Shown in pieces: positions 1 through 64,000 of a stretch of DNA of 64,000 nucleotides. Origin of the DNA: Bacteroidota bacterium (lineage in GTDB: Bacteria; Bacteroidota; Ignavibacteria; Palsa-1295). The stretch lies in NCBI GenBank assembly GCA_021324735.1, contig JAJPIO010000017.1, positions 1 to 64,000 of the forward strand. The letters run 5' to 3'. The notes under the pieces were generated by a model. It was not told the origin of the DNA and did no database searches. It worked only from the letters and a program-made list of their open reading frames with translations. Both the position numbers and the translations under genes were made by a program. The first letter of the stretch is position 1. The number at the start of each line of letters is the position of its first letter.

Positions 1-2
1 AT

Positions 3-3000
3 AATGCTGCTCCGTTCACGACGGGCGGCACCATGACCTTTAACGGTGGCACTTCGCCGACAGCGGCAGGCACGCCAGTTATCACGATCAATAACATTCC
101 GAACGGTTCGTTCGGCGAGCAGGTCAACGCCTCGGCAACCGCCGCGGGCGGCATCCAGGTCACAGGCGCTGGCGCCGGTACTGGTGTCGTAATTGACCCA
201 TTCCCGACGGGCATCGCGATCTCCGCTACCACGACCGGTATCTCGATCGGTAACAACGGTGCGATCGGTGTGCCGCCGGTTACCCCGGTCAATCCGACGA
301 CTGGCTTACAGGTCGTAGCGGGAACGACGGGCGCCACCCTCAATATGGCGACGGCGGGTGCTGGCACCGGCCTCGCGATCGGTGGTACAAGCGCTCCGCT
401 CACGGGTGAGACGATCAACTCGACGGGCACGGGCCTCAACATCACTAGCGGTGCAACATCGATCCAGGCAACTGGTACGATCAACACCAGCGGTACGAGC
501 GGCACTGGTTCGCTCTTCACTGGCTCGAGCGCTGGCACGACGACCTTAACAGTCAATAATACCAACAATACGAATGCTCCGGCATTGAATGTTGGTGGTG
601 CCTTTACATCCTCGGGTAATTCGACGGTCGGTACGAATGCCGGCACGACGAACACGTTCGGTAATGCTGCTAACACGACCAATAACATTGGTAATGGCGG
701 TGGCACAACGACGAATACCATCGGTTCTGGCGCGGCGACCAACGCGTTTGGTACTTCCGCAACCACGAACACGTTCGGTTCGACCGCAACGACGAACAGC
801 TTCGGCGTTGGCGCGACGACGAACAACATTGGTACGAGCGGCACCTCGACGAACACGATCGCTGGTACGACGAACATCAATACCGCTGGTGCGTCGAACA
901 CCTCGATCGGTAATGCTGGCAGCACAACGACCGTAACGGGTCCGACGAACATCAATACGACGGGCACTTCGCTCACGACGGTTGGTGCGGGTACGGATCA
1001 GATCTGGGAGCAGATCAACGGCGTCAATACGCTCGGCGTATCGGCCCCTGTCGTTCCTGGTATCGCGAATAACCAGTACGAACTCACCATCGCCGGTGAT
1101 GCTCGCTTCACGGGTACACTCGATGCCGGTAACGTATGGACATCGCTCTTAGCAGCACCGAACATCAAGTTCGATAATGCTTCGGCATACACGACCGGTG
1201 GCACGATGAGCTTCAATAGCACGGGTACCACGAACCCGACCGTAACGATCAACGGCGCGAATACTCAGTATGCATTGCAGGTCAATGGTACGGGCGCTGG
1301 TTCGGGCGGTATCAAGGTGACGGGCGCGGGCGCTGGTACTGGTATCAATGTCGATCCATTCCCGTTCGGCGTAGCTGTACAGGCGACGACAACCGGTATC
1401 ACGGTTGGTTCGACCACGGCTCCAGTGACCGGTGAGACGATCATCGCGACAACGACGGGCGCAACGATCAACATGACCGCTGCCAACACGGGTACCGGTC
1501 TTACGATCGGCGCCGGAACGACCCCGGCAACTGGTGAGACGATCACTGCGGGTACGACCGCGTTGAACGTAACCGGTCCGACGGCTCTCAATGCAACTGG
1601 TATCACGAACATCAATATCAGTGGCGCAGCCGGAACGAACATCGGTAACGCCGGTAGCACGACGACGGTACTCGGACCAACCAATATCAACAATACTGGT
1701 GGTGCGACGACGAACATTGGCGCCGGTGCGATCGCGACGACCAACATCGGCTTCCCGGGTGGTGCAAACACCATCGCTGGTACGACGACTGTCAATGCAA
1801 GCGTTAACAATAACACGTCGATCAACACCGGCACGAGCACGGGTACGGTCGCGATCGGTAACTCGCTTTCGACGACCAACGTCCTCGGTGCGACGAACAT
1901 CAATACCGGCGCTTCTGCTACGCCAACCAATATTGGTAATGCCCTCAGCACCACGACGGTACTCGGGCCGACCAATATCAACAACACGGGCGGTGCGACG
2001 ACGAACATTGCGTCGGGTGCAGCAGCGACCACGAACATCGGTACGCTCGGTGGCACGAACACCATCGCCGGTACCACGACGGTCAATGCTAGCGTCAACG
2101 CTAACACGTCGATCAACACCGGCACGAGCACGGGTACGGTCGCGATCGGTAACTCCGCTTCGACGACCAACATGCTCGGTGTAACGAACATCAATACGAG
2201 CGGCGCTACAGCGACCAACATTGGTAATGCTGGCAGCACGACGACCGTAACGGGTCCGACGAATATCAATAATGCTGCGGCTGCAACGACGAACATTGGC
2301 TTCACGGGCGGTACCAATAATATCAATGGTACGACGGTGGTCAATGGTACGGGCGCAGGCAGCACGGCAATCAACACCGTAGCGAATCCGTGGAATGTGA
2401 CGGCAGCCGGTGCGGCGAACTTCGCTTCTATTGGTTCGGTAACCCCGGGTTCGGGTGCCTTCACGACGCTTACGTCGTCGGGTAACTCGACGATCGGTAC
2501 GGGCGCCGGCCTGACGAACAGCTTTGGTTCGGGCGGTACCGCAACGAACACGTTCGGTTCGAACGCAACGACGAACAGCTTCGGCGTTGGCGCAACGACG
2601 AACAATATCGGTAGCGGCGCTTCGACGAACACGGTGCTCGGTGCAACGACCATCAATACGACGGGTGCAGCGAATACCTCGATCGGTAATTCGGGTAGCA
2701 CGACGACCGTAACAGGTCCGACGAACATCAACACGACGGGTACGTCAACGACGACCATCGGTAACTCGGCAAACGTTGCGTCGCTTACGGCGATCAATGG
2801 TCCGGTAACGATGACGGCGAACGGCCAGCCTTCGAACGAGCTCACGATCTCCAACACGACCGCTACCGGTGGTCAGTGGAATCTTTTGAGCAACGCAGCT
2901 CCGACAGCGGGCAATGCCCAGGGTATTTCCTCCAGCGCGACGAGCACTGCGGGTAATACAGCAATGGCGGGTCAGTTCTCGGTGAACGGCGTTGGTACAA

Positions 3001-3848
3001 CGAACACAGCGTTGAACCTGAACTCGACAGGCGTCAGCACGACGGGTAATGTTGGTGCGAATATCGCGGTAACGGGTGCTTCACCCTCCAACCAGGGTAT
3101 CGTTCTCAACACATCTGGTAGCGGTAGCTCGAATATCGGTATCAGCATGTCGGTCAGCGGTACGGGCCGTATCGGTGAGAATGTTAATATGAATGGTGCC
3201 GGAACGGGCGTTGTCGTAAACAATGGTTCGATTGGCTTCGACGTACCAGGAACGGGTGGAACACTGCCGACCACGGCAACAGCGTTCCGCGCGGTACTTG
3301 GTGCAACGGGTAGCCAGACCGGTCTCGGTGTTAATATGTCAACCGGTGCTTCGGGCGACAATGGTGTTAGCGTATCCAACGTTGGTCTCGGTACCGGCGC
3401 AAGCATCGGTGGTATCACCGGTTCGGGTACGGGCGTGAGCATCAGCGGCGTCACAGCAGGTACGGGCGTTTCGGTTTCGGGTATCACGAGCGGTATCGGC
3501 GTCAACGTAGCTTCGCCAGTCTCTGGTGAAGGCATTAAGGTGGCGGCGGACGGTTCGACGAACACCACCGCCCTCGAGGTGAACAATGGTCAAATTCGTT
3601 CGACGGGTCTTACGACACAGCAGTTTGCTGGTCGTGTAGCATACACGTCCTCGACTCAGACCATCACGAACAACCTCGTGTCGCTCGGTTCGACGATCAT
3701 CGTAACGTACGAGAACATCGCAGCCAACGCGGATAACACAGTCTATACCGCATCGCTCAAGCAGGTGAATACGGGCAGCTTCGTTGTGAACTGCACGCAG
3801 AATCCGTTATTCGGCGGATTTATTTCGTACATCATCATCAATCACTAA
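3..3848 (+). CDS. Giant repetitive Thr/Asn/Gly/Ala-rich surface or fibre-like protein (5' end outside window)
   Basis: The frame is open from the first bases, and residues before the first ATG (position 33) match a later internal module, so the gene starts upstream and only about 1,280 C-terminal residues are here. Composition is almost wholly T, N, G, A, S, I and V, with very few charged or aromatic residues. A long module (about nt 3-480) recurs at about 1170-1620, with shared motifs such as TTGGTM, GAGAGTG, DPFP and TGET. A shorter unit (IGNAGSTTTV followed by GPTNIN) recurs five times. The last 70 residues are different and less repetitive, and resemble the beta-rich C-terminal heads of fibre proteins. 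This suggests a beta-solenoid or fibre at the cell surface. No signal peptide or anchor can be seen because the N-terminus is missing. A phage tail-fibre origin is possible but no phage genes are nearby. Function is unknown. Confidence 0.8.
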   Translation, partial: NAAPFTTGGTMTFNGGTSPTAAGTPVITINNIPNGSFGEQVNASATAAGGIQVTGAGAGTGVVIDPFPTGIAISATTTGISIGNNGAIGVPPVTPVNPTTGLQVVAGTTGATLNMATAGAGTGLAIGGTSAPLTGETINSTGTGLNITSGATSIQATGTINTSGTSGTGSLFTGSSAGTTTLTVNNTNNTNAPALNVGGAFTSSGNSTVGTNAGTTNTFGNAANTTNNIGNGGGTTTNTIGSGAATNAFGTSATTNTFGSTATTNSFGVGATTNNIGTSGTSTNTIAGTTNINTAGASNTSIGNAGSTTTVTGPTNINTTGTSLTTVGAGTDQIWEQINGVNTLGVSAPVVPGIANNQYELTIAGDARFTGTLDAGNVWTSLLAAPNIKFDNASAYTTGGTMSFNSTGTTNPTVTINGANTQYALQVNGTGAGSGGIKVTGAGAGTGINVDPFPFGVAVQATTTGITVGSTTAPVTGETIIATTTGATINMTAANTGTGLTIGAGTTPATGETITAGTTALNVTGPTALNATGITNINISGAAGTNIGNAGSTTTVLGPTNINNTGGATTNIGAGAIATTNIGFPGGANTIAGTTTVNASVNNNTSINTGTSTGTVAIGNSLSTTNVLGATNINTGASATPTNIGNALSTTTVLGPTNINNTGGATTNIASGAAATTNIGTLGGTNTIAGTTTVNASVNANTSINTGTSTGTVAIGNSASTTNMLGVTNINTSGATATNIGNAGSTTTVTGPTNINNAAAATTNIGFTGGTNNINGTTVVNGTGAGSTAINTVANPWNVTAAGAANFASIGSVTPGSGAFTTLTSSGNSTIGTGAGLTNSFGSGGTATNTFGSNATTNSFGVGATTNNIGSGASTNTVLGATTINTTGAANTSIGNSGSTTTVTGPTNINTTGTSTTTIGNSANVASLTAINGPVTMTANGQPSNELTISNTTATGGQWNLLSNAAPTAGNAQGISSSATSTAGNTAMAGQFSVNGVGTTNTALNLNSTGVSTTGNVGANIAVTGASPSNQGIVLNTSGSGSSNIGISMSVSGTGRIGENVNMNGAGTGVVVNNGSIGFDVPGTGGTLPTTATAFRAVLGATGSQTGLGVNMSTGASGDNGVSVSNVGLGTGASIGGITGSGTGVSISGVTAGTGVSVSGITSGIGVNVASPVSGEGIKVAADGSTNTTALEVNNGQIRSTGLTTQQFAGRVAYTSSTQTITNNLVSLGSTIIVTYENIAANADNTVYTASLKQVNTGSFVVNCTQNPLFGGFISYIIINH
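907..2740 (+). repeat. Five in-frame copies of a short repeat inside the giant gene
   Basis: Near-identical units of about 55-60 bp start close to 907, 1637, 1929, 2218 and 2680. They encode IGNxxSTTTV(T/L)GPTNIN. Between them lie related NTFGS/NSFGVGATTNNIG and NTSINTGTSTGTVAIGNS units, also duplicated. DNA-level identity is high (runs of acg, acc and ggt codons), so unequal recombination or slippage could change the length of the gene. Confidence 0.8.
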
Positions 3849-3857
3849 TTTGTGATC

Positions 3858-3890
3858 GCTCGAGAGTCACCAAGCCGGTGACTCTCGAGC
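3858..3890 (+). other. Perfect 14-bp hairpin after the giant gene
   Basis: The arms GCTCGAGAGTCACC (3858-3871) and GGTGACTCTCGAGC (3877-3890) pair perfectly around a 5-nt loop, starting 10 nt after the stop codon. There is no T-run after it, so it is more likely an mRNA 3'-end stabiliser or a bidirectional hairpin than a full intrinsic terminator. Confidence 0.6.
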
Positions 3891-3923
3891 ACAAGTGTTA
3901 ATACTAACGTCAGAGAGAGTTCA

Positions 3924-3968
3924 CACCGGCCCCGCCATCCAATTCGGATCGGCGGGGCCAGGTGTTTT
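3924..3968 (+). terminator. Intrinsic terminator of the giant gene
   Basis: GGCCCCGCC (3928-3936) pairs with GGCGGGGCC (3951-3959). The stem is lengthened outside by CACC/GGTG with one bulged A and inside by ATCC/GGAT. A TTTT run follows immediately. The GC-rich stem and T-run fit Rho-independent termination on the plus strand. Confidence 0.75.
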
Positions 3969-3970
3969 AT

Positions 3971-4160
3971 GGAAGTGATGAATGCTGAATGGTGAACGAA
4001 GGAACGGTGAATGATGAACGTTGAGTGAGGAGTGGTTTATGGTACAGAAATCCCGCAATCATTCTCCCATTAGACGAAGCTTAGAGAATTCAGCATTCAG
4101 TATCACAACTCATCATTCACCGTTCACCATTCTCCATTCTCCGTTCACCACTTACCGTTC
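3971..4160. repeat. Low-complexity TGAATGG/TGATGAA-type repeats with inverted copies
   Basis: Degenerate 7-8-nt units (gatgaat, gctgaat, ggtgaacg) run through 3976-4030. Their reverse complements (cattcacc, gttcaccat) run through 4090-4160. GAACGGTGAATGATG at 4002-4016 pairs perfectly with 4111-4125. The right-hand half reaches the 3' end of the flavin reductase gene. No credible protein is encoded here; it is a short interspersed low-complexity repeat. Confidence 0.6.
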
Positions 4161-4975
4161 GAAAGTGCTTCCCAGGCTTTATCGACCTCTCCACGATCGA
4201 GGTGATGCTTCGCTTTCGAGTGACGCGCTTCGAGATTGGGGAGACCATCCGGAAGCTCTGGGATCGCTTCTAAGCTCGCTAATTGAGCCAGGTGCTTTCC
4301 GGTGAGGATGGGGCTCTCACGGATCTCCTGAGGCAGCCTATCGATGCCTACGAGCGGTTTGGAGGGCTGTGGGAGCACGAAAATGCCTTCTTTGGCCCGA
4401 GTGTAGTAGGGACCGCCTAAACGGGCCACCTGGTCGATCCGGACGGGGTCTATGCCTCCAGTTTCGGTGAGGATCTCCTCGCGTACATGAATGAGGAGGA
4501 CTTCGCAGATCATTAGATTCGGGCTGCCCGGTTTACCACCAAAATCGACGTGCTGAACGAGCTTTGCCTCCATAATGAAGGGACTTTCCGCAACTCCCGG
4601 AGGCTTTACTTTTACACTCGGCCGCTTTGTCAAGCCCGATTTTACGAATTCATCGATGCCGCGCTCGTAGGGCGCCGACGCCAGCGATATCTGATGCACC
4701 ATCTCGTGATTTACGATCGAGACCGTGCACTCCTTCGTCTCGTCGAGGTTCATCATGGTGTGCTTCGCAGCGCCGGTGCGGCCCGAGTATGCGGGACTAA
4801 AACAAATGATCGGTGGATTTACACCGAACGCGTTGAAGAAGCTGAATGGCGAGAGATTACTGGTACCGTCTTTATCGAGGGAAGAGACCAGCGCAATGGG
4901 CCGTGGCGCAACACCGCCGACGAGCAGCCGATGGATCTCCGTATGTGGGACTAATTCCGGATCGAATGAACGCAT
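4145..4975 (-). CDS. Flavin reductase-like FMN-binding domain protein
   Basis: About 276 residues. The segment VPHTEIHRLLVGGVAPRPIALVSS, read with NLSPFSFFNAFGVNPPIICFSP further on, is typical of the flavin-reductase-like split-barrel domain (NADH:flavin oxidoreductases and related FMN proteins). The likely role is binding FMN and reducing it or passing its electrons to a partner that is not visible here. The open frame runs upstream to 5086, but that part is translated REP-like repeat and should not be included. Starts near 4996, 4978 and 4975 are possible. 4975 was chosen because a GGA lies 7 nt before it and the domain begins just after. The C-terminus is a short charged helix that overlaps the low-complexity repeat. 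The gene stands alone. Confidence 0.8.
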   Translation of the reverse strand: MRSFDPELVPHTEIHRLLVGGVAPRPIALVSSLDKDGTSNLSPFSFFNAFGVNPPIICFSPAYSGRTGAAKHTMMNLDETKECTVSIVNHEMVHQISLASAPYERGIDEFVKSGLTKRPSVKVKPPGVAESPFIMEAKLVQHVDFGGKPGSPNLMICEVLLIHVREEILTETGGIDPVRIDQVARLGGPYYTRAKEGIFVLPQPSKPLVGIDRLPQEIRESPILTGKHLAQLASLEAIPELPDGLPNLEARHSKAKHHLDRGEVDKAWEALSNGKW

Positions 4976-5024
4976 CATCGCATCCGAAAACCTCATTCTC
5001 GAAAGGACTGTTCGACGTAGATGC

Positions 5025-5408
5025 GCTACTCCAGCGCTGAAGCGCTTCGCTGTGCATCTGCCGTGCTCCGCACTCCATCCTGCCACGATCGACCGAATCC
5101 CAGTCCGTTAGGACGACCGAAGCATAGCAAAGGCCTTTAGGCCTGGAAAATATTGCGTCCCCTGAATTCAAAGTCCGGTAGGACGACAGACACGTGACGG
5201 TTGGCAAGACTCTGTCGTCCTCCGGACTCCATACGGCAAAACTTACGGCTACTCCAGCGCTAAAGCGCTTCGCTACGCATCTGCCGTGCTCCGCACTAAT
5301 CGTATGGCGAGCTTTTAGTCCGTTAGGACAACCGAAGCATAGCGAAGGCCTTTAGGCCTGGAAAAAAGGCAGCCACCCCAAACGTTAAAGTCCGTCAGGA
5401 CGACAGAA
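5025..5408. repeat. REP-like palindrome array 1
   Basis: Three palindromic cores alternate. The first is AGCGCT-GA-AGCGCT (or TA variant) with the tail GCATCTGCCGTGCTCCGCACT, at 5025-5074 and 5248-5297. The second is AGGCCT-TT-AGGCCT flanked by GAAGCATAGC. The third is AGTCCG(T/G)(T/C)AGGACGAC with its inverse GTCGTCCTCCGGACT. Part of the array (5062-5228) is a near copy, in inverse orientation, of 25675-25841. It is non-coding, and short open frames through it are artefacts of the repeat. It probably spreads with the RAYT gene at 24965-25402. Confidence 0.85.
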
Positions 5409-5469
5409 CCTTGTTCCCGAAGACGAGGCGAAGTGATTCTCCAGTCCGATTGTTTTATCTATCGAAATC

Positions 5470-5643
5470 GGAACCCGGCCATAGGTGCCTATATGTTCAA
5501 CTGTCGCGATTTCATGCTAACAAGTGGCCAGCATACGCCGGCATGCATTGCTGTTCGCGATCATTGAAACCTGACGGCATTTTTCGAAGGGGAGGTCCGA
5601 TTAATGAACGAAATTCAAAACACAAAATCAAAATAATTTGATA
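5470..5643 (+). repeat. 174-bp conserved non-coding element, copy 1
   Basis: This segment is colinear with the reverse complement of 24247-24419 (173 bp). By eye about three quarters of positions agree, and the last 44 bp (5600-5643) are identical. The outer end carries a hairpin with CATAGG at 5480-5485 and CCTAT from 5488, inside GAAC...GTTC. It lies between REP array 1 and the start of the phosphatase gene at 5671, so it may supply a promoter or leader, or be one end of a mobile unit. No open frame is shared by the two copies. Confidence 0.8.
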
Positions 5644-5670
5644 TATCATTAGGAGTACCTCTACTGTACA

Positions 5671-7908
5671 ATGCGCACACGAGCTCTATTTTATATCGTC
5701 TTCGGATTCCTCATTCTGGGGGCATTGCTCGTGCTCGACCTGGTTGCACATTCGTACAGCGCGATGCACGGTGCGTTGCTCGAGCTTATTCGGGCAGGTT
5801 TGCAGGGAGCTGCAATGCTATGGTTCGCCCGTGCTGCGGAGGTCCTGTTCTTCCGTACGTCTTCCGTAAGCCGGGTAGAAGAGGTGCGGCAGGCTGCACG
5901 ATGGCCGATCGTACTCGTCGAGCGGTTCTCGATCGTGCTGGGTGGAAGCGTACTGCTGGCGCTCGCGCCCTACGTTTTTACACTGTCACTTCGCCGGGTA
6001 ACGACGCCCGGTCCGTTCAAGATCGAGCCCGAGCGTTTCGCGACCGTATGGTCGATCGATATTCTCGGCTTCTTGTGGCTCGTCATGCTCGTAGTACTGC
6101 TCATGAGCTTTTGGCAGATCGTCTTTGTGCGGCAATCGCCACACTTTGCCCGACGCCGGTTTATATCATGGGCGGTAGCGGCCGGATTCTTCGCGCTCTT
6201 TACATTGTGGCGCGATGAAGGTGTTATTCCGCCGGGTGCATGGTCCGGTTCGCTTATTGGTGCAGTAGCACTCGTCGTCGGAATTGCCGCGCTCTTGTTG
6301 GGCTATCGGTTGCCATGGCTTCCACACGCGACCCGAGAAGGGAAACAGAAGCTGCTGATGTTCGCAGCGATCAACACGGTCCTCGCGCTTGCGGCCCTGA
6401 TCGCATTCGGTGGGGATAAGCTTCCTGCCGACGAGATATTCGAACGCTATGCACTTTTCTGGCACTCGGCGGCAGTCGCGGCTTTCGGAACATTGGCGAT
6501 CTACTTTGCACTCGTCTTCTTTAGTACGCTGTTTACGTTATCGTCGACGGAACTTGTCGAGCGTAAATCGGCGGAAGTGCAATCGCTTGCACGGTTAACG
6601 CGCTTTTCTTCCGATATCTTATCGAGCGAGTTGTTGCTCGATCTTCCCAAGCTGGCCGAACAGATCACGGCACTTGCTGCCGAGGCAACCGAGTCCGATT
6701 GTGCCTGGCTTGAACTAAGGACCACGAATTCTTTCAATGTAGGCCGCAATAATGGTGAAGAGATCATACGCTCGTATGCCAGTATTGGCGAGCAGGCGGC
6801 GGAGCGGATCATGCAAGAGGCCGAGGGATTCCCCGAAGCGGGACTTCAGATACCATCACCGCGCGGTGAGCTCGAGCGATCGCGTAAGCCGTTCGTTATT
6901 CGCCGGCGGATAAGCAACCGGCAGTATCTATTTCCCAATGCCCAACAGACGACCGAGAATAGGGAGCTGCATTCGCTCGTTGCTGTTCCGCTCATCCGAA
7001 AGGATGAAGTTCGCGGTGGACTGTATGTGGCGAAAGAGCGGGAAGATGCTTTTGATGATGATGACCTCACGGTTCTCACGGCATTCAGTGATGTAGCGTC
7101 GCTTGCTTTGGAAACGGCGAAGCTGGTTCAGAATTCGATCGAGAAGCAAAAGTTCGATGGAGAATTACGTGCGGCGCGCGTAATGCAGAAGAGCCTTCTG
7201 CCCGAGCGGTTTCCCGCTATTCCCGGATTCGATATCTATGCGATCAGCATTCCTGCGTATGATGTCGGAGGTGATTATTATGACTTTTCGACGCTGTGGG
7301 ATGCCTCAACGATGATCGCGATCGGCGATGTATCCGGTAAGGGTATTTCGGCTTCGCTGTATATGGCGGAGACCAAAGGTGTAGTTCAGGCGCTGGCTCC
7401 GATCATGGCGAGCATGACGGAGTTGCTGGATGGGACGAACGCCGCGCTACTCCACAACTCGCCATCGACAGCTTCGCTGCGCCGGTCCTTTGTTACGCTT
7501 GGACTGGTATCGTTTGGTAAGAAGGGCGTTCGTTTCGTTCGTGCCGGGCATACTCCGCTCTTGCATGTTTCGAAGGACGGTTCATTCCGATTCCTGCAGC
7601 CACGGGGCATGGCGGTCGGGCTGATCCATCAACCGATCTTCACCGAGGTATTGGAAGAATTACCCGTCGAAGTTTCCTCGGGAGATGTGCTCGTTCTTTT
7701 TAGCGATGGTATTACCGACGCCCGTAATCCCGAAGGCAAGGAGTTGGGCTACGATCTGCTGGCACAATTCGTCCGCCAGAATTTAGATGTGACGAACGCC
7801 CGCGATCTTACCCTGAAAGTTTTGTCTTCAGTTGCAGAGTATACACAATCGGGCAACTTTGATGATGATGCTACACTCGTTGTAATGAGGTGTCTCGAAA
7901 AATTGTAG
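5671..7908 (+). CDS. Membrane GAF-SpoIIE (RsbU-like) serine phosphatase
   Basis: 745 residues. Residues 1-290 hold about eight hydrophobic segments. A GAF-type sensor domain follows at about 310-485, then a helical linker (GELRAARVMQKSLLPE, the usual entry to these phosphatases). The PP2C/SpoIIE domain is at about 515-740, with metal-binding Asp motifs DVGGDYYDF, IGDVSGKG, FSDGITDARN and NFDDDATLVV. The family dephosphorylates a phosphoserine on a STAS anti-sigma antagonist, and such a gene follows 4 nt downstream, so the pair is probably an operon of a partner-switching stress or sigma-factor pathway. The membrane region and GAF domain would sense the signal, whose nature is unknown. TAGGAG lies 14 nt before the ATG, longer than usual spacing. 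Confidence 0.9.
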   Translation: MRTRALFYIVFGFLILGALLVLDLVAHSYSAMHGALLELIRAGLQGAAMLWFARAAEVLFFRTSSVSRVEEVRQAARWPIVLVERFSIVLGGSVLLALAPYVFTLSLRRVTTPGPFKIEPERFATVWSIDILGFLWLVMLVVLLMSFWQIVFVRQSPHFARRRFISWAVAAGFFALFTLWRDEGVIPPGAWSGSLIGAVALVVGIAALLLGYRLPWLPHATREGKQKLLMFAAINTVLALAALIAFGGDKLPADEIFERYALFWHSAAVAAFGTLAIYFALVFFSTLFTLSSTELVERKSAEVQSLARLTRFSSDILSSELLLDLPKLAEQITALAAEATESDCAWLELRTTNSFNVGRNNGEEIIRSYASIGEQAAERIMQEAEGFPEAGLQIPSPRGELERSRKPFVIRRRISNRQYLFPNAQQTTENRELHSLVAVPLIRKDEVRGGLYVAKEREDAFDDDDLTVLTAFSDVASLALETAKLVQNSIEKQKFDGELRAARVMQKSLLPERFPAIPGFDIYAISIPAYDVGGDYYDFSTLWDASTMIAIGDVSGKGISASLYMAETKGVVQALAPIMASMTELLDGTNAALLHNSPSTASLRRSFVTLGLVSFGKKGVRFVRAGHTPLLHVSKDGSFRFLQPRGMAVGLIHQPIFTEVLEELPVEVSSGDVLVLFSDGITDARNPEGKELGYDLLAQFVRQNLDVTNARDLTLKVLSSVAEYTQSGNFDDDATLVVMRCLEKL

Positions 7909-7912
7909 GTCT

Positions 7913-8290
7913 ATGGCACAAGAAACTTCTACACCATCTCGATTTCATGTTGCAGCCTTTACTCGTCCGGGCTCACCGGTTGCTGTGATCGAGTTGGGAG
8001 GGCAACTGGATGCACACACGGCGCCGGAGTTTGAGCGCTTCCTCGAACGCACCGTTCGTGACGAGGATAAGCATCAGCTCGTACTCGATTTCGAAAAGCT
8101 CGATTACATTTCGAGTGCGGGGCTGGGTGTGCTGATGGGCTTGATCGAAGAAGTGCGTGCTGGTGGCGGTGACATTAAACTTGCGAAGTTACCGGAGAAG
8201 ATCTATCACGTACTTGACCTGCTCGGATTTCCTCTCGTGTTCCAGATCTTTTCGACTATCGAAGAGGCGGAATCAGCGTTTGAAAGTTAA
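7913..8290 (+). CDS. STAS-domain anti-sigma factor antagonist
   Basis: 125 residues forming one STAS domain. The segment VLDFEKLDYISSAGLGVLMG contains the SSAGLG loop with the serine normally phosphorylated by an anti-sigma kinase. It starts 4 nt after the SpoIIE phosphatase stop, so the phosphatase most likely acts on this protein. When dephosphorylated it would bind the anti-sigma kinase and free a sigma factor. Neither kinase nor sigma factor is in the window. The call is firm; the particular pathway is inferred. Confidence 0.92.
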   Translation: MAQETSTPSRFHVAAFTRPGSPVAVIELGGQLDAHTAPEFERFLERTVRDEDKHQLVLDFEKLDYISSAGLGVLMGLIEEVRAGGGDIKLAKLPEKIYHVLDLLGFPLVFQIFSTIEEAESAFES

Positions 8291-8348
8291 AAGAATTTAC
8301 GGTAACAATTTGCCCGTCCGGTGATTGATGTAAGAAACGAGCGTCCCC

Positions 8349-8921
8349 ATGAAGCAAGCTGGTTTCTGCATCATTGCATTTATGCTTTTGGGCTGTCAGC
8401 AGTCCACACAGCCGCAGTCAAAAATGTTCGCTGATGCGAAGCATGCTGGTAACATCTCGACCATCTACGAAATTGGTCCTCACAACGATCCGCCTCCCGC
8501 CACCGATTTTGCCTGGCTCGATTCGACCGGCAAAGTACATTGGTTAAGCGAGTATAAAGGACGAACGGTTGTTCTTAATATATGGGCTTCGTGGTGTTCC
8601 AACTGCATCACAGAGATGCCGGGTTTACAGAACATCGCACAAAACGGTGGCGACTCTATTGTGGTCATCGGCATTTCCAATGATAACCAGCGAAGTAATA
8701 CGTTCGAGACCATTCAAGCCTTCACCAAAGCATATAAGATCACGTATCAGGTCGTGATCGATTCGATGTTACTTTTGACAAGTGATTACATTGCTGCATC
8801 GAATGGGCTGTACAGCATTCCCGAAACGTTTATCATTGGTAAAGATGGAGCGATCAAGTTTCTTCTGCCTGGGGACCATCCGGAAGCCACTATTAAGAGC
8901 TACATTGACAAGGCCAACTGA
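8349..8921 (+). CDS. TlpA/ResA-like thioredoxin-fold lipoprotein
   Basis: 190 residues. A signal sequence ends in the lipobox-like LLGC at about residue 16, so it is probably a lipoprotein facing the periplasm. The domain is AhpC-TSA/redoxin type: PPPATDFAWLD near the start, then the active site WASWCSNC. The CxxC is intact, and the cis-Pro region SIPETFIIGKDG is present. Relatives reduce disulfides in cytochrome c maturation or act as general periplasmic thiol reductases; the substrate here is unknown. It stands alone between the STAS gene and the tRNA. Confidence 0.87.
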   Translation: MKQAGFCIIAFMLLGCQQSTQPQSKMFADAKHAGNISTIYEIGPHNDPPPATDFAWLDSTGKVHWLSEYKGRTVVLNIWASWCSNCITEMPGLQNIAQNGGDSIVVIGISNDNQRSNTFETIQAFTKAYKITYQVVIDSMLLLTSDYIAASNGLYSIPETFIIGKDGAIKFLLPGDHPEATIKSYIDKAN

Positions 8922-8973
8922 GATCGAGGAGCAATCAATTAGAGCTTGGTGTTAAGCGAATCTTACCAGTTTT

Positions 8974-9047
8974 GGCCTCGTAGTTCAGTTGGATAGAACA
9001 TCAGTTTCCTAAACTGAGTGTCGCAGGTTCGAGTCCTGCCGAGGCTA
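8974..9047 (+). tRNA. tRNA-Arg (anticodon CCT)
   Basis: A full cloverleaf can be drawn. The acceptor GGCCTCG/CGAGGCT has one G-T pair, and the D arm is GTTC/GAAC. The anticodon stem TCAGT/ACTGA holds the loop TTCCTAA (anticodon CCT, reads AGG). The variable loop is 5 nt, and the T arm is GCAGG/CCTGC with loop TTCGAGT. The discriminator is A and the 3' CCA is not encoded. Confidence 0.95.
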
Positions 9048-9097
9048 CTGTGTCACCGTTAGCGTATCGAGTTGAGTGTCGAACAAAGTTGAAGCAT

Positions 9098-9967
9098 ATG
9101 AGTACAGTACGTTTTACGCTCTTCTTTTGCCTGTTTATAACGTTGGCGGGTGTTACGCATGCTCAGAACGACTCGACCAATTGGCATGCGATCGAAGAGG
9201 TCTTTGAGCGTCCCGGTACGATCCAGGATCAATATTTTAAGATCAGTTTTCCTCGAAGCGATCTATACGTTACGATCGACGGCGTGCAGATCGCGCCGGC
9301 CTTAGCGCTTACCTCGTGGTTCGGCTTTATGCCGAATGGCTCGGATGTAATGATGATGGGTGACCTTGTGCTGACAGAGAGCGAAGTGCCTGCGGTGGAA
9401 TCCAAACTTGAAGAACAAGGTCTTCAAATTACTGCTCTTCACAATCACCTTATCGGTGAATCGCCTGCCGTTAAATACGTACACATTGAAGGTAGTGGCG
9501 AAGCAACGACGGTTGCCAGGAAACTACGGTCAGTGCTGGCACTTACAGGTACACCAATGACTACCACCATGCCCCCGAGCGATGGGACGGATTGGTCGAT
9601 GGTAGAATCGATCATTGGTGTAAAGGGCCAGGTAAAAGGTCACGTATTACAAATGTCTCTTCCGCGTGCACAGAAAGTTACAGAGAATGAGATGGAAATT
9701 CCTCCATTTCTCGGTACGGCAACGGCTCTCAATTTTGAGATGATCGGAGATAAGACCGCCACAACCGGAGATTTCGTATTGATCGCCAGTGAAGTAAATC
9801 CTGTTGTCACGGCTTTAAGAGATAACGGTATCATTGTTACGGCGATACATAACCATATGTTCAATGAGTCGCCGCGGCTTTTTATGCTTCATTTTTGGGC
9901 GTATGGAGCTCTCACGGAAGTCGCACACGGCCTTCGCACGGCACTCGATAGAGTAGATCTAAAGTAA
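9098..9967 (+). CDS. Exported DUF1259 (LppY/LpqO-like) protein
   Basis: 289 residues. The signal peptide ends at about residue 23 (THAQ). The rest holds two similar halves, each a DUF1259-like unit: the second repeats the pattern of the first, with an ALTSWFGF/ATALNFEM strand, then GD(L/F)VL, then ITA(L/I)HNH with MF/LIGESP. The two HNH(L/M) motifs are the obvious candidate metal-binding or active sites. Function of the family is unknown. The frame opens at 9050, just after the tRNA, but ATG 9098 gives the proper signal peptide. No operon partner is evident. Confidence 0.8.
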   Translation: MSTVRFTLFFCLFITLAGVTHAQNDSTNWHAIEEVFERPGTIQDQYFKISFPRSDLYVTIDGVQIAPALALTSWFGFMPNGSDVMMMGDLVLTESEVPAVESKLEEQGLQITALHNHLIGESPAVKYVHIEGSGEATTVARKLRSVLALTGTPMTTTMPPSDGTDWSMVESIIGVKGQVKGHVLQMSLPRAQKVTENEMEIPPFLGTATALNFEMIGDKTATTGDFVLIASEVNPVVTALRDNGIIVTAIHNHMFNESPRLFMLHFWAYGALTEVAHGLRTALDRVDLK

Positions 9968-10211
9968 TGCGACCGCAAAGCTCATCCTTTTGGGAAGCGA
10001 TCGAGAATAATAAAAAGTGTAGCACAATACTTGATGGATGATTTGCTGGTAGCCAGTATTATTTATACCAATATATACGGCCCGCCATTTGTCAACTCTT
10101 CAGTATTGTTATTGAAGCGTTTGCCTTGCGGTTTCGACGTTTGCGCAAACGGATGAATTTTGAAGCGTGAAGATAGTGTTTGCTTGCTTTCGATAATCTT
10201 ACCATATTTTG

Positions 10212-11078
10212 ATGACCCGTGTAGTCTTTTTCTTTCTTCTTCTATCGGTGTGCTCGCAGGCGTATGCACAAAAGATCGATTCAACCGGACGACGGATCGA
10301 TAGTACCACGCAGGTTCACCTGCAGGCAACATCGAAAGGCCATATCATGTGGCATGATTTCAAGGAGAGTGTCTATGATGGCGGCCAGTACATCGAGCGA
10401 CCATTGCATTGGAATCTTCGAGAATGGCTCATCATCGGGACCGTCGGTGGTGTAACTGCACTTTTTACCGGCGTGGATGATAATATTGCGCGCGGGTTCT
10501 TTCAGAGAAATCAAAGTTCAGTCGGCGATGCCATAGCGACCGTCGGCAATTTTTATGGTAGTGGTATTCCTACGATCATTACCGGATTGGGACTCTATGG
10601 AATTGGTTTAGAGACTGATAACTCGAAGGTCCGAGTTATGGGTCGGCACGTTATTCAGTCCTTCGCCTATGCGGGTCTTACAACGACTGCGATCAAGATA
10701 TTGATCGGCCGTGAACGACCGTTTAATGGCAGCGGTCCAGATGTATTCCATGGATTTTCGCTAAAGAATGCCTGGAATTCACTTCCATCGGGGCATGCCA
10801 CGGTCGCTTGCGCTCTTTCATCGACTCTTGCTGCTGAAATAGATAATCCGTACGTAACTGCCGGGCTTTACGCCTTAGTCGGTACAACGGTGTTCGGGCG
10901 TCTTTATACCGATAACCATTGGCTAAGTGATACATTTTTAGGTGGTGTGATCGGCTCCGTTGCAGGGTACTGGGTTGCCGCGGAAGTTGAACATTACGAT
11001 ACCAACCAGAATAGCAAAGAAACGGGGTTTGTAATAGAACCCGGTATCGGAAATATTACTTTTGCATACCGTTGGTAG
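10212..11078 (+). CDS. PAP2-family membrane phosphatase
   Basis: 288 residues with a signal peptide ending near AYAQ. The three phosphatase signatures are present: K-x6-RP (KILIGRERP), PSGH (in LPSGHATVAC) and R-x5-H-x3-D (RLYTDNHWLSD). The fold is type-2 phosphatidic acid phosphatase. Likely substrates are lipid phosphates such as undecaprenyl pyrophosphate or phosphatidate at the periplasmic face. ATG 10212 is preferred to the TTG just before it. A 22-bp gap to crcB suggests possible co-transcription. Exact substrate unknown. Confidence 0.88.
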   Translation: MTRVVFFFLLLSVCSQAYAQKIDSTGRRIDSTTQVHLQATSKGHIMWHDFKESVYDGGQYIERPLHWNLREWLIIGTVGGVTALFTGVDDNIARGFFQRNQSSVGDAIATVGNFYGSGIPTIITGLGLYGIGLETDNSKVRVMGRHVIQSFAYAGLTTTAIKILIGRERPFNGSGPDVFHGFSLKNAWNSLPSGHATVACALSSTLAAEIDNPYVTAGLYALVGTTVFGRLYTDNHWLSDTFLGGVIGSVAGYWVAAEVEHYDTNQNSKETGFVIEPGIGNITFAYRW

Positions 11079-11099
11079 CAAAAAGGATCTCGGCCTGAG

Positions 11100-11474
11100 T
11101 TGAAAAATTATCTTTTTTTGATCGTTGGCGGAGCGACTGGTGTTGCACTCCGCTATGCACTTGGCGTGTGGATCTCGGAATGGAATACCTCCCTGTTCCC
11201 GTGGGCGACGCTTGCTATTAACGTTACTGGATCGCTTGCGCTCGGATTTTTAATGCGCTATCTTACCGGGACAGCATCGTCTCCTGCAATGCGCCTGATG
11301 CTAACGACGGGATTTTGTGGCGGATATACTACGATGAGTACGTTCTCGTACGAGTTAGTTACGCTGTTTACCGAACGGCAATACGGACTGGCCTTCGCAT
11401 ACTTGGGAGCAACGATCGTCCTTGCACCGCTTGCTACCTTACTGGGCTTTGCACTCGCTGAATTCGCGCTCTGA
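11100..11474 (+). CDS. crcB: Fluoride channel CrcB/FluC
   Basis: 124 residues with four hydrophobic segments, the standard length. Family signatures are visible: GGATGVALRYALG at the N-terminus, the N-T-G of INVTGSLALGFL, and GFCGGYTTMSTFSYE with the Phe/Thr pore residues. CrcB/Fluc dimers are dual-topology channels that release F-. The start is a TTG, and no better start exists. The next gene encodes a DUF190 protein 4 nt downstream, a common partner. No fluoride riboswitch could be recognised upstream. Confidence 0.92.
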   Translation: MKNYLFLIVGGATGVALRYALGVWISEWNTSLFPWATLAINVTGSLALGFLMRYLTGTASSPAMRLMLTTGFCGGYTTMSTFSYELVTLFTERQYGLAFAYLGATIVLAPLATLLGFALAEFAL

Positions 11475-11478
11475 TACA

Positions 11479-11853
11479 ATGGAAGCATTTACAAAGAACG
11501 ACCCCAATGACCCATGGCAGCTAATGCGCATCTTTATTGGAGAATCCGATAAAGCCGCTCATGGTAAATATCATGGCAAACCACTATGGGAAGCGCTGCT
11601 CAGTGATTTTCGAGAGCGAGGATTAGCGGGATGCACGGTAGTTCGAGCGATCGCCGGGTTTGGAGCGAGTGCGAAGGCGAGAAATATCTTGTCGGAATAT
11701 TTATCGAGCGATTTGCCGATCATTATCGAGGTGGTTGATAAACAATCGAAGATTCGCTCGATCATGCCCGATCTCGATGAGATGCTTGATGGTGGAATGG
11801 TGACGCTGGAAAAGGTAGAGGTGGCACTCTATCGCCCCAGTACTAAGAGCTAA
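11479..11853 (+). CDS. DUF190 protein (CrcB partner)
   Basis: 124 residues. LMRIFIGESDK, followed by GKPLWEALLSDFRERGLAGCTVVRAIAGFG, is the DUF190 signature; the fold is PII-like in known relatives. The frame is open from 11422 inside crcB, but ATG 11479 gives the family N-terminus and sits 4 nt after the crcB stop. Genome neighbourhood in many bacteria links DUF190 with CrcB, so a role in fluoride sensing or channel control is likely but unproven. The 3' end overlaps the convergent MFS gene by 11 bp. Confidence 0.88.
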   Translation: MEAFTKNDPNDPWQLMRIFIGESDKAAHGKYHGKPLWEALLSDFRERGLAGCTVVRAIAGFGASAKARNILSEYLSSDLPIIIEVVDKQSKIRSIMPDLDEMLDGGMVTLEKVEVALYRPSTKS

Positions 11854-13144
11854 CTGCTGGCACACGTTTGCGCAGAAGCGCAAAGGACATTGTGAAAACA
11901 ATAAAGACGAGACCGGCTGGAATACAAAAGATCGCTCCATGCAAATGAGCAAATAGTGCTCCACCCACGAGCAAGCCGCAAATGCTTGCCAGGCTTCCGG
12001 CGCTGTTGCCGATACCCTGAATGTATCCCTGATTTTCTTCCCCGGCGTGGTTTGACAGCAGCGATAGAAACGATGGCCACATGAGTCCATTGCCAAGTGC
12101 ATAGAGTACGGCTGCAAGATATGCCATTGCCGTATTGGGAACGAGTAAAGCCAGGTAGCTTAGCACGACAATGAACGTACCCCATATCGTGAGTGCTTCG
12201 GCCGAGACACTTTGATTGAGCCAGGAAAGGATCGGTCCTTCTGTGAGCACAATGACGATACTGAGTACCGAAAAGAACGCACCCATTTCACCGGTACTCC
12301 AGTGCAATGTTTCGGTGCCATAGAGTGGCATGGCAGCTACGAACATACTGAAAGCGAGAAAGAAGACGAAGTATATAGCGATTAAAATGGGAATGCCTTC
12401 GAGCTTGAACGCACCTTTTAGCGTCATTCGCTCAGGTTTCTCCGCTTTGTAACATTCTTTCGATGAGCGGCCGAGATTTTTACCGAGGCCCTGATCGAAC
12501 GCTTCGTGGGATGGCCTCGGACGCGATTCGGGGAGTTTCCAGACGATCAGGACGAGAGCAATAATGGTCGTTGCAAGAGCGGCCACGACAGGCAACGTCA
12601 GGCCGTATACTGTTTCTGCAAGGACGCCCGCTAATGCGGGCCCAATGACAAAGCCGAGGTTTGCAGCGACGCCGAGTTTCCCGAAATCTGCTTTACGCTC
12701 TTCCTGCGTCGTAATGTCGGCAAGGTAAGCGTTTGCAACAGAGATATCGCCGGCAGTAAGTCCATCAATAGCCCGAGCAACGAAGAGTAGCGCAAGCGGC
12801 ACTGTGATAATGGTCAGTCCTAAGGTATTATCGGAAAAGGAGACGAGATTTGAAACTGGGAGATAAAGGGCGATCAGGAAAAGGGTCCAACCCAGGGCGG
12901 AGCCCAGACTGCTAACAAAGAGGATCTTCTTACGGCCGTATCTATCGGAAAGCCGGCCAAGGATCGGAGAGCCCAGTAATTCGAACGCCGAATACGTCGC
13001 TCCCACGGCTCCGTATAGGAATTCGTTACCACGAAATTGATGGACCATATAGACGAGCGAGGGCAGGACGATCGAGTAGCCGAGCGTCCCAATAAAATTG
13101 ACGACAAGCAGCGGTAATATGGAAATTTTCCGATTTGACGACAT
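11843..13144 (-). CDS. MFS efflux transporter (TetA/tetracycline-type subfamily)
   Basis: About 433 residues with 12 predicted membrane segments. MFS motif A is clear in the 2-3 loop (GRLSDRYGRKK), and the fourth to fifth segments carry the RAIDGLTAGDISVANAYLAD pattern of multidrug/TetA-like drug:H+ antiporters. A cytoplasmic loop at the middle contains a Cys and several charged residues. The upstream frame reaches 13207, but ATG 13144 starts directly at the first membrane segment. Substrate unknown. It is transcribed alone, divergent from mce. Confidence 0.85.
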   Translation of the reverse strand: MSSNRKISILPLLVVNFIGTLGYSIVLPSLVYMVHQFRGNEFLYGAVGATYSAFELLGSPILGRLSDRYGRKKILFVSSLGSALGWTLFLIALYLPVSNLVSFSDNTLGLTIITVPLALLFVARAIDGLTAGDISVANAYLADITTQEERKADFGKLGVAANLGFVIGPALAGVLAETVYGLTLPVVAALATTIIALVLIVWKLPESRPRPSHEAFDQGLGKNLGRSSKECYKAEKPERMTLKGAFKLEGIPILIAIYFVFFLAFSMFVAAMPLYGTETLHWSTGEMGAFFSVLSIVIVLTEGPILSWLNQSVSAEALTIWGTFIVVLSYLALLVPNTAMAYLAAVLYALGNGLMWPSFLSLLSNHAGEENQGYIQGIGNSAGSLASICGLLVGGALFAHLHGAIFCIPAGLVFIVFTMSFALLRKRVPAVSS

Positions 13145-13225
13145 AATGGCTAAAACTGCTACGAAGATACTCATTTCAGCCCGTAGCGGCTTCAATCCTT
13201 CCGGCAAAATCGCTGTTGACGGCTA

Positions 13226-13630
13226 ATGATGAAGATTTCTCATGTAGGAATTGCTGTACGCGATCTGGCTGCTGCAGAAGCGATATTCAAGAAGCTGTTA
13301 GAGGATGATCGCGTACATCATGAAGAGGTCGCAGACCAGAAGGTGCGTATCGCGTCCTTCGAACTTGGAGATAGTCGGATCGAGCTTACCCAGCCGACCG
13401 AATCCGATTCTCCAATTTCCAAATTTTTGGAGAAGCGGGGAGAGGGCATTCACCATCTTGCGTTTGAAGTGGAAGATGTTGCCGCAGAGCTTGCCAGGTT
13501 AAAAGCGAAAGGGTTCGAGCTTATTGACGAAACGCCCCGACCTGGCTCGCATCATACACGTATTGCTTTTCTTCATCCAAGATCGACGAACGGAGTTCTC
13601 ATTGAATTGTGCCAGAAGGAGGACCATTGA
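13226..13630 (+). CDS. mce: Methylmalonyl-CoA epimerase
   Basis: 134 residues, full length for the family. The glyoxalase/VOC fold carries metal-ligand motifs at ISHVGIAV, GIHHLAFEV and VLIEL, and the EKRGEGIHH segment that marks methylmalonyl-CoA epimerases. It converts (S)- and (R)-methylmalonyl-CoA for the succinyl-CoA to propionyl-CoA route; the mutase is not in the window. Two adjacent ATGs start it. Its last codons hold the ribosome-binding site of uvrC, so the two genes are coupled. Confidence 0.9.
   Translation: MMKISHVGIAVRDLAAAEAIFKKLLEDDRVHHEEVADQKVRIASFELGDSRIELTQPTESDSPISKFLEKRGEGIHHLAFEVEDVAAELARLKAKGFELIDETPRPGSHHTRIAFLHPRSTNGVLIELCQKEDH
13616..13622 (+). promoter_or_regulatory. 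Strong ribosome-binding site deciding the uvrC start
   Basis: AAGGAGG, 4 nt before the TTG at 13627, which overlaps the mce stop TGA (13628-13630). This is the best Shine-Dalgarno site noticed in the window. It favours TTG 13627 over GTG 13609 or ATG 13651. Confidence 0.7.
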
Positions 13631-15738
13631 GTTCTGGCAATTCGGTACCGATGGACGACCTGCATTCGCCCAACCATTTGGGCAATACGTCGCCTAATTC
13701 GGACGAGTTTGATTTCGTCCCATTTCACGATGACGAACTCGAACAAGAAGAAGATGCGATCGACATTGCATCGAACGGTACCCATATTCAGCTTGCCGTT
13801 ACCGTCGATGATCTGACGCTCGAATCGAAGCTGGAATCCCTGCCTAAGGACCCAGGCGTATATCAATTCAAGAATGCCGCCGGTCGCGTGATCTATGTTG
13901 GTAAGGCAAAGGTATTGCGCAACCGGGTGCGCTCCTATTTTCAGAATTACCGTCGAGGAGTCGGCGATGCCAAACTTCGGGCACTGGTAACGAAGATCGC
14001 TGATGTTGAAGTAATACTTACGGATAGTGACGTCGAAGCGCTTATTCTTGAGAATACCCTCATTAAGAAATTAAAGCCTCGCTATAATGTCAATCTCAAA
14101 GACGACAAGACGTATCCTTACGTCGTAGTGACGAATGAGCCATATCCTCGAGTGTTCGCAACTCGGCGTAAGATACGAGACGGCTCAAAATATTTTGGTC
14201 CGTATACGGAAGCAGGCTACTTGCGATATTTACTAAAGACACTTCGCGATATATTTCCTATCCGTACATGCGACTATTACATCGACGAACAACTGATCTT
14301 ACGTGGTAAAGTAAAAGTTTGTCTCGAATATCATATCAAAAAGTGCGAAGGACCGTGTGAAGGTTTGGTCAGCCAGGAGCATTACCGGTCGATGATCGAA
14401 AAAGTACGCAAGTTACTCTCTGGCCGCACACGCGAGGTCGAGCAATCGCTCAAGGCTGATATGCAGCGGCTTTCCGAGGAAATGCGCTTCGAAGATGCTG
14501 CCAAAGTTCGCGATCAGTTGCAGCTACTTCAGGACTATGTAAGTAAGCAAAAAGTGGTCGGGGAAGAGGAGATCGATCGCGATATTTTTGCTTTGGCTCA
14601 TGAAGATGACGATGCTTGTGGTATTGTTTTTAAAGTGCGCGATGGCAAACTCATTGGCAAGCAGCATTTCTTTTTTTCGAACATCGAGGGGAAGGCAGAC
14701 ACAGAAATTCTCGCCGCGTTGATCGAGCAGTTTTATTCTATCACCGATTATATTCCGGAAGAGATACTGCTTCCATTAGAATTGGAAGATGAAGACACCT
14801 TATCGGCCTGGCTTGGCCGACGTGCCCGCGAGCTTTCGGTAGATGAAGAAGCGGGAGCAATGAAACCTCCCAAATTGGTCCACCCGAAGATCGGTGAAAA
14901 GGCGAAACTTATGGAGATGGTACGAGCGAATGCTCGTTTCCTACTCGGGGAGATCAAGCTTCAAAAAATGAAGGAAGCCGATCACATTCCCCACGTGCTC
15001 AAAGCATTGGAGCGAGACCTTCATCTTAAAAAGCCGCCGCGCCGCATCGAATGCTTTGATAACTCTCATTTGCAAGGTAGTGAATATGTAAGTTCGATGG
15101 TCGTTTTTGTCGATGGAAAGCCGAAGAAATCGGAATATAGGAAATATCGTATTCGCTCGGTCGAAGGCAACGATGATTTTGCTGCAATGCGGGAAGTAGT
15201 AAAGCGCCGATATGCCCGTGCGCTTAACGAAAAGACAGAATTGCCCGATCTCATCGTTATTGATGGCGGCAAGGGGCAGCTTTCCAGTGCGTATGAAGTA
15301 CTTACGGAATTGCAGCTAACAGATATTCCGGCGTTTGGTCTTGCAAAACGTTTAGAGGAGTTGTATCCGGTCGGTTCTCCCGACCCACTCGTGCTTCCTC
15401 GTTCTTCGAGCAGCCTACGAGTGTTGCAGCATATCCGGGATGAGGCACATCGTTTTGCTATCACGTACCATCGCCAGCTTCGCGAAAAGCGAACAATACA
15501 AACAGAACTTACGGAGATTCCCGGCGTCGGCAAAAAAACTGCGATCAAGCTTCTCGAGCGCTTTGGCTCTGTGGAAGGAGTAAAGGTAGCATCGGAACCG
15601 GAATTAGTGACTGCGATCGGGCTAAAAGCGATGAAGGCTGTCGTAAATTATTTCAAAGACAAAGCTCTCCAGGAGTCGGCGAACGACGATGAGAATCAGG
15701 AAGCAGAGAACGATAGTGGTGTTGAGGTGATCGAGTGA
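13627..15738 (+). CDS. uvrC: Excinuclease ABC subunit C
   Basis: About 703 residues. Domains in order: an unusual acidic N-terminal extension of about 65 residues (DEFDFVPFHDDELEQEED), a GIY-YIG nuclease (LPKDPGVYQF, then VIYVGKAKVLRNRVRSYF), a Cys-rich stretch (CLEYHIKKCEGPCEG), a UVR motif (EEMRFEDAAKVRDQL), the RNase-H-like second nuclease (CFDNSHLQGSEYVSSMVVF), and a C-terminal helix-hairpin-helix (IPGVGKKTAIKLLERFGS). It makes both incisions in nucleotide excision repair with UvrA and UvrB. It overlaps mce and tsaD by a few bases, so translation is coupled. The extension is absent from typical UvrC; if translation starts at ATG 13651 it is 8 residues shorter. Confidence 0.95.
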   Translation: MSSGNSVPMDDLHSPNHLGNTSPNSDEFDFVPFHDDELEQEEDAIDIASNGTHIQLAVTVDDLTLESKLESLPKDPGVYQFKNAAGRVIYVGKAKVLRNRVRSYFQNYRRGVGDAKLRALVTKIADVEVILTDSDVEALILENTLIKKLKPRYNVNLKDDKTYPYVVVTNEPYPRVFATRRKIRDGSKYFGPYTEAGYLRYLLKTLRDIFPIRTCDYYIDEQLILRGKVKVCLEYHIKKCEGPCEGLVSQEHYRSMIEKVRKLLSGRTREVEQSLKADMQRLSEEMRFEDAAKVRDQLQLLQDYVSKQKVVGEEEIDRDIFALAHEDDDACGIVFKVRDGKLIGKQHFFFSNIEGKADTEILAALIEQFYSITDYIPEEILLPLELEDEDTLSAWLGRRARELSVDEEAGAMKPPKLVHPKIGEKAKLMEMVRANARFLLGEIKLQKMKEADHIPHVLKALERDLHLKKPPRRIECFDNSHLQGSEYVSSMVVFVDGKPKKSEYRKYRIRSVEGNDDFAAMREVVKRRYARALNEKTELPDLIVIDGGKGQLSSAYEVLTELQLTDIPAFGLAKRLEELYPVGSPDPLVLPRSSSSLRVLQHIRDEAHRFAITYHRQLREKRTIQTELTEIPGVGKKTAIKLLERFGSVEGVKVASEPELVTAIGLKAMKAVVNYFKDKALQESANDDENQEAENDSGVEVIE

Positions 15739-16778
15739 CAAGCGACGCGTATACTCTCGGTAATGCCACGATCCTTGGTATAGAAAGTTCGTGCGACGAA
15801 ACCAGTGCCGCTATACTCCAAAATGGAGATCTCAGATCTGTGGTCGTTTCGTCTCAATTTTTTCACGATAAGTTTGGAGGCGTGGTACCGGAGCTTGCTT
15901 CCAGAGCACACGTCCGGAGCATGATGCCGATCGTACGAGAGGCTTTTTCCCGGGCTGGGATTTCAAGCAATGATTTAACGGCGGTTGCCATAACCTATGC
16001 GCCGGGGCTTATGGGGTCTCTCTTAGTAGGCCTCAATTTTGCAAAAGGGTTATCGCTCGGCCTGAATATTCCACTCATTGCGGTACATCATATCGAAGCG
16101 CATATTTTTAGTGCGCTATTGGAATCGGAAAAACCGTCTCTTCCCTTCATTGCACTTATTGTTTCGGGTGGTCACACCTTGCTGCTCTGCGTTCGCGACG
16201 TAGGCTCCTATGAATTCCTTGGTGAGACGCTCGATGATGCCGCCGGCGAAGCATTCGATAAGGTTGGCAAAATGTTAGGACTCGAATATCCGGCGGGACC
16301 TCAAATCGATGCGATGTCAAAAGAGGGAAACCCGGAGTTCGTAAAATTTCCGCGAGCTCTTCTCGGCGAATCCAATTATGATTTTAGCTTTAGTGGTATT
16401 AAAACGTCGGTACTTTATTGGCTTAAAAAGCAATCGGATGTGACCGTGGAAATGCGGCGTGACATTGCAGCCTCATTTCAACGCGCGATGGTCGATGTGC
16501 TGGTATCGAAGGCAGTGCAAGCCGCCAAGGCTCACTCGGTCCGCGATATTGTTTGTGCCGGAGGAGTTAGCGCCAATTCGGAATTGCGCGAACGATTTAA
16601 AAACGAATGTACCAGACATGGTATGCGTTTTTTCGTACCACGACCTCTTTTTTCTACCGATAATGCTGCGATGATCGCAATGCTTGGCGCTTTAAAGCTC
16701 GAGCGCGGGCATATTGCCGATCTTTCACTCACTGCCATGCCTCGCGTTCCATTAGCCGAGCGCCCAATTGTTGAATAA
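15735..16778 (+). CDS. tsaD: tRNA N6-threonylcarbamoyladenosine transferase
   Basis: 347 residues, normal length. LGIESSCDETSAAI opens the Kae1/TsaD fold; the metal site HHIEAH is at about residue 118, followed by IVSGGHT and the DDAAGEAFDKV motif; GGVSANSELR lies near the end. With TsaB/TsaC/TsaE it forms t6A37 in ANN-decoding tRNAs in the cytoplasm. The start is GTG 15735, overlapping the uvrC stop by 4 nt. Confidence 0.97.
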   Translation: MTSDAYTLGNATILGIESSCDETSAAILQNGDLRSVVVSSQFFHDKFGGVVPELASRAHVRSMMPIVREAFSRAGISSNDLTAVAITYAPGLMGSLLVGLNFAKGLSLGLNIPLIAVHHIEAHIFSALLESEKPSLPFIALIVSGGHTLLLCVRDVGSYEFLGETLDDAAGEAFDKVGKMLGLEYPAGPQIDAMSKEGNPEFVKFPRALLGESNYDFSFSGIKTSVLYWLKKQSDVTVEMRRDIAASFQRAMVDVLVSKAVQAAKAHSVRDIVCAGGVSANSELRERFKNECTRHGMRFFVPRPLFSTDNAAMIAMLGALKLERGHIADLSLTAMPRVPLAERPIVE

Positions 16779-16780
16779 AC

Positions 16781-18055
16781 ATGAGCCCCCAAAGCCTATA
16801 CGGTCACATAGTCGAAGTATTTTCCGAATTTCGGAAAAATCCTATCATCCCTGCGGACCTCATCATTCGCCGTTTTTTTCAGGATCGGCGGTATTTGGGC
16901 GCGAAAGATCGCCGGTTCATTGCTGACACCTATTTTGGTACGATTAAAAATTGGCGACGACTGGAAGCGCTTGTTGAAAATAGCTATGACGATAAAGTCA
17001 TAACTTCCGATCGCGTAGTTGCTGCTTATGCGATCGTATTCGGGGGCCAATCGCCAGATCAGGTTGCCACTCAATTTTCAAAGTACTCCTTATCTTTGGA
17101 CGCACTGAAGGTCATTGCTGATCCCTCCCAAGAAGAGGATCGCTTAAGCACCTATTCAAACTTTGAACGACTTGGAATACTCTATTCCTTTCCAACATGG
17201 TTCGTTAAGAGGATCGCGGAAGAATATGCGGAGTTGAATACGGAAAGCATACTGGAAGCCTTGAACGGCGAAGCACCGACCGCATTGCGAGCCAATACTC
17301 TTTTTACAACGCGGGAAAAGCTTCGTGAAGAGCTTGCTAAGCAAAACTGTGAAACGACGTTCTCGACGATCGCGGAAAATGCTCTTGTACTGACCAAACG
17401 CACTAATGTATTCGGATTCGACTCGTTCCGTCGCGGTGAGTTTGAGGTGCAAGATGAAGGTAGCCAACTTGTAGCTCCCTTCGCGCAGATCCATAAGACT
17501 GCAATCAAAGTATTAGACGCGTGTGCTGGTGCCGGCGGTAAAACGCTGCATTTTTCGACGTTGCTAAAGAACCGAGGAGAGATATTTGCAACCGATGCCG
17601 ATGACTCAAAATTAGATGAACTCTCGAAACGACTGCGCCGCAGCGGATCGCAAAATGTTCGCATTGTCAAGAACGATGAACGGGAGAAACGCCTGGGACC
17701 TGATAAGGAAGGATGGTTCGACCTCGTCTTACTCGATGTGCCGTGCACGGGAACAGGGACGTTGCGCAGGAATCCCGGCATAAAATGGGTCCTTACCGAA
17801 AGAATGCTTGAAGAACTCGTGCATAAGCAGCGTTCGATCCTCGAGGAGAATCTCCGTTTTGTTAAACCCGGTGGCGTACTGCTCTATGCAACCTGCTCGT
17901 TGCTGAAAGAAGAAGGTGAACGGCAAATCGACTGGTTTACCGCGAAATACCTCGAATTCTTCGTAGAAGATCTTCTTCGGACTCGACCCGTAGAGCTTGC
18001 CTGTGATGGCTTTTTTGTGGCTCGATTACGCCGCAATGTGGCCAAAACGGCTTGA
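16781..18055 (+). CDS. rsmB: 16S rRNA m5C methyltransferase, RsmB/Sun family
   Basis: 424 residues. The N-terminal third is a NusB-like helical RNA-binding domain. The Rossmann methyltransferase follows, with VLDACAGAGGKT as SAM motif I, DVPCTGTGTLRRNP with the release Cys in motif IV, and YATCSLLKEE with the catalytic Cys in motif VI. RsmB methylates C967 of 16S rRNA in E. coli, but other members of this group have other targets. It starts 2 nt after the tsaD stop in the same run of genes. Confidence 0.88.
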   Translation: MSPQSLYGHIVEVFSEFRKNPIIPADLIIRRFFQDRRYLGAKDRRFIADTYFGTIKNWRRLEALVENSYDDKVITSDRVVAAYAIVFGGQSPDQVATQFSKYSLSLDALKVIADPSQEEDRLSTYSNFERLGILYSFPTWFVKRIAEEYAELNTESILEALNGEAPTALRANTLFTTREKLREELAKQNCETTFSTIAENALVLTKRTNVFGFDSFRRGEFEVQDEGSQLVAPFAQIHKTAIKVLDACAGAGGKTLHFSTLLKNRGEIFATDADDSKLDELSKRLRRSGSQNVRIVKNDEREKRLGPDKEGWFDLVLLDVPCTGTGTLRRNPGIKWVLTERMLEELVHKQRSILEENLRFVKPGGVLLYATCSLLKEEGERQIDWFTAKYLEFFVEDLLRTRPVELACDGFFVARLRRNVAKTA

Positions 18056-18116
18056 AACGTGGCAGAATTCTTATTGTCAGACGGGCTGTTCTTGGTATAG
18101 CCTCAAGCTTCTGTCT

Positions 18117-18731
18117 ATGCGATTTCCCACCCAATTGACCGTTTTGCGGATCGTGCTTGCACCGGTCTTTTTACTGCTGATGGTCTATACGGATCCGCCG
18201 CAGTTCTTCTGGGCTGCGATCGTTTTTGCGGTGGCTGCCATTAGCGATTGGTGGGATGGGCATATCGCGCGCCGAATGAACCTCGTTTCTCGCCTCGGTG
18301 CTTTTCTCGACCCGCTTGCCGATAAACTGCTTACGAGTGCGGCATTTATTGCTTTCGCTTGGCTTGGTTATATTGAGTGGTGGATGGTTTTGGTTGTTTT
18401 GGCTCGTGATATCTACCTCACAGTATTTCGTATTATTGGTGATGCGCTCGATCTTCCTATCAAGACCAGTTACTCGGCGAAGGTCAAAACCTTCGTGCAA
18501 ATGACATTCATCGTTATCCTGCTGGTTGCGTTGGTCTCAACGCGCGGAATGTTTGGGGATCAGTTAAAAACTATTGGATGGACGATCGTCGCTCACAATG
18601 TCCTTCTATGGGGGATGGGCGCAGTAACGCTACTGACATTCTCTTCTGCTCTTATGTATACCTACGATAACTGGTCGGTGCTCCGGGCTGCCGCTCGCCG
18701 TTATGTTTTAGGGGGTCAGGAGACCATTTAA
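18117..18731 (+). CDS. pgsA: CDP-diacylglycerol-glycerol-3-phosphate 3-phosphatidyltransferase
   Basis: 204 residues, with four to five hydrophobic segments. The CDP-alcohol phosphatidyltransferase signature D-x2-DG-x2-AR-x8-G-x3-D-x3-D is complete at about residues 43-68 (DWWDGHIARR, then GAFLDPLADK). The frame is open from 17997 inside rsmB, but ATG 18117 matches the family N-terminus. It makes phosphatidylglycerol phosphate at the inner membrane, and the next gene, pgpA, removes the phosphate. Confidence 0.93.
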   Translation: MRFPTQLTVLRIVLAPVFLLLMVYTDPPQFFWAAIVFAVAAISDWWDGHIARRMNLVSRLGAFLDPLADKLLTSAAFIAFAWLGYIEWWMVLVVLARDIYLTVFRIIGDALDLPIKTSYSAKVKTFVQMTFIVILLVALVSTRGMFGDQLKTIGWTIVAHNVLLWGMGAVTLLTFSSALMYTYDNWSVLRAAARRYVLGGQETI

Positions 18732-18735
18732 CGAA

Positions 18736-19284
18736 GTGCTTAATAACGAACGAAAGCCGCAACGTTTCGATTGGCTTCGAAAAGCGCGATCGCGAATTTG
18801 GTCGCCACCTCAAAATCTGCATCGTGTTCCCTGGTTTGCTCTTCTCATTGGAAGCTTCTTTTATTCGGGTCTTTCCCCGGTCGGTTCTGGCACGGTCGGC
18901 AGCTTAGTTGCCGCGGCCCTTTATTATTTCATTCCGGTTTTACAGGCTCCCGGTATCCTTGCTATTGCATCGGTGGTCGTTCTTTTTATTGGCATTTGGT
19001 CCGGCGGTATCGTGGAACGTACACTGGAGAAGCAGGATCCAGGCATTGTCGTGATCGATGAAGTACTGGGCCAATGGATGGCACTCATTTCCTGGAGCTT
19101 TATTGGCGATCTTCGCTTTACGATCGCCGCCTTCCTTTTCTTCCGACTGTTTGATGTGCTTAAACCCTGGCCAGCTCGGTATTTCGAGCGAAAACATGGA
19201 GGAACCGGCATCATGTTGGATGATGCAGTGGCGGGTATCTATGCCAATATTGCAGCTCATCTTATAATGTATTTTATTCGTTAG
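18736..19284 (+). CDS. pgpA: Phosphatidylglycerophosphatase A
   Basis: 182 residues starting at GTG 18736, 4 nt after pgsA. The PgpA family pattern is visible: GSFFYSGLSPVGSGTVGS near the N-terminus, IDEVLGQWMAL with the catalytic Asp/Glu, and the C-terminal segment ending in MLDDAVAGIYAN. Three to four membrane segments. It dephosphorylates phosphatidylglycerol phosphate. A basic N-terminal tail of about 30 residues precedes the domain. Confidence 0.92.
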   Translation: MLNNERKPQRFDWLRKARSRIWSPPQNLHRVPWFALLIGSFFYSGLSPVGSGTVGSLVAAALYYFIPVLQAPGILAIASVVVLFIGIWSGGIVERTLEKQDPGIVVIDEVLGQWMALISWSFIGDLRFTIAAFLFFRLFDVLKPWPARYFERKHGGTGIMLDDAVAGIYANIAAHLIMYFIR

Positions 19285-19285
19285 C

Positions 19286-20548
19286 ATGAACGCTGAGATC
19301 ATTTCGATAGGAGATGAACTGTTGATCGGCCAGGTCGTCAATACGAATGCGGCCTGGATCGGCCGGGAGCTTGGGGCGTTAGGAGTTCCTGTTACTCGAG
19401 TTAATACCATTGGCGATAATGCTAAAGAGATAATTGTAACATCTCGTCGTGCGTGGAAAGAGGCGGATGTTGTTATTGCGACTGGAGGACTTGGCCCCAC
19501 GCACGATGATATTTCAAAAGCAGCGGTCGCTACATTTTTCAAGAAAAAATTAAAGCTGCATAAGCCAACGCTCGAAGCAGTGAAAGCGCGCTTTGCGAAG
19601 TTAGGCTACGATAAAATGCCGGAGTCGAACATATCCCAGGCGATGGTCCCGGAAGGTTTTCAGGTATTGAAGAACGACCGTGGCACCGCACCAGGATTGC
19701 TCTTCTATAATGCTGGTAAAACATATATCATTTTACCCGGCGTCCCACAGGAAATGGAATTTTTGATGACCGGTAGCGTCCTTCCATTCCTTAAACATAA
19801 GTATAAGAATAAGCTCGAAGCGATCAAGCACAGAACGATCATCACAGCAGGAATTGGTGAGTCATCTCTTGCTGAAAAGATAGGCGATCCCAAGACATTT
19901 TTGAAAAAGAGCACGATCCTCGCATTCCTTCCCCGAGCAGAGGGTGTTCGATTGCGCATTACAAGCCACGGTAAAAGTACTGCGACGGTAAACAAAGAGA
20001 TCGATCGAGTTGAGGCTATCATCCGTGAGCGAGCGGGAAAATATGTATTAGGCACTGAAGATCAAACGCTTGCTGCAACAGTCGTTCGGCTTCTTACCGA
20101 GAGATCGAAAGTGCTCGCAACGGCGGAAAGTTGTACCGGTGGGCTTATTGCGTCGAAGATCACCGAGACTGATGGAGCCAGTACAGTCTTTTATGGTAGT
20201 ATCGTTGCCTACCATAATCACGTTAAGATCAAAGAACTTGGTGTTCGGCAACTTACGCTTATCGAGCACGGAGCTGTAAGCGAAGAAACAGCGATCGAAA
20301 TGGCGGAAGGAGCACTGGAAAAGCTCGGTTCCGATTTCGCCATCGCAGTAACCGGCATCGCTGGCCCCGATGGGGGGACAAAGGAAAAACCGGTCGGTAC
20401 TATTTGGATCGCACTTGCCGAGCGCAATGCTCCAACGCTTACCAAAAAATTACAACAAGATTTTGGTCGAGTAGGGAATCGCGAACGGGCTGCCGCAGCA
20501 GCCTTGGAAATGCTTCGGCGCCGACTGCTTGGCAACGACGCAGCCTAA
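19286..20548 (+). CDS. cinA: CinA-like protein, MoCF domain plus nicotinamide-nucleotide amidase domain
   Basis: 420 residues, two domains. The first (1-170) is MoCF/COG1058-like, with IISIGDELLIGQVVNTN and TGGLGPTHDDISKAA. The second (260-420) is the CinA C-terminal domain, with TAESCTGGLIASKIT and TGIAGPDGGT, which deamidates nicotinamide mononucleotide in pyridine nucleotide recycling. The start is 1 nt after the pgpA stop, so it is the last gene of the mce-cinA run. It overlaps the convergent MFS gene by 4 bp, with no room for a terminator between them. Confidence 0.94.
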   Translation: MNAEIISIGDELLIGQVVNTNAAWIGRELGALGVPVTRVNTIGDNAKEIIVTSRRAWKEADVVIATGGLGPTHDDISKAAVATFFKKKLKLHKPTLEAVKARFAKLGYDKMPESNISQAMVPEGFQVLKNDRGTAPGLLFYNAGKTYIILPGVPQEMEFLMTGSVLPFLKHKYKNKLEAIKHRTIITAGIGESSLAEKIGDPKTFLKKSTILAFLPRAEGVRLRITSHGKSTATVNKEIDRVEAIIRERAGKYVLGTEDQTLAATVVRLLTERSKVLATAESCTGGLIASKITETDGASTVFYGSIVAYHNHVKIKELGVRQLTLIEHGAVSEETAIEMAEGALEKLGSDFAIAVTGIAGPDGGTKEKPVGTIWIALAERNAPTLTKKLQQDFGRVGNRERAAAAALEMLRRRLLGNDAA

Positions 20549-21807
20549 GCGATTGCAGCTTCTAATTTCTCTTCGGTTCGTTCGTGGTTGCTTTCCCGGA
20601 CCCTTCTTAGTAAAAGGAGACCTCCAACGAAGAACAGGCCTACCGTGAGAATGGCCATTCGTTGACCACCCATATCTGAAAGACTCCCAAACACCAGCGG
20701 TCCGATAATACCGCTTGCCCGGCCAGCGAAACCGTCATAAAATCCAAAGAACTCGGCCGTATGCTCGGAAGGTGTGAGCAGCGCCATAAGGCTTCTCGAG
20801 CACGCCTGACTCGAGCCAAGGGAAATTCCCGCAAGTGCACCAACGACATAAAAGGTCGATTTGGTGGTAGCAAAGAATGCCAATGCTACAACGACGATCC
20901 AAATAATAAGCGTGATCTGTATGGCTCGTTTCGGGCCAATACGATCTGCGATACGACCGAAAATAAGCGAACCGATCACCGCCACGATCTGGATCATCAC
21001 GAAAAAGATGGCAAGTTCGATCAATGTAAAATGCAAGGTACCTTTTGAATAGATACCGCTAAAGGCTACCACCGTCAATATGCCATCGTTATACAGAAAG
21101 AAGGCGAGCAGGAAGTTGGTGATGTTCGGATACTTGCGAATATTCTTCACCGTAGTTGCCAGTCGGCCAAACCCTTGCTTTACGAGTCCACCAAAACTGA
21201 TATGAGTAAAGGTGGTTTTGCGGTGTTCTGGAACGAATAAAAAGAGTGGCAAAGTAAAGATCGCGTAATCAGCGGCCGTTAAGAGAAAGGTCTGGCTGCT
21301 GGCACCATTAAGAAATGGAATGGAAGCAAGCAGGATCACAAGTGATCCGATATAGCCGCAGGCAAAACCGAGGCCCGATATTCTTCCAAATGTTTCCGGT
21401 GTAGTTATCTCCGGAAGGAAGGCATCGTAGAAAACAAGTCCACCTTCATAGCCGGCATTGGCCAGTAAGAAGAGTATCGCAGCCGGCAATACCATTCCTG
21501 GTTTCATAAAGTAGAGCAATGCGCTACATAGTACTACCGTCCATGCAAAAATGCCGAGGTAGAGCTTCTTATTATTGAGGACATCCGCCATCGCGCCAAG
21601 CAGCGGGGTGATAAGCGCTACCAGCAGCATCGAACCGAAGACGGTGTTTCCCCAGTAAGCATCGCCGTGGCCGTTCTGCACGATGACATCGTGGAAGTAT
21701 ATCGGGAAGACAAAGACTACCATGACGGTCGAAAATGACCCCATCGCGAAGTCGAAGCTCGCCCACGATGCAATTACTTTCCACGAAAAAGGCTGCGACT
21801 GCTTCAT
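20545..21807 (-). CDS. UMF1-type MFS transporter
   Basis: 420 residues, about 12 membrane segments. The opening motif SWASFDFAMGSFSTVMVVFVFPIYF, and the spacing of the first loop (AYWGNTVFGSMLLVALITPLLG), fit the UMF1/Atg22-like group of the major facilitator superfamily. Substrate unknown; relatives include peptide and amino acid effluxers. It overlaps nusB by 4 nt (ATGA), so it is probably co-transcribed with nusB. Confidence 0.85.
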   Translation of the reverse strand: MKQSQPFSWKVIASWASFDFAMGSFSTVMVVFVFPIYFHDVIVQNGHGDAYWGNTVFGSMLLVALITPLLGAMADVLNNKKLYLGIFAWTVVLCSALLYFMKPGMVLPAAILFLLANAGYEGGLVFYDAFLPEITTPETFGRISGLGFACGYIGSLVILLASIPFLNGASSQTFLLTAADYAIFTLPLFLFVPEHRKTTFTHISFGGLVKQGFGRLATTVKNIRKYPNITNFLLAFFLYNDGILTVVAFSGIYSKGTLHFTLIELAIFFVMIQIVAVIGSLIFGRIADRIGPKRAIQITLIIWIVVVALAFFATTKSTFYVVGALAGISLGSSQACSRSLMALLTPSEHTAEFFGFYDGFAGRASGIIGPLVFGSLSDMGGQRMAILTVGLFFVGGLLLLRRVRESNHERTEEKLEAAIA

Positions 21808-22457
21808 TCGTTAGTCGCTATCGGTGGCTCATTCGCTTCGCCATTCATTGGCCGGTCTCCGATAAGGCCACGACCGGATTTCTTTAGCTCGCCGGTCTCA
21901 CGAAGGTGCGTCATCACGGCATGTAATAAGCCATTGATAAACTTACCGCTTTCGTCCGTCGAGTAATCCTTTGCAATTTCGATCAACTCATTGATCGTTG
22001 CTTTCGGTGGGATCTCTGGGAAATAAAGCAACTCGGTGATACCGATCTGGATTAGCAGCCGGTCGATCAAAGCAACGCGTCTAATATCCCAACGTTGCAA
22101 TTTGCCCGTAATGAGGTTATTGATTTCCTCGCGATGCTTCACCAGGGCGAACGTCAGATCGCGAGCGAAGGTAAGAGCACCGTTTGGCTCTTCGCCTTCG
22201 GTTACGGTTGAACTCGGCTTTCCGGATGCGGCGCGCTCATCCGCTTCGGTAAGATCTTTTTCGACCAATTCCTTAAATAATAGGTCGAGATCGCTGCCAC
22301 CTAACTCATTGGCGTATAGCATCTGCATAACCCGCTCCCGGGCCAGACGCCGCTTGGGCAATTTGCGATCGCGCTTCGGATCGTTCTCGAATAGCTCTTC
22401 TGCTTCGATCCTCGGTGGCTCTAGCGCTTCAAAGTGTTCGTGCGTTGGATGAGTCAC
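21804..22457 (-). CDS. nusB: Transcription antitermination factor NusB
   Basis: 217 residues. The NusB core is at about 35-190: RLARERVMQMLYANEL at the start and ALIDRLLIQIGITELLY, then PPKATINELIEIAKDYST and KFINGLLHAV near the end. It binds the boxA RNA with NusE during rRNA transcription. The N- and C-terminal tails are longer than in small NusB proteins and rich in Glu/Lys. It lies between the SurA_N gene (3 nt away) and the UMF1 carrier (overlap). Confidence 0.93.
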   Translation of the reverse strand: MTHPTHEHFEALEPPRIEAEELFENDPKRDRKLPKRRLARERVMQMLYANELGGSDLDLLFKELVEKDLTEADERAASGKPSSTVTEGEEPNGALTFARDLTFALVKHREEINNLITGKLQRWDIRRVALIDRLLIQIGITELLYFPEIPPKATINELIEIAKDYSTDESGKFINGLLHAVMTHLRETGELKKSGRGLIGDRPMNGEANEPPIATNE

Positions 22458-22460
22458 AGA

Positions 22461-23186
22461 TCAATAAAATCCAAAACGTAACCGGTTATCAATAATATGG
22501 GCTGTAAGTTTCGCTCGTTTAAGCCACGCCTCGAACGCTCGTTCACGTTCGGATGCAGTAGCGGCATGCGGAGCGATACTTTGCATTAGCCGCTCCGTTT
22601 CCAATCGTACTTTTTCGCTTTCGATGATGATATGAACGATGCTGTCATTTCTCGGATCGTTCATAGCTTGCGACATATAGCTCGGATGAAACTCACCGGT
22701 CGAATCCGAAAACTGCCGGCGTAAAAATTCCGGCGGATGTTCTATCAGCGAGTCCTTGATCTCGGCGTCGGTCATTGCGATCCGTCGCTTGCCGATCTCT
22801 TCCTCCGTCAGGATATCGCTTACGGCGCGGTCCCAGGCAGAGTCAACGATCACGGAATAGAGGCTATCGGTCACCACATCATTATGCGAACGTTGGGTAA
22901 AGATTCTAAGATACCCTGCCATGATCGAATTAAAATCGCGATAGGTGATGATCTCACCATTAACGATCCCGACCGTATCCGTTGGCAAATGATTACGGAT
23001 CGTATCGGCAGGGACTAATTTGCTGTGCGGTCTCTTCTTTTTCGTATGACCTTTCTGGGCCTGGGCGGCAAGCGGAGCCATTACTGCCAGGACAACAGCC
23101 AACCCAACTACTGTCAGAATAAAACGGGTCACAAAATTTTCAAAGAGTGTATTTAAACGATCCGTGCTTTTAGGTTTCCTGCTCAA
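22461..23186 (-). CDS. SurA_N-type periplasmic chaperone without PPIase domain
   Basis: 241 residues. A membrane/signal segment (residues 17-45, ending AAQAQ) is followed by the SurA N-terminal pattern: TVGIVNGEIITYRDFNSIMAGYL, then a helical region and a C-terminal EAWLKRAKLTAHIIDNRLRFGFY that resembles the terminal strand/helix of SurA. No parvulin domain is present. It may fold or carry outer-membrane proteins, but this is inferred from the domain. It sits 3 nt upstream of nusB. Confidence 0.75.
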   Translation of the reverse strand: MSRKPKSTDRLNTLFENFVTRFILTVVGLAVVLAVMAPLAAQAQKGHTKKKRPHSKLVPADTIRNHLPTDTVGIVNGEIITYRDFNSIMAGYLRIFTQRSHNDVVTDSLYSVIVDSAWDRAVSDILTEEEIGKRRIAMTDAEIKDSLIEHPPEFLRRQFSDSTGEFHPSYMSQAMNDPRNDSIVHIIIESEKVRLETERLMQSIAPHAATASERERAFEAWLKRAKLTAHIIDNRLRFGFY

Positions 23187-23270
23187 CTCCGCCCGGGCGG
23201 AATTCGTTGTCCTTGCCGCGTACTATTTTCGAATATATTTTTTTAGCTGAACAATAGCATCAATTCCCGA

Positions 23271-24113
23271 TCACGGGGTTACCGTTGCTGTGATCGGATT
23301 CGTCTTCGCAATCTCCGCATTGTTCATCCGAATACCGAGCGTCAGGGTGATCAGTCCGGGCTGAATGTCCGGTGGTGCGGCGAATTCCAGCGTCATCCCA
23401 GCAGGGGAAAGGCCACAGCTTTCAACAAAACTGCGCCAGGTCTTACCGTTTTGCTCGAGATAAAGAAAATTACCTTCAGACAGTTTATCCCAGTCCTTCA
23501 TAATACGATGATTCACGGCTGTCCATTGCTGGGCCGGTGTAAGCTTGCTGAGACCGATATTTGCTTCCAATTCTTCGCGGGCTTTTTTCTCATCGACGAT
23601 ACCTTCCGGTACAAATCCATCGCCGACGATCTTGAAATTGGTAAGTGGCTTGATCGTACCGCCTTCGACGGTGGTTAATTTAGTCTCAACTTTTTTCTGT
23701 ACATTGAAGTAATACGGTATGCTCGGGTCGGAGCCATTGACCAAGAATAGCGTCGCTTTGCCCTCTTCGAGCGTTACCGGCGCCATAAAGGTCGCAATAC
23801 AGGAATCGCCAACCGATTGATATGACCCCAGCGGCATCCAGACCTGCTTGCCGTTCTGCTCGATGCGAAGGATCGGAATATCGGATTTCACCCAGGCGAT
23901 CAGCCGCTCTGCCGTGCATTTCGACTGCGATTTGGGATGCTCCGGATCGGGATTCTGAAATACGATGATACCCATTTGCCCGGCTGCAATTGTTTTTGGC
24001 AGCGAGTAGACCTTCAGTTTTTTTGCCTGAGCGATCTCGGGGCGGGTCAAAGTAGAAAGAACAACCGTGGTAAGGAGGAGCAGAGACCAGATCGTTACGT
24101 AACGTTTCATCAT
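23271..24113 (-). CDS. Exported protein of unknown function
   Basis: About 280 residues beginning at two adjacent ATGs; translation from further upstream is possible but would be in the repeat flank. A signal peptide ends at about residue 30 (IAQA). The rest is beta-rich, has two early cysteines (SKCTAER, DSCIATF) and shows a pattern of short Ig-like strands (GKATLFLVNG, GLITLTLGIRM). An IPT/TIG or similar fold is possible but no family was recognised. The upstream region is the 174-bp element at 24247-24419, so that element may provide its promoter or leader. Confidence 0.7.
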   Translation of the reverse strand: MMKRYVTIWSLLLLTTVVLSTLTRPEIAQAKKLKVYSLPKTIAAGQMGIIVFQNPDPEHPKSQSKCTAERLIAWVKSDIPILRIEQNGKQVWMPLGSYQSVGDSCIATFMAPVTLEEGKATLFLVNGSDPSIPYYFNVQKKVETKLTTVEGGTIKPLTNFKIVGDGFVPEGIVDEKKAREELEANIGLSKLTPAQQWTAVNHRIMKDWDKLSEGNFLYLEQNGKTWRSFVESCGLSPAGMTLEFAAPPDIQPGLITLTLGIRMNNAEIAKTNPITATVTP

Positions 24114-24246
24114 ACCGGTTCGCAGTATATCGTCGTGGAGCGAGTCAATTGTCCAGGTAGTGCGAGTGAAGAGTAACTGTAAACAATCGTATCCATGAGT
24201 CCTGTTCGCTCCACGTGTGCGTGCGAACATAGACTATGAATCAATT

Positions 24247-24419
24247 TATCAAATTATTTTGATTTTGTGTTTTGAATTTCGTTCATTAATGGGGCCTTCT
24301 CTGGAAAAATGTTCGTCGCGTTTCAAGGATCGCGAACAGCAATGCGTGCCGGCGTAAGCTAGCTACTCATTGGTGTTAATAACGATAGTGAACACATAGG
24401 CACCTATGCCGGAGTTCCG
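24247..24419 (-). repeat. 174-bp conserved non-coding element, copy 2
   Basis: This is the inverse of the element at 5470-5643 (see there), with the 44-bp identical part at 24247-24290. The hairpin CATAGG-CA-CCTATG lies at 24395-24408 inside GAAC (24390-24393) and GTTC (24414-24417). The identical end again faces the nearby gene, here the exported protein starting at 24113, about 130 bp away. Confidence 0.8.
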
Positions 24420-24432
24420 GTCACGATAGGTA

Positions 24433-24956
24433 TCTGTCGTCCTCCAGGCCTGAAGGCCTTCGCTAATCTCTGTCGTCCTAACGGACTTAAATATTTTGTG
24501 GGTTGCCGATTTTCCAGGCCTGAAGGCCTTCGCTATGCTTCGGTCGTCCTAACGGACTTCGATTCAGTTGGCTCGTGACAGGATGAAGTGCGGAGCACGA
24601 CCGATGCATAGCAAAGCGCTTTAGCGCTGGGAATGAGATTCGAAAATAGAGGTAAGTCCGGAGGACGACAGAACCGTCGTGCGTAGAAATCTGTCGTCCT
24701 GCCGGACTCTAAATTCTTTCCTATTTCGATTTCCAGGCCTGAAGGCCTTCGCTATGCTTCTATCGTTCTGGCGGACTTGAATGCTTTGTGGGTTGCCGAT
24801 TTTCCCAGGCCTGAAGGCCTTCGCTAATCTCTATCGTCCTAATGGACTAAAAGCTCGCCGCGCGATAAGTGCGGAGCACGACCGATGCATAGCAAAGCGC
24901 TTTAGCGCTGGAAATACGATTCGAAAATAGATATGAGTCCGGAGGACGACAGAACC
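24433..24956. repeat. REP-like palindrome array 2
   Basis: Alternating copies of the same three cores as array 1: AGGCCT-GA-AGGCCT with TTCGCTATGCTTC, GTCGTCCT(A/G)(A/C)CGGACT, and the AGCGCT palindrome with GTGCGGAGCACG. A spacer containing TTTGTGGGTTGCCGATTT recurs at about 24496 and 24785. It ends 8 bp before the transposase stop codon, so it probably also limits read-through. Confidence 0.85.
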
Positions 24957-24964
24957 TCGCCTGT

Positions 24965-25402
24965 TTATATCGATTGTAATTGTTTGATGTGCTCCTTTAC
25001 GAACCGATCCCACTCTTCACGTGCGGTTATTTTCCTATGATGCTCCTTTTGGCGCTGGATGTAGAATTTAGCGCGTTCAACACTCGACAACCCTACGCTA
25101 AATGCTCCATACCCTTCCTGCCAATGAAATCGCTCGCGCCAATCGAAGGTCTCGTTTAACCATTTGGATGCATTTCCCTTAATGAGTTGTGATGCTTTGG
25201 ATACGGATATGTCGGCTTTAAGCGAGAACAGTGCGTGAATGTGATCGTCCATGCCGTTGATCGCTATCGGTGAGCCGATCTCTTTTTTGATGATCCCTCC
25301 GATATATGGATAGAGTCGCTCTTCCACATCGGGTGGTATGCGAATATTATTTGCAGTGTGAGAAACCAGATGGATAAAAAGGGAAGTGTAGGATTGTGCC
25401 AT
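24965..25402 (-). CDS. REP-associated tyrosine transposase (IS200/TnpA-like, HUH Y1)
   Basis: 145 residues starting at ATG 25402 (MAQSYTSLFIHLVS), which fits the TnpA N-terminus; the frame is open 11 codons further. The HUH metal site is HIH in GMDDHIHALFS at about residue 60. The catalytic Tyr is probably the one in RAKFYIQRQKEHH near the C-terminal part. HFHWQEGYGAFS-like residues (FHWQEGYGAFSVG) mark the IS200/REP family. The enzyme nicks and joins single-stranded DNA at hairpins, here presumably the flanking palindromes. All key residues look intact, so it may be active. Confidence 0.9.
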   Translation of the reverse strand: MAQSYTSLFIHLVSHTANNIRIPPDVEERLYPYIGGIIKKEIGSPIAINGMDDHIHALFSLKADISVSKASQLIKGNASKWLNETFDWRERFHWQEGYGAFSVGLSSVERAKFYIQRQKEHHRKITAREEWDRFVKEHIKQLQSI

Positions 25403-25462
25403 GTTCGTAATGGGAAGACCGATACAAAAATACAACGTATCATATATTTCCCTGTCGTTTTT

Positions 25463-25915
25463 CCCCGGGCCTGAAGGCCTTCGCTAATCTCTATCGTCCT
25501 GGCGGACTTAAATGCTTTGTGGGTTGCCGAATTTCCAGGCCTAAAGGCCTTCGCTATGCATCGGTCGTCCTAACGGACTTCGGTTCGGTCGATCGTGGCA
25601 GGATGGAGTGCGAAGCACGCCAGAAGCTTAGCGAAGCGCTTCAGCGCTGGGAATATGATGCGAAAACAGACACAAGTCCGGAGGACGACAGAATCTTGCC
25701 AACCGTCACGTGTCTGTCGTCCTACCGGACTTTGAATTCAGGGGACGCAATATTTTCCAGGCCTGAAGGCCTTCGCTATGCTTCGGTCGTCCTAACGGAC
25801 TTCGGTTCGGTCGATCGTGGCAGGATGGAGTGCGGAGCACGTCAGAGGTATAGCGAAGCGCTTTAGCGCTGGAAATGTGATTCGAAAATAGAGGTAAGTC
25901 CGGAGGACGACAGAG
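25463..25915. repeat. REP-like palindrome array 3
   Basis: Same modules as arrays 1 and 2. The part 25675-25841 equals the reverse complement of 5062-5228 except for about six positions in 167, including the spacers between palindromes. It lies between the transposase start and the 3' end of the T9SS cargo gene. Confidence 0.85.
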
Positions 25916-25933
25916 CGCTTATCTCGATTCTCG

Positions 25934-27679
25934 TTATGGTGCGATCACCACTTTCGCGTATTGCGTGCACGGGCTTTGAATGAGTTGTAACACATAGTCG
26001 CCGGCAGGGAGCGGTGGAATGTCGAGGCTGAAGCTTTCGAGGCTACCGGTAGTGCGGCGTGTTTCTTCGAATGCGACGCGGCCCAGCAGATCGATGAGGC
26101 GTACGTTCACACTGCCACTGCAAGCCGACTCCCACGTCACGACGGTATGCGAAGAACAAGGATTCGGTGCAACCGTAAGGTTGCCTTCTAACTCGGGATG
26201 CCGTTCGCGAACGATATTGAGGTTCAGGCGAACAGGTATTTTACGAGAGCCATGAATAAAACGAACCGTCCCTTTATCATCACCCGAAAGTTTGTTATCC
26301 ATATTGTATCCTGGATCTCCCATCGCTACATCCTGAAGCCCATCGTTATCGAGTGTACAGGTATCGAGCGTCCCGCCAACCATGTATCCGCCAAAATACA
26401 TATCGATCTTGTCGTCAATCGCATCACCCAAAACGTAGAAATTTTCATTTCCGGTCAAAAAATCTAACCCGCCGACATAGAGAACATTATTGCCAGTCCC
26501 GGTCATGTCCCCACAATCTTTTAATCCGTGCGTACCCCATTCTTCGTAGGGGAATGTGTTATGGTCATAGTATAAGGGGCTTTCAAGAGTGTATGTACTG
26601 TCCAATGTAAGTCGATGAGAGCCGAAAGAAGATGAACCTCGAAAAATTCTAATTTGTCCAGCCCCTGAATCGAGATACAAAAGAAGATCCGTCGGAGCGG
26701 TTAGATCATTCGACTTAGCGAAAGCTTTCATTGTCAAACCAATGAAACCCCAGTTACTCCCTTGGTGAATTCGCGGCTCTATTTCAGCTGAAAAGAAAGT
26801 ATCCTTCATTGAGCTAGCGAATCGCTTTAAGTCAAAGGGAGGGTCATTTCTATAGTAGAATAGGTCACCATTATTATTGGTCGCAACACAATCCACTCGC
26901 CCACTGCCGCGAAAATCGGCACAATATGTATAGTCTGGAGGAGAAAAGCTATGGTTATAAGAATGTGCACTATCGAAATACACTTCGTCCTCTGGATAGA
27001 CTAACTGTCCGGCTCGATCAAGAAGATTTCCACCCTTAAAGTGCGCGAAGAACAACGAGTCATGTGTGAAATCAGTGTGATAGCCGTATAAAAGGACGAG
27101 GTCCTCGACAGAGTCGCTCGTCACGTATGCGTGGTAAGGTCTTTTAGGACTTCCCGCTCCATATAGAATCTTTCGAGTAAAATTAAGTGTCTCATAACGA
27201 TCGATGTCATAATTCCCAAGAGAATCCTGGAGAAAGATTTTCGGACGCCACATTGTATTCCCCAGGGAATCCGCGCAATAAATATCCCAATATCGCGGGG
27301 ATCGAAAATGTCCCAGAAGCATTGTGCTTCCGCGCAAGAATCCTTTCAATGTTGTGAAGTTCATATTGTGTGGATCGAAGGATGGACCCATGTTCACAAT
27401 CGAAAAGGATGTATCGGCGGACAGCCCCGTAAACATTAGCCTTCCTGGTCCGTGAGGGTCGAGAGGAGAGGGTCCAATATTTATCATTCCGCCTCCTAAC
27501 TGCTGCCCCTTGTAGTCACCCATTATCGTATCGATTTCTCCGGGTGTCCCGATCGTGGGTTGGTAGCAATTCGGATCAAAAGCAAGGCTCGAGATTTGGG
27601 CAAACGCAGGTACACCGGCAAAAACCGCGATCACGAATGCGAGCAATAGTACAAATGCCTTCACTTTATTAAGACACAC
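25934..27679 (-). CDS. T9SS-secreted FG-GAP-like protein
   Basis: 581 residues. A signal peptide ends at PAFAQ (about 28). The middle shows repeated short segments of FG-GAP/integrin-alpha type (DLTAPTDLLLYLD, DCGDMTGTGNNVLYVGG, DNDGLQDVAMGDPGY), consistent with a beta-propeller. The last 80 residues are a type IX sorting domain: VAPNPCSSHTVVTW, then VRLIDLLGRV and LPAGDYVLQL. It should be exported to the periplasm and moved across the outer membrane by T9SS, then left on or released from the surface. It may bind a ligand; function not known. REP array 3 follows its 3' end. Confidence 0.85.
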   Translation of the reverse strand: MCLNKVKAFVLLLAFVIAVFAGVPAFAQISSLAFDPNCYQPTIGTPGEIDTIMGDYKGQQLGGGMINIGPSPLDPHGPGRLMFTGLSADTSFSIVNMGPSFDPHNMNFTTLKGFLRGSTMLLGHFRSPRYWDIYCADSLGNTMWRPKIFLQDSLGNYDIDRYETLNFTRKILYGAGSPKRPYHAYVTSDSVEDLVLLYGYHTDFTHDSLFFAHFKGGNLLDRAGQLVYPEDEVYFDSAHSYNHSFSPPDYTYCADFRGSGRVDCVATNNNGDLFYYRNDPPFDLKRFASSMKDTFFSAEIEPRIHQGSNWGFIGLTMKAFAKSNDLTAPTDLLLYLDSGAGQIRIFRGSSSFGSHRLTLDSTYTLESPLYYDHNTFPYEEWGTHGLKDCGDMTGTGNNVLYVGGLDFLTGNENFYVLGDAIDDKIDMYFGGYMVGGTLDTCTLDNDGLQDVAMGDPGYNMDNKLSGDDKGTVRFIHGSRKIPVRLNLNIVRERHPELEGNLTVAPNPCSSHTVVTWESACSGSVNVRLIDLLGRVAFEETRRTTGSLESFSLDIPPLPAGDYVLQLIQSPCTQYAKVVIAP

Positions 27680-27715
27680 GAACGATCGAAAGGTTATGTC
27701 TAATATCGTACATTT

Positions 27716-29452
27716 TTATTTCCGAACCAACACCCACGCTCCGGCCCGAATGGGGTCGAGAGTGGTGTCGGTGTTTGAGGGAAGTCCCGAAGGACGATAA
27801 CATTGATACACGTTAAATCTCGAGAGAGGTAACGAGCGGATGAACGGTGGGGTGCTTTCGGCAGAAATTTTCTCGAGGATCGGCTCTCCGGCTATATCCA
27901 TTAGTCCGGATTGCATGATGAGAGCATCTCCGGTTCGTACCGTATCGCTGGTGAGGTAATTAATTGCCGGAGCGTGTGGAAGCGCATTATCGACGTCCCG
28001 AACGATGTGGGCGGAGTCACGAAATTCAAATGGGTGCAGCAGTATTCTTTTAATGCCCCATCGCCGCGCCATCGTGCGTATTTCCTGCACTCCGTAGGAT
28101 GTCCACTCGTCGGAGTAAGGTATTGCCGACCATTCGAAATAATTATTGCGCGCGCATTCGCCATCCAAATTACCGCGAACAGCCCGGGAATAATGCTGCG
28201 TAAATCCGAGGTAGTAAGCGCCGACCGGCTCCGATATAAGCCAGAATCCGCGTGCTCCTCGTTGCTCTAATTGCAATACCGACCTTGCAAGTGATGTTCG
28301 ATCGACATCGTTTGACAAATAATCGAAATAAGCGGTGTACGCTTGTACTGTTCCAACGATAAACAATACGGCAATAAGGGCCGATGCAATTCGCCACAGG
28401 ATCTTCTCCGGCAATGCGCGTGCAACTCGCCACATTTCCAGAACGACCATCGTAAGCAGGATGCAGCCAATTGGTACGGTGATGAGTAAATATCGCTCGA
28501 AGGTCCGCCCGAGCAGAACAAGGGTAATAAAGTTAAGCACGGCGAATACGACGAGTTGCCCGATCACCCTTCCTTCCCGTCCTTTTACTCGAAATGCTAT
28601 TAGTAGTGCTGCGATAAGAAGCACTTCGGTCGCCTGGAATACAACGAGATGTAATTTCGAAAAATAGTACTGTGCCGCCCAGACGATATTATACGCTCCG
28701 CCTTTATCGAGAAAGGCGCCCAGCCAGACGGGGGCATCGTACGGCCAGATAAGCAGGGTGACGATCGCTCCGGCTGTCATTGCAATAAAGCCAACGAGGG
28801 CTGCGCGAACAGTATAACGGCCCATCACCGTACCGGCAACAAGCCACAAGGCACCAGGGACGACCGCATTATACTTCATCAAAAATGCCGCAGCCCACAA
28901 CAGGAAAACTTCGAGCAACCGCCACCGGATCGTTCGATCCAGTGCTAACCGATCGAATGCGATCCATCCGACGAGGATAAAGAAGACTTGAAACGTGTCG
29001 GCAAAAAGAATGCGATTGAAGGCAACGGCGAACGGGTGAAGCGCGAAGAGAAGAGCCGATACCCCTGCGATACGACGATCGAACAGGCGGAGCGCTAACC
29101 AATACACTGCCGAGATCGAAGCTATTCCGAAGAGGGCAGCTGGAAGGCGGACGAGTGCGTCATTCGACAGCCCGTGCAAACCGATAAGCTGTGCCACCAT
29201 CCAGACGAACGGAGCGTTCGATATCGCATCCCACATCGGGGTGTGGTTGCGCAGTATATCGCGAGCGCCCACGGCGACGAACGACTCGTCGAGGAGTAAC
29301 GAATGAGTACCAAGCGCGACAAGCCGTACGACAGCTCCGAGAATAAGAGCGAGCACGACCGGCCAGTGCGTGGCAACCGGCGATCGTAACGATGAGAGTC
29401 GCTGCTTCGTAATGATCGTAAAAGATTGTTGGGCGAGTTCGGGGTACGCCAC
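27716..29452 (-). CDS. GT39/ArnT-like GT-C glycosyltransferase
   Basis: 578 residues, 11-12 membrane segments, then a periplasmic C-terminal part. In the first external loop LLLDESFVAVGARDIL carries the Asp-Glu pair typical of GT39/GT83 enzymes, followed by RLPAALFGIASISAVYWLALRLF, the PMT-like second segment. These enzymes use a polyprenyl-phosphate sugar as donor and glycosylate an extracytoplasmic acceptor. It is the last minus-strand member of the GT-C region, divergent from the next gene with a 74-bp gap. Confidence 0.82.
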   Translation of the reverse strand: MAYPELAQQSFTIITKQRLSSLRSPVATHWPVVLALILGAVVRLVALGTHSLLLDESFVAVGARDILRNHTPMWDAISNAPFVWMVAQLIGLHGLSNDALVRLPAALFGIASISAVYWLALRLFDRRIAGVSALLFALHPFAVAFNRILFADTFQVFFILVGWIAFDRLALDRTIRWRLLEVFLLWAAAFLMKYNAVVPGALWLVAGTVMGRYTVRAALVGFIAMTAGAIVTLLIWPYDAPVWLGAFLDKGGAYNIVWAAQYYFSKLHLVVFQATEVLLIAALLIAFRVKGREGRVIGQLVVFAVLNFITLVLLGRTFERYLLITVPIGCILLTMVVLEMWRVARALPEKILWRIASALIAVLFIVGTVQAYTAYFDYLSNDVDRTSLARSVLQLEQRGARGFWLISEPVGAYYLGFTQHYSRAVRGNLDGECARNNYFEWSAIPYSDEWTSYGVQEIRTMARRWGIKRILLHPFEFRDSAHIVRDVDNALPHAPAINYLTSDTVRTGDALIMQSGLMDIAGEPILEKISAESTPPFIRSLPLSRFNVYQCYRPSGLPSNTDTTLDPIRAGAWVLVRK

Positions 29453-29526
29453 TTAGAATGCGTCCTTCAACCAAACACAAACGTTCAACTACGTTTCATC
29501 CGTAAATTAGTAGTAAAGAGTTTCCG

Positions 29527-31005
29527 TTGATCCGCTTGCCCACTAATACTCGCGCTTTCCGCTACTGGCCGTATGCCTACAGTGTGGTGTTGTTCGTAGC
29601 TTCCTCGCTCTCGCATTTCGCTATTCTGAGCAACGACGTTTTTCCTCTTCGCTGGCAAGCCGAGCGGCTCTCGTTCGCTCATCCCGAAACATTCTACAAC
29701 GGCTTTTTTCCGATCGGTTATCCGCTTGCGTTGCGGCTGGCCGAAGTCACCGGTAATCCGGTGCTCACCTTGCTTCTGGTGCAGATCGCTCTGGCGTCGC
29801 TGTATGCAATTCTTTCCTGGCGGCTGTTACGACAGGTCCTCCCCGAGAATGCGTCTTTGATCGCGCTTCCGTTCGTATTATTCGCGCCACAGGTTGTGCG
29901 ACCCATGCTAAGCCCCACTCCCGATTTTCTGGCGGCTCTTGCGGTGCTTTGGGGTTTTGTTTTGCTACTTTCTTCGCGAGGTAATAGAGCAGTATTATTC
30001 GCCGGGGCTGCATTTGGAATTGGATATTTATTTCGGAGTCATATCGTCGTCCTGGCGTGTGCGATCCTTCTCGTTCTCTTGGGGATGGAGCGTAAAAATT
30101 TACGGACCGTATTTTCTTTTGTGCTGGGCGTTCTCCCGTTCATTCTTTTGCAAGGCTTGGTGCAGGTGTGGTCTGGCCACGGATTTTTTGAGAATGCCCA
30201 GGTCTTCAATGTATGGAAGACGATCCATGGGATGGACTGGAACAACCCGCCCGACTTGCGCGGCAAAACGGTGCTGAGCATTATTCTCGATAACCCCATC
30301 GACTTTCTGCACGCGTGCTTCAACGGACTGATCGACCGTGCGGCGTTCATTTTGCCGCTGCTTATTTTTTTGATCGTGCAGGCCAGAACAGGTCGTGGGC
30401 GAAGAACGTGGGCAATTGTCGTCGCCGGATCGTTTCTTTATCTCGTGATCACTTCCGCCGGCAGCAGTCCTCGCGACGTAGCGGTGCTCATACCAGTCGT
30501 GGCGCTGTGTGCCATGTATATTGTGCAAGTCCTGCTGGAGCGATCGAGGCTCCTTCAGCGCACGGGACTCGTACTCGCCATCATAATCCTATCCATCATG
30601 GTTGGCCTTGGTGGGTTATTCTATTTCTCGAACGTATCGAGAGGGCGCATCGAACGGTATGCTGAGTTAGAAGATCGACTTGGCGTTCATTCCGAAGCAG
30701 ATGCAGAGCATATATACTCCGATGATTTCGATCTTTATTTTCCAGGATTACGCTATACAACGCCACGACAGTCCGGAGGATGGCCGGAGATCGGCCTGCC
30801 AGGGTATCTCGCTATGTATCCGCATATAAGTGATTTTCCTGCTAAAGCGGAGCATGCTGATCTCGTCCAGAATGGAATTGAGTATGCGATCTATCGCATA
30901 CCTCCCTATGACGGCCGTGGTTATGCGACGGTCCGAAGTGATTCGTTGCTCTTCCGATCAATCTATCGCACTCCGCTCCACGAGGTCTATCGCGTTCAAC
31001 GTTGA
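29527..31005 (+). CDS. Polytopic GT-C-like glycosyltransferase
   Basis: 492 residues, about 11 membrane segments. The first loop carries PETFYNGFFPIGYPLALRL, a pattern seen in bacterial GT-C-like membrane proteins. A C-terminal non-membrane part (about 380-492) has a small fold with HIYSDDFDLYFPGLRY. The start is a TTG; no in-frame ATG lies near the N-terminus. It is the only plus-strand member of the region and ends 10 bp inside the convergent gene. Donor and acceptor unknown. Confidence 0.7.
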   Translation: MIRLPTNTRAFRYWPYAYSVVLFVASSLSHFAILSNDVFPLRWQAERLSFAHPETFYNGFFPIGYPLALRLAEVTGNPVLTLLLVQIALASLYAILSWRLLRQVLPENASLIALPFVLFAPQVVRPMLSPTPDFLAALAVLWGFVLLLSSRGNRAVLFAGAAFGIGYLFRSHIVVLACAILLVLLGMERKNLRTVFSFVLGVLPFILLQGLVQVWSGHGFFENAQVFNVWKTIHGMDWNNPPDLRGKTVLSIILDNPIDFLHACFNGLIDRAAFILPLLIFLIVQARTGRGRRTWAIVVAGSFLYLVITSAGSSPRDVAVLIPVVALCAMYIVQVLLERSRLLQRTGLVLAIIILSIMVGLGGLFYFSNVSRGRIERYAELEDRLGVHSEADAEHIYSDDFDLYFPGLRYTTPRQSGGWPEIGLPGYLAMYPHISDFPAKAEHADLVQNGIEYAIYRIPPYDGRGYATVRSDSLLFRSIYRTPLHEVYRVQR

Positions 31006-32543
31006 ATTGGAACAGGCGGCTTCAAACCGCTGCCGGGCTCACTCGAACGACGCGATATTGAGGTTTCCAGATCCGCCCAATATTTACCCTTAGGATCGAG
31101 CAGAAGAAGGAGAGGGTATGGGAAAGCTTCGATCGTAGCAGCGCTCACAAATTCGCTATCGCGAGCCACGCCGTACGCATCTTCGACCAGGCTGTAATGA
31201 CCGGCGCTATCGCTCCCGATCGGAAGCAGCATTAGGTCAGGATGTTCCTGGCGTACGACATCGGCTCGTTCGCTTCTGGTGCGTGCGTGTGCGATCTTCG
31301 TATCGTTCAGGCCAAAAAGATCGAGATGCCGAACTCCCGAGCGGTAGACCACATATCCGGCATCCCCATACGCAAGCGTAATAGAATCGAAATGTGGTAA
31401 TGCTTTTAGTTCGATGACGATCTTATCCATGCTGGCGTCCCACACGTCCTCATGCGCTTGGAGCGATTGCCGCGTCCGCGGGCTTTCGAGCACTGTTACG
31501 ATATGCAAGACAGCAAGAAACGCCGCAAGAAATGCGAACGAAGTGCGGCGAAGCCGATGAGAAAGATCGAATATCCCGACAGCACCGGTAATACACAACA
31601 CCGCAAAGACCGGCCACAGAAATCGGTCGTACAGTCCCTCGAGCGGGAGCACAAAAAGATAAAATACCAGGAGGAATATTGCCCACGAAGAGGAGAGGAG
31701 CAGGACGCGATCGTATCGCAATCGGGCTCCGAGCGATGCAATAATTAGTATAATGGAGGAGGTGAAAAAAAGACGCACATATTGAAGGCCCGGGAAGTGT
31801 GCGCTCGACTCGCTTAGCACTTTGACATAAAACGCATTGGGAAGAAGCGAGCCAAAATAACTATATTTCCAAACAGCATAGAGGGCCGTGGGAACGACGA
31901 AGGCGAGAATAAACCGCAGAGTGATCCTCTTCCACTCGGTACGAACGTTCGCAACGCTTACAATAATGATAAGTAACGCTAATGCTGCCCCCTCCGGGCG
32001 AGTAAGTGTAGCGAGAAATGATGCAATAAATGCGAGCGTGATCCGTTTGTGGGCAGTGAAGAAGATCGCGAGAATGATGAACAGGACGAAGACACTCGTC
32101 TCCATGCCACTCATGGCATTGATCCACGTGAGCGGCGTGAGCCAGTAAAACAAAACGGCAAGCAGGCCAGCATACTGATTGCGGAGAGTAGCGACAATAT
32201 TATAGATCAGGATCCCGCTGATCACTGTCGAGGCGAGGCCAAACGCTTGTGATGCGGCTAGAAGGTGATGAGTAAAAAAGCGCGACACCGCAAGTAATAG
32301 AACGAATAAAAAATTGGTAAAGCCTTCCGTAGGCGGACCACCAATATTCCAGACCAACCCGTCGCCAGAGGCAAGGTGCTCCGCATACCGAAATGATATG
32401 AATGTGTCATCGAACGGAAACCGCAGGCGGTATTGCCAAAGGACCGCTGCTATCGCAACCCCAGCAAGTGCAAGCCACCATTCTAATCGTTTCCAGTTCA
32501 CTTCGCTCGAGGAAATTTGAATAAGAGAAGCGTGTCCTTCCAA
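30996..32543 (-). CDS. GT-C glycosyltransferase resembling actinobacterial AftB
   Basis: 515 residues, about 11 membrane segments. FPFDDTFISFRYAEHL, read with GDGLVWNIGG and EGFTNFLFVLLL, matches the first-loop signature of AftB-like arabinofuranosyltransferases and related GT-C proteins, including the Asp-Asp pair. The C-terminal domain includes SITLAYGDAGYVVYRSGV and RHLDLFGLND, also seen in that group. Similarity is by motif and does not imply an arabinose donor. It overlaps the upstream gene by 46 bp, so its true start may be a little further in. Confidence 0.75.
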   Translation of the reverse strand: MEGHASLIQISSSEVNWKRLEWWLALAGVAIAAVLWQYRLRFPFDDTFISFRYAEHLASGDGLVWNIGGPPTEGFTNFLFVLLLAVSRFFTHHLLAASQAFGLASTVISGILIYNIVATLRNQYAGLLAVLFYWLTPLTWINAMSGMETSVFVLFIILAIFFTAHKRITLAFIASFLATLTRPEGAALALLIIIVSVANVRTEWKRITLRFILAFVVPTALYAVWKYSYFGSLLPNAFYVKVLSESSAHFPGLQYVRLFFTSSIILIIASLGARLRYDRVLLLSSSWAIFLLVFYLFVLPLEGLYDRFLWPVFAVLCITGAVGIFDLSHRLRRTSFAFLAAFLAVLHIVTVLESPRTRQSLQAHEDVWDASMDKIVIELKALPHFDSITLAYGDAGYVVYRSGVRHLDLFGLNDTKIAHARTRSERADVVRQEHPDLMLLPIGSDSAGHYSLVEDAYGVARDSEFVSAATIEAFPYPLLLLLDPKGKYWADLETSISRRSSEPGSGLKPPVPIQR

Positions 32544-34096
32544 TTCGAATGGTCAAAGTAATCGCGCCCCATATCTCCACTGGTGCCAATATAAGTCGCG
32601 ACCAGTTGTGATGAACGCTTTACGGCCTGGTAAAAGGGATCATCTTTCGGCCGGATCTTGGGATAAGTAGGCGAATTGTAAAGCATGATATAATTTACAT
32701 GCTCCTGGGCAAAAAGCGAATCGAGCGGCTGTTCCCGGATCGGAAAAGAAATGAAGTGATCGGTCATCACTTGAATGCTGGTATCATCCGATAGGCGTGC
32801 AAGAGTGACCGGCTCCGTAACGACGCATGGTTTATCAGGGCCGCTCTCTGCGCGCAGATCAGCCTTTATCATCGCCACGCCTTCCTTATTAGATCGGTCG
32901 ATGATCGAACCGCTTTCAAGGGCCGCGGAGCTATCGTGTATGGCAAAAACGAAAAAAACCGCCGAAAAAATAACGAGTGCGAATGACACCCATCGTACAT
33001 GTTCGATAATACGGGTGAGGCCAATCGCAAGAGCAACAAACAGCAAGGGCAGAATGTGAATGAGATAATTGATCTCCGTACCCTGCAAAAGAAGCCAGCT
33101 TAAAAAAACAATGGCGGTCGCTATTGCAAACGTATGAGTGTTGGACGTGCGGCGCCATGCGAGCGCAACTACAACGGGGAGCAAAAAAATCACGGGCGCT
33201 TCGAGCCAGAATTCTTTTAGGCGGATTAGAATATTCGCGACCTGAACGGATCTCGAAAATGGCCGAAAGATCGGAATGGAAGTAAGAACGTCGTTAAACT
33301 GAACGTGGCCAGTGGAATGCGCGAATAGTGCAAGGTTACCGGTGGATGTATAGTAGGCGCCAATCAGTAAGGCCAATGCAACGAGAGCGCCCGAGATCGC
33401 TGACACGATCGTATTAATATGTCTCAAGCCATCCATTCGAACGAAAAAGAAGATGGCAACTGGCACAAGTAACGTGAGCAGATGAATCGAGGACGTTACC
33501 GCAAGCACGGTAACGATCACACCATAGCCAAACCACCATTTTGAGCTATGCTCTCTTTTCTTCCATGCTTCCTGCGTAAGGATACCAACGAATAGCAGTA
33601 TAGTAAGACCAGCCAGAATATCAGGCCGTGCCGAGTGACTTGAAAAGAAGAAGGATCTTGTGCACGCGAGTAATAGTATGGAGGAGGCTGACAAAAAACG
33701 CGATGCACCTAATCGACGAGCGATAATAAAAAGCGCTATCAGCAAGCCCGCCGAAAAAAATGCCGTTACCATCCTTCCGACCACGACGATATTATGCCCT
33801 GCTAGCCAAACAGGAATACCGTAGAGCACGGAAGAGAGCCACGTCATGCTAAGCACCATGCCTTTGCCGTGCTGTAATACCGAGCCCAGGGCGAGGGGAT
33901 ATCGTACGACACCGGTAGTAATTTGTTGGCGTGCCTCGGACATAAGCCAGGTCTCATCGCCAAACCAACGGAGGGAATTTGGTTGGGGAAAAACAGCAAC
34001 CGAACGTAATTGAGTGATGAACACAACGATCGTCGCCACCACGAGCGCAGAGGATAGCACTCGCTCCCATCGCCGTTCGATCCGTGGTTCAGTCAT
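32498..34096 (-). CDS. GT-C-like family A membrane protein, copy 1
   Basis: 532 residues, about 10 membrane segments. Family A motifs: NSLRWFGDETWLM in the first external loop (GDE as likely catalytic acid), LALGSVLQH, VGRMVTAFF, and FFFSSHSARPDIL in the next loop. The periplasmic tail holds IQVMTDHFISFP, NYIMLYN and a terminal KDTLLLF. The same motifs occur in the genes at 34089, 35686, 37335 and 41874. It is probably a polyprenyl-phosphate-sugar-dependent transferase. It begins with ATG, overlapping the upstream copy by 8 bp. Confidence 0.72.
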   Translation of the reverse strand: MTEPRIERRWERVLSSALVVATIVVFITQLRSVAVFPQPNSLRWFGDETWLMSEARQQITTGVVRYPLALGSVLQHGKGMVLSMTWLSSVLYGIPVWLAGHNIVVVGRMVTAFFSAGLLIALFIIARRLGASRFLSASSILLLACTRSFFFSSHSARPDILAGLTILLFVGILTQEAWKKREHSSKWWFGYGVIVTVLAVTSSIHLLTLLVPVAIFFFVRMDGLRHINTIVSAISGALVALALLIGAYYTSTGNLALFAHSTGHVQFNDVLTSIPIFRPFSRSVQVANILIRLKEFWLEAPVIFLLPVVVALAWRRTSNTHTFAIATAIVFLSWLLLQGTEINYLIHILPLLFVALAIGLTRIIEHVRWVSFALVIFSAVFFVFAIHDSSAALESGSIIDRSNKEGVAMIKADLRAESGPDKPCVVTEPVTLARLSDDTSIQVMTDHFISFPIREQPLDSLFAQEHVNYIMLYNSPTYPKIRPKDDPFYQAVKRSSQLVATYIGTSGDMGRDYFDHSNWKDTLLLFKFPRAK

Positions 34097-35696
34097 GGAT
34101 GCTGTATAGCTGCAGGGTGTCGGGCGATCCTAAGTTTGCCTCGAAATACGAGCGGCCAATATCGGTGAAATAACCGGGGCGTTCCCAAAGCGGCGTACCT
34201 ATGCGGTGCAATGCATCTGAGATCGGCTTCACTTCACGCATATAATCCGGCTTGATCGAACTTCGATAAATAAGAACGTATCGCACACCCTCTTTATGAA
34301 GAAGAGAGTCAACGCTCATCGAAGTATCCGGAAATTCGATAAAATGTGTCGTCATTAGGCGCACGTTGGAGTCCCGCAAAACCTCATGCACTGCCGGATT
34401 GAATGCGAGCACCAACGGCTTCGTCGAATCAGCTTGTTCGATCTCATTTAACGCTGCGCCGACCGCCTGATAATTGGAGGTCATGAGGCGATATCCACGG
34501 CCATGTGGTCCGGGCATATCAGCAAGCGAAAATGTAAATAATGCAAGTCCGCCAAGCGCCACGAGCGGAATTCTCCAATATTCGGGAATAAAACGAGCGA
34601 ATACTGCAACTATTGCCAGACTCATGACCGGCAAAATATAGATCAGGTAGCTCGTCGGCGCTGAGCTTTCAAATTCAAACCATGCAAACAGCGTAGCCAG
34701 TATCAACACGGCTTTGGGACCAAGCCGTACGCTTTGCTTCCTCAATAAGGCCAAGATCGTAATGAGGGCAATGAATGCGCATGCAATGACATACCCCATT
34801 TCTAACGTCGTAATAGCCTTCCAACGCTGAATAAAGTTAGCCGTTTGTACAGAACGGGAATAGATACGCAGTGCAGGAATATCGTGGACGTTAAGGGCAA
34901 AGGCATTACTGGTGTACGTTCCAAACAGTGTAGCCTGCCCTCGAAGCGCTGTAATCGCAATGAGAACCGCAAGAAATACCAGGACACCACCAACATAGGC
35001 TCCCACAACGTTGATCTTACGACTCTCCGCCCTGTACAGAATGAACAAAATAGAAGAGATCGAAAGGGCGAGCGTTACATGGACAGTTACCAGTAACGTT
35101 GCTGCAATAAGTAACCCCAGAATAAAAGCACTCTTTGCGGTAAGGGGCCTCTCTCGTTGCAATAAAAGGTATAGACCGATAACTATTGCAAGCGCTGTGA
35201 GAATATCGTAGCGAGCCGAATGACTTGTAAAAAGAAACGAACGAGAGGTAACGAGAAGTAGCGTACCAAAGATAGCGAGAACGCGGTCGGCGGTCGATCT
35301 TCTAATAAACTCATACACGACAACGAGCACTGTGAAGGCCAGGATCGCCGTAACAGTGCGCCCGAGCAGAACGATATCCATTGCTGCCGGTGGGACGAAC
35401 GCTGCAGGCACGCCGTAAAATAGCGCCGGTATCCACATGTTACCAAAGAGCAGACCGCTGCCATGGGCAAGGGATGAACCGAGCGCATAGGGATGCTGAA
35501 AAACACCGCGCAATATCTGCGTCCGAAACTCGAGCATAAGCCAGCTTTCATCCCCCCACCACAGATAGGAATCGGGAATGGGCGTCGAATAGAGCGAGCG
35601 AAGCTCCAGCATGAATGCAGCCGAAGCAAGCGTCAGCAGTGCGAAGAAGACGGCTTCTTCGCTTTTAAGCAGAATGGATCTTACTTTATCGAGCAA
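34089..35696 (-). CDS. GT-C-like family A membrane protein, copy 2
   Basis: 535 residues. Family A motifs: PDSYLWWGDESWLM, YALGSSLAHGSGLL, LGRTVTAIL, FLFTSHSARYDIL; tail VRLMTTHFIEFP, YVLIYRSS and DTLQLYS. Its start is a TTG 11 bp inside the upstream copy, with no better start nearby. About 10 membrane segments, then a tail of 120-140 residues. The tandem position between copies 1 and 3 shows growth by duplication, although divergence between copies is large (visible identity mainly in motifs). Confidence 0.72.
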   Translation of the reverse strand: MLDKVRSILLKSEEAVFFALLTLASAAFMLELRSLYSTPIPDSYLWWGDESWLMLEFRTQILRGVFQHPYALGSSLAHGSGLLFGNMWIPALFYGVPAAFVPPAAMDIVLLGRTVTAILAFTVLVVVYEFIRRSTADRVLAIFGTLLLVTSRSFLFTSHSARYDILTALAIVIGLYLLLQRERPLTAKSAFILGLLIAATLLVTVHVTLALSISSILFILYRAESRKINVVGAYVGGVLVFLAVLIAITALRGQATLFGTYTSNAFALNVHDIPALRIYSRSVQTANFIQRWKAITTLEMGYVIACAFIALITILALLRKQSVRLGPKAVLILATLFAWFEFESSAPTSYLIYILPVMSLAIVAVFARFIPEYWRIPLVALGGLALFTFSLADMPGPHGRGYRLMTSNYQAVGAALNEIEQADSTKPLVLAFNPAVHEVLRDSNVRLMTTHFIEFPDTSMSVDSLLHKEGVRYVLIYRSSIKPDYMREVKPISDALHRIGTPLWERPGYFTDIGRSYFEANLGSPDTLQLYSIHD

Positions 35697-37338
35697 GGAC
35701 GGGCAGCCGGTATAATATCAGGGTATCGATAGCACTCGTATCGCTATCCAAAAACGTTGCAGGATTGAAATAATCCCGGTGAACGTCGAAGAGAATCCCG
35801 CTTTTTTGAAGTATGACACTTCCAATACTATCAGCGATCGGTTTCAGGTCGTGATAATCGAGCGAATAATCCGAACGATCGCGTGCTTTATACAGCAGAA
35901 GGTATTGTACCGGAATGGATTCTAATACATCGGCGAGTGGACGTTTCGATACCGGAAAGCTCACCAGGTGAGCGGTGATAAGGCGAACATTAGGTTGATG
36001 CTCGAGGTAAGCGATGGCCGGATTCTGAGCCAGCACAGTGGGCCTGGCCCCGGAAGTGGTATCGATCGCTTGTACAACAGCGTGAAGCGCCGCCTTATTG
36101 TTGTTCTCTATAATTGTAGCCGTTGCCTTGGCGGTGACTGCATCGCTTATCGAACAGTAGCAGAGCAGTATTCCTAAGCCGGTTGCGATCCATTGAGAGA
36201 GCCTGGCTTTATTAAGCCTTGATCCCACAGCAATAGTAAAGGCGAGGATGAAAAGCGGCAACACGTGAACATAGTAATAGAGGGCAGGGCTTTGAAACAG
36301 AAGCCAGCTAATTGCTATTACGATCGCTGACCCAAAGATAAACGAAGTGCCAGAGGTTACCGGATGTTGCCTGCGCTTTGAGAAGATAATGATGACCGCC
36401 CCTATTAAGAAAATAAGAAATTGAGGAGCTTCGGACCATAACCCTTGCACACGTTCCAGAATATTTGCAACCTGTACCGAACGGGAGAACGGCCGCAAAA
36501 TAGGCAAGCCGCTAATGACGCTTTGAAATTGATTGGACGCGATTGACGGACTGTATAGCGAAACAGGCGCTCCTGAAAGAGCATAGATCGTTAGCAACAG
36601 TGCAAGCACGATCACAACGCCACCCAGTGCCGCTACGATCACTATTGGATGATGTAACGCCCGAAAGCGCCAGAGGGTATAGATCGAAAGCAGTGCAAGG
36701 AGTGTGAGCAAGTGAATAGAAAGCGTTGCAAAGAGCAGCGCAATGGTACCGTAAAAGAAGAACCATCCCGCGCCTGGTATCCAACGATCCTGACGCAATA
36801 GATCATACCGCGAAGATAAATACCACACGAAAGCAAGCACGGCAACGCCAGCGGCTATATCGAGGCGTGCTGCATGGCTCGCGATAAAAAAACTCCGAGT
36901 CGTAACGAGAATAAGAATTGCCAATAACGCAAGCGCTCGCTCTACTTCGAAGCGCCGAAGGACTCGATATAATACCGCTATCAATATCAGGGATAACAGG
37001 AACGTGATGGTCCTGCCAACGGAGACAATGCTATAGGAGGATGGTACGAGCGATGCCGGAATTCCATAGATTCCGGCGGCGAGCCACGAGTTACCGCGTA
37101 TCAACCCATTTGTGATCGCTACACTGGAGCCTAAAGCGGTAGGAATATGCGCATAACCATCGTGAACTTCGGCGCGTAGCTCCAGCATTTGCGGCGTTTC
37201 GTCTCCCCACCAACGGGCGCTATCTGGTTGAGGGAAAATATAGAGCGAACGAGCCTGAAATAGGAGAACGAGTGCGATCATTACTGCCAGTAATACGGCA
37301 GTGATCTCAAACTTATTTCCATATTTCTGGGACATCAC
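35686..37338 (-). CDS. GT-C-like family A membrane protein, copy 3
   Basis: 550 residues. Family A motifs with changes: PDSARWWGDETPQM (the usual Trp after GDE-T/S is Pro), TALGSSVAITNGLI (the His of the ALGS-x3-H motif is absent), VGRTITFLL, FFIASHAARLDIA; tail VRLITAHLVSFP, YLLLYKA, DTLILYR. It may therefore differ in acceptor. Start GTG 37338 or the ATG directly after. It overlaps the stop of copy 4 (GTGA/TGATG), so the two are translationally coupled. Confidence 0.72.
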   Translation of the reverse strand: MMSQKYGNKFEITAVLLAVMIALVLLFQARSLYIFPQPDSARWWGDETPQMLELRAEVHDGYAHIPTALGSSVAITNGLIRGNSWLAAGIYGIPASLVPSSYSIVSVGRTITFLLSLILIAVLYRVLRRFEVERALALLAILILVTTRSFFIASHAARLDIAAGVAVLAFVWYLSSRYDLLRQDRWIPGAGWFFFYGTIALLFATLSIHLLTLLALLSIYTLWRFRALHHPIVIVAALGGVVIVLALLLTIYALSGAPVSLYSPSIASNQFQSVISGLPILRPFSRSVQVANILERVQGLWSEAPQFLIFLIGAVIIIFSKRRQHPVTSGTSFIFGSAIVIAISWLLFQSPALYYYVHVLPLFILAFTIAVGSRLNKARLSQWIATGLGILLCYCSISDAVTAKATATIIENNNKAALHAVVQAIDTTSGARPTVLAQNPAIAYLEHQPNVRLITAHLVSFPVSKRPLADVLESIPVQYLLLYKARDRSDYSLDYHDLKPIADSIGSVILQKSGILFDVHRDYFNPATFLDSDTSAIDTLILYRLPVLAR

Positions 37339-38900
37339 TTTGCTTTATACAAGCGTAAGGTATCTAACTCATTCCACCGTGGCTCGCTATAAGTACGGGC
37401 CTGGTCCGTAAGCGTACCTATTTGTTCACCCTCGAATTCATATAGCGAGTCTGCTATCTGGCGGAATGGACTGTGCCATCGATCGGTCGAGTAAAGGAGA
37501 AGATAATCCACGCGCTTCTCGTTCAGGATCTCGGCAAGCGGCCTATTCTCTTCACCGAAGAGAAGAAGGTGATTGGTCATGAGCCGAACACCCCGCATTC
37601 CGGCTATCTCATTTTCAGCGGGTTCGTCGGTAAGTACGATCGGCGGAGAAGCGAATGATGCGATAGGACCTACAAGCGTGTGAATTGCACGTTCGTTGCT
37701 GGAGACTAGTCGTTTTCCAACTTCAGCTCGATCATTTCCCGTTATAATGGTAACGATAGCAAACGCCGTAAATGCAATACCCAGGCTCCACGAAGTAGTT
37801 TTTGGTAGCGGCTTACCGAATGCCGGAGCTACGAGAATTCCTCCAGCGACGGCCAGAACGGGTAGAACGTGGATGTTATAAAATACCGCAGGCCCTTCGA
37901 AGAGCATCCACGAAACGACGATCAAAAAAACATTTATGAGAATAAATAGCTCGAGTTTGGTAAAGGGCGTTCGTTTCCATAAACGAAGGGCGACCCCTAT
38001 GACGATCAGCAGTACGACGGGCCATGCAACATCCCACACCTGAATGGCTCGATCGATCGTATTGATCTTCTGTACCTGCCACGAAAATGGATGTAATACA
38101 GGTAGCGAGTTCGCCACATTATAGTATTGATTATAGCCCTTACCCAAAAGATCGAATGAGCCCGTGGACAGCCAATAGGCAAGAACGATAATTACTACTG
38201 CCGCTACTGCTCCTGAGGCTGTCGCAACTGTATTTTGCCATTTCCTTAATGCACCGAATTTATAGGCTGAATAAAGGGCCGGCAGAGCGATCAGTGTTGG
38301 AACGTGCACATAAATAGTTAGAGATGCAACTATTATAAACCCGAATAAAAAAAATGAAGAAGGCGAAGTATTCGCAGAGTTAAATATCCTTAGAGTGAGA
38401 AATAGATACAATAGGATCGCGAAACCGGTTATTACATCGAGCCGCGCACTATGGCTTGAGAAAAAGAAGGCATCGGACGCGATCAATGCAAGAAGAGCAA
38501 TACACGAGTTGCCGGATGAGGCACCGATTCGTCGAAGAAGGCGAAACACGACAACGCAGGAAAGCAGAGCGATGACGAGTGTGATCGTTCTACCGACTGC
38601 CACCGGAGTAGCCAACGCTGAAAACCAGACCGCCGGCGCACCATAGATAAGTCCGGATAGCCATATGCTACCATTAATAAGACCATTAGAATGCGAAAGC
38701 GAAGAGCCTAATGCTTCTGGTACCCTTGCTACTCCTGAGTGTGCTAAAGCCCGCACGGTGAGCATCGTCCACGATTCATCGCCGAACCACATTCCGGTAT
38801 CCGGTACAGGGTAGGTATAGAGGAACCTGGTCTGATCGGCGAAGATCGCAACGATCAGGATAAGCAGGAGAATGGTGAACCCTCCGGAAGTCTTTATCAC
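37335..38900 (-). CDS. GT-C-like family A membrane protein, copy 4
   Basis: 521 residues. Family A motifs: PDTGMWFGDESWTM, EALGSSLSHSNGLI, VGRTITLVI, FFFSSHSARLDVI; tail VRLMTNHLLLFG, YLLLYST and DTLRLYK. The start is a GTG within a GTGA overlap with the upstream family B gene. About 10 membrane segments. Function as for the other copies: an extracytoplasmic sugar transferase is inferred, nothing more specific. Confidence 0.72.
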   Translation of the reverse strand: MIKTSGGFTILLLILIVAIFADQTRFLYTYPVPDTGMWFGDESWTMLTVRALAHSGVARVPEALGSSLSHSNGLINGSIWLSGLIYGAPAVWFSALATPVAVGRTITLVIALLSCVVVFRLLRRIGASSGNSCIALLALIASDAFFFSSHSARLDVITGFAILLYLFLTLRIFNSANTSPSSFFLFGFIIVASLTIYVHVPTLIALPALYSAYKFGALRKWQNTVATASGAVAAVVIIVLAYWLSTGSFDLLGKGYNQYYNVANSLPVLHPFSWQVQKINTIDRAIQVWDVAWPVVLLIVIGVALRLWKRTPFTKLELFILINVFLIVVSWMLFEGPAVFYNIHVLPVLAVAGGILVAPAFGKPLPKTTSWSLGIAFTAFAIVTIITGNDRAEVGKRLVSSNERAIHTLVGPIASFASPPIVLTDEPAENEIAGMRGVRLMTNHLLLFGEENRPLAEILNEKRVDYLLLYSTDRWHSPFRQIADSLYEFEGEQIGTLTDQARTYSEPRWNELDTLRLYKAK

Positions 38901-40357
38901 GGTATAGGACGATAAATGAACTGCGGGCGAGTGGGCGCGCTACCTATTCGAGAGAGGAAAACATTGGGCGTCACGAAGATAGCTTCCGATCTTGTGTAAT
39001 GGGGGATCGAATCCCAATGAAAGACGCTGTCTTCATCCAAAATTATTGCGGCGAAACGATGTGCCGCAAGCGACGAATCGATCTCGTGCCGGTAACGCCT
39101 TGCCGTTGTATCGCCAAGATACAAGGCATCATTCATCGCCATAAAGTGAACGTGTGTCGGCTTACCAGCTAACGAGCTGATATATCCATGATATGGGATC
39201 CATACATCGCCGGACATTGAGCGCAGCTTTGCGATGAATTCATCGCCGGCATGCTTTTGCCTCTGGCTCGCAAATAACATCTTTTGGCTGAGTGGATCGT
39301 ACCACAACGATAAAAAGCCGAGGAATAGCAAAACAAGCGAAAGACTTGTTGTGACGGATATCTTCTCGAATATGCGATGTAATGCAATTGGAAATACAAT
39401 GGCCGTCATTGCCGCACACGGCATGATCACATTCGAATACCCGCCAGGATTTCCCAGGCTTATAGCCCCGGAGGAGATGGCAAGGACATAGCAAATACAC
39501 AACGCGAAGAAAATACGGTCGAACGATACCCGCTTAATGGTAAAAAAAGCAACTACTATAATAAACGTGAATAGTCCCAACGAACCGATAACGATCTTGG
39601 GAAAGAATTCCAATGCCGTGATCCAGGAAAACTCAGAAGCGGCTTTGAGAGACGGTATGGTCATCGTATAGCGTTGAAACCAGCCGTGGGTTATTCCATT
39701 AAGCGAGACAAACGTTATAAGTAGGAGGGCAATCGATAATACTGCAAAAATAAGTGCGTCCTTTTTTTGACGAAGGAATAACAAGACTGTAATGCCTGGC
39801 CATATAAAGATCATTTGCTGTTTCGTATAATAGGCCAGAGCAATAAAAATTGCTGCTGTAACATATCCTCGCCGCAGATACAAGGCAGCATAAAGACTAA
39901 GAATAGCGAAGAGTATGGCTAGCGCATCCATGCGGACGATATCGTAAAAGAAGCCGGTCGTTTGATAAAAGGCAAGATAGAGCATTCCTGCCGAGAAGGC
40001 AAGCAACGCGGACGCCGTCTCTCTTCGAACGATCTTTCCCGCGAACCACGCGGTACACAGCGTTGAAATGATCGATACCAGTCGCCCCGCCCACAAGCCA
40101 ATTGCACCGATCTTCATCAGTGCAGCCGTTACCACATAGTACAGCGGCGTATAAACAAAAGCAGAAAAATCAAGCGAGGGTGCGGTGTAAATGGATTGAC
40201 CGTGAAGCACACGGATCGCATGATCGAGAATGGCTCCTTCATTCCATTCTACCTCATAGGGATAAATAAGCCTCAGTGACGCTGAAAAAAGGAACAAGGC
40301 GCCATACGCGCCACCCATGCCGTATACTGCCCACTCAAGGTATCGCCGTACTCTCAT
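38897..40357 (-). CDS. GT-C-like family B membrane protein, copy 1
   Basis: 486 residues, about 11 membrane segments. It is paralogous to the gene at 46668-48146. Shared motifs: IYPYEVEWNEGAILDH in the first external loop (Glu/Asp candidates), IYTAPSLDF, TPLYY, GRLVSII, FFYDIVRMDA, YYTKQQMIF, and in the tail IPYHGYI, AGKPTH, RFAAIILDE and PQFIYRP. TKQQ and YPYEVEW recur in bacterial GT-C proteins. Donor and acceptor unknown. It overlaps its neighbours by ATGA and GTGA. Confidence 0.72.
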   Translation of the reverse strand: MRVRRYLEWAVYGMGGAYGALFLFSASLRLIYPYEVEWNEGAILDHAIRVLHGQSIYTAPSLDFSAFVYTPLYYVVTAALMKIGAIGLWAGRLVSIISTLCTAWFAGKIVRRETASALLAFSAGMLYLAFYQTTGFFYDIVRMDALAILFAILSLYAALYLRRGYVTAAIFIALAYYTKQQMIFIWPGITVLLFLRQKKDALIFAVLSIALLLITFVSLNGITHGWFQRYTMTIPSLKAASEFSWITALEFFPKIVIGSLGLFTFIIVVAFFTIKRVSFDRIFFALCICYVLAISSGAISLGNPGGYSNVIMPCAAMTAIVFPIALHRIFEKISVTTSLSLVLLFLGFLSLWYDPLSQKMLFASQRQKHAGDEFIAKLRSMSGDVWIPYHGYISSLAGKPTHVHFMAMNDALYLGDTTARRYRHEIDSSLAAHRFAAIILDEDSVFHWDSIPHYTRSEAIFVTPNVFLSRIGSAPTRPQFIYRPIP

Positions 40358-41877
40358 GTGCGCGTTCGATACAAAATATAGCCTCGGATTACGGTGTCCT
40401 GAACGTAATTGGCGGCAAGCAGGCTATCAAAACCCGGGATAAGATGTGCGGCGCTGTCCTCGAAGGCTTGTGCGAAGGGCCACCAGTCGTGCTGGCGCGA
40501 AAGTATAATATACCGTGGACGAACCCGGCCGATCGACTCGATATACTCTCTCTGCCACTCTCGCATATAATGGGGCAGCGGTGAAACAAGTGGCATAAGC
40601 GGCAAAACCGACGTGAACTGTGTAGCAGAAGGACGGTGCATTCGCCACCGCAGGCTTGGATAGAAGGTGGGTACTTCTACAGCGGAATTGGGTGGCACCC
40701 GTCCATCCACATAGTTAACGACTTCATTTTTTGCATCAAGCCCAAAGAGAGTATCGTCGTACACTTGCTTATAAACCGCTTCTATGGCGTGTGACGTGTT
40801 TATCGAAGATAGATACATCTTTGCAAGATGCTTCGGATAATAGAACGCAAAAAAGAGAGCGATGAACAGCATTGCGAGTGTAAGCTGCAGTTGGGGCGAT
40901 CGAGCGATCGATGTTACAGCATCGAGCGCAATAGCCGCAAATGCTAGCATAATAAGGACAAATGCCTCCTGATGATAGGTGAAATACTTACCCATAACGA
41001 CCGGCGAAAGGATCGCGCTTGCTATAAAGAGGTATAATAATCTGGAATGCGGTGTCCGACCAACTTGGGATCGTCTCTTAATACTAAAAATGATCCCAAC
41101 CAATGCAGCAATGTAGATTACAGCTCGACCCAGAGTAAAAAACGCTCGCTCGACTCCGATCGAGGAATAGGCATCGAGATTAAACCGAATAGTAGAATAA
41201 TAGAGCTGTTCGAGGCCCCGTGGCTGAAGGGAATAGAGAATAAGCAATGCAAATATCGGGACTGCAGCCCCGAAGACCATCCACGAAACCGTCTTCCATC
41301 GGTTGGGAAGAGACAGAATTACTATTGCGAAGGATAAAGCAAAAAAAGCGTAGGTCGGGCGAATAAGAATGGCAAGCCCTGAAAATATACCGATCGCAAA
41401 GGCGCTTCCCCCGGTAACGCGGCGCTGCGATCGAAAATAGAAGAGGGTGGCAACAAGGATAAACAGGATCGCATATTCATCCCGCTGTCCCGCTAACGCC
41501 CATTGAGCACCAGCATAATAAATTATGTAGATGAGTACTGCAAAAAAGCTTTGCCTCGCAGTTAACCATTGGCGCAGAACGGTGAAGTATAATCCGCAGA
41601 TTAGAATATGAGCAAGGTAATCGAACAAGCGGAAACCGAGATCACTAGCTCCGAAGAGTGTGATGGAGAGGGCATGAATAAAGACAATGCCTGGGAAATT
41701 CATATCCCATGAAGCTAAATAGGGCAGGCCGTGATATGCATACAGCGTCCACCCCATCGATTCATAAACATCATTGTCGAAGCCCAGCGGAAGCAGCAGC
41801 GTTACGGGAAGCAGGACGGCTGCCGCAATTAGCGAGGCGAGTATGTAAATGTTAATTCGCCTGTGGCTTGAGATCAC
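40354..41877 (-). CDS. GT-C-like family C membrane protein, copy 1
   Basis: 507 residues, about 11 membrane segments. It is paralogous to 50001-51542. Shared motifs: FDNDVYESMGWTLYAYHGLPYL, then SWDMNFPGIVFIHA in the first loop (Asp pair and DxNFPG), GQRDEYAIL, FRPTYA, and a tail with the pattern YIILSR...WWPFAQAFED. Start is a GTG in a GTGA overlap with the family A gene before it. A role as sugar transferase on the outer side of the inner membrane is inferred from fold and context. Confidence 0.7.
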   Translation of the reverse strand: MISSHRRINIYILASLIAAAVLLPVTLLLPLGFDNDVYESMGWTLYAYHGLPYLASWDMNFPGIVFIHALSITLFGASDLGFRLFDYLAHILICGLYFTVLRQWLTARQSFFAVLIYIIYYAGAQWALAGQRDEYAILFILVATLFYFRSQRRVTGGSAFAIGIFSGLAILIRPTYAFFALSFAIVILSLPNRWKTVSWMVFGAAVPIFALLILYSLQPRGLEQLYYSTIRFNLDAYSSIGVERAFFTLGRAVIYIAALVGIIFSIKRRSQVGRTPHSRLLYLFIASAILSPVVMGKYFTYHQEAFVLIMLAFAAIALDAVTSIARSPQLQLTLAMLFIALFFAFYYPKHLAKMYLSSINTSHAIEAVYKQVYDDTLFGLDAKNEVVNYVDGRVPPNSAVEVPTFYPSLRWRMHRPSATQFTSVLPLMPLVSPLPHYMREWQREYIESIGRVRPRYIILSRQHDWWPFAQAFEDSAAHLIPGFDSLLAANYVQDTVIRGYILYRTRT

Positions 41878-43595
41878 CTTATTGCCGATACGCTATCGTT
41901 CGAGACTACCTCATATAGCGTAAGTGTGTCGAGTTCGGTTGTCGTATCGTGGAAGTAATCGACGGAGCGATCGAGAAATGGGCCGATACGGTAGAAGATC
42001 GGCGTTGTCCTTTCAACCGCTTGCTGATACTCGAGCGACATGGGATGATTATAGTCAACAATAAAACTTACATGCTCGCGGGCGAGTGTCGAATCGATCG
42101 GCTCGCGCACCTGTGGGAAGAATAAGAACGATTCGGACATCAATCGGACGGACGTATCGCGCAGGAGTTCGTGTATGGCGGGTGCCTGCGCTAACACGAG
42201 AGGGCGGTGGGCAGTGGCCTCTCGCGTTCGGCTTTCTTCTTCGAAGGCCGCCTGAACAGCAGCCGTATTTGCTTCTTCCATGCGTCGCCCTATATAACCG
42301 GCATGAGTAAGTTCAGGTCGCCAGATGGTAATAACGATCGCGCACAGTGCGAGGCTTACGATCGCCATAGCTGGCTTTAAGATCTTGGAATGCCGCCATT
42401 CATTTACATGAAGGGCAAACGCGAGTGTGGTAAGCGGCAGAAGATGGGCAAGATAGTACGGAAGTGTACTTTGAAAAAAGATGGCGCTTAGCAGTGCAAG
42501 TAAAAGGCATACCGTCACAAATCCCGTTGCGGAATGCTGTCTGCGCAATAGGAGCAAAGCAAACTCACTGATGACGACAAGAATGAGGATAATACCGAAG
42601 GCCGGCGCTTCCTGCCATAAATAAAATCGTTTTGCCCATAGCTGATGGCTTTGTGCGGAGTATGAAAAGAATTTGAGAAATGGCAGGCGCGCAATGACCG
42701 AGCCATACTGATTATCACTTCGAATTCCACTCCACAGCGAAAGATCGTGACTACCCCAAAGATGAAGCAATACAACGATCGCTCCTGCCAGAACAACACC
42801 TCCCAGAAGACCCAACATGTGCCTCCACGAAGAGAACGCACGGGACCGCCACGCTATATATAAAGCTACCGGCGGTAATAATATCTCGAGATGCGGGCTA
42901 ATGGTAAGCGCAACGATAACCGAAAAAAAACCAAGCAGGAAATAGTGGATCTTTTTCGGCGATCCTGGAGAGAACAATAATACCGCGCATACACCAACGA
43001 ACCACACCAGCGCCATCCCGGTGATCATGTCGTAACGAGCAGAATGCGTGGCGAAGGTAAAGGTCCGTGTCGTTAGGAGAACAATAATGGCGACAGCGCT
43101 AATGCCAACGCCTACTTGTAATCTGCGCGTTGACCATGCGATCATGATGATGCATGCGATCCCAACAATAAAGCTAACGGTCCGGCCGATCGCTACAATA
43201 TCGGTATCGAACGGAGCGAGCAATTGAGGAAGACCGTAAATGATCGCGGAAAGCCAGGGCGAACCGAGCATCAGCCCGGGCGAATGCTCCAGCGTAGAAC
43301 CAAGAGCAATTGGGACACTTAAGGTGCCATGACGCAACAGGTTTTTCCAGGCGAGGAGCATCCAGGTCTCATCGCCATACCAGCGGTAACTATCGGCGAC
43401 CGGAAAAACGTATAACGACTTAGCGCTCGCCCATAAATACAAGAGCGCAGCAATTACGAGGAGCAGGACCGACAGCCCCTCGAGCCGTTGTGGTATCGAT
43501 AAAGTGAGAGAGGCTTTCTTCTTCAGTGATATTCTACCTTTCCACTCTCCGTGATGATGGGTACGTGCCGCATCCACAGCAGCTTTTCCCACCAT
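41874..43595 (-). CDS. GT-C-like family A membrane protein, copy 5
   Basis: 573 residues as an open frame. Family A motifs: ADSYRWYGDETWML, IALGSTLEHSPGLM, IGRTVSFIV, FTFATHSARYDMI; tail VRLMSESFLFFP and DTLTLYEV. The first ATG lies 73 bp inside the upstream dehydratase gene, and the segment before residue 30 has no good alternative start except GTGs at residues 2 and 7, so a long overlap is likely. It stands apart from copies 1-4, with one family B and one family C gene between. Confidence 0.7.
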   Translation of the reverse strand: MVGKAAVDAARTHHHGEWKGRISLKKKASLTLSIPQRLEGLSVLLLVIAALLYLWASAKSLYVFPVADSYRWYGDETWMLLAWKNLLRHGTLSVPIALGSTLEHSPGLMLGSPWLSAIIYGLPQLLAPFDTDIVAIGRTVSFIVGIACIIMIAWSTRRLQVGVGISAVAIIVLLTTRTFTFATHSARYDMITGMALVWFVGVCAVLLFSPGSPKKIHYFLLGFFSVIVALTISPHLEILLPPVALYIAWRSRAFSSWRHMLGLLGGVVLAGAIVVLLHLWGSHDLSLWSGIRSDNQYGSVIARLPFLKFFSYSAQSHQLWAKRFYLWQEAPAFGIILILVVISEFALLLLRRQHSATGFVTVCLLLALLSAIFFQSTLPYYLAHLLPLTTLAFALHVNEWRHSKILKPAMAIVSLALCAIVITIWRPELTHAGYIGRRMEEANTAAVQAAFEEESRTREATAHRPLVLAQAPAIHELLRDTSVRLMSESFLFFPQVREPIDSTLAREHVSFIVDYNHPMSLEYQQAVERTTPIFYRIGPFLDRSVDYFHDTTTELDTLTLYEVVSNDSVSAIR

Positions 43596-44551
43596 CCACG
43601 GTTCTTGCTGTACCAGTTGATCGTCTCTTCCAGACCTTGCTCGAACGGTCGTCCCGGTTTGATACCGAGTACTGTCGCGGCTTTTTCGGTGGAAGAAATG
43701 TGCCGGTCTACTTGGCCGGGGCGGTTGCCAATATGCGAAATAAGATCGGCTGGTTTTTTCAGGATGTCGAGTACGAGCTTTGCGATCGCAAGCACATCCA
43801 GTTCAAAGCCGCTGCCTAAGTTGAACACTTCCCCTTTGATCTTTTCGACCGGTGCATGCATTACTTTGTCGATGCGCTCGCAGGTATCCTGCACGTAAAG
43901 CCAATCCCGGATTGCACCGCCGTTGCCGTGTACCGTGAGTGGCTCATCGAGCAAGGCACTCGTAATAAAGCGGGGAATAACCTTTTCCAGGTGCTGCTTC
44001 GGCCCGTACTGATTGAATGGCCGTACGATACAAGCAGGAATGCCGTAACTTGCAATATAGGAATACACCAGACGGTCTGCACCTGCTTTGGCACTGGCAT
44101 ACGGCGAAAGTGGGTTGAGCGGATGCTCTTCGGTCATCGGAGCCGAATGAGCGGTACCATACACTTCGCTCGTCGAAATATGAATGAACCGGTCTAAGTC
44201 CTTTTTTCGCACGACGGCATTTGCGACGGCTTGCGTACCGAGCACATCGGTCACATAAAAAATCTTATTATCGAAGATTGAACGAGCGACGTGGCTCTCC
44301 GCAGCAAAATGCACGACAATATCCGACCGATGGACGAGCTGGCTTACCAGATCATCGTTCGTGACGTTGCCATACCAGAATTCGAATCGCTTCGATGACT
44401 TGATGTCGTCCGGAATATTATCGGGCGAACCGGCATAGGTCAGCGCATCGAGTACAATGATATGATAATCCGGATACTTCCGATAGAGGTATTCGAGGAA
44501 ATTGCTTCCGATAAATCCGGCGCCGCCGGTAATAAGAATGGTGCGGGGCAT
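43523..44551 (-). CDS. NDP-sugar 4,6-dehydratase (RmlB/LegB-like SDR)
   Basis: 342 residues, extended short-chain dehydrogenase fold. GGAGFIGSNFLEYL binds NAD; HFAAESHV, HISTSEVYGTA and the Y-x3-K catalytic pair in SPYASAKAGAD follow, then RPFNQYGPKQ and RDWLYVQD. In true dTDP-glucose 4,6-dehydratase (RmlB) the central motif is TDE; here it is TSE, as in GDP-mannose- and LegB-type dehydratases. So the substrate may be another nucleotide sugar. It makes a 4-keto-6-deoxy sugar, a precursor for 4-amino sugars, which fits the WecD-like GNAT domain encoded next to it. 22 bp separate the two genes. Confidence 0.83.
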   Translation of the reverse strand: MPRTILITGGAGFIGSNFLEYLYRKYPDYHIIVLDALTYAGSPDNIPDDIKSSKRFEFWYGNVTNDDLVSQLVHRSDIVVHFAAESHVARSIFDNKIFYVTDVLGTQAVANAVVRKKDLDRFIHISTSEVYGTAHSAPMTEEHPLNPLSPYASAKAGADRLVYSYIASYGIPACIVRPFNQYGPKQHLEKVIPRFITSALLDEPLTVHGNGGAIRDWLYVQDTCERIDKVMHAPVEKIKGEVFNLGSGFELDVLAIAKLVLDILKKPADLISHIGNRPGQVDRHISSTEKAATVLGIKPGRPFEQGLEETINWYSKNRGWWEKLLWMRHVPIITESGKVEYH

Positions 44552-44573
44552 AGCCCTTCGTTATAGAATTGAA

Positions 44574-46568
44574 TTACGACGTAACAGAGCTCGTCCAGTG
44601 AAACGTGGCGAGGTTCTCTAAAATATCACAGCCCAAATGCAGCCACGTATTGATAACACGATACGTGGAAGATTGGGTTTTAGTTAAAATTCCAGAAGCG
44701 CCGGTCGATCGGGCGTAATCGATGGCGGCAATAATAAGCGCTCGGTAAATGCCGCGACCGCGGGCTTCGGGGGCTACCGCATTCAGCGTATCCCGTAGCC
44801 AGATCTCGTTTGCGAGCGGCGCCATTGGCTCAATGGCAACATAACCGCAGGGCGAGCCATCTACCTCGGCCACCAGCACGAGGGCATGTCCTTCCGCATG
44901 ACGCCGGGCCAGGTTTATGAACCACTCACGAAACACTCCCTGGGCTCGTTCCTGCGATATCGTAGGCTCCAGAAAGAACCGGTCCTGTATCATCGAGTGG
45001 TCGCTGTAGGATATTTCCGATATATGCGCTAACGGGTCCACATCCTCCGGCTGCATGGGCCGGACGAGCAAGCCATCATTAAAAATGAGGCCTCGCTCGG
45101 TGGGTTGGTAATGCGTATGCGAAAGAATGTGCTCGAATTTATGCGCTCGAGCACCAAGGGTTACCAGCAGATCGACAATATGAAACCCGGCATTTTCGAA
45201 CGCGCGAGAAACGAAGAGATCCTCATTCGAAACGCGTGCGTCGATCAGGTGCAGATCGCGCTCCCTGGCGAAGGATGTTGCATCGCGAAGTGCGCTCGTG
45301 AGTGGACCGATCCGATGCATATCGACCGCTTCGCCAATGGAATTAGCGTATAAAATTCTCCCGACGGGCACTCCGAGCACTTTGGTATCCCATTCCAGCT
45401 CCGAAAGAATGCAGGCTGCCTCGATACCTCTGCTGCCTTGACTCAAAAAAACATAGGGATTACTCTTCTGCCACGATCGTAAATGGTAATCCGCTATCGT
45501 GTGTGACGTTTCGCCGGTAAAGATGCGAGCGAGCGGTAAGTGGCTGTCGCTCGAGATGATCGTAAGAAGATCTTCCTTGATATCCGGCGATAACGCGGAG
45601 AGGCGAGCCGGCGAGGCGGAATGTCGGCGCAACGGTTCTTCGCTGCCAAGATCCTTCAGCAGATAAAGCGGGCGACCTTGCGCTTCCCCGTAAATCCGGC
45701 TGATATACTCACCCATGAGTCCAATAACGATGAGTTGCAGAGCGCCGAAACCGAAGATCGCGATCATGAGCGAAGCATATCCGGGGACCGTATATGCTCC
45801 GAGCAGCTTACGAACGAATACGTAGAGGACACCCAGAACTGCAAACGCTGCTGCCGTCAAGCCTGATATGGTTGCGAGTTGCAGCGGTGCCGCACTAAAG
45901 CTGGTCGCAGTGCTCAGTGCAAGCTTAAGGAGACGCCAGAGAGAATATTTTGTCTCGCCGGCAAAGCGCTTACCATGCTCGACCGGCACACTGGTTTGGC
46001 GATACCCCAACCAGCTCACGAGCCCTGGCAGGTAGCGGGCCTTCTCCCGCATCTTACGCAGATCGCGTGCAACCGATGCTCGCATAGCACGGAAAATGCT
46101 GGAATTTAAAGATACTTCTGCGCGCGCAACGCTATTCATTATCCAAAGGAATAGCTTGCTCGAAATATTCTTATACCACTTGAACTGCCGCGTGACGCGC
46201 TCGCCCCAAACGACATCGTAACCTTCGTCCAGCTTCTCGAGTAGCTTGTGGATCTCTTCGGGCTGGTCCTGAAGGTCGGCGTCCATCATAATGATGACGT
46301 CGCCACGAGCTTGATCGAGACCAGCGGTAAGCGCAATGTGATGCCCGAAATTTCGGGTAAAGCTAAAGCTGCGGATGTGATCGGGATCTCGCTTTTCGAG
46401 GCCCATCATGATCGCTAGCGAGCCATCGCGAGAGCCGTCGTCGACGAGAATGATCTCATAGGAACGGCCAAGCGCCTCGAGCGCAGCCGTTAAGCGACGC
46501 TCTAACTCGGGAAGAACTTCTTCCTCGTTATAGACGCCGATCACAATTGATAACTCTACAGAATTCAC
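44574..46568 (-). CDS. Fusion: polyprenyl-phosphate sugar synthase (GT2) and RffC/WecD-like GNAT acetyltransferase
   Basis: 664 residues in one frame with GTG start. Residues 1-310 are a DPM1/ArnC-like GT2: IVIGVYNEEEVL, LVDDGSRDGS, NFGHHIALTAGLDQA, MDADLQDQPEE (DxD metal site), then two C-terminal membrane segments and the GEYISRIYGE exit helix. Residues 340-664 form an acetyltransferase: an RffC-like N-part with LEWDTKVLGVPVGRI (the W-D-x3-x-G-x3-GRI signature) and a GNAT core with EARGRGIYRAL as acetyl-CoA loop. RffC acetylates dTDP-4-amino-4,6-dideoxygalactose in enterobacterial common antigen. Together this suggests loading and N-acetylation of an amino sugar on a lipid carrier. No 4-aminotransferase is in the window. 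Confidence 0.85.
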   Translation of the reverse strand: MNSVELSIVIGVYNEEEVLPELERRLTAALEALGRSYEIILVDDGSRDGSLAIMMGLEKRDPDHIRSFSFTRNFGHHIALTAGLDQARGDVIIMMDADLQDQPEEIHKLLEKLDEGYDVVWGERVTRQFKWYKNISSKLFLWIMNSVARAEVSLNSSIFRAMRASVARDLRKMREKARYLPGLVSWLGYRQTSVPVEHGKRFAGETKYSLWRLLKLALSTATSFSAAPLQLATISGLTAAAFAVLGVLYVFVRKLLGAYTVPGYASLMIAIFGFGALQLIVIGLMGEYISRIYGEAQGRPLYLLKDLGSEEPLRRHSASPARLSALSPDIKEDLLTIISSDSHLPLARIFTGETSHTIADYHLRSWQKSNPYVFLSQGSRGIEAACILSELEWDTKVLGVPVGRILYANSIGEAVDMHRIGPLTSALRDATSFARERDLHLIDARVSNEDLFVSRAFENAGFHIVDLLVTLGARAHKFEHILSHTHYQPTERGLIFNDGLLVRPMQPEDVDPLAHISEISYSDHSMIQDRFFLEPTISQERAQGVFREWFINLARRHAEGHALVLVAEVDGSPCGYVAIEPMAPLANEIWLRDTLNAVAPEARGRGIYRALIIAAIDYARSTGASGILTKTQSSTYRVINTWLHLGCDILENLATFHWTSSVTS

Positions 46569-46667
46569 TCTGGTCGAAACGCTCGTAAAAAACAGGACGG
46601 CAAACTTAGGGTCCTACATCCTAACTATGCAAAGATACGCATGCAACGGCAATTTTGCAAGGTATCG

Positions 46668-48146
46668 TTAGCGCGGGACGAATATAAATTCGGGTCGGGT
46701 CACTCCATCGGCCACACGGGTCAGATAAACGTTTGGCTCTTGCAGCATCCGGCCATCTAATAAGTAATCCTGTACCGAGTCAGTTCTAAAAATATCGCTC
46801 TCTTCCATGATGATAGCCGAAAATCGATGGTTCGCATAGGCGCTGTCAAATTCGGAATGCAACCGAGCAGCAGTTGCATCCTGCATACGGAGTACGTCGA
46901 TAGCAGCAAGAAGATGGGCATGGGACGGCTTTCCCGCTTGTCGCGTAATGTATCCGTGGTATGGTATCATGACCTCGCCGGGCATCGCTGCGAGCTTATG
47001 CATGAATGCGTCTCCACCCTGCCGCTGATGAGCGCTCGCAATAAGCATCTTCTCGCTCAACGGATTGAAATACAGCGCAGCGAACTGAAATAAGATCGGC
47101 AAATACGCATAGCGAGCAAATCGTGGTTGAATGGATCGTATCTCGCTCAGAGCGATCGGTAAGAGTGGAAGTCCAAACGCCACGTATGGCATCAGGACAT
47201 TCCTATACCCACCTTCATTTGCAAGACTCATTGCGCCTGCGGCTAACCCACCGAGCATAAACAATGCAATAAGGCCGGTATCGCTCGACCAGAACTGACG
47301 CTTTGCACCATTATTCAAAAACAACAACGTGAGGAAGGCAAGCGAACACACGGCGAGCGGCCCTAACGCATAATAAGGAAATACGTCGAACAAACGCAAA
47401 TATTGGATATCGGCCCGTTTGGCGCCGGGGATCTTAAAAAGATAATAGGTCGACCAGCCGCCGGTCGAGCGATCGAGGATGAGCAAGGAGACTGTTGAAA
47501 GCACGATCGCCGTCATGACAAAGGCAATACCGTGTTTGCGGTCCTTAAGCCAATACCACAGCGCAAGTGCCGGCAAAAAGAAGATCGCTTGTTGCTTTGT
47601 GAGAAATGCTACCGTAAAAAGAATGGCACTTACAAAAACGCCCATCCAACCACGAATGAATATCGCCACGAATGCTAATAGTACCAGCAAAGCCGTAAAG
47701 AACGCATCATTACGGACGATATCGAAATAGAATCCGGTAAGATGATAGCTTGCGAAATAGAGCGCTGTTGTGATAAGGCCCAGCAGTAGCGACCTGGTGA
47801 CATAGCGCACAACATGCCCCAACGTAAGTGCAGTGAACACCGTAGCTATGATCGATACCAATCTTCCGGCGAAAAAACTTATGCCGAATATTTTCATCGC
47901 CAAGGCAACGGCATAGTAATACAGTGGCGGATAAAGCCACGCCACAAAGTCAATAGACGGAGTGGTATAGATCGGCTTTGCCTCGAGGATGCGGACAACA
48001 TGGTCCATCATGGCACCTTCCATCCATTCTACCTCGTAAGGATACAGGAGGCGCATAATGGAAAGCGCGAGGACCAGCACCACAAAAGCAGCTCCGATCA
48101 GGATCGTAAGCCACCGGGTTATTCGCTCGAACGTATCAGACTTCAC
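46668..48146 (-). CDS. GT-C-like family B membrane protein, copy 2
   Basis: 492 residues, about 11 membrane segments. Same family as 38897-40357 with the matching motifs LYPYEVEWMEGAMMDH, IYTTPSIDF, PPLYYY, GRLVSII, FYFDIVRNDA, FLTKQQAIF, IPYHGYI, AGKPSH, RFSAIIMEE and PEFIFVP. The start is a GTG in a GTGA overlap with the methyltransferase gene. The copies differ more in the tail than in the membrane part, so they may share a donor but differ in acceptor; this is inference. Confidence 0.72.
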   Translation of the reverse strand: MKSDTFERITRWLTILIGAAFVVLVLALSIMRLLYPYEVEWMEGAMMDHVVRILEAKPIYTTPSIDFVAWLYPPLYYYAVALAMKIFGISFFAGRLVSIIATVFTALTLGHVVRYVTRSLLLGLITTALYFASYHLTGFYFDIVRNDAFFTALLVLLAFVAIFIRGWMGVFVSAILFTVAFLTKQQAIFFLPALALWYWLKDRKHGIAFVMTAIVLSTVSLLILDRSTGGWSTYYLFKIPGAKRADIQYLRLFDVFPYYALGPLAVCSLAFLTLLFLNNGAKRQFWSSDTGLIALFMLGGLAAGAMSLANEGGYRNVLMPYVAFGLPLLPIALSEIRSIQPRFARYAYLPILFQFAALYFNPLSEKMLIASAHQRQGGDAFMHKLAAMPGEVMIPYHGYITRQAGKPSHAHLLAAIDVLRMQDATAARLHSEFDSAYANHRFSAIIMEESDIFRTDSVQDYLLDGRMLQEPNVYLTRVADGVTRPEFIFVPR

Positions 48147-48889
48147 TTTTTACGCAATACGCAAAACAGGGACGAGCCGAACGGTGGATGATACCACGTT
48201 CTCTCGCTCGGAGCTACAAACAGATCGAGCAGCAGTTTATTCATCCGTGGCGATGGAATACGGTCTTCTGCACGAGATTGCATTCGCAAAATTTTAGAGA
48301 GCTTCCGCACCGTAAGGATAGGGAGAAAAGCAAAAGAATTAGCATAATCGAAGTAGAGCGTATCGAACCCTGTTTTGAATGGCGCCAATACTTCGCTCAT
48401 CATTCGCTTTGAGTAACGCCGATAATGTCCGAGTGAGACGTCCCAATCGCTCCAGAGGCTCATAAAGGCCGGGACATTAATGATGAGCAATCCGCCGATA
48501 GCGGTTATGCGCATGAGCTCGGAAAACGCAAGTTTATCGTCTTCGACGTGCTCTAATACATCCAGGGCGATAGTGACTTTGCTCGTATCATCATTAAGCG
48601 GCAGATTGAGGATCGAGCCCGCCAGCAAGTTCGTACCTTTGCGTTCCAGAGCCAGGCGCCGCGCCTCCTCCGAGTATTCAATGCCGATCACGGATACCCC
48701 GTGGTGCTCGTATGCACCTTTTAGCTCGCGCACTAACTCTCCGGTACCGGCGCCAGCATCTACGATCCGATCGCCGCTGGCGAGAGTGACCGCACGCTCG
48801 ATCCAATGCCGAACAAGCACCCGCTTGCCTTTATAAAACCAATGCTCGCGCTCGACCTTCTCCAGCGCATCATACTCGTGGATCTGCAT
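48143..48889 (-). CDS. Class I SAM-dependent methyltransferase
   Basis: 248 residues. HWFYKGKRVLVRHW is followed by motif I VDAGAGTGELV, the acidic end of strand 2 IGIEYSEEA, ALDVLEHVEDD (motif IV) and IGGLLIINVPA. This is the Methyltransf_11/23 fold. Enzymes of this shape (HWW/FY-x-GKR start) are often found beside GT2 genes of lipid-linked sugar pathways. It may methylate a sugar or a lipid carrier; the target is not known. It lies 10 nt downstream of the second GT2 gene and overlaps the family B gene. Confidence 0.83.
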   Translation of the reverse strand: MQIHEYDALEKVEREHWFYKGKRVLVRHWIERAVTLASGDRIVDAGAGTGELVRELKGAYEHHGVSVIGIEYSEEARRLALERKGTNLLAGSILNLPLNDDTSKVTIALDVLEHVEDDKLAFSELMRITAIGGLLIINVPAFMSLWSDWDVSLGHYRRYSKRMMSEVLAPFKTGFDTLYFDYANSFAFLPILTVRKLSKILRMQSRAEDRIPSPRMNKLLLDLFVAPSERTWYHPPFGSSLFCVLRKK

Positions 48890-48899
48890 TCCTAAACCT

Positions 48900-49892
48900 T
48901 TATTCTTCGACCGATACCGACAGCACGCCTGGCGATGTTGCTATTGCGTTCGCATTCGTGCTTCGAATGATCTCGTTGACGACATAATGAGGGCGTTGCT
49001 TTACCTCATCATAGATTCGGCCTAAATATTCGCCGAGAATTCCGATCGAAATAAGCTGCACTCCTCCCAACATTAGTATTGCGACGGTGGGCGTAGTAAA
49101 ACCGACGACGACGTTAATATTTAATATGCGCATGACCAGTAAGAACAGTGCATACGCAAACGAAAAAATGCTGACGATAAACCCGAAGGTCCAGATAGCA
49201 CGGAGCGGTTTAAAACTAAAACTAAAGACTGCGTCGAACGCATAACGCATCAGGCGTCCGAACGTCTGCTTGGGTTCACCGGCAGCGCGTTCTTCACGAT
49301 CGTAGTATACGACGCCTTGATCGTAACCGACCCACGAGCGAAGCCCAGGGAAGAACCGATTCCGCTCTCGTAACAATAATACTTCGTTGACGGCTTTGCG
49401 ATCGAGCAGCCCAAAGACGCCGCTTCCGGTTTCCATTTTGAGATCGCTAACTTTAGCGAGCATTTTATGGAATGCGGCGAACATCATACCTTTTATCCCG
49501 TGCTCCGCACGCGACCGTCGCTGTGCTACGACGACCCGGCTTCCCTTCTTCCATGCTTGTACCAGTTCTGGAATGAGTTCAGGTGGGTCCTGCAGATCAC
49601 CATCCATGATGACGACAGCATCGCCTGCTGCATGTTCCAGCCCTGCCTGGATAGCCGGTTGATGACCGAAGTTGCGTGATAGATCAATGATGACAAGCCG
49701 AGGATCGCTTACTGCATGCTTCGCAAGCATTTCAAGCGACCGATCTCGTGAGCCATCGTTTATGAGCACCCATTCTGACGCCAGATCAAATTCACGCTCG
49801 AGCGAATCCATGACGTGAGTAACGCGCCGAACGAGTTCGTCGATCAACGCCTCTTCGTTGTATATCGGCATTACGATGGATAAGGAGCGCAT
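48900..49892 (-). CDS. Polyprenyl-phosphate sugar synthase-like GT2 glycosyltransferase
   Basis: 330 residues. DPM1/ArnC-type: IVMPIYNEEALIDEL, LINDGSRDRS, NFGHQPAIQAGLEHA, MDGDLQDPPEL (DxD), GSGVFGLLDR, and two C-terminal membrane segments ending in GEYLGRIYDEVKQRPHY. The enzyme would move a sugar from a nucleotide donor to undecaprenyl phosphate at the cytoplasmic face, giving the donor that GT-C enzymes use outside. Which sugar is unknown. It may lead the run of genes to the methyltransferase; 108 bp separate it from the GT-C gene upstream. Confidence 0.87.
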   Translation of the reverse strand: MRSLSIVMPIYNEEALIDELVRRVTHVMDSLEREFDLASEWVLINDGSRDRSLEMLAKHAVSDPRLVIIDLSRNFGHQPAIQAGLEHAAGDAVVIMDGDLQDPPELIPELVQAWKKGSRVVVAQRRSRAEHGIKGMMFAAFHKMLAKVSDLKMETGSGVFGLLDRKAVNEVLLLRERNRFFPGLRSWVGYDQGVVYYDREERAAGEPKQTFGRLMRYAFDAVFSFSFKPLRAIWTFGFIVSIFSFAYALFLLVMRILNINVVVGFTTPTVAILMLGGVQLISIGILGEYLGRIYDEVKQRPHYVVNEIIRSTNANAIATSPGVLSVSVEE

Positions 49893-49895
49893 AAA

Positions 49896-50003
49896 AAGCA
49901 GGGAATAGGTTTAGAAGCAGGGAATAGGGATCAGGTTTTATGTATGGGCGTTATTCTAAACTATAGCTTGAAAGCGAAGGCTTCGGGTACACCCTAAACC
50001 CTA
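49896..50003. repeat. Short direct repeats (AAGCAGGGAATAGG, CCCTAAACCCTAA) between genes
   Basis: AAGCAGGGAATAGG occurs at 49896-49909 and 49915-49928, with the related CCCTAAACCCTAA at 49992-50004 in the other orientation, all in a 108-bp gap. The gap has no gene. Similar TAGGG-type text (GTTTAGGGTTC) lies at 56287, after the alpha/beta hydrolase start. It looks like an interspersed microrepeat. Confidence 0.5.
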
Positions 50004-51542
50004 ACTTCGTCGCCTGTATAAAGTAAAAGCGCCGATCTTCGTTTCAGGCTCATAATTAGAAATGAGCCACTGACCAAGTTCTGTGAAGTCCTGCCTCAGG
50101 ATCTCATGCCCCAGCCGCCCTCCATAATATTGCCGAAACGCCTCAGGAGCATCACAAACAATAAAATAAAGCGGCTTTTGAGTTATCATGGCGTGAAGGT
50201 ATTCTTTGCGCCACGCTTTCTGGAATGGCTGCAAGGAGTCGCCTACCCCACGCATCGTGATAGCATGGAGCGTTTGGAATCGGCTGGCTGTAAGAAGTCC
50301 TACCATATATTGGGGGTAACTATAGGGCCCAAACATTTGGACGGTATCGCCAGGATGGGTATGCGCCTTTAAATAATCACCGACCTCTGTTTGTACGCGC
50401 ACTCCAAATTCGGGCGATGGTTCATACCGTTCGTAGGATCCTTCCAGAGAGTTAATCCGACCCTTTGCAATATCGAGCAGCACATGTTCGATCGTGTTTC
50501 CCCTTAGGGTTTGCAGGATAAAGAAGAATACGACGACGAACGGAAACGCTAGGCGCATTCCTTTCCAGCGAAGACTTAGCAGGTTGGTGATCTCAATCCA
50601 CCCAATGGACGAGACGAGCAAGAACAGCGTCATCGCAGGATGATAATGGTATACGCTGTGGCGATACAGAACAATCAGCGAAAGAACACTCGCGGCAAAA
50701 AGCGCCAGCCATAAATAGAGAGCGGTACGCTCGTTCTTCCATAAAAACCAGATACCGATCGCTACGGCAATTATTGACACCGCATAAAAGCGAATGGGCA
50801 CCCAAAAGCTAAAGGACGCACCTTCCCCACTATAGACTTTAGCGTTGAAGAGAATGACAGCATCCCAAAGATCTTTGAATCCGCCTATTGCAAGGTAGAC
50901 CCCAACAAATACAGCGAGAGTAAAAAGACATCCGGCCACAAATCGTATTGTTGGCTTGAGCGATCGTGGTTTCGTTCGCCAATCGGAGATCAAATACAAC
51001 ACTCCAAAGACCAACGCATAAGACGCATAGGTTGGTCGGAAAAGAAAGGCCAGCGCCGAAAGAAACCCGACGGCGACCGGTCGCTTTCGATCGAGCGCCA
51101 ACAACATCGCCCCGACCAGCATTATCGATACATACGTGTCGCGCTCGCCGGACATCCACAACCCTTGCTGAAGGTAATACAGGCTCGCAAGCAATGCTGC
51201 CAAGATCCCCGCTCTCAAACTATGCAACCGTTCGCCGAGGAGAATTAGCAAATAGCTTCCTAAAAGCTGAAGAACAATATCGAAAATATGAAATGCGAGC
51301 TGAGAATGGCCGCTTATGATAATTTGTGCAGCATGTATAAGAATAATACCCGGGAAATTCTGATCCCACGAGCCAATGTAAGGGAGGTGACCTTTTAATG
51401 CCAGATCGGCCATGTAGGCATACAGCGCATTATCGTTATTGAAAGGATAGGTGAGGGTGCACGCGAAGATGACCGCGCATCCCACGAGCGTCCAGAATAT
51501 TTTTGTACGGCGGGTATCTTTAACGGTGATCGTTGCCATCAT
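50001..51542 (-). CDS. GT-C-like family C membrane protein, copy 2
   Basis: 513 residues, about 11 membrane segments. It is paralogous to 40354-41877: FNNDNALYAYMADLALKGHLPYI, then SWDQNFPGIILIHAAQ, GERDTYVSIM and FRPTYAS. The tail has YKRM-like absence but shares the pattern YFIVCDAPEAFRQYYGG, LGHEIL and TLYRR. Start is two adjacent ATGs that overlap the upstream TerC gene by 23 bp. It is the first GT-C member when read along the minus strand. Confidence 0.7.
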   Translation of the reverse strand: MMATITVKDTRRTKIFWTLVGCAVIFACTLTYPFNNDNALYAYMADLALKGHLPYIGSWDQNFPGIILIHAAQIIISGHSQLAFHIFDIVLQLLGSYLLILLGERLHSLRAGILAALLASLYYLQQGLWMSGERDTYVSIMLVGAMLLALDRKRPVAVGFLSALAFLFRPTYASYALVFGVLYLISDWRTKPRSLKPTIRFVAGCLFTLAVFVGVYLAIGGFKDLWDAVILFNAKVYSGEGASFSFWVPIRFYAVSIIAVAIGIWFLWKNERTALYLWLALFAASVLSLIVLYRHSVYHYHPAMTLFLLVSSIGWIEITNLLSLRWKGMRLAFPFVVVFFFILQTLRGNTIEHVLLDIAKGRINSLEGSYERYEPSPEFGVRVQTEVGDYLKAHTHPGDTVQMFGPYSYPQYMVGLLTASRFQTLHAITMRGVGDSLQPFQKAWRKEYLHAMITQKPLYFIVCDAPEAFRQYYGGRLGHEILRQDFTELGQWLISNYEPETKIGAFTLYRRRS

Positions 51543-52365
51543 TCGGTTTTCGGATCACAACAGAGAGCACTACAGACACAGTAAGAATTATCAGTACAAC
51601 ACCGAGCGCGACCGTGTTGCTTATTTCAAAACCCGGCACAAAGGCTGGCAAGATCATCTTTATTCCGATGAACCACAATATAACGCCAACCCCTTGCTTT
51701 ACAAACCGGAAAGCATCATGCGCGCGTAATAATAGAAAATAAAGGGAGCGGAGACCAAGGATCGCGAGCATGTTGGAGGAGAAGACAATGATCGGATCTC
51801 GAGTGACCGCGAGTATGGCAGGAATGCTATCGACTGCGAAGATCACATCGGTCACTTCGATCACTGCAACCACGAGAAAGAGCGGCGTTGCGACAAGGTG
51901 CCCGTTCTCACGAAAGAAAAACCGCACTCCGTGGTGTTCGTGAGATACGTGAATGAATCGCGACACGAGCTTAATGGTCCGGCTCTTCTTGGGGTCGAAT
52001 TGCTTTTCACCACCAAATGCCATGACGAACCCACTGTAAAGAACGACCGCACCGAGGAGGTATAATATCCAGGCAAACCGTTCTACCAGGGCAATACCGG
52101 CAAGGATAAGAATACCACGGAGAATAAGTACGCCGATAAGCCCAAAATTGAGTACGCGCCGTTGTGCTTCACGCTTCACATTAAAGTATGTGAAGATCAT
52201 GAGGAAGACGAAAAGATTATCGACCGAGAGCGCTTTTTCGAGCGTGTAACCAGTAAGGAAAGCTTCTGCCGGCGCCGGACCAAAATAGGAGTAAATTCCT
52301 ACCGCGACAAGTAGCGAAAGTCCGATCCAGAAGATACTCCAGGCGAGAGCCCGCTGAAAACTCAT
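51520..52365 (-). CDS. TerC/Alx-family integral membrane protein
   Basis: 281 residues, nine or so membrane segments. ALSVDNLFVFLMIFTYF and VVAVIEVTDVIFAVDSIPAILAVTRDP, with acidic residues in the membrane, are the TerC/Alx signatures; FSSNMLAILGLRSLYFLL follows. These proteins export or balance Mn2+ and protect secreted proteins from mis-metallation. A perfect palindrome lies about 30 bp upstream. No yybP-ykoY riboswitch was recognised. It overlaps the family C gene by 23 bp, so it may lead its transcript. Confidence 0.9.
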   Translation of the reverse strand: MSFQRALAWSIFWIGLSLLVAVGIYSYFGPAPAEAFLTGYTLEKALSVDNLFVFLMIFTYFNVKREAQRRVLNFGLIGVLILRGILILAGIALVERFAWILYLLGAVVLYSGFVMAFGGEKQFDPKKSRTIKLVSRFIHVSHEHHGVRFFFRENGHLVATPLFLVVAVIEVTDVIFAVDSIPAILAVTRDPIIVFSSNMLAILGLRSLYFLLLRAHDAFRFVKQGVGVILWFIGIKMILPAFVPGFEISNTVALGVVLIILTVSVVLSVVIRKPNDGNDHR

Positions 52366-52395
52366 ACGTTTTCTAACAGAGATTCAACAAGAATT

Positions 52396-52409
52396 GTAAC
52401 GGCCGTTAC
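52396..52409. promoter_or_regulatory. 14-bp perfect palindrome upstream of the TerC gene
   Basis: GTAACGGCCGTTAC is its own reverse complement and ends about 30 bp before the TerC start codon (52365). It lies in a 95-bp gap with no gene, so it is a candidate operator. No cognate regulator is in the window. Confidence 0.35.
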
Positions 52410-52460
52410 GGCACAGTAGCTAACAGTGCTTCACGCCTCAGCCGTACATTCTGTAATATC

Positions 52461-53246
52461 TTACTTGCTGTTCCTCAATAAAAATTCTCGCTCTTCTTTG
52501 GAAAGGCTATTCATGCCGCTTTTTGCGATCTTATCAAGGATGGTATCGATCTGCTGCTCGATCGTTTGAACGGATGGCTGCTGCTTTCCCGGTGAGCGCC
52601 GTGGCGTGAGGGCCGCTTCCATTCTATTAAGGAAGCCGCGGCCAAATCCATATTGCCGGTACGTGATGTGTAAATACAAGATCGCGCTAAACGCCCCGAA
52701 GAACGGGCCAAATAAATTCGATGCGCTCGTATCCAATTGCAGCCCGCTCATCGGGATAACCGAAAGAATGAAGAACGCAAGTGCAATGACCCATGCCTTA
52801 ACCCAAAAGAGTCCGAAGACCGAGATCTCACGCTTCGGCCACATATAGGCAAAGCCTCCGAGCAGAAACATCGTTATCATACCGGAACCTGCGAGTGTGC
52901 CATCGGGACTTAACAGCGCGAACAGTATTCCACCGATAACGACGCTCGTAATTAGTGCAAGTGTAAGACGGCGTGTATGAACGATCGTTTCCAATTCACC
53001 GCCAAACATCGCGACGATCATGCCCGTCCAAATAAGCGAGATCGCGCCCCATAAAAGGTTATGTATCGAGATCGCAAAAAAGAATGGATAAGTAACAAGT
53101 CGCCAGATTTGCAGACCACGCAACAGTAAGGCAGGATAAAGAGGGAAAACCCATACCGCTAACGTTGGCAGGATCAACGAAAGGACTGCCGATACTACGA
53201 ATCCTATAATAATGCCTCGCGAAAGCGGCGGAAGATTCTGGAACAT
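52461..53246 (-). CDS. Rhomboid-family membrane protein, probably lacking protease activity
   Basis: 261 residues, six membrane segments. The rhomboid frame is visible: NLLWGAISLIWTGMIVAMFGGELE (the HLxxN-type second segment, where the usual N is G), LAGSGMITMFLLGGFAYMWP with a GSG serine motif, and a last segment NLFGPFFGAFSAILYL where the catalytic AH-x2-G would normally place His. No His is seen there, so the Ser-His dyad appears broken. The C-terminal tail (LDKIAKSGMNSLSKEEREFLL) is common in Bacteroidota rhomboids. Function may be pseudoprotease-like. It is 5 nt downstream of the SUI1 gene. Confidence 0.75.
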   Translation of the reverse strand: MFQNLPPLSRGIIIGFVVSAVLSLILPTLAVWVFPLYPALLLRGLQIWRLVTYPFFFAISIHNLLWGAISLIWTGMIVAMFGGELETIVHTRRLTLALITSVVIGGILFALLSPDGTLAGSGMITMFLLGGFAYMWPKREISVFGLFWVKAWVIALAFFILSVIPMSGLQLDTSASNLFGPFFGAFSAILYLHITYRQYGFGRGFLNRMEAALTPRRSPGKQQPSVQTIEQQIDTILDKIAKSGMNSLSKEEREFLLRNSK

Positions 53247-53251
53247 GCGAG

Positions 53252-53590
53252 CTATTTTACGGTGAATCCATTTTGAATGAGATATTCTTTCACGCGCGCA
53301 ACGTGATCGCCCTGTAGTTCGATAGTATCCTGAATTGCTGTGCCACCGGCGCTGAATTTTTGCTTCAGCGTCTGTGCGAGTTTATCGCGCATTTCGGTCG
53401 AAAGGCGTAGTCCTTCTATAACGGTAACGGCTTTGCCACGACGAGCCTTGCGGTCGAGCAGAACGCGCACTTCCTGACCTTCACCGATCAACCGTTTTGC
53501 CGCACGCGAAGCCTGCTCGTTAGCGAGCACTTCCTTTTGCTCGCTCGAAAGCAATCGGGAAAGTTGTGATAGATCGTTCAGCTTTGCCAT
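53252..53590 (-). CDS. SUI1/YciH-like translation factor
   Basis: 112 residues. The eIF1/SUI1 fold covers residues 35-112: VRVLLDRKARRGKAVTVIEGL, then LKQKFSAGGTAIQDTIELQGDH and VKEYLIQNGFTVK, matching YciH/eIF1 proteins. It probably binds the small ribosomal subunit; its cellular role in bacteria is unclear. The first 30 residues are helical and specific to this protein. It overlaps the S9 peptidase by 1 nt and precedes the rhomboid gene in one operon. Confidence 0.9.
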   Translation of the reverse strand: MAKLNDLSQLSRLLSSEQKEVLANEQASRAAKRLIGEGQEVRVLLDRKARRGKAVTVIEGLRLSTEMRDKLAQTLKQKFSAGGTAIQDTIELQGDHVARVKEYLIQNGFTVK

Positions 53591-55482
53591 TATTGTAAGA
53601 CGCGGTCCAAAAAGTCGATCATCTTCGTATAGACCATAATACGATTTTCGCGCTTCGAGATACCATGGCCTTCATCCGGTAACAATATATATTCGACTGG
53701 AATGTTCTTCGCTCGAGCTGCCGCGACTATTTGCTCCGCTTCGCTCGCGGGTACGCGTGGGTCGTTCTTACCCTGATACACAAACAGAGGATGGCGAATA
53801 TTATCGACGTGATTGATCGGAGAGATCTGATATAAGAATGCAGAATCTTTCACCGGATCACCATATTCCGCCATGCGGTTTCGTGCACGCCAGGCACCGG
53901 TGTTGCGGAGAAAAGAGAGAAAATTCGCAATACCGAATAGATCGATGCCGGCGGACCATATTTGCGGTTGCATGGTCATCGCCGCGAGCGACATAAACCC
54001 GCCATAACTGCCACCAAAGATAATACGCTTGTTGGAATCGATGCCGGGCTGCTTCGCGAGCCAATAGCCTGCATATTCCATATCCCGCACACTCGTCATG
54101 CGCTGTGTACCGTTATCGGCCGCCGCATAGGACTTGCCCATACCCGTCGAACCGCGAACATTCGGTAATAAAACGCTATACCCCCGCGCTACGAAATACT
54201 CCGCTAAGGAATTGAACCACGGTCGTACTTCATCTTCGGGGCCGCCATGCATCATCACAATGACGGGTGCCTTATGGGTAGTATTAGGATGAAAATAATA
54301 TGATGGTATCATCGTGCCATCGAACGAAGGGTAATGGATCAGTTCGGCGGCTACAAACGTCTTCGGATCGATGCCGGCCAAAAATGGCTTCGTTACGCGC
54401 TCGGTCGTGCCTCGGTTGCGATCGAACACGTAGATCGCTCCCACCTCCGTCGGGCCGGTATAATTGAATGCAATAACACTTCCATCATTCGAGATCTGCA
54501 AATTATTTACGAAACCGATCGGCGGCAGTGTGGGACCGGATAATGGTTTGCCGGTCCTGACATCATAAACCGTGAACGAACTTGCGCCATCGATATTACG
54601 CGTCACGACCTCAATATTTCCGTCGCGTGAAAAAATGTCCTGGTCAACATCGTGAGGCACCTGCTCTCGAAATTCCACGGAAGCGTGAGGGTCCTGAAAA
54701 TCGAGCTTTGCTCGATTGGTAAATTCTCGATCTTGATTCGTGAAAAAATAGAGCGTTTTCGAGTCGGGTGAGATAGTAAAGCCATTGTAGGTTGCATCGC
54801 CGCTATGAGGAGTGAGCAGACGTGGTTCGTCGGTCGGCTTATCGTGTAATAGATCTACGACGTAGACATAATCATTGGCATTGCCCGAATCGCGGTCGAT
54901 AAAAAGCCAGCGTCCATCGCGGCTGATGTTGATAAGACCGTTTTGATGATCGGACTGATGCAGTAGTGTGACCTTGCGCGTTACAAAGTCCATTCGATAT
55001 ATATCGAAATAGGCTTCGTTGCGTTCGTTCGATTCATAGATGATAGACCGACCATCCGGCGACCATCTTCCAGCAAAGATCGCTTTATGATTTTGTGTCA
55101 GCGAATCAAGTCCCGAGCCATTGGGATGAATGATGTAAAGCTGTTGGCGCTCGTCACCGTTGACGTCTTTACGGAAGAGCAGGCATTGGCCGTCGGGCGA
55201 CCACTCGGAACCGCCAATAGGATCGCCGAAAAACGTTAACTGGTCAGGCCAATACGCATCGCCATCCGGCGTAGCGCGAGCGGGGACTTTCCACAGTTGC
55301 GCTGTGCCGGAAGTGCTTGTTGTAAACACGACCCACTTACCATCCGGGCTTAACGCTGGTGCACCAACGCCATGCATGGAGAGATACGGTTCCAGAGAAA
55401 CGGTATCGACCGGGGTTTGTGCGGAAAGACGACTACAAGCGAAAAGACAAACGGCGAAGACCAGCGTGAGTTTACGAGCCAT
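53590..55482 (-). CDS. Exported S9-family serine peptidase (prolyl oligopeptidase/acylaminoacyl type)
   Basis: 630 residues. A signal peptide ends at about LSAQ (22). Residues 30-350 are WD40-like propeller repeats (SPDGKWVVFTT, SPDGQCLLFR, SPDGRSIIYESN). The alpha/beta hydrolase part (370-630) carries the oxyanion region VMMHGGPEDEVRPWF, the nucleophile GGSYGGFMS, Asp in QGKNDPRVPASEAEQ and His in LPDEGHGISK, so the triad is complete. It should cleave peptides in the periplasm. It overlaps the upstream hydrolase gene by 11 bp. Confidence 0.92.
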   Translation of the reverse strand: MARKLTLVFAVCLFACSRLSAQTPVDTVSLEPYLSMHGVGAPALSPDGKWVVFTTSTSGTAQLWKVPARATPDGDAYWPDQLTFFGDPIGGSEWSPDGQCLLFRKDVNGDERQQLYIIHPNGSGLDSLTQNHKAIFAGRWSPDGRSIIYESNERNEAYFDIYRMDFVTRKVTLLHQSDHQNGLINISRDGRWLFIDRDSGNANDYVYVVDLLHDKPTDEPRLLTPHSGDATYNGFTISPDSKTLYFFTNQDREFTNRAKLDFQDPHASVEFREQVPHDVDQDIFSRDGNIEVVTRNIDGASSFTVYDVRTGKPLSGPTLPPIGFVNNLQISNDGSVIAFNYTGPTEVGAIYVFDRNRGTTERVTKPFLAGIDPKTFVAAELIHYPSFDGTMIPSYYFHPNTTHKAPVIVMMHGGPEDEVRPWFNSLAEYFVARGYSVLLPNVRGSTGMGKSYAAADNGTQRMTSVRDMEYAGYWLAKQPGIDSNKRIIFGGSYGGFMSLAAMTMQPQIWSAGIDLFGIANFLSFLRNTGAWRARNRMAEYGDPVKDSAFLYQISPINHVDNIRHPLFVYQGKNDPRVPASEAEQIVAAARAKNIPVEYILLPDEGHGISKRENRIMVYTKMIDFLDRVLQ

Positions 55483-56272
55483 TTCTCAGAAACTCAAAGA
55501 CGACCCGGTTAAACTCCTGAGGTTGATCGAGATTGGAAAGATGGCCCGCATTGTCGATCTGACAATACTTCGCATTCGGAATAAGATGCGCTATTTCCAT
55601 TCCCAGTGCGGGCGGGGTGATCTTATCTAAGGAGCCGGTAATGACCAGGGAAGGCGTCGTTACGCTTCGCAGTGCATCGCGAAAATCGTGACGCCAGGTT
55701 TCGCGCCAGGATAACAAGTACGTTTCAACATCCTTTGCTGCCATGCTTGCAATGCTCGCCTGCAGGGTCTCGCGGTCAATATCGGGTCGGTGAGCGGCGG
55801 GAATGCGGTCTGCCGCAAACTGCTCGAGCGATTTCGAGCGAAGCGCCTGACCCGGACGAGGAAGCAAGATGTCCGAAGAAGGGTGCTTTGCAAACGTATT
55901 ACACAATACTGCATTTGCGATCGTGCTATATTTTTCTTTCATCGCTTGCATGATGACGACACCGCCCATGGAATTGCCAACCCAATGTGCATGCTGAAAT
56001 CCGAGGTCGAGAATGAGCGTGTTGACGTCGGCTGCAAAATCTTGTATCGATATGGGTATTGCGATCCCCGTTTCATATCGTGCCTGTGACGCCCCAGTGC
56101 CACGGATATCGAGAGCAGCAACGGAATAGCCGAGTTGGCTAAAAAATGGGAGCTGCGGCGCCCATGAGGTACGATCGGCGCCGACGCCATGAAGAAAAAC
56201 AATAAGCTCGCCTCCGGCATCGACCCACTCGAAGGCGATATCTATTCCACGAATGGTGCGGTGTTCTAACAT
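55472..56272 (-). CDS. Alpha/beta-fold hydrolase
   Basis: 266 residues without signal peptide. VFLHGVGADRTSW is the oxyanion segment, GNSMGGVV the nucleophile elbow, GSLDKITPP the acidic residue and NAGHLSNLDQP the catalytic His. This fold includes esterases, lactonases and enol-lactone hydrolases; the substrate cannot be told. A gene order of hydrolase, S9 peptidase, SUI1, rhomboid on one strand with short overlaps suggests one operon. Confidence 0.87.
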   Translation of the reverse strand: MLEHRTIRGIDIAFEWVDAGGELIVFLHGVGADRTSWAPQLPFFSQLGYSVAALDIRGTGASQARYETGIAIPISIQDFAADVNTLILDLGFQHAHWVGNSMGGVVIMQAMKEKYSTIANAVLCNTFAKHPSSDILLPRPGQALRSKSLEQFAADRIPAAHRPDIDRETLQASIASMAAKDVETYLLSWRETWRHDFRDALRSVTTPSLVITGSLDKITPPALGMEIAHLIPNAKYCQIDNAGHLSNLDQPQEFNRVVFEFLRNGS

Positions 56273-56330
56273 CTTTTGGGTATAGCGTTTAGGGTTCGGA
56301 TTAAATACTACCTCCTTTAACCCAGCCTGT

Positions 56331-58115
56331 TTAATCCGACTCGCTGGTCACAACCATTTCGACACGACGATTACGCGCACGCGCTTCTTCCGACGATCCC
56401 TTTACGAGCGGCTTTGACTTTCCGTATCCTACGGCTCGTAGCCGTGTTTTAGCAACGCCGCGGGAAACGAGATAATCTCGCACGGTATTGGCCCGTTCTT
56501 CCGAAAGTTTTTGATTGAAGGCATTGCTGCCAACGTCATCCGTATGACCGGCGACCTCAAGAGTCGCATTAGGCGATTGCTGAAGCGTTGCGACAACACG
56601 GTCCAGTTCGAGTTTACTTTCTGGCAATAGCTCGGCCTTGCCGAACTCGAACGCGATATTCTTGAACTCCATCGTTGCGCCGACATAGATCGGCTCGAGT
56701 TCAAGATCGAGTTTCGTGCGGTCGAACGGTTCATCGGCGGGCACGGTAAAGCGTTCCGAATGAGGCAAATGGCCGGGGGCGATCGCCTGAACGCCGAAGT
56801 GATGGCCGCGTTCGGCAGCAAGCACGTACTTTCCGGTTAGGCTATCCGTGTAAACGCTGAATTGATTTTTGCCGGCCGTCAGATCGTCGACAAATATCTC
56901 GCTCTTCAGTGGCTTATGGGTTTTGGCATCCGTTACCGTTCCCTGAAGGATAACGACTGGCTTTGGTGCGATCGCCGAGTCTTTCGGACTAAGAGAGACC
57001 TGATACAGCCGCGATGGACCGGTACGGTTGCTTACAAAATATGCGGTCTTACCATCGGGGCCGATCGAAAAGCCATAGTCATCGGCATTAGTGTTGAACG
57101 GCGGCCCGAGTGGAACAGGGTCGGTCCAGTGTGAACCATCGAATTGTGTGCGATAGATATCCTGTCCTCCGCTCGTCCCCGGCGGACAGGTGGTACAGGG
57201 GCGGTTGGAGGTGAAGTAGAGGGTTGCTCCGTCGGCAGCAAGGAACGGGTAGGTGTCATCATATTCGGAGTTGACATTGCCATTCAGATATTTGATCGTA
57301 TCCCAATTGCCGTTGTTACTAATAAGTACAACCCACAAGTCGGACCCGCCTTCTCCGCCTAATCCGTATGCGTTCTTCTTTCCAAAATTTTCGCTGATGA
57401 TCGCCTGCTTCCCATCTGGCCAGATCGTCGATTCACATCGCACTAATCCTTGAAAAAAATCGGCTGCCATTTGTGTTTTCAAATGCTTGATGAGACGCTC
57501 CTTTGCGTGAAGCTCCCAAGCATCGGGTGCGCGAAGCCGGAGATCGGAATCCGGCAGCATTTCCTGATAAACGAGCTGCCGCAGGGAATCCGCAAATTTT
57601 GCTTCCGAATTTTGCTTCGTCGCGTAAAACACGTTATTCAGCATTCCCGGTACTGGTTGGGGCTGCTGAAATTTACCGTCGACCATCTTCGCTCGCCAAA
57701 GCGTCGGCCCGGAGCCAGTAAAATAAAGCTCATCGCCGCGTGGCGATACCGTTGGGTTAAGCTGACCGCCCGAGTTGTTTACCGGCTGACCCAGATTGAT
57801 CGGAACGGACCATCCACTATCCGTGAGTATACGGGTCCATAGATCGCTATCCCATTTCCAGCGAGGGTTGGGATCGGATACGCGCCAGGGGTCTTTCGAA
57901 AAGCGGCGAGAGCCAAAGTAGATGGTGCGGCCATCGAGCGTGAAGCAGGGCCGGTCGTCGGCGGAGTCCTGATCGGGAAGTTGTGCAGGAATAGCAACGA
58001 GGCCATTCGATGGTACTACGCTAACCGGTCCGCCGTTCTGAACGGATTGGCCGAGAACCACCTTGCTTGCGAAAAGCAGCAGAGAAAAAATGGTGACGAA
58101 CCGAACGTACTTCAA
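56331..58115 (-). CDS. OmpA-like protein with PD40 propeller
   Basis: 594 residues. A signal peptide ends at VVLGQ (23). Residues 40-370 contain WD40-like/PD40 repeats (FTLDGRTIYFGSRRF, SPRGDELYFTGSG, AADGATLYFTSNRP, GPDGKTAYFVSNRT). A carboxypeptidase-regulatory-like segment follows (GTVTDAKTHKPLKSEIFVDD), then the OmpA domain (470-590) with LEVAGHTDDVGS, NQKLSEERANTVRDYL and ARNRRVEMVV. It would be anchored in the outer membrane and bind peptidoglycan. Similar modules occur in Bacteroidota gliding or T9SS-associated proteins, so a link to secretion is possible but not shown. Confidence 0.9.
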   Translation of the reverse strand: MKYVRFVTIFSLLLFASKVVLGQSVQNGGPVSVVPSNGLVAIPAQLPDQDSADDRPCFTLDGRTIYFGSRRFSKDPWRVSDPNPRWKWDSDLWTRILTDSGWSVPINLGQPVNNSGGQLNPTVSPRGDELYFTGSGPTLWRAKMVDGKFQQPQPVPGMLNNVFYATKQNSEAKFADSLRQLVYQEMLPDSDLRLRAPDAWELHAKERLIKHLKTQMAADFFQGLVRCESTIWPDGKQAIISENFGKKNAYGLGGEGGSDLWVVLISNNGNWDTIKYLNGNVNSEYDDTYPFLAADGATLYFTSNRPCTTCPPGTSGGQDIYRTQFDGSHWTDPVPLGPPFNTNADDYGFSIGPDGKTAYFVSNRTGPSRLYQVSLSPKDSAIAPKPVVILQGTVTDAKTHKPLKSEIFVDDLTAGKNQFSVYTDSLTGKYVLAAERGHHFGVQAIAPGHLPHSERFTVPADEPFDRTKLDLELEPIYVGATMEFKNIAFEFGKAELLPESKLELDRVVATLQQSPNATLEVAGHTDDVGSNAFNQKLSEERANTVRDYLVSRGVAKTRLRAVGYGKSKPLVKGSSEEARARNRRVEMVVTSESD

Positions 58116-58346
58116 ATCGAAAAGGGAGTTGCTGTGGCTAACGCAATAGATGCCTTAAACGCAATAAAATGCTTAAAAACGCAAGTGAATACCTTAAAAA
58201 GATGCGTGAACGGTGATGAATAAGGCACGAGGCCAGTAAAACACGGCATAGAACCCAGAGGATATACGACGGAATTCCAGATAGATTCAGCCGATTCCTT
58301 ATTTTTGTGGGTCTTCCGGTTACGATAGAAGCTTTAATTTTATTAT

Positions 58347-61040
58347 ATGATGAAGCGTATCACGATTCTCCTGTTGCTCCTTGTCGCCGCTCCCGCTTTT
58401 GGACAGTCCTTAAATATTCTGACCGCCCTTCATCCGCGACCGCATACTTCATTTATTCGGACCGGCGGGCGGATGTTTACTCTTTCTTCTACCACCCAGA
58501 TCGTAACGAGTGATAACCCATCGGTGGGTACTCAAAAGGCAGTTCAGTATTTCCAACGGGTAATTAATGCTCAGCTTGGCACTACACTTCCGGTCGTGAC
58601 CCAGTCGCAATATAATCATCAGGGGAATGCGATCCTGATCGCAGATACGAACGAGAGCCTTTCGCATACATGGCAAACGAAAGTCCAAATTCCAGGTGAG
58701 GTATTTCGTCCGGAGTCATACATTCTGGATATTAACCCGCTTACGACAGAAAATGATATTGTCATTATTGGCGCGGATTCCAGCGGTACATTTTACGGCG
58801 TGTCAACTCTTCTTCAACTGCTAAAAGAGACACGCGATACCTTGCCGTCTCTTCACATTTTCGATTGGCCCGATTACCCCATCCGTTGGGTGTTTTCCCA
58901 ACACAATATGATGGTGCTCTCGCAAGTTGCTGACGTTGAAGCTATTGAGGACTCGATGGCAGCCCATAAACTCAACGGGCTCCAGCAAAACGATTTCAAG
59001 TACAGCATTCTCGACTGGTTCGATAATTACTACTATAGCCATGTCGATACCATGCACGCGCATGCAGGTATCGACAACGTCGAAGTAATTCCTGGTGTAT
59101 GTTCTATCGGCTATTCCCAAGGCGAGCTCATTCACGATCCTGACGTGGCTGAAGGTATTCCAACTATCTGCACCTATCAGATCGATAGCGATACGGGCAG
59201 ACTTATTGGCGATCCACAGGTTGCGTTACCGCACGGCGATTTCGAGAATGCGACGGGCGGCAAATTCCCGGGTTGGGGCTATTACGATCCAACGATCTTT
59301 GTTGATAGCACCGTCGTGCATAACGGTCGCTACAGTGCCCGATGCGAAAACTTCTCTTCCAGTGCACCAAACGGGCGGTTTATTAAGATGCTGACCTGTA
59401 AGCCACATAGTGGCTACCACATGTCAGCATGGTTCAGGACGCAGAACTTCAGCGGCGAATTCAACTTACTTGCGATCGGATTTCATGGTAATTCTTCTTC
59501 GGCTCTTACCTTTACTCAATTTCCCGTTAACTCGACCAGTACCGCTTGGCAACAGGCGAATGTCATTTTTAACACGCTGAACTACGATTCGATGTATGTC
59601 TATTGCGGTGTATGGAGTGGATCGGGCGGTACTATTTGGCTCGATGATTTTTCGATCGAAGATGCCGGCATGACGAATCTCCTAAGGAGAAGGTCCGATA
59701 TGCCGCGCGTCACTTCGAATTCCGGATCGACGGTCTATAAAGAAGGCGTGGATTATGCGGTGCTTATCGATAGCACGATGGAAAAGGCGAACGGAAGTTA
59801 CACGTGGCACGCATCACCAACATTCCGAGCGCTTGCAGGAGGCACCATTCATAATGGCGATCAAGTGCAGGTCCATTTCATTCGCGCTAATCCGGTGTTG
59901 AACGATCTTTCGGGCGACGGCTCGACGATGGTCTGCGTCTCCGAAGATACACTCTACTCCATCATACACGATCAGGTCCACCGCGTTGATTCATTGCTTA
60001 CGCCGAAGCGCTACATGATGGGGCACGATGAAATTCGTGTGATGAACTGGGATTCCGCCTGTTCTGCTCGGCATTCATCACCAGCCGATCTGCTGGCCGA
60101 TAATCTGAAAAAGTGTGATTCGGTCGTCAATGTTGTGCATTCCGGTGCCGAGCGCTTCGTCTGGAGCGATATGTTCGACTCACTTCACAACGCTCACAAT
60201 AATTATTATCTGGTGAACGGCGATCTCACTGGCGATTGGAATAAGATACCAACGTCTATTACGATCGTTAATTGGAATGGCGGCAACATGGATTCGAGCC
60301 TTGCTTTTTTTGAGCGCCACGGATTTTCGCAGGTGACGTCCCCATACTATGACGTTCAAAACACAGCGAACATTCGTGCATGGCGGGATGCAATGGAGCG
60401 TCACCCACAGGGAATGCGTGGCATGATGTACACGACTTGGGCTGCCGATTACTCCTTCCTCATGCCATTCGCGGATTATGCCTGGAGCGCTGGACCGATG
60501 ATCGTACATGAACCGATCGACTCAGCTTTTCTGCGAGTTCATCAAGATACGATTTCAGCCGATGTGTTTCCAGATCCTTACGATCCAACGGATTCGATTA
60601 CGACAGTGACAGTTTTTGCTACCAATGGATGGGATGTGTTATCACTTGATACGTTGCATCGTACTACAGCCAATCATTTTGTTGGCAGGAGCCATATTCG
60701 ACCAGTCCGCTACAGATTGACTGCTATCGATCATCAGGGTATTACACATCAAACTCCACTATACTCTACGGGTCTTCCAGTTGATGTAGTTACATTTGCG
60801 AATTCACCAAATACTGTTTCTTGTTATCCCAATCCAGCAAGAGAATCCATTTCCATTCAAGGATTAAATGGAGGCTTCGCTAATATTACGATTCGCGATC
60901 TGCTTGGCCGATCGATCCTGCACTTTAAAAATATTGGTGAGAATACACCGATAGATCTAAGTGCACTTCCAAGCGGGGCATATAATTGCTTCATTCAAGA
61001 GGGTGAGAAGACTTCTATCGTTAAGTTTATAAAGGAATAA
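58347..61040 (+). CDS. T9SS-secreted GH20-like glycoside hydrolase with inserted carbohydrate-binding domain
   Basis: 897 residues. Signal peptide to about residue 20 (AFGQ). Residues 45-165 fit the GH20 N-terminal (20b) domain. A TIM-barrel-like part begins at DWPDYPIRW, then is interrupted at about 290-445 by a jelly-roll CBM-like module (PHGDFENATGG...GRYSARCENFS, later WLDDFSIEDAG). The barrel resumes, with the acid pair in YMMGHDEIRVMNW and WSDMFD. The C-terminal 75 residues are a T9SS sorting domain (SCYPNPARESISIQG, RDLLGRSIL, LPSGAYN). The usual GGDE of GH20 is GHDE here, so substrate or activity may differ. Outer-surface glycan hydrolysis is likely. Confidence 0.8.
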   Translation: MMKRITILLLLLVAAPAFGQSLNILTALHPRPHTSFIRTGGRMFTLSSTTQIVTSDNPSVGTQKAVQYFQRVINAQLGTTLPVVTQSQYNHQGNAILIADTNESLSHTWQTKVQIPGEVFRPESYILDINPLTTENDIVIIGADSSGTFYGVSTLLQLLKETRDTLPSLHIFDWPDYPIRWVFSQHNMMVLSQVADVEAIEDSMAAHKLNGLQQNDFKYSILDWFDNYYYSHVDTMHAHAGIDNVEVIPGVCSIGYSQGELIHDPDVAEGIPTICTYQIDSDTGRLIGDPQVALPHGDFENATGGKFPGWGYYDPTIFVDSTVVHNGRYSARCENFSSSAPNGRFIKMLTCKPHSGYHMSAWFRTQNFSGEFNLLAIGFHGNSSSALTFTQFPVNSTSTAWQQANVIFNTLNYDSMYVYCGVWSGSGGTIWLDDFSIEDAGMTNLLRRRSDMPRVTSNSGSTVYKEGVDYAVLIDSTMEKANGSYTWHASPTFRALAGGTIHNGDQVQVHFIRANPVLNDLSGDGSTMVCVSEDTLYSIIHDQVHRVDSLLTPKRYMMGHDEIRVMNWDSACSARHSSPADLLADNLKKCDSVVNVVHSGAERFVWSDMFDSLHNAHNNYYLVNGDLTGDWNKIPTSITIVNWNGGNMDSSLAFFERHGFSQVTSPYYDVQNTANIRAWRDAMERHPQGMRGMMYTTWAADYSFLMPFADYAWSAGPMIVHEPIDSAFLRVHQDTISADVFPDPYDPTDSITTVTVFATNGWDVLSLDTLHRTTANHFVGRSHIRPVRYRLTAIDHQGITHQTPLYSTGLPVDVVTFANSPNTVSCYPNPARESISIQGLNGGFANITIRDLLGRSILHFKNIGENTPIDLSALPSGAYNCFIQEGEKTSIVKFIKE

Positions 61041-61054
61041 TCACTGCTGTCCCA

Positions 61055-62230
61055 ATGAGCAAATCCAACACTATTCGAGTATTGCAAGCGAATTACCGCG
61101 CGGAACGTGAGGCGGCAGAGCAATACCGTGCGCTTGCAGAACGCGAGCGCGATGAAAAGCGGAAGCAAGTGCTCTATAAACTCGTCCAGCAGGAAGAGAA
61201 GCATGCGGCTCGATGGAAAGCTCGATTGGAAGAACTGGGTGCAAAAGTGGAAGAGCCATCGAAGGTAGCGTTGGGCTATAAGCGTATGCTGGTGAAATCC
61301 CTCGATGTCGAGACGGTCCTCCGCCGTATGGAAGCGGACGAAGATGCTGCCGAACGCAGCTACGCCAGTATGATGGCAGGCGTCACGGATCCTGAGCTAA
61401 TAAAAGAGATCGAGGAAGTAAAGAAAGAAGAAGAGGTGCATGGCAAAGTGATCCGCTCGATGTATTCGGGCGATCACTACCATTCCGAGTATGAGACGCG
61501 CTCAAAGCTCGAAGGGCTGTTGCGTCGTGAGCGTTGGCATGTGAAATCGGGAAGTTGGGTCGCCGATGCGATCTACGGAGCAAATGATGGTCTTGGTGCC
61601 GTTTTTGGAATCGTGAGCGGCGTTGCCGGTGCAACGGATGTCGCGGCGGGAGCTTCGACCAACTTTGTGCTTATTTCCGGATTTGCCGGCATGATCGCGA
61701 GCGCGGTATCCATGGGATCGAGCGCATATCTTGCTTCGAAATCCGAGCGTGAAGTGTATGAGGGCGAAATGCACCGAGAGCGGCAGGAGATGGAAGAGAA
61801 TCCTGAAGAGGAGATCGAGGAGCTGTCGCTCATGTATCAACTTCGCGGCTTGAGCGAAGAAGAAGCGAATGACCTTGCCAGAAAAATTTCGAAACAGCCC
61901 GAAGAGTTTTTAAAAGTAATGGGCGCTGAGGAATTGGGATTGTCCGAAATGTCATTCCCCAGTCCGTGGAGGTCGCTTGCTTCCGGCGGCCTTTCGACGC
62001 TTATTGGTGCATTCATTCCTCTCATACCATTCTTCTTTCTGGGAGGAATGAGCGCAGTCATAGCGAGCTTTGTTCTCTCACTCGTCGCTCATTTCGCTGT
62101 AGGTGCCGCGAAGAGCATTATTACCGTCCGCTCGTGGTGGAAGTCCGGAATGGAAATGATGATCGTCGGCGTCATCGTTGCCGTTGTGACGTATGGGCTG
62201 GGAACGCTATTTCATGTCAATGCTGGATAA
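61055..62230 (+). CDS. Ferritin-like/VIT1 fusion (MbfA-like iron or manganese exporter)
   Basis: 391 residues. Residues 1-140 are a ferritin-like (rubrerythrin-type) helix bundle with Glu/His metal ligands (AEQYRALAERE, VQQEEKHAARW, KKEEEVHGK). Residues 165-391 are a VIT1/CCC1 transporter: SWVADAIYGANDGLGAVFG, the long charged middle loop, and GGLSTLIGAFIPLIPFF with GAAKSIITVRSWW. In MbfA-type proteins the ferritin domain senses Fe and the membrane part moves it out of the cytoplasm. It starts 14 nt after the GH20-like gene and ends 14 bp inside the convergent radical SAM gene. Confidence 0.9.
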   Translation: MSKSNTIRVLQANYRAEREAAEQYRALAERERDEKRKQVLYKLVQQEEKHAARWKARLEELGAKVEEPSKVALGYKRMLVKSLDVETVLRRMEADEDAAERSYASMMAGVTDPELIKEIEEVKKEEEVHGKVIRSMYSGDHYHSEYETRSKLEGLLRRERWHVKSGSWVADAIYGANDGLGAVFGIVSGVAGATDVAAGASTNFVLISGFAGMIASAVSMGSSAYLASKSEREVYEGEMHRERQEMEENPEEEIEELSLMYQLRGLSEEEANDLARKISKQPEEFLKVMGAEELGLSEMSFPSPWRSLASGGLSTLIGAFIPLIPFFFLGGMSAVIASFVLSLVAHFAVGAAKSIITVRSWWKSGMEMMIVGVIVAVVTYGLGTLFHVNAG

Positions 62231-63518
62231 CCGGCAGCTCACTGGTTCGAGGCACCGTCCGAACCCACGTTCCAAATTGCTTGAGCTCTTCCATGCGGCA
62301 GGACCATACAAGCTTGCCATCGTATAAGGTCATGTCGGGGCATCCATCACACATGTTCTGGAATCCGCTTTCCAAAAAATCGACCGGCTGAATGATCATG
62401 ATCGATTGATAGTGCAGTCCCCGCAGCATACGAGCAGGATTTCGCAAAACGGACGATGTGTAGTTTGCGGCAATACTACGAATACCTTTGTCGAGCGGAG
62501 AAAAGAGAAGCATCGAACGACCCAGGCTTGTAACCTTCGGAGAAGCGTAGGCGAGATAGCGGCCCTTCAGTGCGTGATATCCCGTTTGGTTTATCTCCAT
62601 AAATTTAGGGCCGACGTAACCGTAAATCTTTTTCGTGGTCCCGATGCGGCCTGTGAGCAGCCATTTGAAGGAGTCGGGTTGCTCGGTGCCATTCAAATAC
62701 GCAGATGGAGTGAATTCTGGAAAGCGCTTGCGAATTTCTCGCACAACGTCGGTCGATTTCATATCGATCTTTCGCTCTTCGGTTTCGCCGTATACAAGAT
62801 CGTTCATGTCGATCTTCTTCGCACCTGCATACCAATCGAACGGAATTTGCGGTGCGGCTGCGCGATAAAGAATAAAGACCATTACTTGTACTTTATCGAT
62901 ATGCTTTCCCGCCCATTCTACGAGATCGGGCACGTGATGAAGTGTATCTTCATAAACCGTGGAGTTGAACGCGCACGAGAGATTGCCCGCTTCGGCGAGC
63001 ATGTCTGCAAAATACAGCCGCAATTCGTTCAACTGTAATTCATCCGCTTGCTTCCATCCAGGCCGGCCTTGTTTGCTATCGATATGGAAGGTGAAGCCCA
63101 TAGCACCGGCCTTCTTCAGCTCTTTCAAAAGCTCGCGCGTCAGTAACCCGCCATTTGTATTGATGACCGGCTTGATACCACGAGAAGCAACGTAACGGAC
63201 GATCTCCACGATCTCGGGATGCATGAGTGGATCACCACCAGCGATGGAAATGCCATCGGAATTCCGCAAGCGAATGAATGCATCGATCTCGTCACGAACC
63301 TGCTCGAGCGGCTTGTGGCTTTTTGTTACGTTCTCTCGGTAGCAGCCATCACACGCTAAATTGCATTGAGATGTCGGCTCGAGCCAGGAGATCGCGTTAT
63401 CTGCAAGATTCCATGGCAAACGATAGAGATTGCGGTGATTTACTTCTGTTTGAGTGGTGCTTGCTTTTTTATCGGATTTTTGAATAATATTGACTTCTTT
63501 GGCTAGAGAAACGGACAT
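62217..63518 (-). CDS. Radical SAM protein with C-terminal Cys cluster
   Basis: 433 residues. The cluster motif is CNLACDGCYRE (C-x3-C-x2-C, residues 53-60), followed by GISIAGGDPLMHP (SAM-binding GGxP-type region) and KPVINTNGGLLTREL. The C-terminal region has CDGCPDM and SCRMEEL, possibly part of a second Fe-S site. Fe-S radical SAM enzymes of this kind modify peptides or small molecules; the target is not evident, and no precursor peptide was seen beside it. A strong GGGAGG lies about 6 nt before the ATG. Confidence 0.87.
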   Translation of the reverse strand: MSVSLAKEVNIIQKSDKKASTTQTEVNHRNLYRLPWNLADNAISWLEPTSQCNLACDGCYRENVTKSHKPLEQVRDEIDAFIRLRNSDGISIAGGDPLMHPEIVEIVRYVASRGIKPVINTNGGLLTRELLKELKKAGAMGFTFHIDSKQGRPGWKQADELQLNELRLYFADMLAEAGNLSCAFNSTVYEDTLHHVPDLVEWAGKHIDKVQVMVFILYRAAAPQIPFDWYAGAKKIDMNDLVYGETEERKIDMKSTDVVREIRKRFPEFTPSAYLNGTEQPDSFKWLLTGRIGTTKKIYGYVGPKFMEINQTGYHALKGRYLAYASPKVTSLGRSMLLFSPLDKGIRSIAANYTSSVLRNPARMLRGLHYQSIMIIQPVDFLESGFQNMCDGCPDMTLYDGKLVWSCRMEELKQFGTWVRTVPRTSELPVIQH

Positions 63519-63599
63519 GAATACCTCCCTTAAATCTGGAAGACCAAAAGCTAACAGCGGACGATCGTGGCAAAATGATGCGTCCCGTTCGGACCAAAG

Positions 63600-63628
63600 G
63601 GGAAGGGGAATATGAACGCCCCCTTCCC
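63600..63628 (-). terminator. Hairpin after the partial helical gene
   Basis: GGGAAGGGG (63600-63608) pairs with CCCCTTCCC (63620-63628) around an 11-nt loop. On the minus strand it lies about 95 bp past the stop at 63722 and is followed by CTTT, a poor T-run. It may terminate that gene or stabilise its message. Confidence 0.5.
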
Positions 63629-63721
63629 GCTCTCATGAATAACACAGCGTTTCTTAGGAGCAATCCTTCATTGTTCCTACCATTTTGCCGGCCATTCCGT
63701 GACGACGATGCTTAATAGCAG

Positions 63722-64000
63722 CTAGGCGGTTGCTTCTACTTCGGCTTCTGCCTTTTTTACTCGAAAGATCCAGCCTCGAAGCTCGTTGTAGAAGTTTTCG
63801 AGGACCTCGAGTTGAAGCTCTGTCTTTAACTCCAGATTTTTATGCAGATTGACCTTCATTTTAAGGAGCATCTTATCAACCGCGATATGCAATTTTTCCC
63901 GCATATTCGGCTTCATGCATTCTGCGCGATCGAGTAGCTTTAAGGTCTTATGCAGTGTGCCTTCGATCTCGTCATGTATCTCTTCGGCTTTTTCGAGCGA
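63722..64000 (-). CDS. C-terminal part of a small helical protein (5' end outside window)
   Basis: The frame is open from the window edge to the stop at 63722, 92 residues, so translation is not limited to the first internal ATG (63916). It reads as Glu/Lys/Leu-rich helices with heptad-like spacing (EIEGTLHKTLKLLDR, LHKNLELKTELQLEVLENF) and a coiled coil is likely. No family was recognised. A 200-bp gap without other genes separates it from the radical SAM gene. Confidence 0.6.
   Translation of the reverse strand, partial: SLEKAEEIHDEIEGTLHKTLKLLDRAECMKPNMREKLHIAVDKMLLKMKVNLHKNLELKTELQLEVLENFYNELRGWIFRVKKAEAEVEATA

Follow-up and report, generated by a model that had tools for sequence, protein, structure and literature searches.

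The 18.6-kb block of housekeeping genes in the stretch of DNA analyzed here (the "window", 64,000 nucleotides; contig C18 of a Kapabacteria-type genome closely related to genomes under the names Ignavibacteriae palsa_1295 and Candidatus Kapaibacterium) is enclosed by two mirrored repeat packages, which probably arose when one repeat package inserted twice in this lineage, the mirrored arrangement being due to the position of each copy upstream of an inward-reading gene. We attribute the packages to REP/transposase activity, here with an unusual partner element, and do not see an invertible switch in them; related genomes keep the block in one orientation and lack the left package, which speaks for recent insertions. 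A pair of long, mirrored inverted repeats that encloses housekeeping genes is thus not necessarily a switch.

Mirrored repeat packages at the edges of the housekeeping block

An earlier note had described mirrored REP arrays and a short element on either side of this block, and both the arm identities and the coordinates showed that this mirrored arrangement across 18.6 kb is real. The outer arms (5030–5228 and 25675–25873) are inverted and 94% identical over 199 bp, with a longest exact run of 71 bp; their best 167-bp stretch reaches 96.4%, in line with the 96% over 167 bp given previously. The inner arms (5523–5646 and 24244–24367) are 85% identical over 124 bp, or 82% over about 190 bp if gaps are included, and contain the 44-bp exact run that had been reported for the inner ends. 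The gap from inner arm to inner arm is 18,597 bp.

On the left side, a REP array on the minus strand (5030–5407), made up of two composite blocks of two-hairpin units, precedes a copy of the ~180-bp element on the plus strand (5456–5646; head, motif A, at 5470–5499; tail, motif B, at 5601–5632), which ends 24 bp upstream of the first gene of the block. On the right side, the element copy on the minus strand (24244–24432; tail at 24258–24289, head at 24389–24418) is followed by REP-type arrays that span 24443–25917 overall, namely an inner array (24443–24956, plus strand) and an outer array (25465–25917, plus strand) around a gene for a Y1 (IS200/RAYT-like) transposase (24965–25435, minus strand). 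The idea that the same composite stands on both sides thus holds for the array and the element, but not for the transposase gene, which is present in the right package only. The left array matches the right outer array (25873–25490; 83% over 389 bp), and the left package is collinear with the right one minus the transposase gene and the inner array; it looks like the right package without these two parts. The pair is not a chance resemblance, because the element as a whole was matched nowhere else in the genome, and REP clusters outside the pair were only about 70–78% identical to the window array over at least 80 bp. The two window packages are far more alike than either of them is to any other cluster in the genome.

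Pfam confirmed the presence of uvrC, tsaD, rsmB, a pgsA-type CDP-alcohol transferase, cinA, and nusB inside the block, which also contains an MFS gene beyond cinA in window order. Its first gene (5671–7908, plus strand) encodes a protein with a GAF domain and a SpoIIE phosphatase domain and forms the left junction with a flavin-reductase gene, and its last gene (23271–24110, minus strand; the start at 24110 was chosen by homology) encodes a secreted protein of unknown family. Farther to the left, the window contains a long ORF with degenerate, ACGAACA-rich tandem repeats (33–3848), which encodes a repetitive Thr/Asn/Gly-rich protein.

REP units and the Y1 transposase

The REP unit is ~45 bp long and consists of two short hairpins and a linker like GACCGAAGCATAGCGA. 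Among 23 curated units drawn from the window and from other loci, stem 1 occurs as GTCC/GGAC, GTGC/GCAC, and GCCC/GGGC, and stem 2 as AGGCC/GGCCT, AGCGC/GCGCT, AGCCA/TGGCT, AGCCC/GGGCT, and AGGTC/GACCT. Since both sides of the stems change together in a compensatory manner, these variants indicate that the hairpins are kept and matter. In total, 11 REP clusters similar to the window array were found, and units of the same family occur at nine other places without a transposase.

The predicted transposase (156 amino acids; PF01797, E = 1e-19) contains the HUH motif as HIH and a Tyr-x3-Gln motif (YIQRQ) with the catalytic tyrosine in its translation, and its gene is bracketed by inverted palindromic repeats, the nearest units being at 24887 (plus strand) and 25465–25549 (minus strand). 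It scored 20.2 bits against the NCBIfam REP transposase model NF047646 (cut-off 80) and 45.3 against the IS200 model NF033573 (cut-off 55), and thus remained below both thresholds. A plasmid search with this protein returned only remote matches with <40% identity. The genome harbors 11 Y1-transposase genes, and among the ten inspected only the one at 24965–25435 had such REP units nearby. Around another one, at C17:7591, five copies of a different hairpin, CTGGCGATCCGGAGATCGCCAG, were observed; this hairpin also occurs just upstream of several A heads (see below).

The window shares with known RAYT/REP units an IS200-family Y1 HUH transposase gene between inverted palindromic repeats, and also the presence of additional, gene-free arrays at other genomic sites (PMC2817692). 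In contrast to those systems, its REP unit consists of two hairpins, and tens of copies were seen instead of hundreds. REPs have been defined by a GT(A/G)G head that immediately precedes the hairpin (PMC2817692); such a head is absent here, where the linker GCATAGCGA precedes hairpin 2. Because the catalytic motifs and the inverted palindromes are present, whereas the GT(A/G)G head is missing and the model score lies below the cut-off, membership in RAYT/REP proper is partial, and we refer to the gene as RAYT-like rather than RAYT. As far as anatomy can tell, the package would nevertheless work like a RAYT/REP unit. CGTC-tagged REPs are known from Bacteroidetes and Chlorobi (PMC3733652), and in the window units CGTC likewise stands before the hairpin-1 stem on one strand. 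However, the units in that survey are single hairpins and none was found next to a transposase (PMC3733652), whereas the window units have two hairpins and adjoin one. As CGTC is part of the stem and the linker in the window units, this likeness may be coincidental. Our data thus describe a REP/Y1-transposase pair of unusual build, with two covarying hairpins and no GTAG head.

Gene order in related genomes

The earlier note had proposed that recombination between the packages could invert the block, and alternatively that the symmetry might reflect an ancient inversion or two insertions of one element. We compared the gene order at both block edges with that of relatives, and the orientation was unchanged wherever it was readable (G003, G004, G005, and G006), an outcome that the earlier note had named as evidence against inversion. 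In G004, G005, and G006, the left junction joins the flavin-reductase gene and the SpoIIE gene just as in the window, without a change of order or orientation. A single contig of G004, a member of the same genus, follows the window from the left flank onward, with the SpoIIE, uvrC, tsaD, rsmB, pgsA, cinA, and MFS genes in unchanged order and orientation. On the right side, the last gene of the block (23271) adjoins its outer neighbor (27716) in G004 and G006 with less than 100 bp between them, and no transposase, array, or element was found between these genes in either genome. In G003, the order is gene 25934, 23271, 22461, nusB, MFS, cinA, and finally uvrC. The SpoIIE gene is located elsewhere in G001, G002, and G003, so the complete block is not shared by the whole genus. 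With the block orientation constant at both edges, and the left junction and the right neighbor order unchanged, neither an invertible block nor an ancient inversion was supported, whereas two insertions of one element, or an inverted duplication, are supported.

In the three relatives G004, G005, and G006, the left site consists of about 100 bp of intergenic DNA with neither array nor element; homology with the window stops at about position 5020 and restarts at the start codon at 5671. As the left site in the relatives lacks both, the packages would have been inserted within this lineage, either each by itself or with the second as an inverted copy of the first that lacks the transposase. 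At that very place, G004 has a different small hairpin pair of the GTAGCCGTGACC type. Neither an exact empty site nor a target duplication was readable, the flanking intergenic DNA being too diverged.

Origin of the mirrored packages

In this reading, the package is composed of a REP/Y1 unit, in which two arrays flank the transposase, and an attached ~180-bp head-tail unit, with the transposase kept in the right copy and the gene and inner array missing from the left one. By analogy with the mechanism proposed for known RAYTs, the transposase would spread REP units by single-strand transposition at the hairpins, the left copy would stem from the right copy or from a common parent with subsequent loss of the gene, and the element would have travelled together with the array. 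A joint move of element and array is not proven, because the element also occurs without REPs.

If the mirrored arrays recombined through RecA or the transposase, the 18.6-kb block would flip and the end genes would swap their upstream regions, and the 71-bp exact run of the inverted arms is in principle long enough for homologous recombination. We consider such an invertible segment very improbable, however: every readable relative has one and the same orientation, the Pfam-scanned genes of window and block (a subset of the ORFs) include no site-specific recombinase aside from the Y1 transposase, and a flip would change little, as the element copies make both upstream regions nearly equal. 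Rare inversion via homologous recombination may occur; no trace of it was seen. Alternatively, the right package could have been copied leftward by replication or repair errors, that is, by inverted duplication or gene conversion without transposition, and then have lost the transposase. Such copying would explain why the window packages are far closer to each other than to any other cluster, and a second mirrored element pair, whose copies lie only 5.9 kb apart, also suggests that copies stay close. Yet the copy would have had to land precisely in front of a gene on two occasions, and the arm identities are unequal. The difference between the inner (82–85%) and outer (94%) arms is easier to reconcile with two events, or with subsequent gene conversion, than with copying in one step, and altogether we deem an origin by duplication unlikely. 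Two lineage-specific insertions remain our preferred explanation, in favor of which we also count that the second mirrored pair is independent of the window pair and again shows no change of gene order in relatives.

A dispersed family of head-tail units

The ~180-bp element belongs to a family of short units, about 20 in number and scattered over the genome, which have a palindromic head (ATAGGTGCCTAT or ATGGGCACCTAT) and an A-rich tail. The head (motif A) was found at 12 genome sites (0 in the reversed control) and the tail (motif B) at 10 (0 in the control). A second tail type (C) contains a TTCATAATTGC..GCAATTATGAA hairpin, and a B or C tail lies about 100–180 bp downstream of the head at 11 of the 12 A sites, while some B tails follow another head, TATATTG-N10-TGATGGGCACCTAT. 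The DNA between head and tail is unconserved except within the window pair and within a pair around tetR-paa .. sucC. One 400-kb stretch of the genome was surveyed. Above threshold, Rfam searches of the element and its neighboring loci returned only tRNAs, the remainder being chance matches. A leader-peptide function of the tail was rejected, as the copy at C15:446921 has a stop at codon 3 and another copy lies within a gene in a different frame.

Most units are oriented toward the gene that follows; examples of such genes are rplK, rplM, floA, comM, nuoA, sucC, recA, and atpD (gene names were assigned by sequence inspection, except for floA). This orientation raises the question of whether the element is simply the regulatory upstream region of a regulon, with the head as promoter or operator and the tail as leader, and the REP arrays merely share the intergenic space. 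Consistent with such a role, the ATGGGCACCTAT head comes after a TATATTG promoter box at several genes of G004 and at recA of both G000 and G001, and comM of G000 as well as of G004 has a head together with a related tail (GTTCATGAACTCCAAAAGAACAAACGCA in the G004 gene). However, the B tail was absent from all 20 relatives searched, and the A head was nearly so (once in G006 and four times in G012). Upstream of eleven unit-bearing genes, the units were mostly missing in G004, G005, and G006; besides comM, exceptions were ATGGGCACC heads at rplK in G004 and at recA in G001. Moreover, several unit-bearing genes, including floA, nuoA, sucC, and a cytochrome gene, have a promoter-like TATTTTTG or TATATTTG box between the unit and the start codon, and therefore the unit is not simply the leader of those genes. 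The association with REP units also exceeds chance placement: 5 of the 11 REP clusters have a head-tail unit, or a relative of such a unit, no more than 400 bp away, compared to 0.07 expected by random placement genome-wide, or 0.75 if one tenth of the genome is open, although this count is a guide only, with a hand-assembled unit list and two window copies that are not independent. A regulatory role of this kind is thus conceivable but doubtful. The presence of head-tail units upstream of core genes in one species only offers a lead on the rewiring of upstream regions.

In E. coli, BIME and RIP-type composites combine REP units with another short motif in intergenic DNA. The window packages resemble them in this respect, but the motif that accompanies their REPs is mostly directed toward the following gene and exists without REPs too.

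In G004, a dispersed ~300-bp repeat has about 45 copies, two of which lie upstream of floA and rplM. Despite these locations, it is a different, G004-specific repeat and was rejected as a member of the same family.

A RecA-fold gene family with similar head and tail

A B tail is also located in the 3' part of a gene at C8:225530–226543. A ATGATGGGCACCTAT head stands ahead of the start of this gene, and REP units lie to its left and right, though not close by. Homologues carry a related A-rich stretch at the equivalent place, which does not indicate a clean insertion into this gene. The gene family has 2–7 matches in each of six of the seven genus genomes and none in G005, and in several other members, too, a head lies upstream, and an A-rich tail is situated close to the stop codon or behind it. 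Plasmid searches with the protein yielded no match. The predicted structure (pLDDT 62 overall, roughly 70–87 in the core) gave 124 matches with E ≤ 0.001 to RecA/RadA/RepA-type ATPase folds in the PDB (best match 2.6e-05, TM about 0.4); no Walker A motif was seen in the alignment. The genes may mobilize the units or may simply have a regulatory head in common with them. These similarities might tentatively suggest that the head-tail units are new small mobile units of Kapabacteria, which insert in fixed orientation just upstream of genes, move with REP clusters, and have their full-length relatives in the multi-copy RecA-fold genes, where the same head precedes the start codon and a similar tail sits toward the 3' end, but we regard this scenario as rather unlikely.

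The second mirrored element pair mentioned above is located in G000:C12:4000-17000, at about 2687–2872 and 8736–8930, around tetR-paa .. sucC. Its copies are 91% identical over 193 bp, with the tail at the end, and relatives keep an identical gene order in this region.

Follow-up and report, generated by a model that had tools for sequence, protein, structure and literature searches.

A genus-wide cluster of twelve GT-C-type membrane transferases in uncultured Kapaibacteria: a candidate multi-component transmembrane glycosylation system

A 25 kb cluster within a 64,000-nucleotide stretch of DNA (the window) encodes 12 different membrane sugar-transferases and two synthases for attaching sugars to a lipid carrier. 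It has so far been found in one genus only, a group of uncultured Kapaibacteria, where all seven genomes carry it. Its gene content points to the building or decoration of a surface sugar polymer outside the inner membrane using unusually many such enzymes. The block is probably a single multi-component transmembrane glycosylation system, unusual in the number of its transferases and operating in the stepwise manner proposed below. Literature searches of open-licence papers found no Kapaibacteria cluster of this kind described.

The initial annotation had listed 12 polytopic proteins of GT-C type. All 12 reading frames were present at the coordinates given (486–578 aa, with 7–10 hydrophobic segments and a soluble part at the C-terminus), and all belonged to the GT-C superfamily, as shown by PMT_2 matches, a match to AftB, paralogy or fold. 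Half formed a PMT_2 group, five of them exceeding the Pfam cutoff. These were a single protein encoded by the most distal gene of the run (27716..29452, minus strand; 38 bits); a reversed gene that nevertheless lay within the conserved block (29527..31005, plus strand; 42.6 bits); B2 of family B (46668..48146, minus; 28.3 bits); and C1 and C2 of family C (40354..41877 and 50001..51542, both minus; 39.4 and 26.3 bits). The sixth, B1 (38897..40357, minus), fell under the cutoff at 22.3 bits and was placed by paralogy, being 39% identical to B2. Family A comprised five proteins on the minus strand with approximately 30% mutual identity: A1 (32498..34096), A2 (34089..35696), A3 (35686..37338), A4 (37335..38900) and A5 (41874..43595). 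None matched Pfam, apart from a weak DUF2298 match in A5. A3, A4 and A5 were assigned through paralogy, invariant residues and their own orthologue clades, A1 through paralogy and an orthologue clade with support of 100/100, and A2 through its structural model. The remaining protein (30996..32543, minus; start likely near 32501) was a distant relative of AftB (hmmsearch against 9dlf, E = 2.8e-5), the alignment covering residues 13–240 only.

The structural check proposed by the initial annotation was carried out and did not refute its reading: the predicted fold contained a GT-C core, and loops 1 and 2 carried invariant acidic residues. A confident model was available for A2 alone among the 12 (AlphaFold, pLDDT 85.4). 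It resembled ArnT (5f15, Z = 20.7 across 430 residues) and Pmt4, OST, AftB and Emb (Z of about 13–20), and also matched ALG9/ALG12 (E of about 5e-9 to 1e-8). The model of 30996 was of low confidence; its best 21 Foldseek matches were all GT-C proteins. The possibility that these proteins were not of GT-C type was ruled out by the fold and sequence matches. Profiles of families A, B and C and of 27716 recovered no relatives among PDB sequences, and profile-profile comparison of the GT-C subfamilies was mostly weak, with shallow alignments, the best being A against C (74.8% probability).

In family A the invariant positions were W46-GDE(48–50), at the N-tip of the first-loop helix (51–63), and H159-R162-D164; D49-E50 sat directly before that helix, a helix-tip position that is displayed by the A model only. 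The Asp at the catalytic position and the second-loop acidic residue were invariant in all 29 A proteins. Elsewhere, 27716 had invariant residues in loop 1 (D55 and E56) and loop 2 (F150-D152), and 29527 had N36 and D37, and P132 and D133. The invariant first-loop acidic residues were E35/E37/E40 in family B and D34 in family C. In 30996, invariant D45-D46 aligned with the catalytic DD motif of AftB (D61-D62), the catalytic D62 corresponding to D46. The polytopic proteins are putative transferases of sugar from a lipid-linked donor.

The two ArnC-like GT2 enzymes, 4,6-dehydratase and methyltransferase previously noted were all borne out by family matches. The first synthase (44574..46568, minus) matched the GtrB sll0501 (E = 3e-71) and ArnC (E = 7e-62) over residues 3–311. 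Absent from the initial annotation was a GNAT domain fused to this GT2 (Acetyltransf_1, residues 543–645); the GNAT half matched WecD weakly (26.6 bits, cutoff 219), and the full-length fusion was confined to the genus in a search for relatives. The second synthase (48900..49892, minus), PgfS/ArnC-like, scored 296.9 bits against PgfS, under the cutoff of that equivalog, and was 72–76% identical within the genus. The dehydratase (43523..44551, minus), an RmlB-like dTDP-glucose 4,6-dehydratase, scored 328.8 bits against TIGR01181, slightly below the cutoff of 365.1; its closest solved structures were RmlB enzymes and its identity within the genus was 88–91%. It was the only close RmlB of the genome and may therefore serve other dTDP-sugars also. 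The methyltransferase (48143..48889, minus; Methyltransf_11) was SAM-dependent by family and kept in all seven genomes.

A C4-type sugar aminotransferase of ArnB/PseC type, closest to ArnB, occurred in all seven genomes (G000:C19 in the genome under study) at 82–85% identity, relatives elsewhere reaching 40% at most. Of the ECA/WecD-WecE-type route to 4-amino-4,6-dideoxyhexose, an RmlB-like dehydratase and an ArnB/PseC-like aminotransferase were present and the GNAT resembled WecD weakly; no equivalog cutoff was reached. An orphan membrane protein of 692 aa with 12–15 segments, encoded beside the aminotransferase, likewise occurred in 7/7 genomes and had one weak match elsewhere. Both genes adjoined the cluster in G003; among the other genomes where its position was read (G000, G001, G004 and G005), the aminotransferase lay away from it. 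The 692-aa protein, considered as a possible flippase or thirteenth GT-C, had no match in Pfam, NCBIfam or PDB sequences, nor to the A or 27716 profiles.

Comparison of close relatives, also proposed initially, showed that the genus retained the whole cluster in identical order with 1:1 orthologues, save for one optional pair; the cluster was not found among 54 relatives belonging to other genera. The optional genes, B1 and C1, were jointly missing from the cluster in three of the seven genomes, B2 and C2 being kept in all. The other ten GT-Cs were invariant across species even though orthologues were only about 40–70% identical. Orthologues of 27716 were located in G001, G003, G004 and G005, as were those of 29527, likewise reversed. 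The family A paralogues formed five orthologue clades, each spanning the seven genomes; therefore, these copies diverged before the genus arose and all have been retained. Values of pN/pS between 0.07 and 0.40 indicated purifying selection. Given this, and the order and orthology kept throughout the genus, the cluster is not a chance assemblage. Cluster order was maintained whereas the flanks differed between genomes, with the exception of TerC (51520..52365, minus; PF03741, 150.7 bits), the constant upstream neighbour of C2. Because TerC is flanked by hemerythrin and RRM genes, and by no GT-Cs, in the family's other genera, its position here may simply date back to the site where the cluster inserted. 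In B. subtilis, LtaS is served by TerC proteins (PMC10550928), and the constant adjacency made a role as Mn2+ supplier attractive. However, a dedicated supply to the GT-Cs was a weak idea, both because of this possible legacy and because the GT-CA enzymes AftA, ALG6 and PimE are reported to be metal-independent, AftB having no visible metal (PMC12041299).

The claim that most genes lie on one strand was upheld, except that 29527, on the opposite strand, breaks the run. Joining by 4-nt overlaps, which had also been described, applied to some junctions only: methyltransferase-B2, A5-C1, C1-B1, B1-A4 and A4-A3, plus A1-30996 if an alternative start is taken. The remainder had overlaps of 8, 11 or 23 nt, or gaps of 10–108 nt.

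From these components we infer a scheme, including the identity of the sugar, the order of steps, flipping, a periplasmic acceptor and a single product, that would run as follows. In the cytoplasm, 43523 would convert dTDP-glucose to dTDP-4-keto-6-deoxyglucose, from which the aminotransferase would produce 4-amino-4,6-dideoxyhexose. Protein 44574 would be bifunctional, its GNAT half N-acylating this sugar and its GT2 half loading it onto polyprenyl phosphate, while 48900 would load another sugar on lipid; the methyltransferase may modify one of the two. The lipid-P-sugars would be moved across the membrane by a putative flippase. In the periplasm, 10–12 GT-Cs, differing from one another in linkage or acceptor, would then use them to assemble or branch a single glycan of the cell surface. 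The initial reading was largely supported: the two ArnC/GtrB-type synthases agree with its suggestion that an arm supplied by lipid carriers works outside the inner membrane.

The window proteins scanned with Pfam included no Wzx, Wzy or ABC exporter, in keeping with the initial annotation, and no initiating phosphoglycosyltransferase; no flippase family was matched in the window. A separate locus of Wzx/Wzy_C/WbaP type, including one Polysacc_synt protein, was present on another contig (G000:C17, L077). A stronger form of the scheme can be entertained tentatively: that a whole surface glycan based on an N-acylated amino-deoxyhexose is assembled stepwise in the periplasm from polyprenyl-P-monosaccharides, with one GT-C per linkage and neither Wzy nor ABC export. 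This would parallel, in a Gram-negative envelope, the way mycobacteria assemble arabinan. The comparison with AftB/Emb enzymes, made initially, stood in one respect and failed in another. Like the mycobacterial system (AftA-D, EmbA-C), the cluster has several GT-Cs with putative lipid-P-sugar donors, among them 30996 with its DD motif; but its donors would come from ArnC/GtrB-type GT2s rather than the UbiA/DprE route, proteins of Emb size with CBM domains are lacking, and the envelope is that of Bacteroidota.

Similar in design are the three-component and multi-component transmembrane glycosylation systems GtrABC, CsbB-GtcA-YfhO and GT136 (PMC8035078, PMC11127046), where a GT-A/GT2 polyprenyl-P-sugar synthase is likewise coupled to periplasmic GT-Cs and glycan is added outside the membrane. 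These have approximately one synthase and one GT-C, against two and 12 here; the cluster also differs in its GNAT-synthase fusion and in the lack of a GtrA flippase in all seven genomes. Since Gtr and GT136 systems decorate existing polymers, the GT-Cs might make no glycan of their own and instead attach sugars as side branches to a polymer made elsewhere, e.g., O antigen or exopolysaccharide from the Wzx/Wzy locus, after the manner of Gtr serotype conversion. The L077 locus could furnish such a polymer, and the optional B1 and C1 pair resembles variation in glycan structure. However, characterised decorating systems use about one GT-C per added sugar, compared with 10–12 conserved here (PMC11127046, PMC8035078), and the invariance of the core ten is unlike that of serotype cassettes. 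This explanation was considered rather unlikely.

The proposed system also shares features with the Arn pathway (ArnB-ArnA-ArnC-ArnT), which places L-Ara4N on lipid A: the C4 sugar aminotransferase is nearest to ArnB, an N-acyl group would be transferred, loading would be ArnC-like, and family A has ArnT as its top structural match. It departs from that pathway in using a dTDP-hexose dehydratase where Arn relies on UDP-GlcA decarboxylation, in having GNAT in place of a formyltransferase, in that ArnD was not seen in the cluster, and in possessing many GT-Cs instead of one.

It is improbable that the GT-Cs act like PMT on secreted or T9SS-exported proteins. PMT_2 homology, the position of Pmt4 among the top structural matches and two neighbouring proteins with T9SS sorting tails (25934 and 58347) are consistent with protein O-glycosylation, but the PMT_2 family includes lipid A and polymer transferases too, and 25934 is not kept beside the cluster in other genomes. 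Several unrelated small glycosylation modules, co-located and having no single product, might be read from the two GT2s, at least three GT-C families and one reversed gene; uniform order, overlapping frames and joint presence in 7/7 genomes despite reshuffled neighbourhoods make this very improbable. That many of the polytopic proteins have the GT-C fold but no transferase role, e.g., as acceptor-binding or scaffold subunits, is scarcely credible: family A is sequence-distant from all named families, and accessory proteins may act alongside small GT-Cs according to a review (PMC8035078), but both acidic residues are invariant across family A, and the other families retain acidic residues as well.

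If one multi-component system is indeed encoded, it would be, to our knowledge, the largest set of GT-Cs at any single conserved locus. It would further offer an example from outside the actinobacteria of a glycan built or heavily decorated beyond the membrane. The five sequence-orphan paralogues of family A, with their clean orthology, constitute a natural series on change in acceptor or linkage specificity. The proposed system would also predict an N-acyl-4-amino-4,6-dideoxyhexose as a surface sugar of these uncultured Kapaibacteria.

The twelve polytopic open reading frames of the initial annotation were all recovered at the coordinates given there (486-578 aa, each with 7-10 hydrophobic segments), and their assignment to the GT-C type was borne out by PMT_2 domains, by a match to AftB and by the predicted fold of one protein. 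Five (27716, 29527, 40354, 46668 and 50001) matched PMT_2 above the Pfam cutoff; 38897 scored 22.3 bits against a cutoff of 26.1 and was assigned through its 39% identity to 46668. No Pfam match was found for 30996; its profile identified AftB (E = 2.8e-5), and its invariant D45-D46 aligned with the DD motif of AftB, where D62 is the catalytic residue (PMC12041299). The predicted structure of 30996 was poor (pLDDT 64.6), and its best 21 Foldseek matches were all GT-C proteins. The remaining five proteins, family A (32498, 34089, 35686, 37335 and 41874), produced no Pfam match beyond one sub-cutoff DUF2298 and, in a different member, one chance-level phage coat match. For these, the model of 34089 (pLDDT 85.4, pTM 0.87) resembled ALG9/ALG12 (E ~5e-9 to 1e-8) and ArnT (Z = 20.7 over 430 residues), with further structural matches to Pmt4, OST, AftB and Emb. 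W46, G48-D49-E50, H159, R162 and D164 were invariant in 29 family A proteins; the GDE motif lies where the first loop helix (51-63) begins, which is the position of the essential Asp in GT-CA enzymes (PMC12041299). Acidic residues were also kept in loops 1 and 2 of 27716, 29527, family B (38897 and 46668) and family C (40354 and 50001).

Eleven of the twelve genes occupied the minus strand, with 29527 alone on the plus strand. The proposed joining of genes by 4-nt overlaps applied to five junctions, and possibly to a sixth given an alternative start; the rest were overlaps of 8, 11 or 23 nt, one longer overlap, and gaps of up to 108 nt. A single IS200-like Y1 transposase frame (24965-25435) was situated a few kb from the cluster end. 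The flanking proteins at 25934-27679 and 58347-61040 carried T9SS C-terminal sorting tails, the latter with GH20-type domains besides.

Family A was detected in each of the seven genus genomes; no match was found in 54 other genomes of the family and class (E 1e-10) or in 394 further genomes of the phylum (E 1e-15, with scoring confined to the top three candidates of each genome). When 84,980 species genomes were scanned with two patterns, the only loci recovered lay on contigs equal in length to genus contigs. Gene order and one-to-one orthology were preserved in all seven genomes, in pieces at contig ends. Each family A paralogue formed one clade of seven orthologues; four clades were fully supported as labelled, while the seven cluster proteins orthologous to 34089 gained support of 100/100 once two distant copies from elsewhere in the source genome (G000) were set aside. 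Divergent family A relatives occurred off the cluster at G000:C3:28941-30557 and G000:C15:672435-674015 (loci L035 and L036), and matches comparable in strength to the former were present in the other genus genomes. The 38897-40354 pair was present in G000 and three sister genomes (G003, G005 and G006); the clusters of G001, G002 and G004 lacked it. Between G001 and G002, pN/pS was 0.07-0.40, with synonymous sites near saturation. The GT-C expansion is genus-wide: each genome had 17-26 PMT_2 matches, compared with 0-16 in 34 relatives. With family A and 30996 included, the source genome (3.55 Mb, 19 contigs) encoded no fewer than 32 proteins of the GT-C type.

The two GT2 synthases, dehydratase and methyltransferase of the initial annotation were likewise identified. 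Protein 44574 combines a GtrB/ArnC-type GT2 domain (residues 3-311) with a C-terminal, distantly WecD-like GNAT acyltransferase, and its full-length matches were confined to the genus. The second synthase, 48900, is of PgfS/ArnC type, and 48143 is a SAM methyltransferase. The RmlB-like 43523 scored slightly below the equivalog cutoff; it is the sole close RmlB of the genome, with 88-91% identity over the genus. An aminotransferase nearest to ArnB and PseC, which act at C4, was found in all seven genus genomes (82-85% identity), and no relative above 40% identity was detected among 34 other genomes (E 1e-60). Its distribution was shared by an orphan membrane protein roughly 692 aa in length (L066:14220-16295 on contig G000:C19, L027:7750-9825, L068:10953-13034 and L069:17057-19126), which had one weak match outside the genus. 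This protein has 12-15 hydrophobic segments and an invariant loop motif around D156, D168, E175 and YHD197-199, and lacked any Pfam, NCBIfam or PDB sequence match.

The genes for the two proteins were adjacent or close in G000, G003, G004 and G005; five genes separated them in G005 (L069:11261-16911), and none in the other three. In G000 and G005 they lay with an RRM-protein gene on a separate contig from the cluster. In G003, the 27716 orthologue was followed directly by the aminotransferase, the 692-aa gene and the RRM gene, with TerC at the opposite end, such that the entire cluster (L027) stood between TerC and RRM. Other genera of the family displayed the order TerC, hemerythrin-domain gene, RRM gene (L070, L071, L072, L074 and L075). 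The TerC-RRM interval therefore marks a probable insertion site. Most simply, the cluster, including the aminotransferase and 692-aa genes, would have arisen or inserted there and later been split in most species; the constancy of TerC may be a legacy of this site.

The pathway is best read as cytoplasmic synthesis, lipid loading, flipping and periplasmic transfer. RmlB and the aminotransferase would generate a 4-amino-4,6-dideoxyhexose, which the fused GNAT-GT2 (44574) would N-acylate and load onto polyprenyl phosphate, while 48900 would supply a second lipid sugar; both would then be flipped and transferred by the GT-Cs. A GtrA flippase was absent from all seven genus genomes. These steps resemble the Arn pathway, 30996 is AftB-like, and the general plan is common to multi-component transmembrane glycosylation systems (PMC8035078, PMC11127046). 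The cluster differs from the latter in transferase number, in its five sequence-orphan GT-C paralogues, in the GNAT-GT2 fusion and in its confinement to one genus. Decoration of another polymer is a real rival, because the genome contains a separate Wzx/Wzy locus (L077:1-20000, G000:C17) with Wzy_C, Polysacc_synt and a WbaP-type transferase. One 672-aa protein of that locus comprises GT2, CoA_binding_3 and partial Bac_transf domains. Under the favoured reading of lipid-fed periplasmic transfer, the disparity between 10-12 transferases and two evident donors suggests that the glycan produced is branched and contains repeated sugars, or that there are several acceptors.
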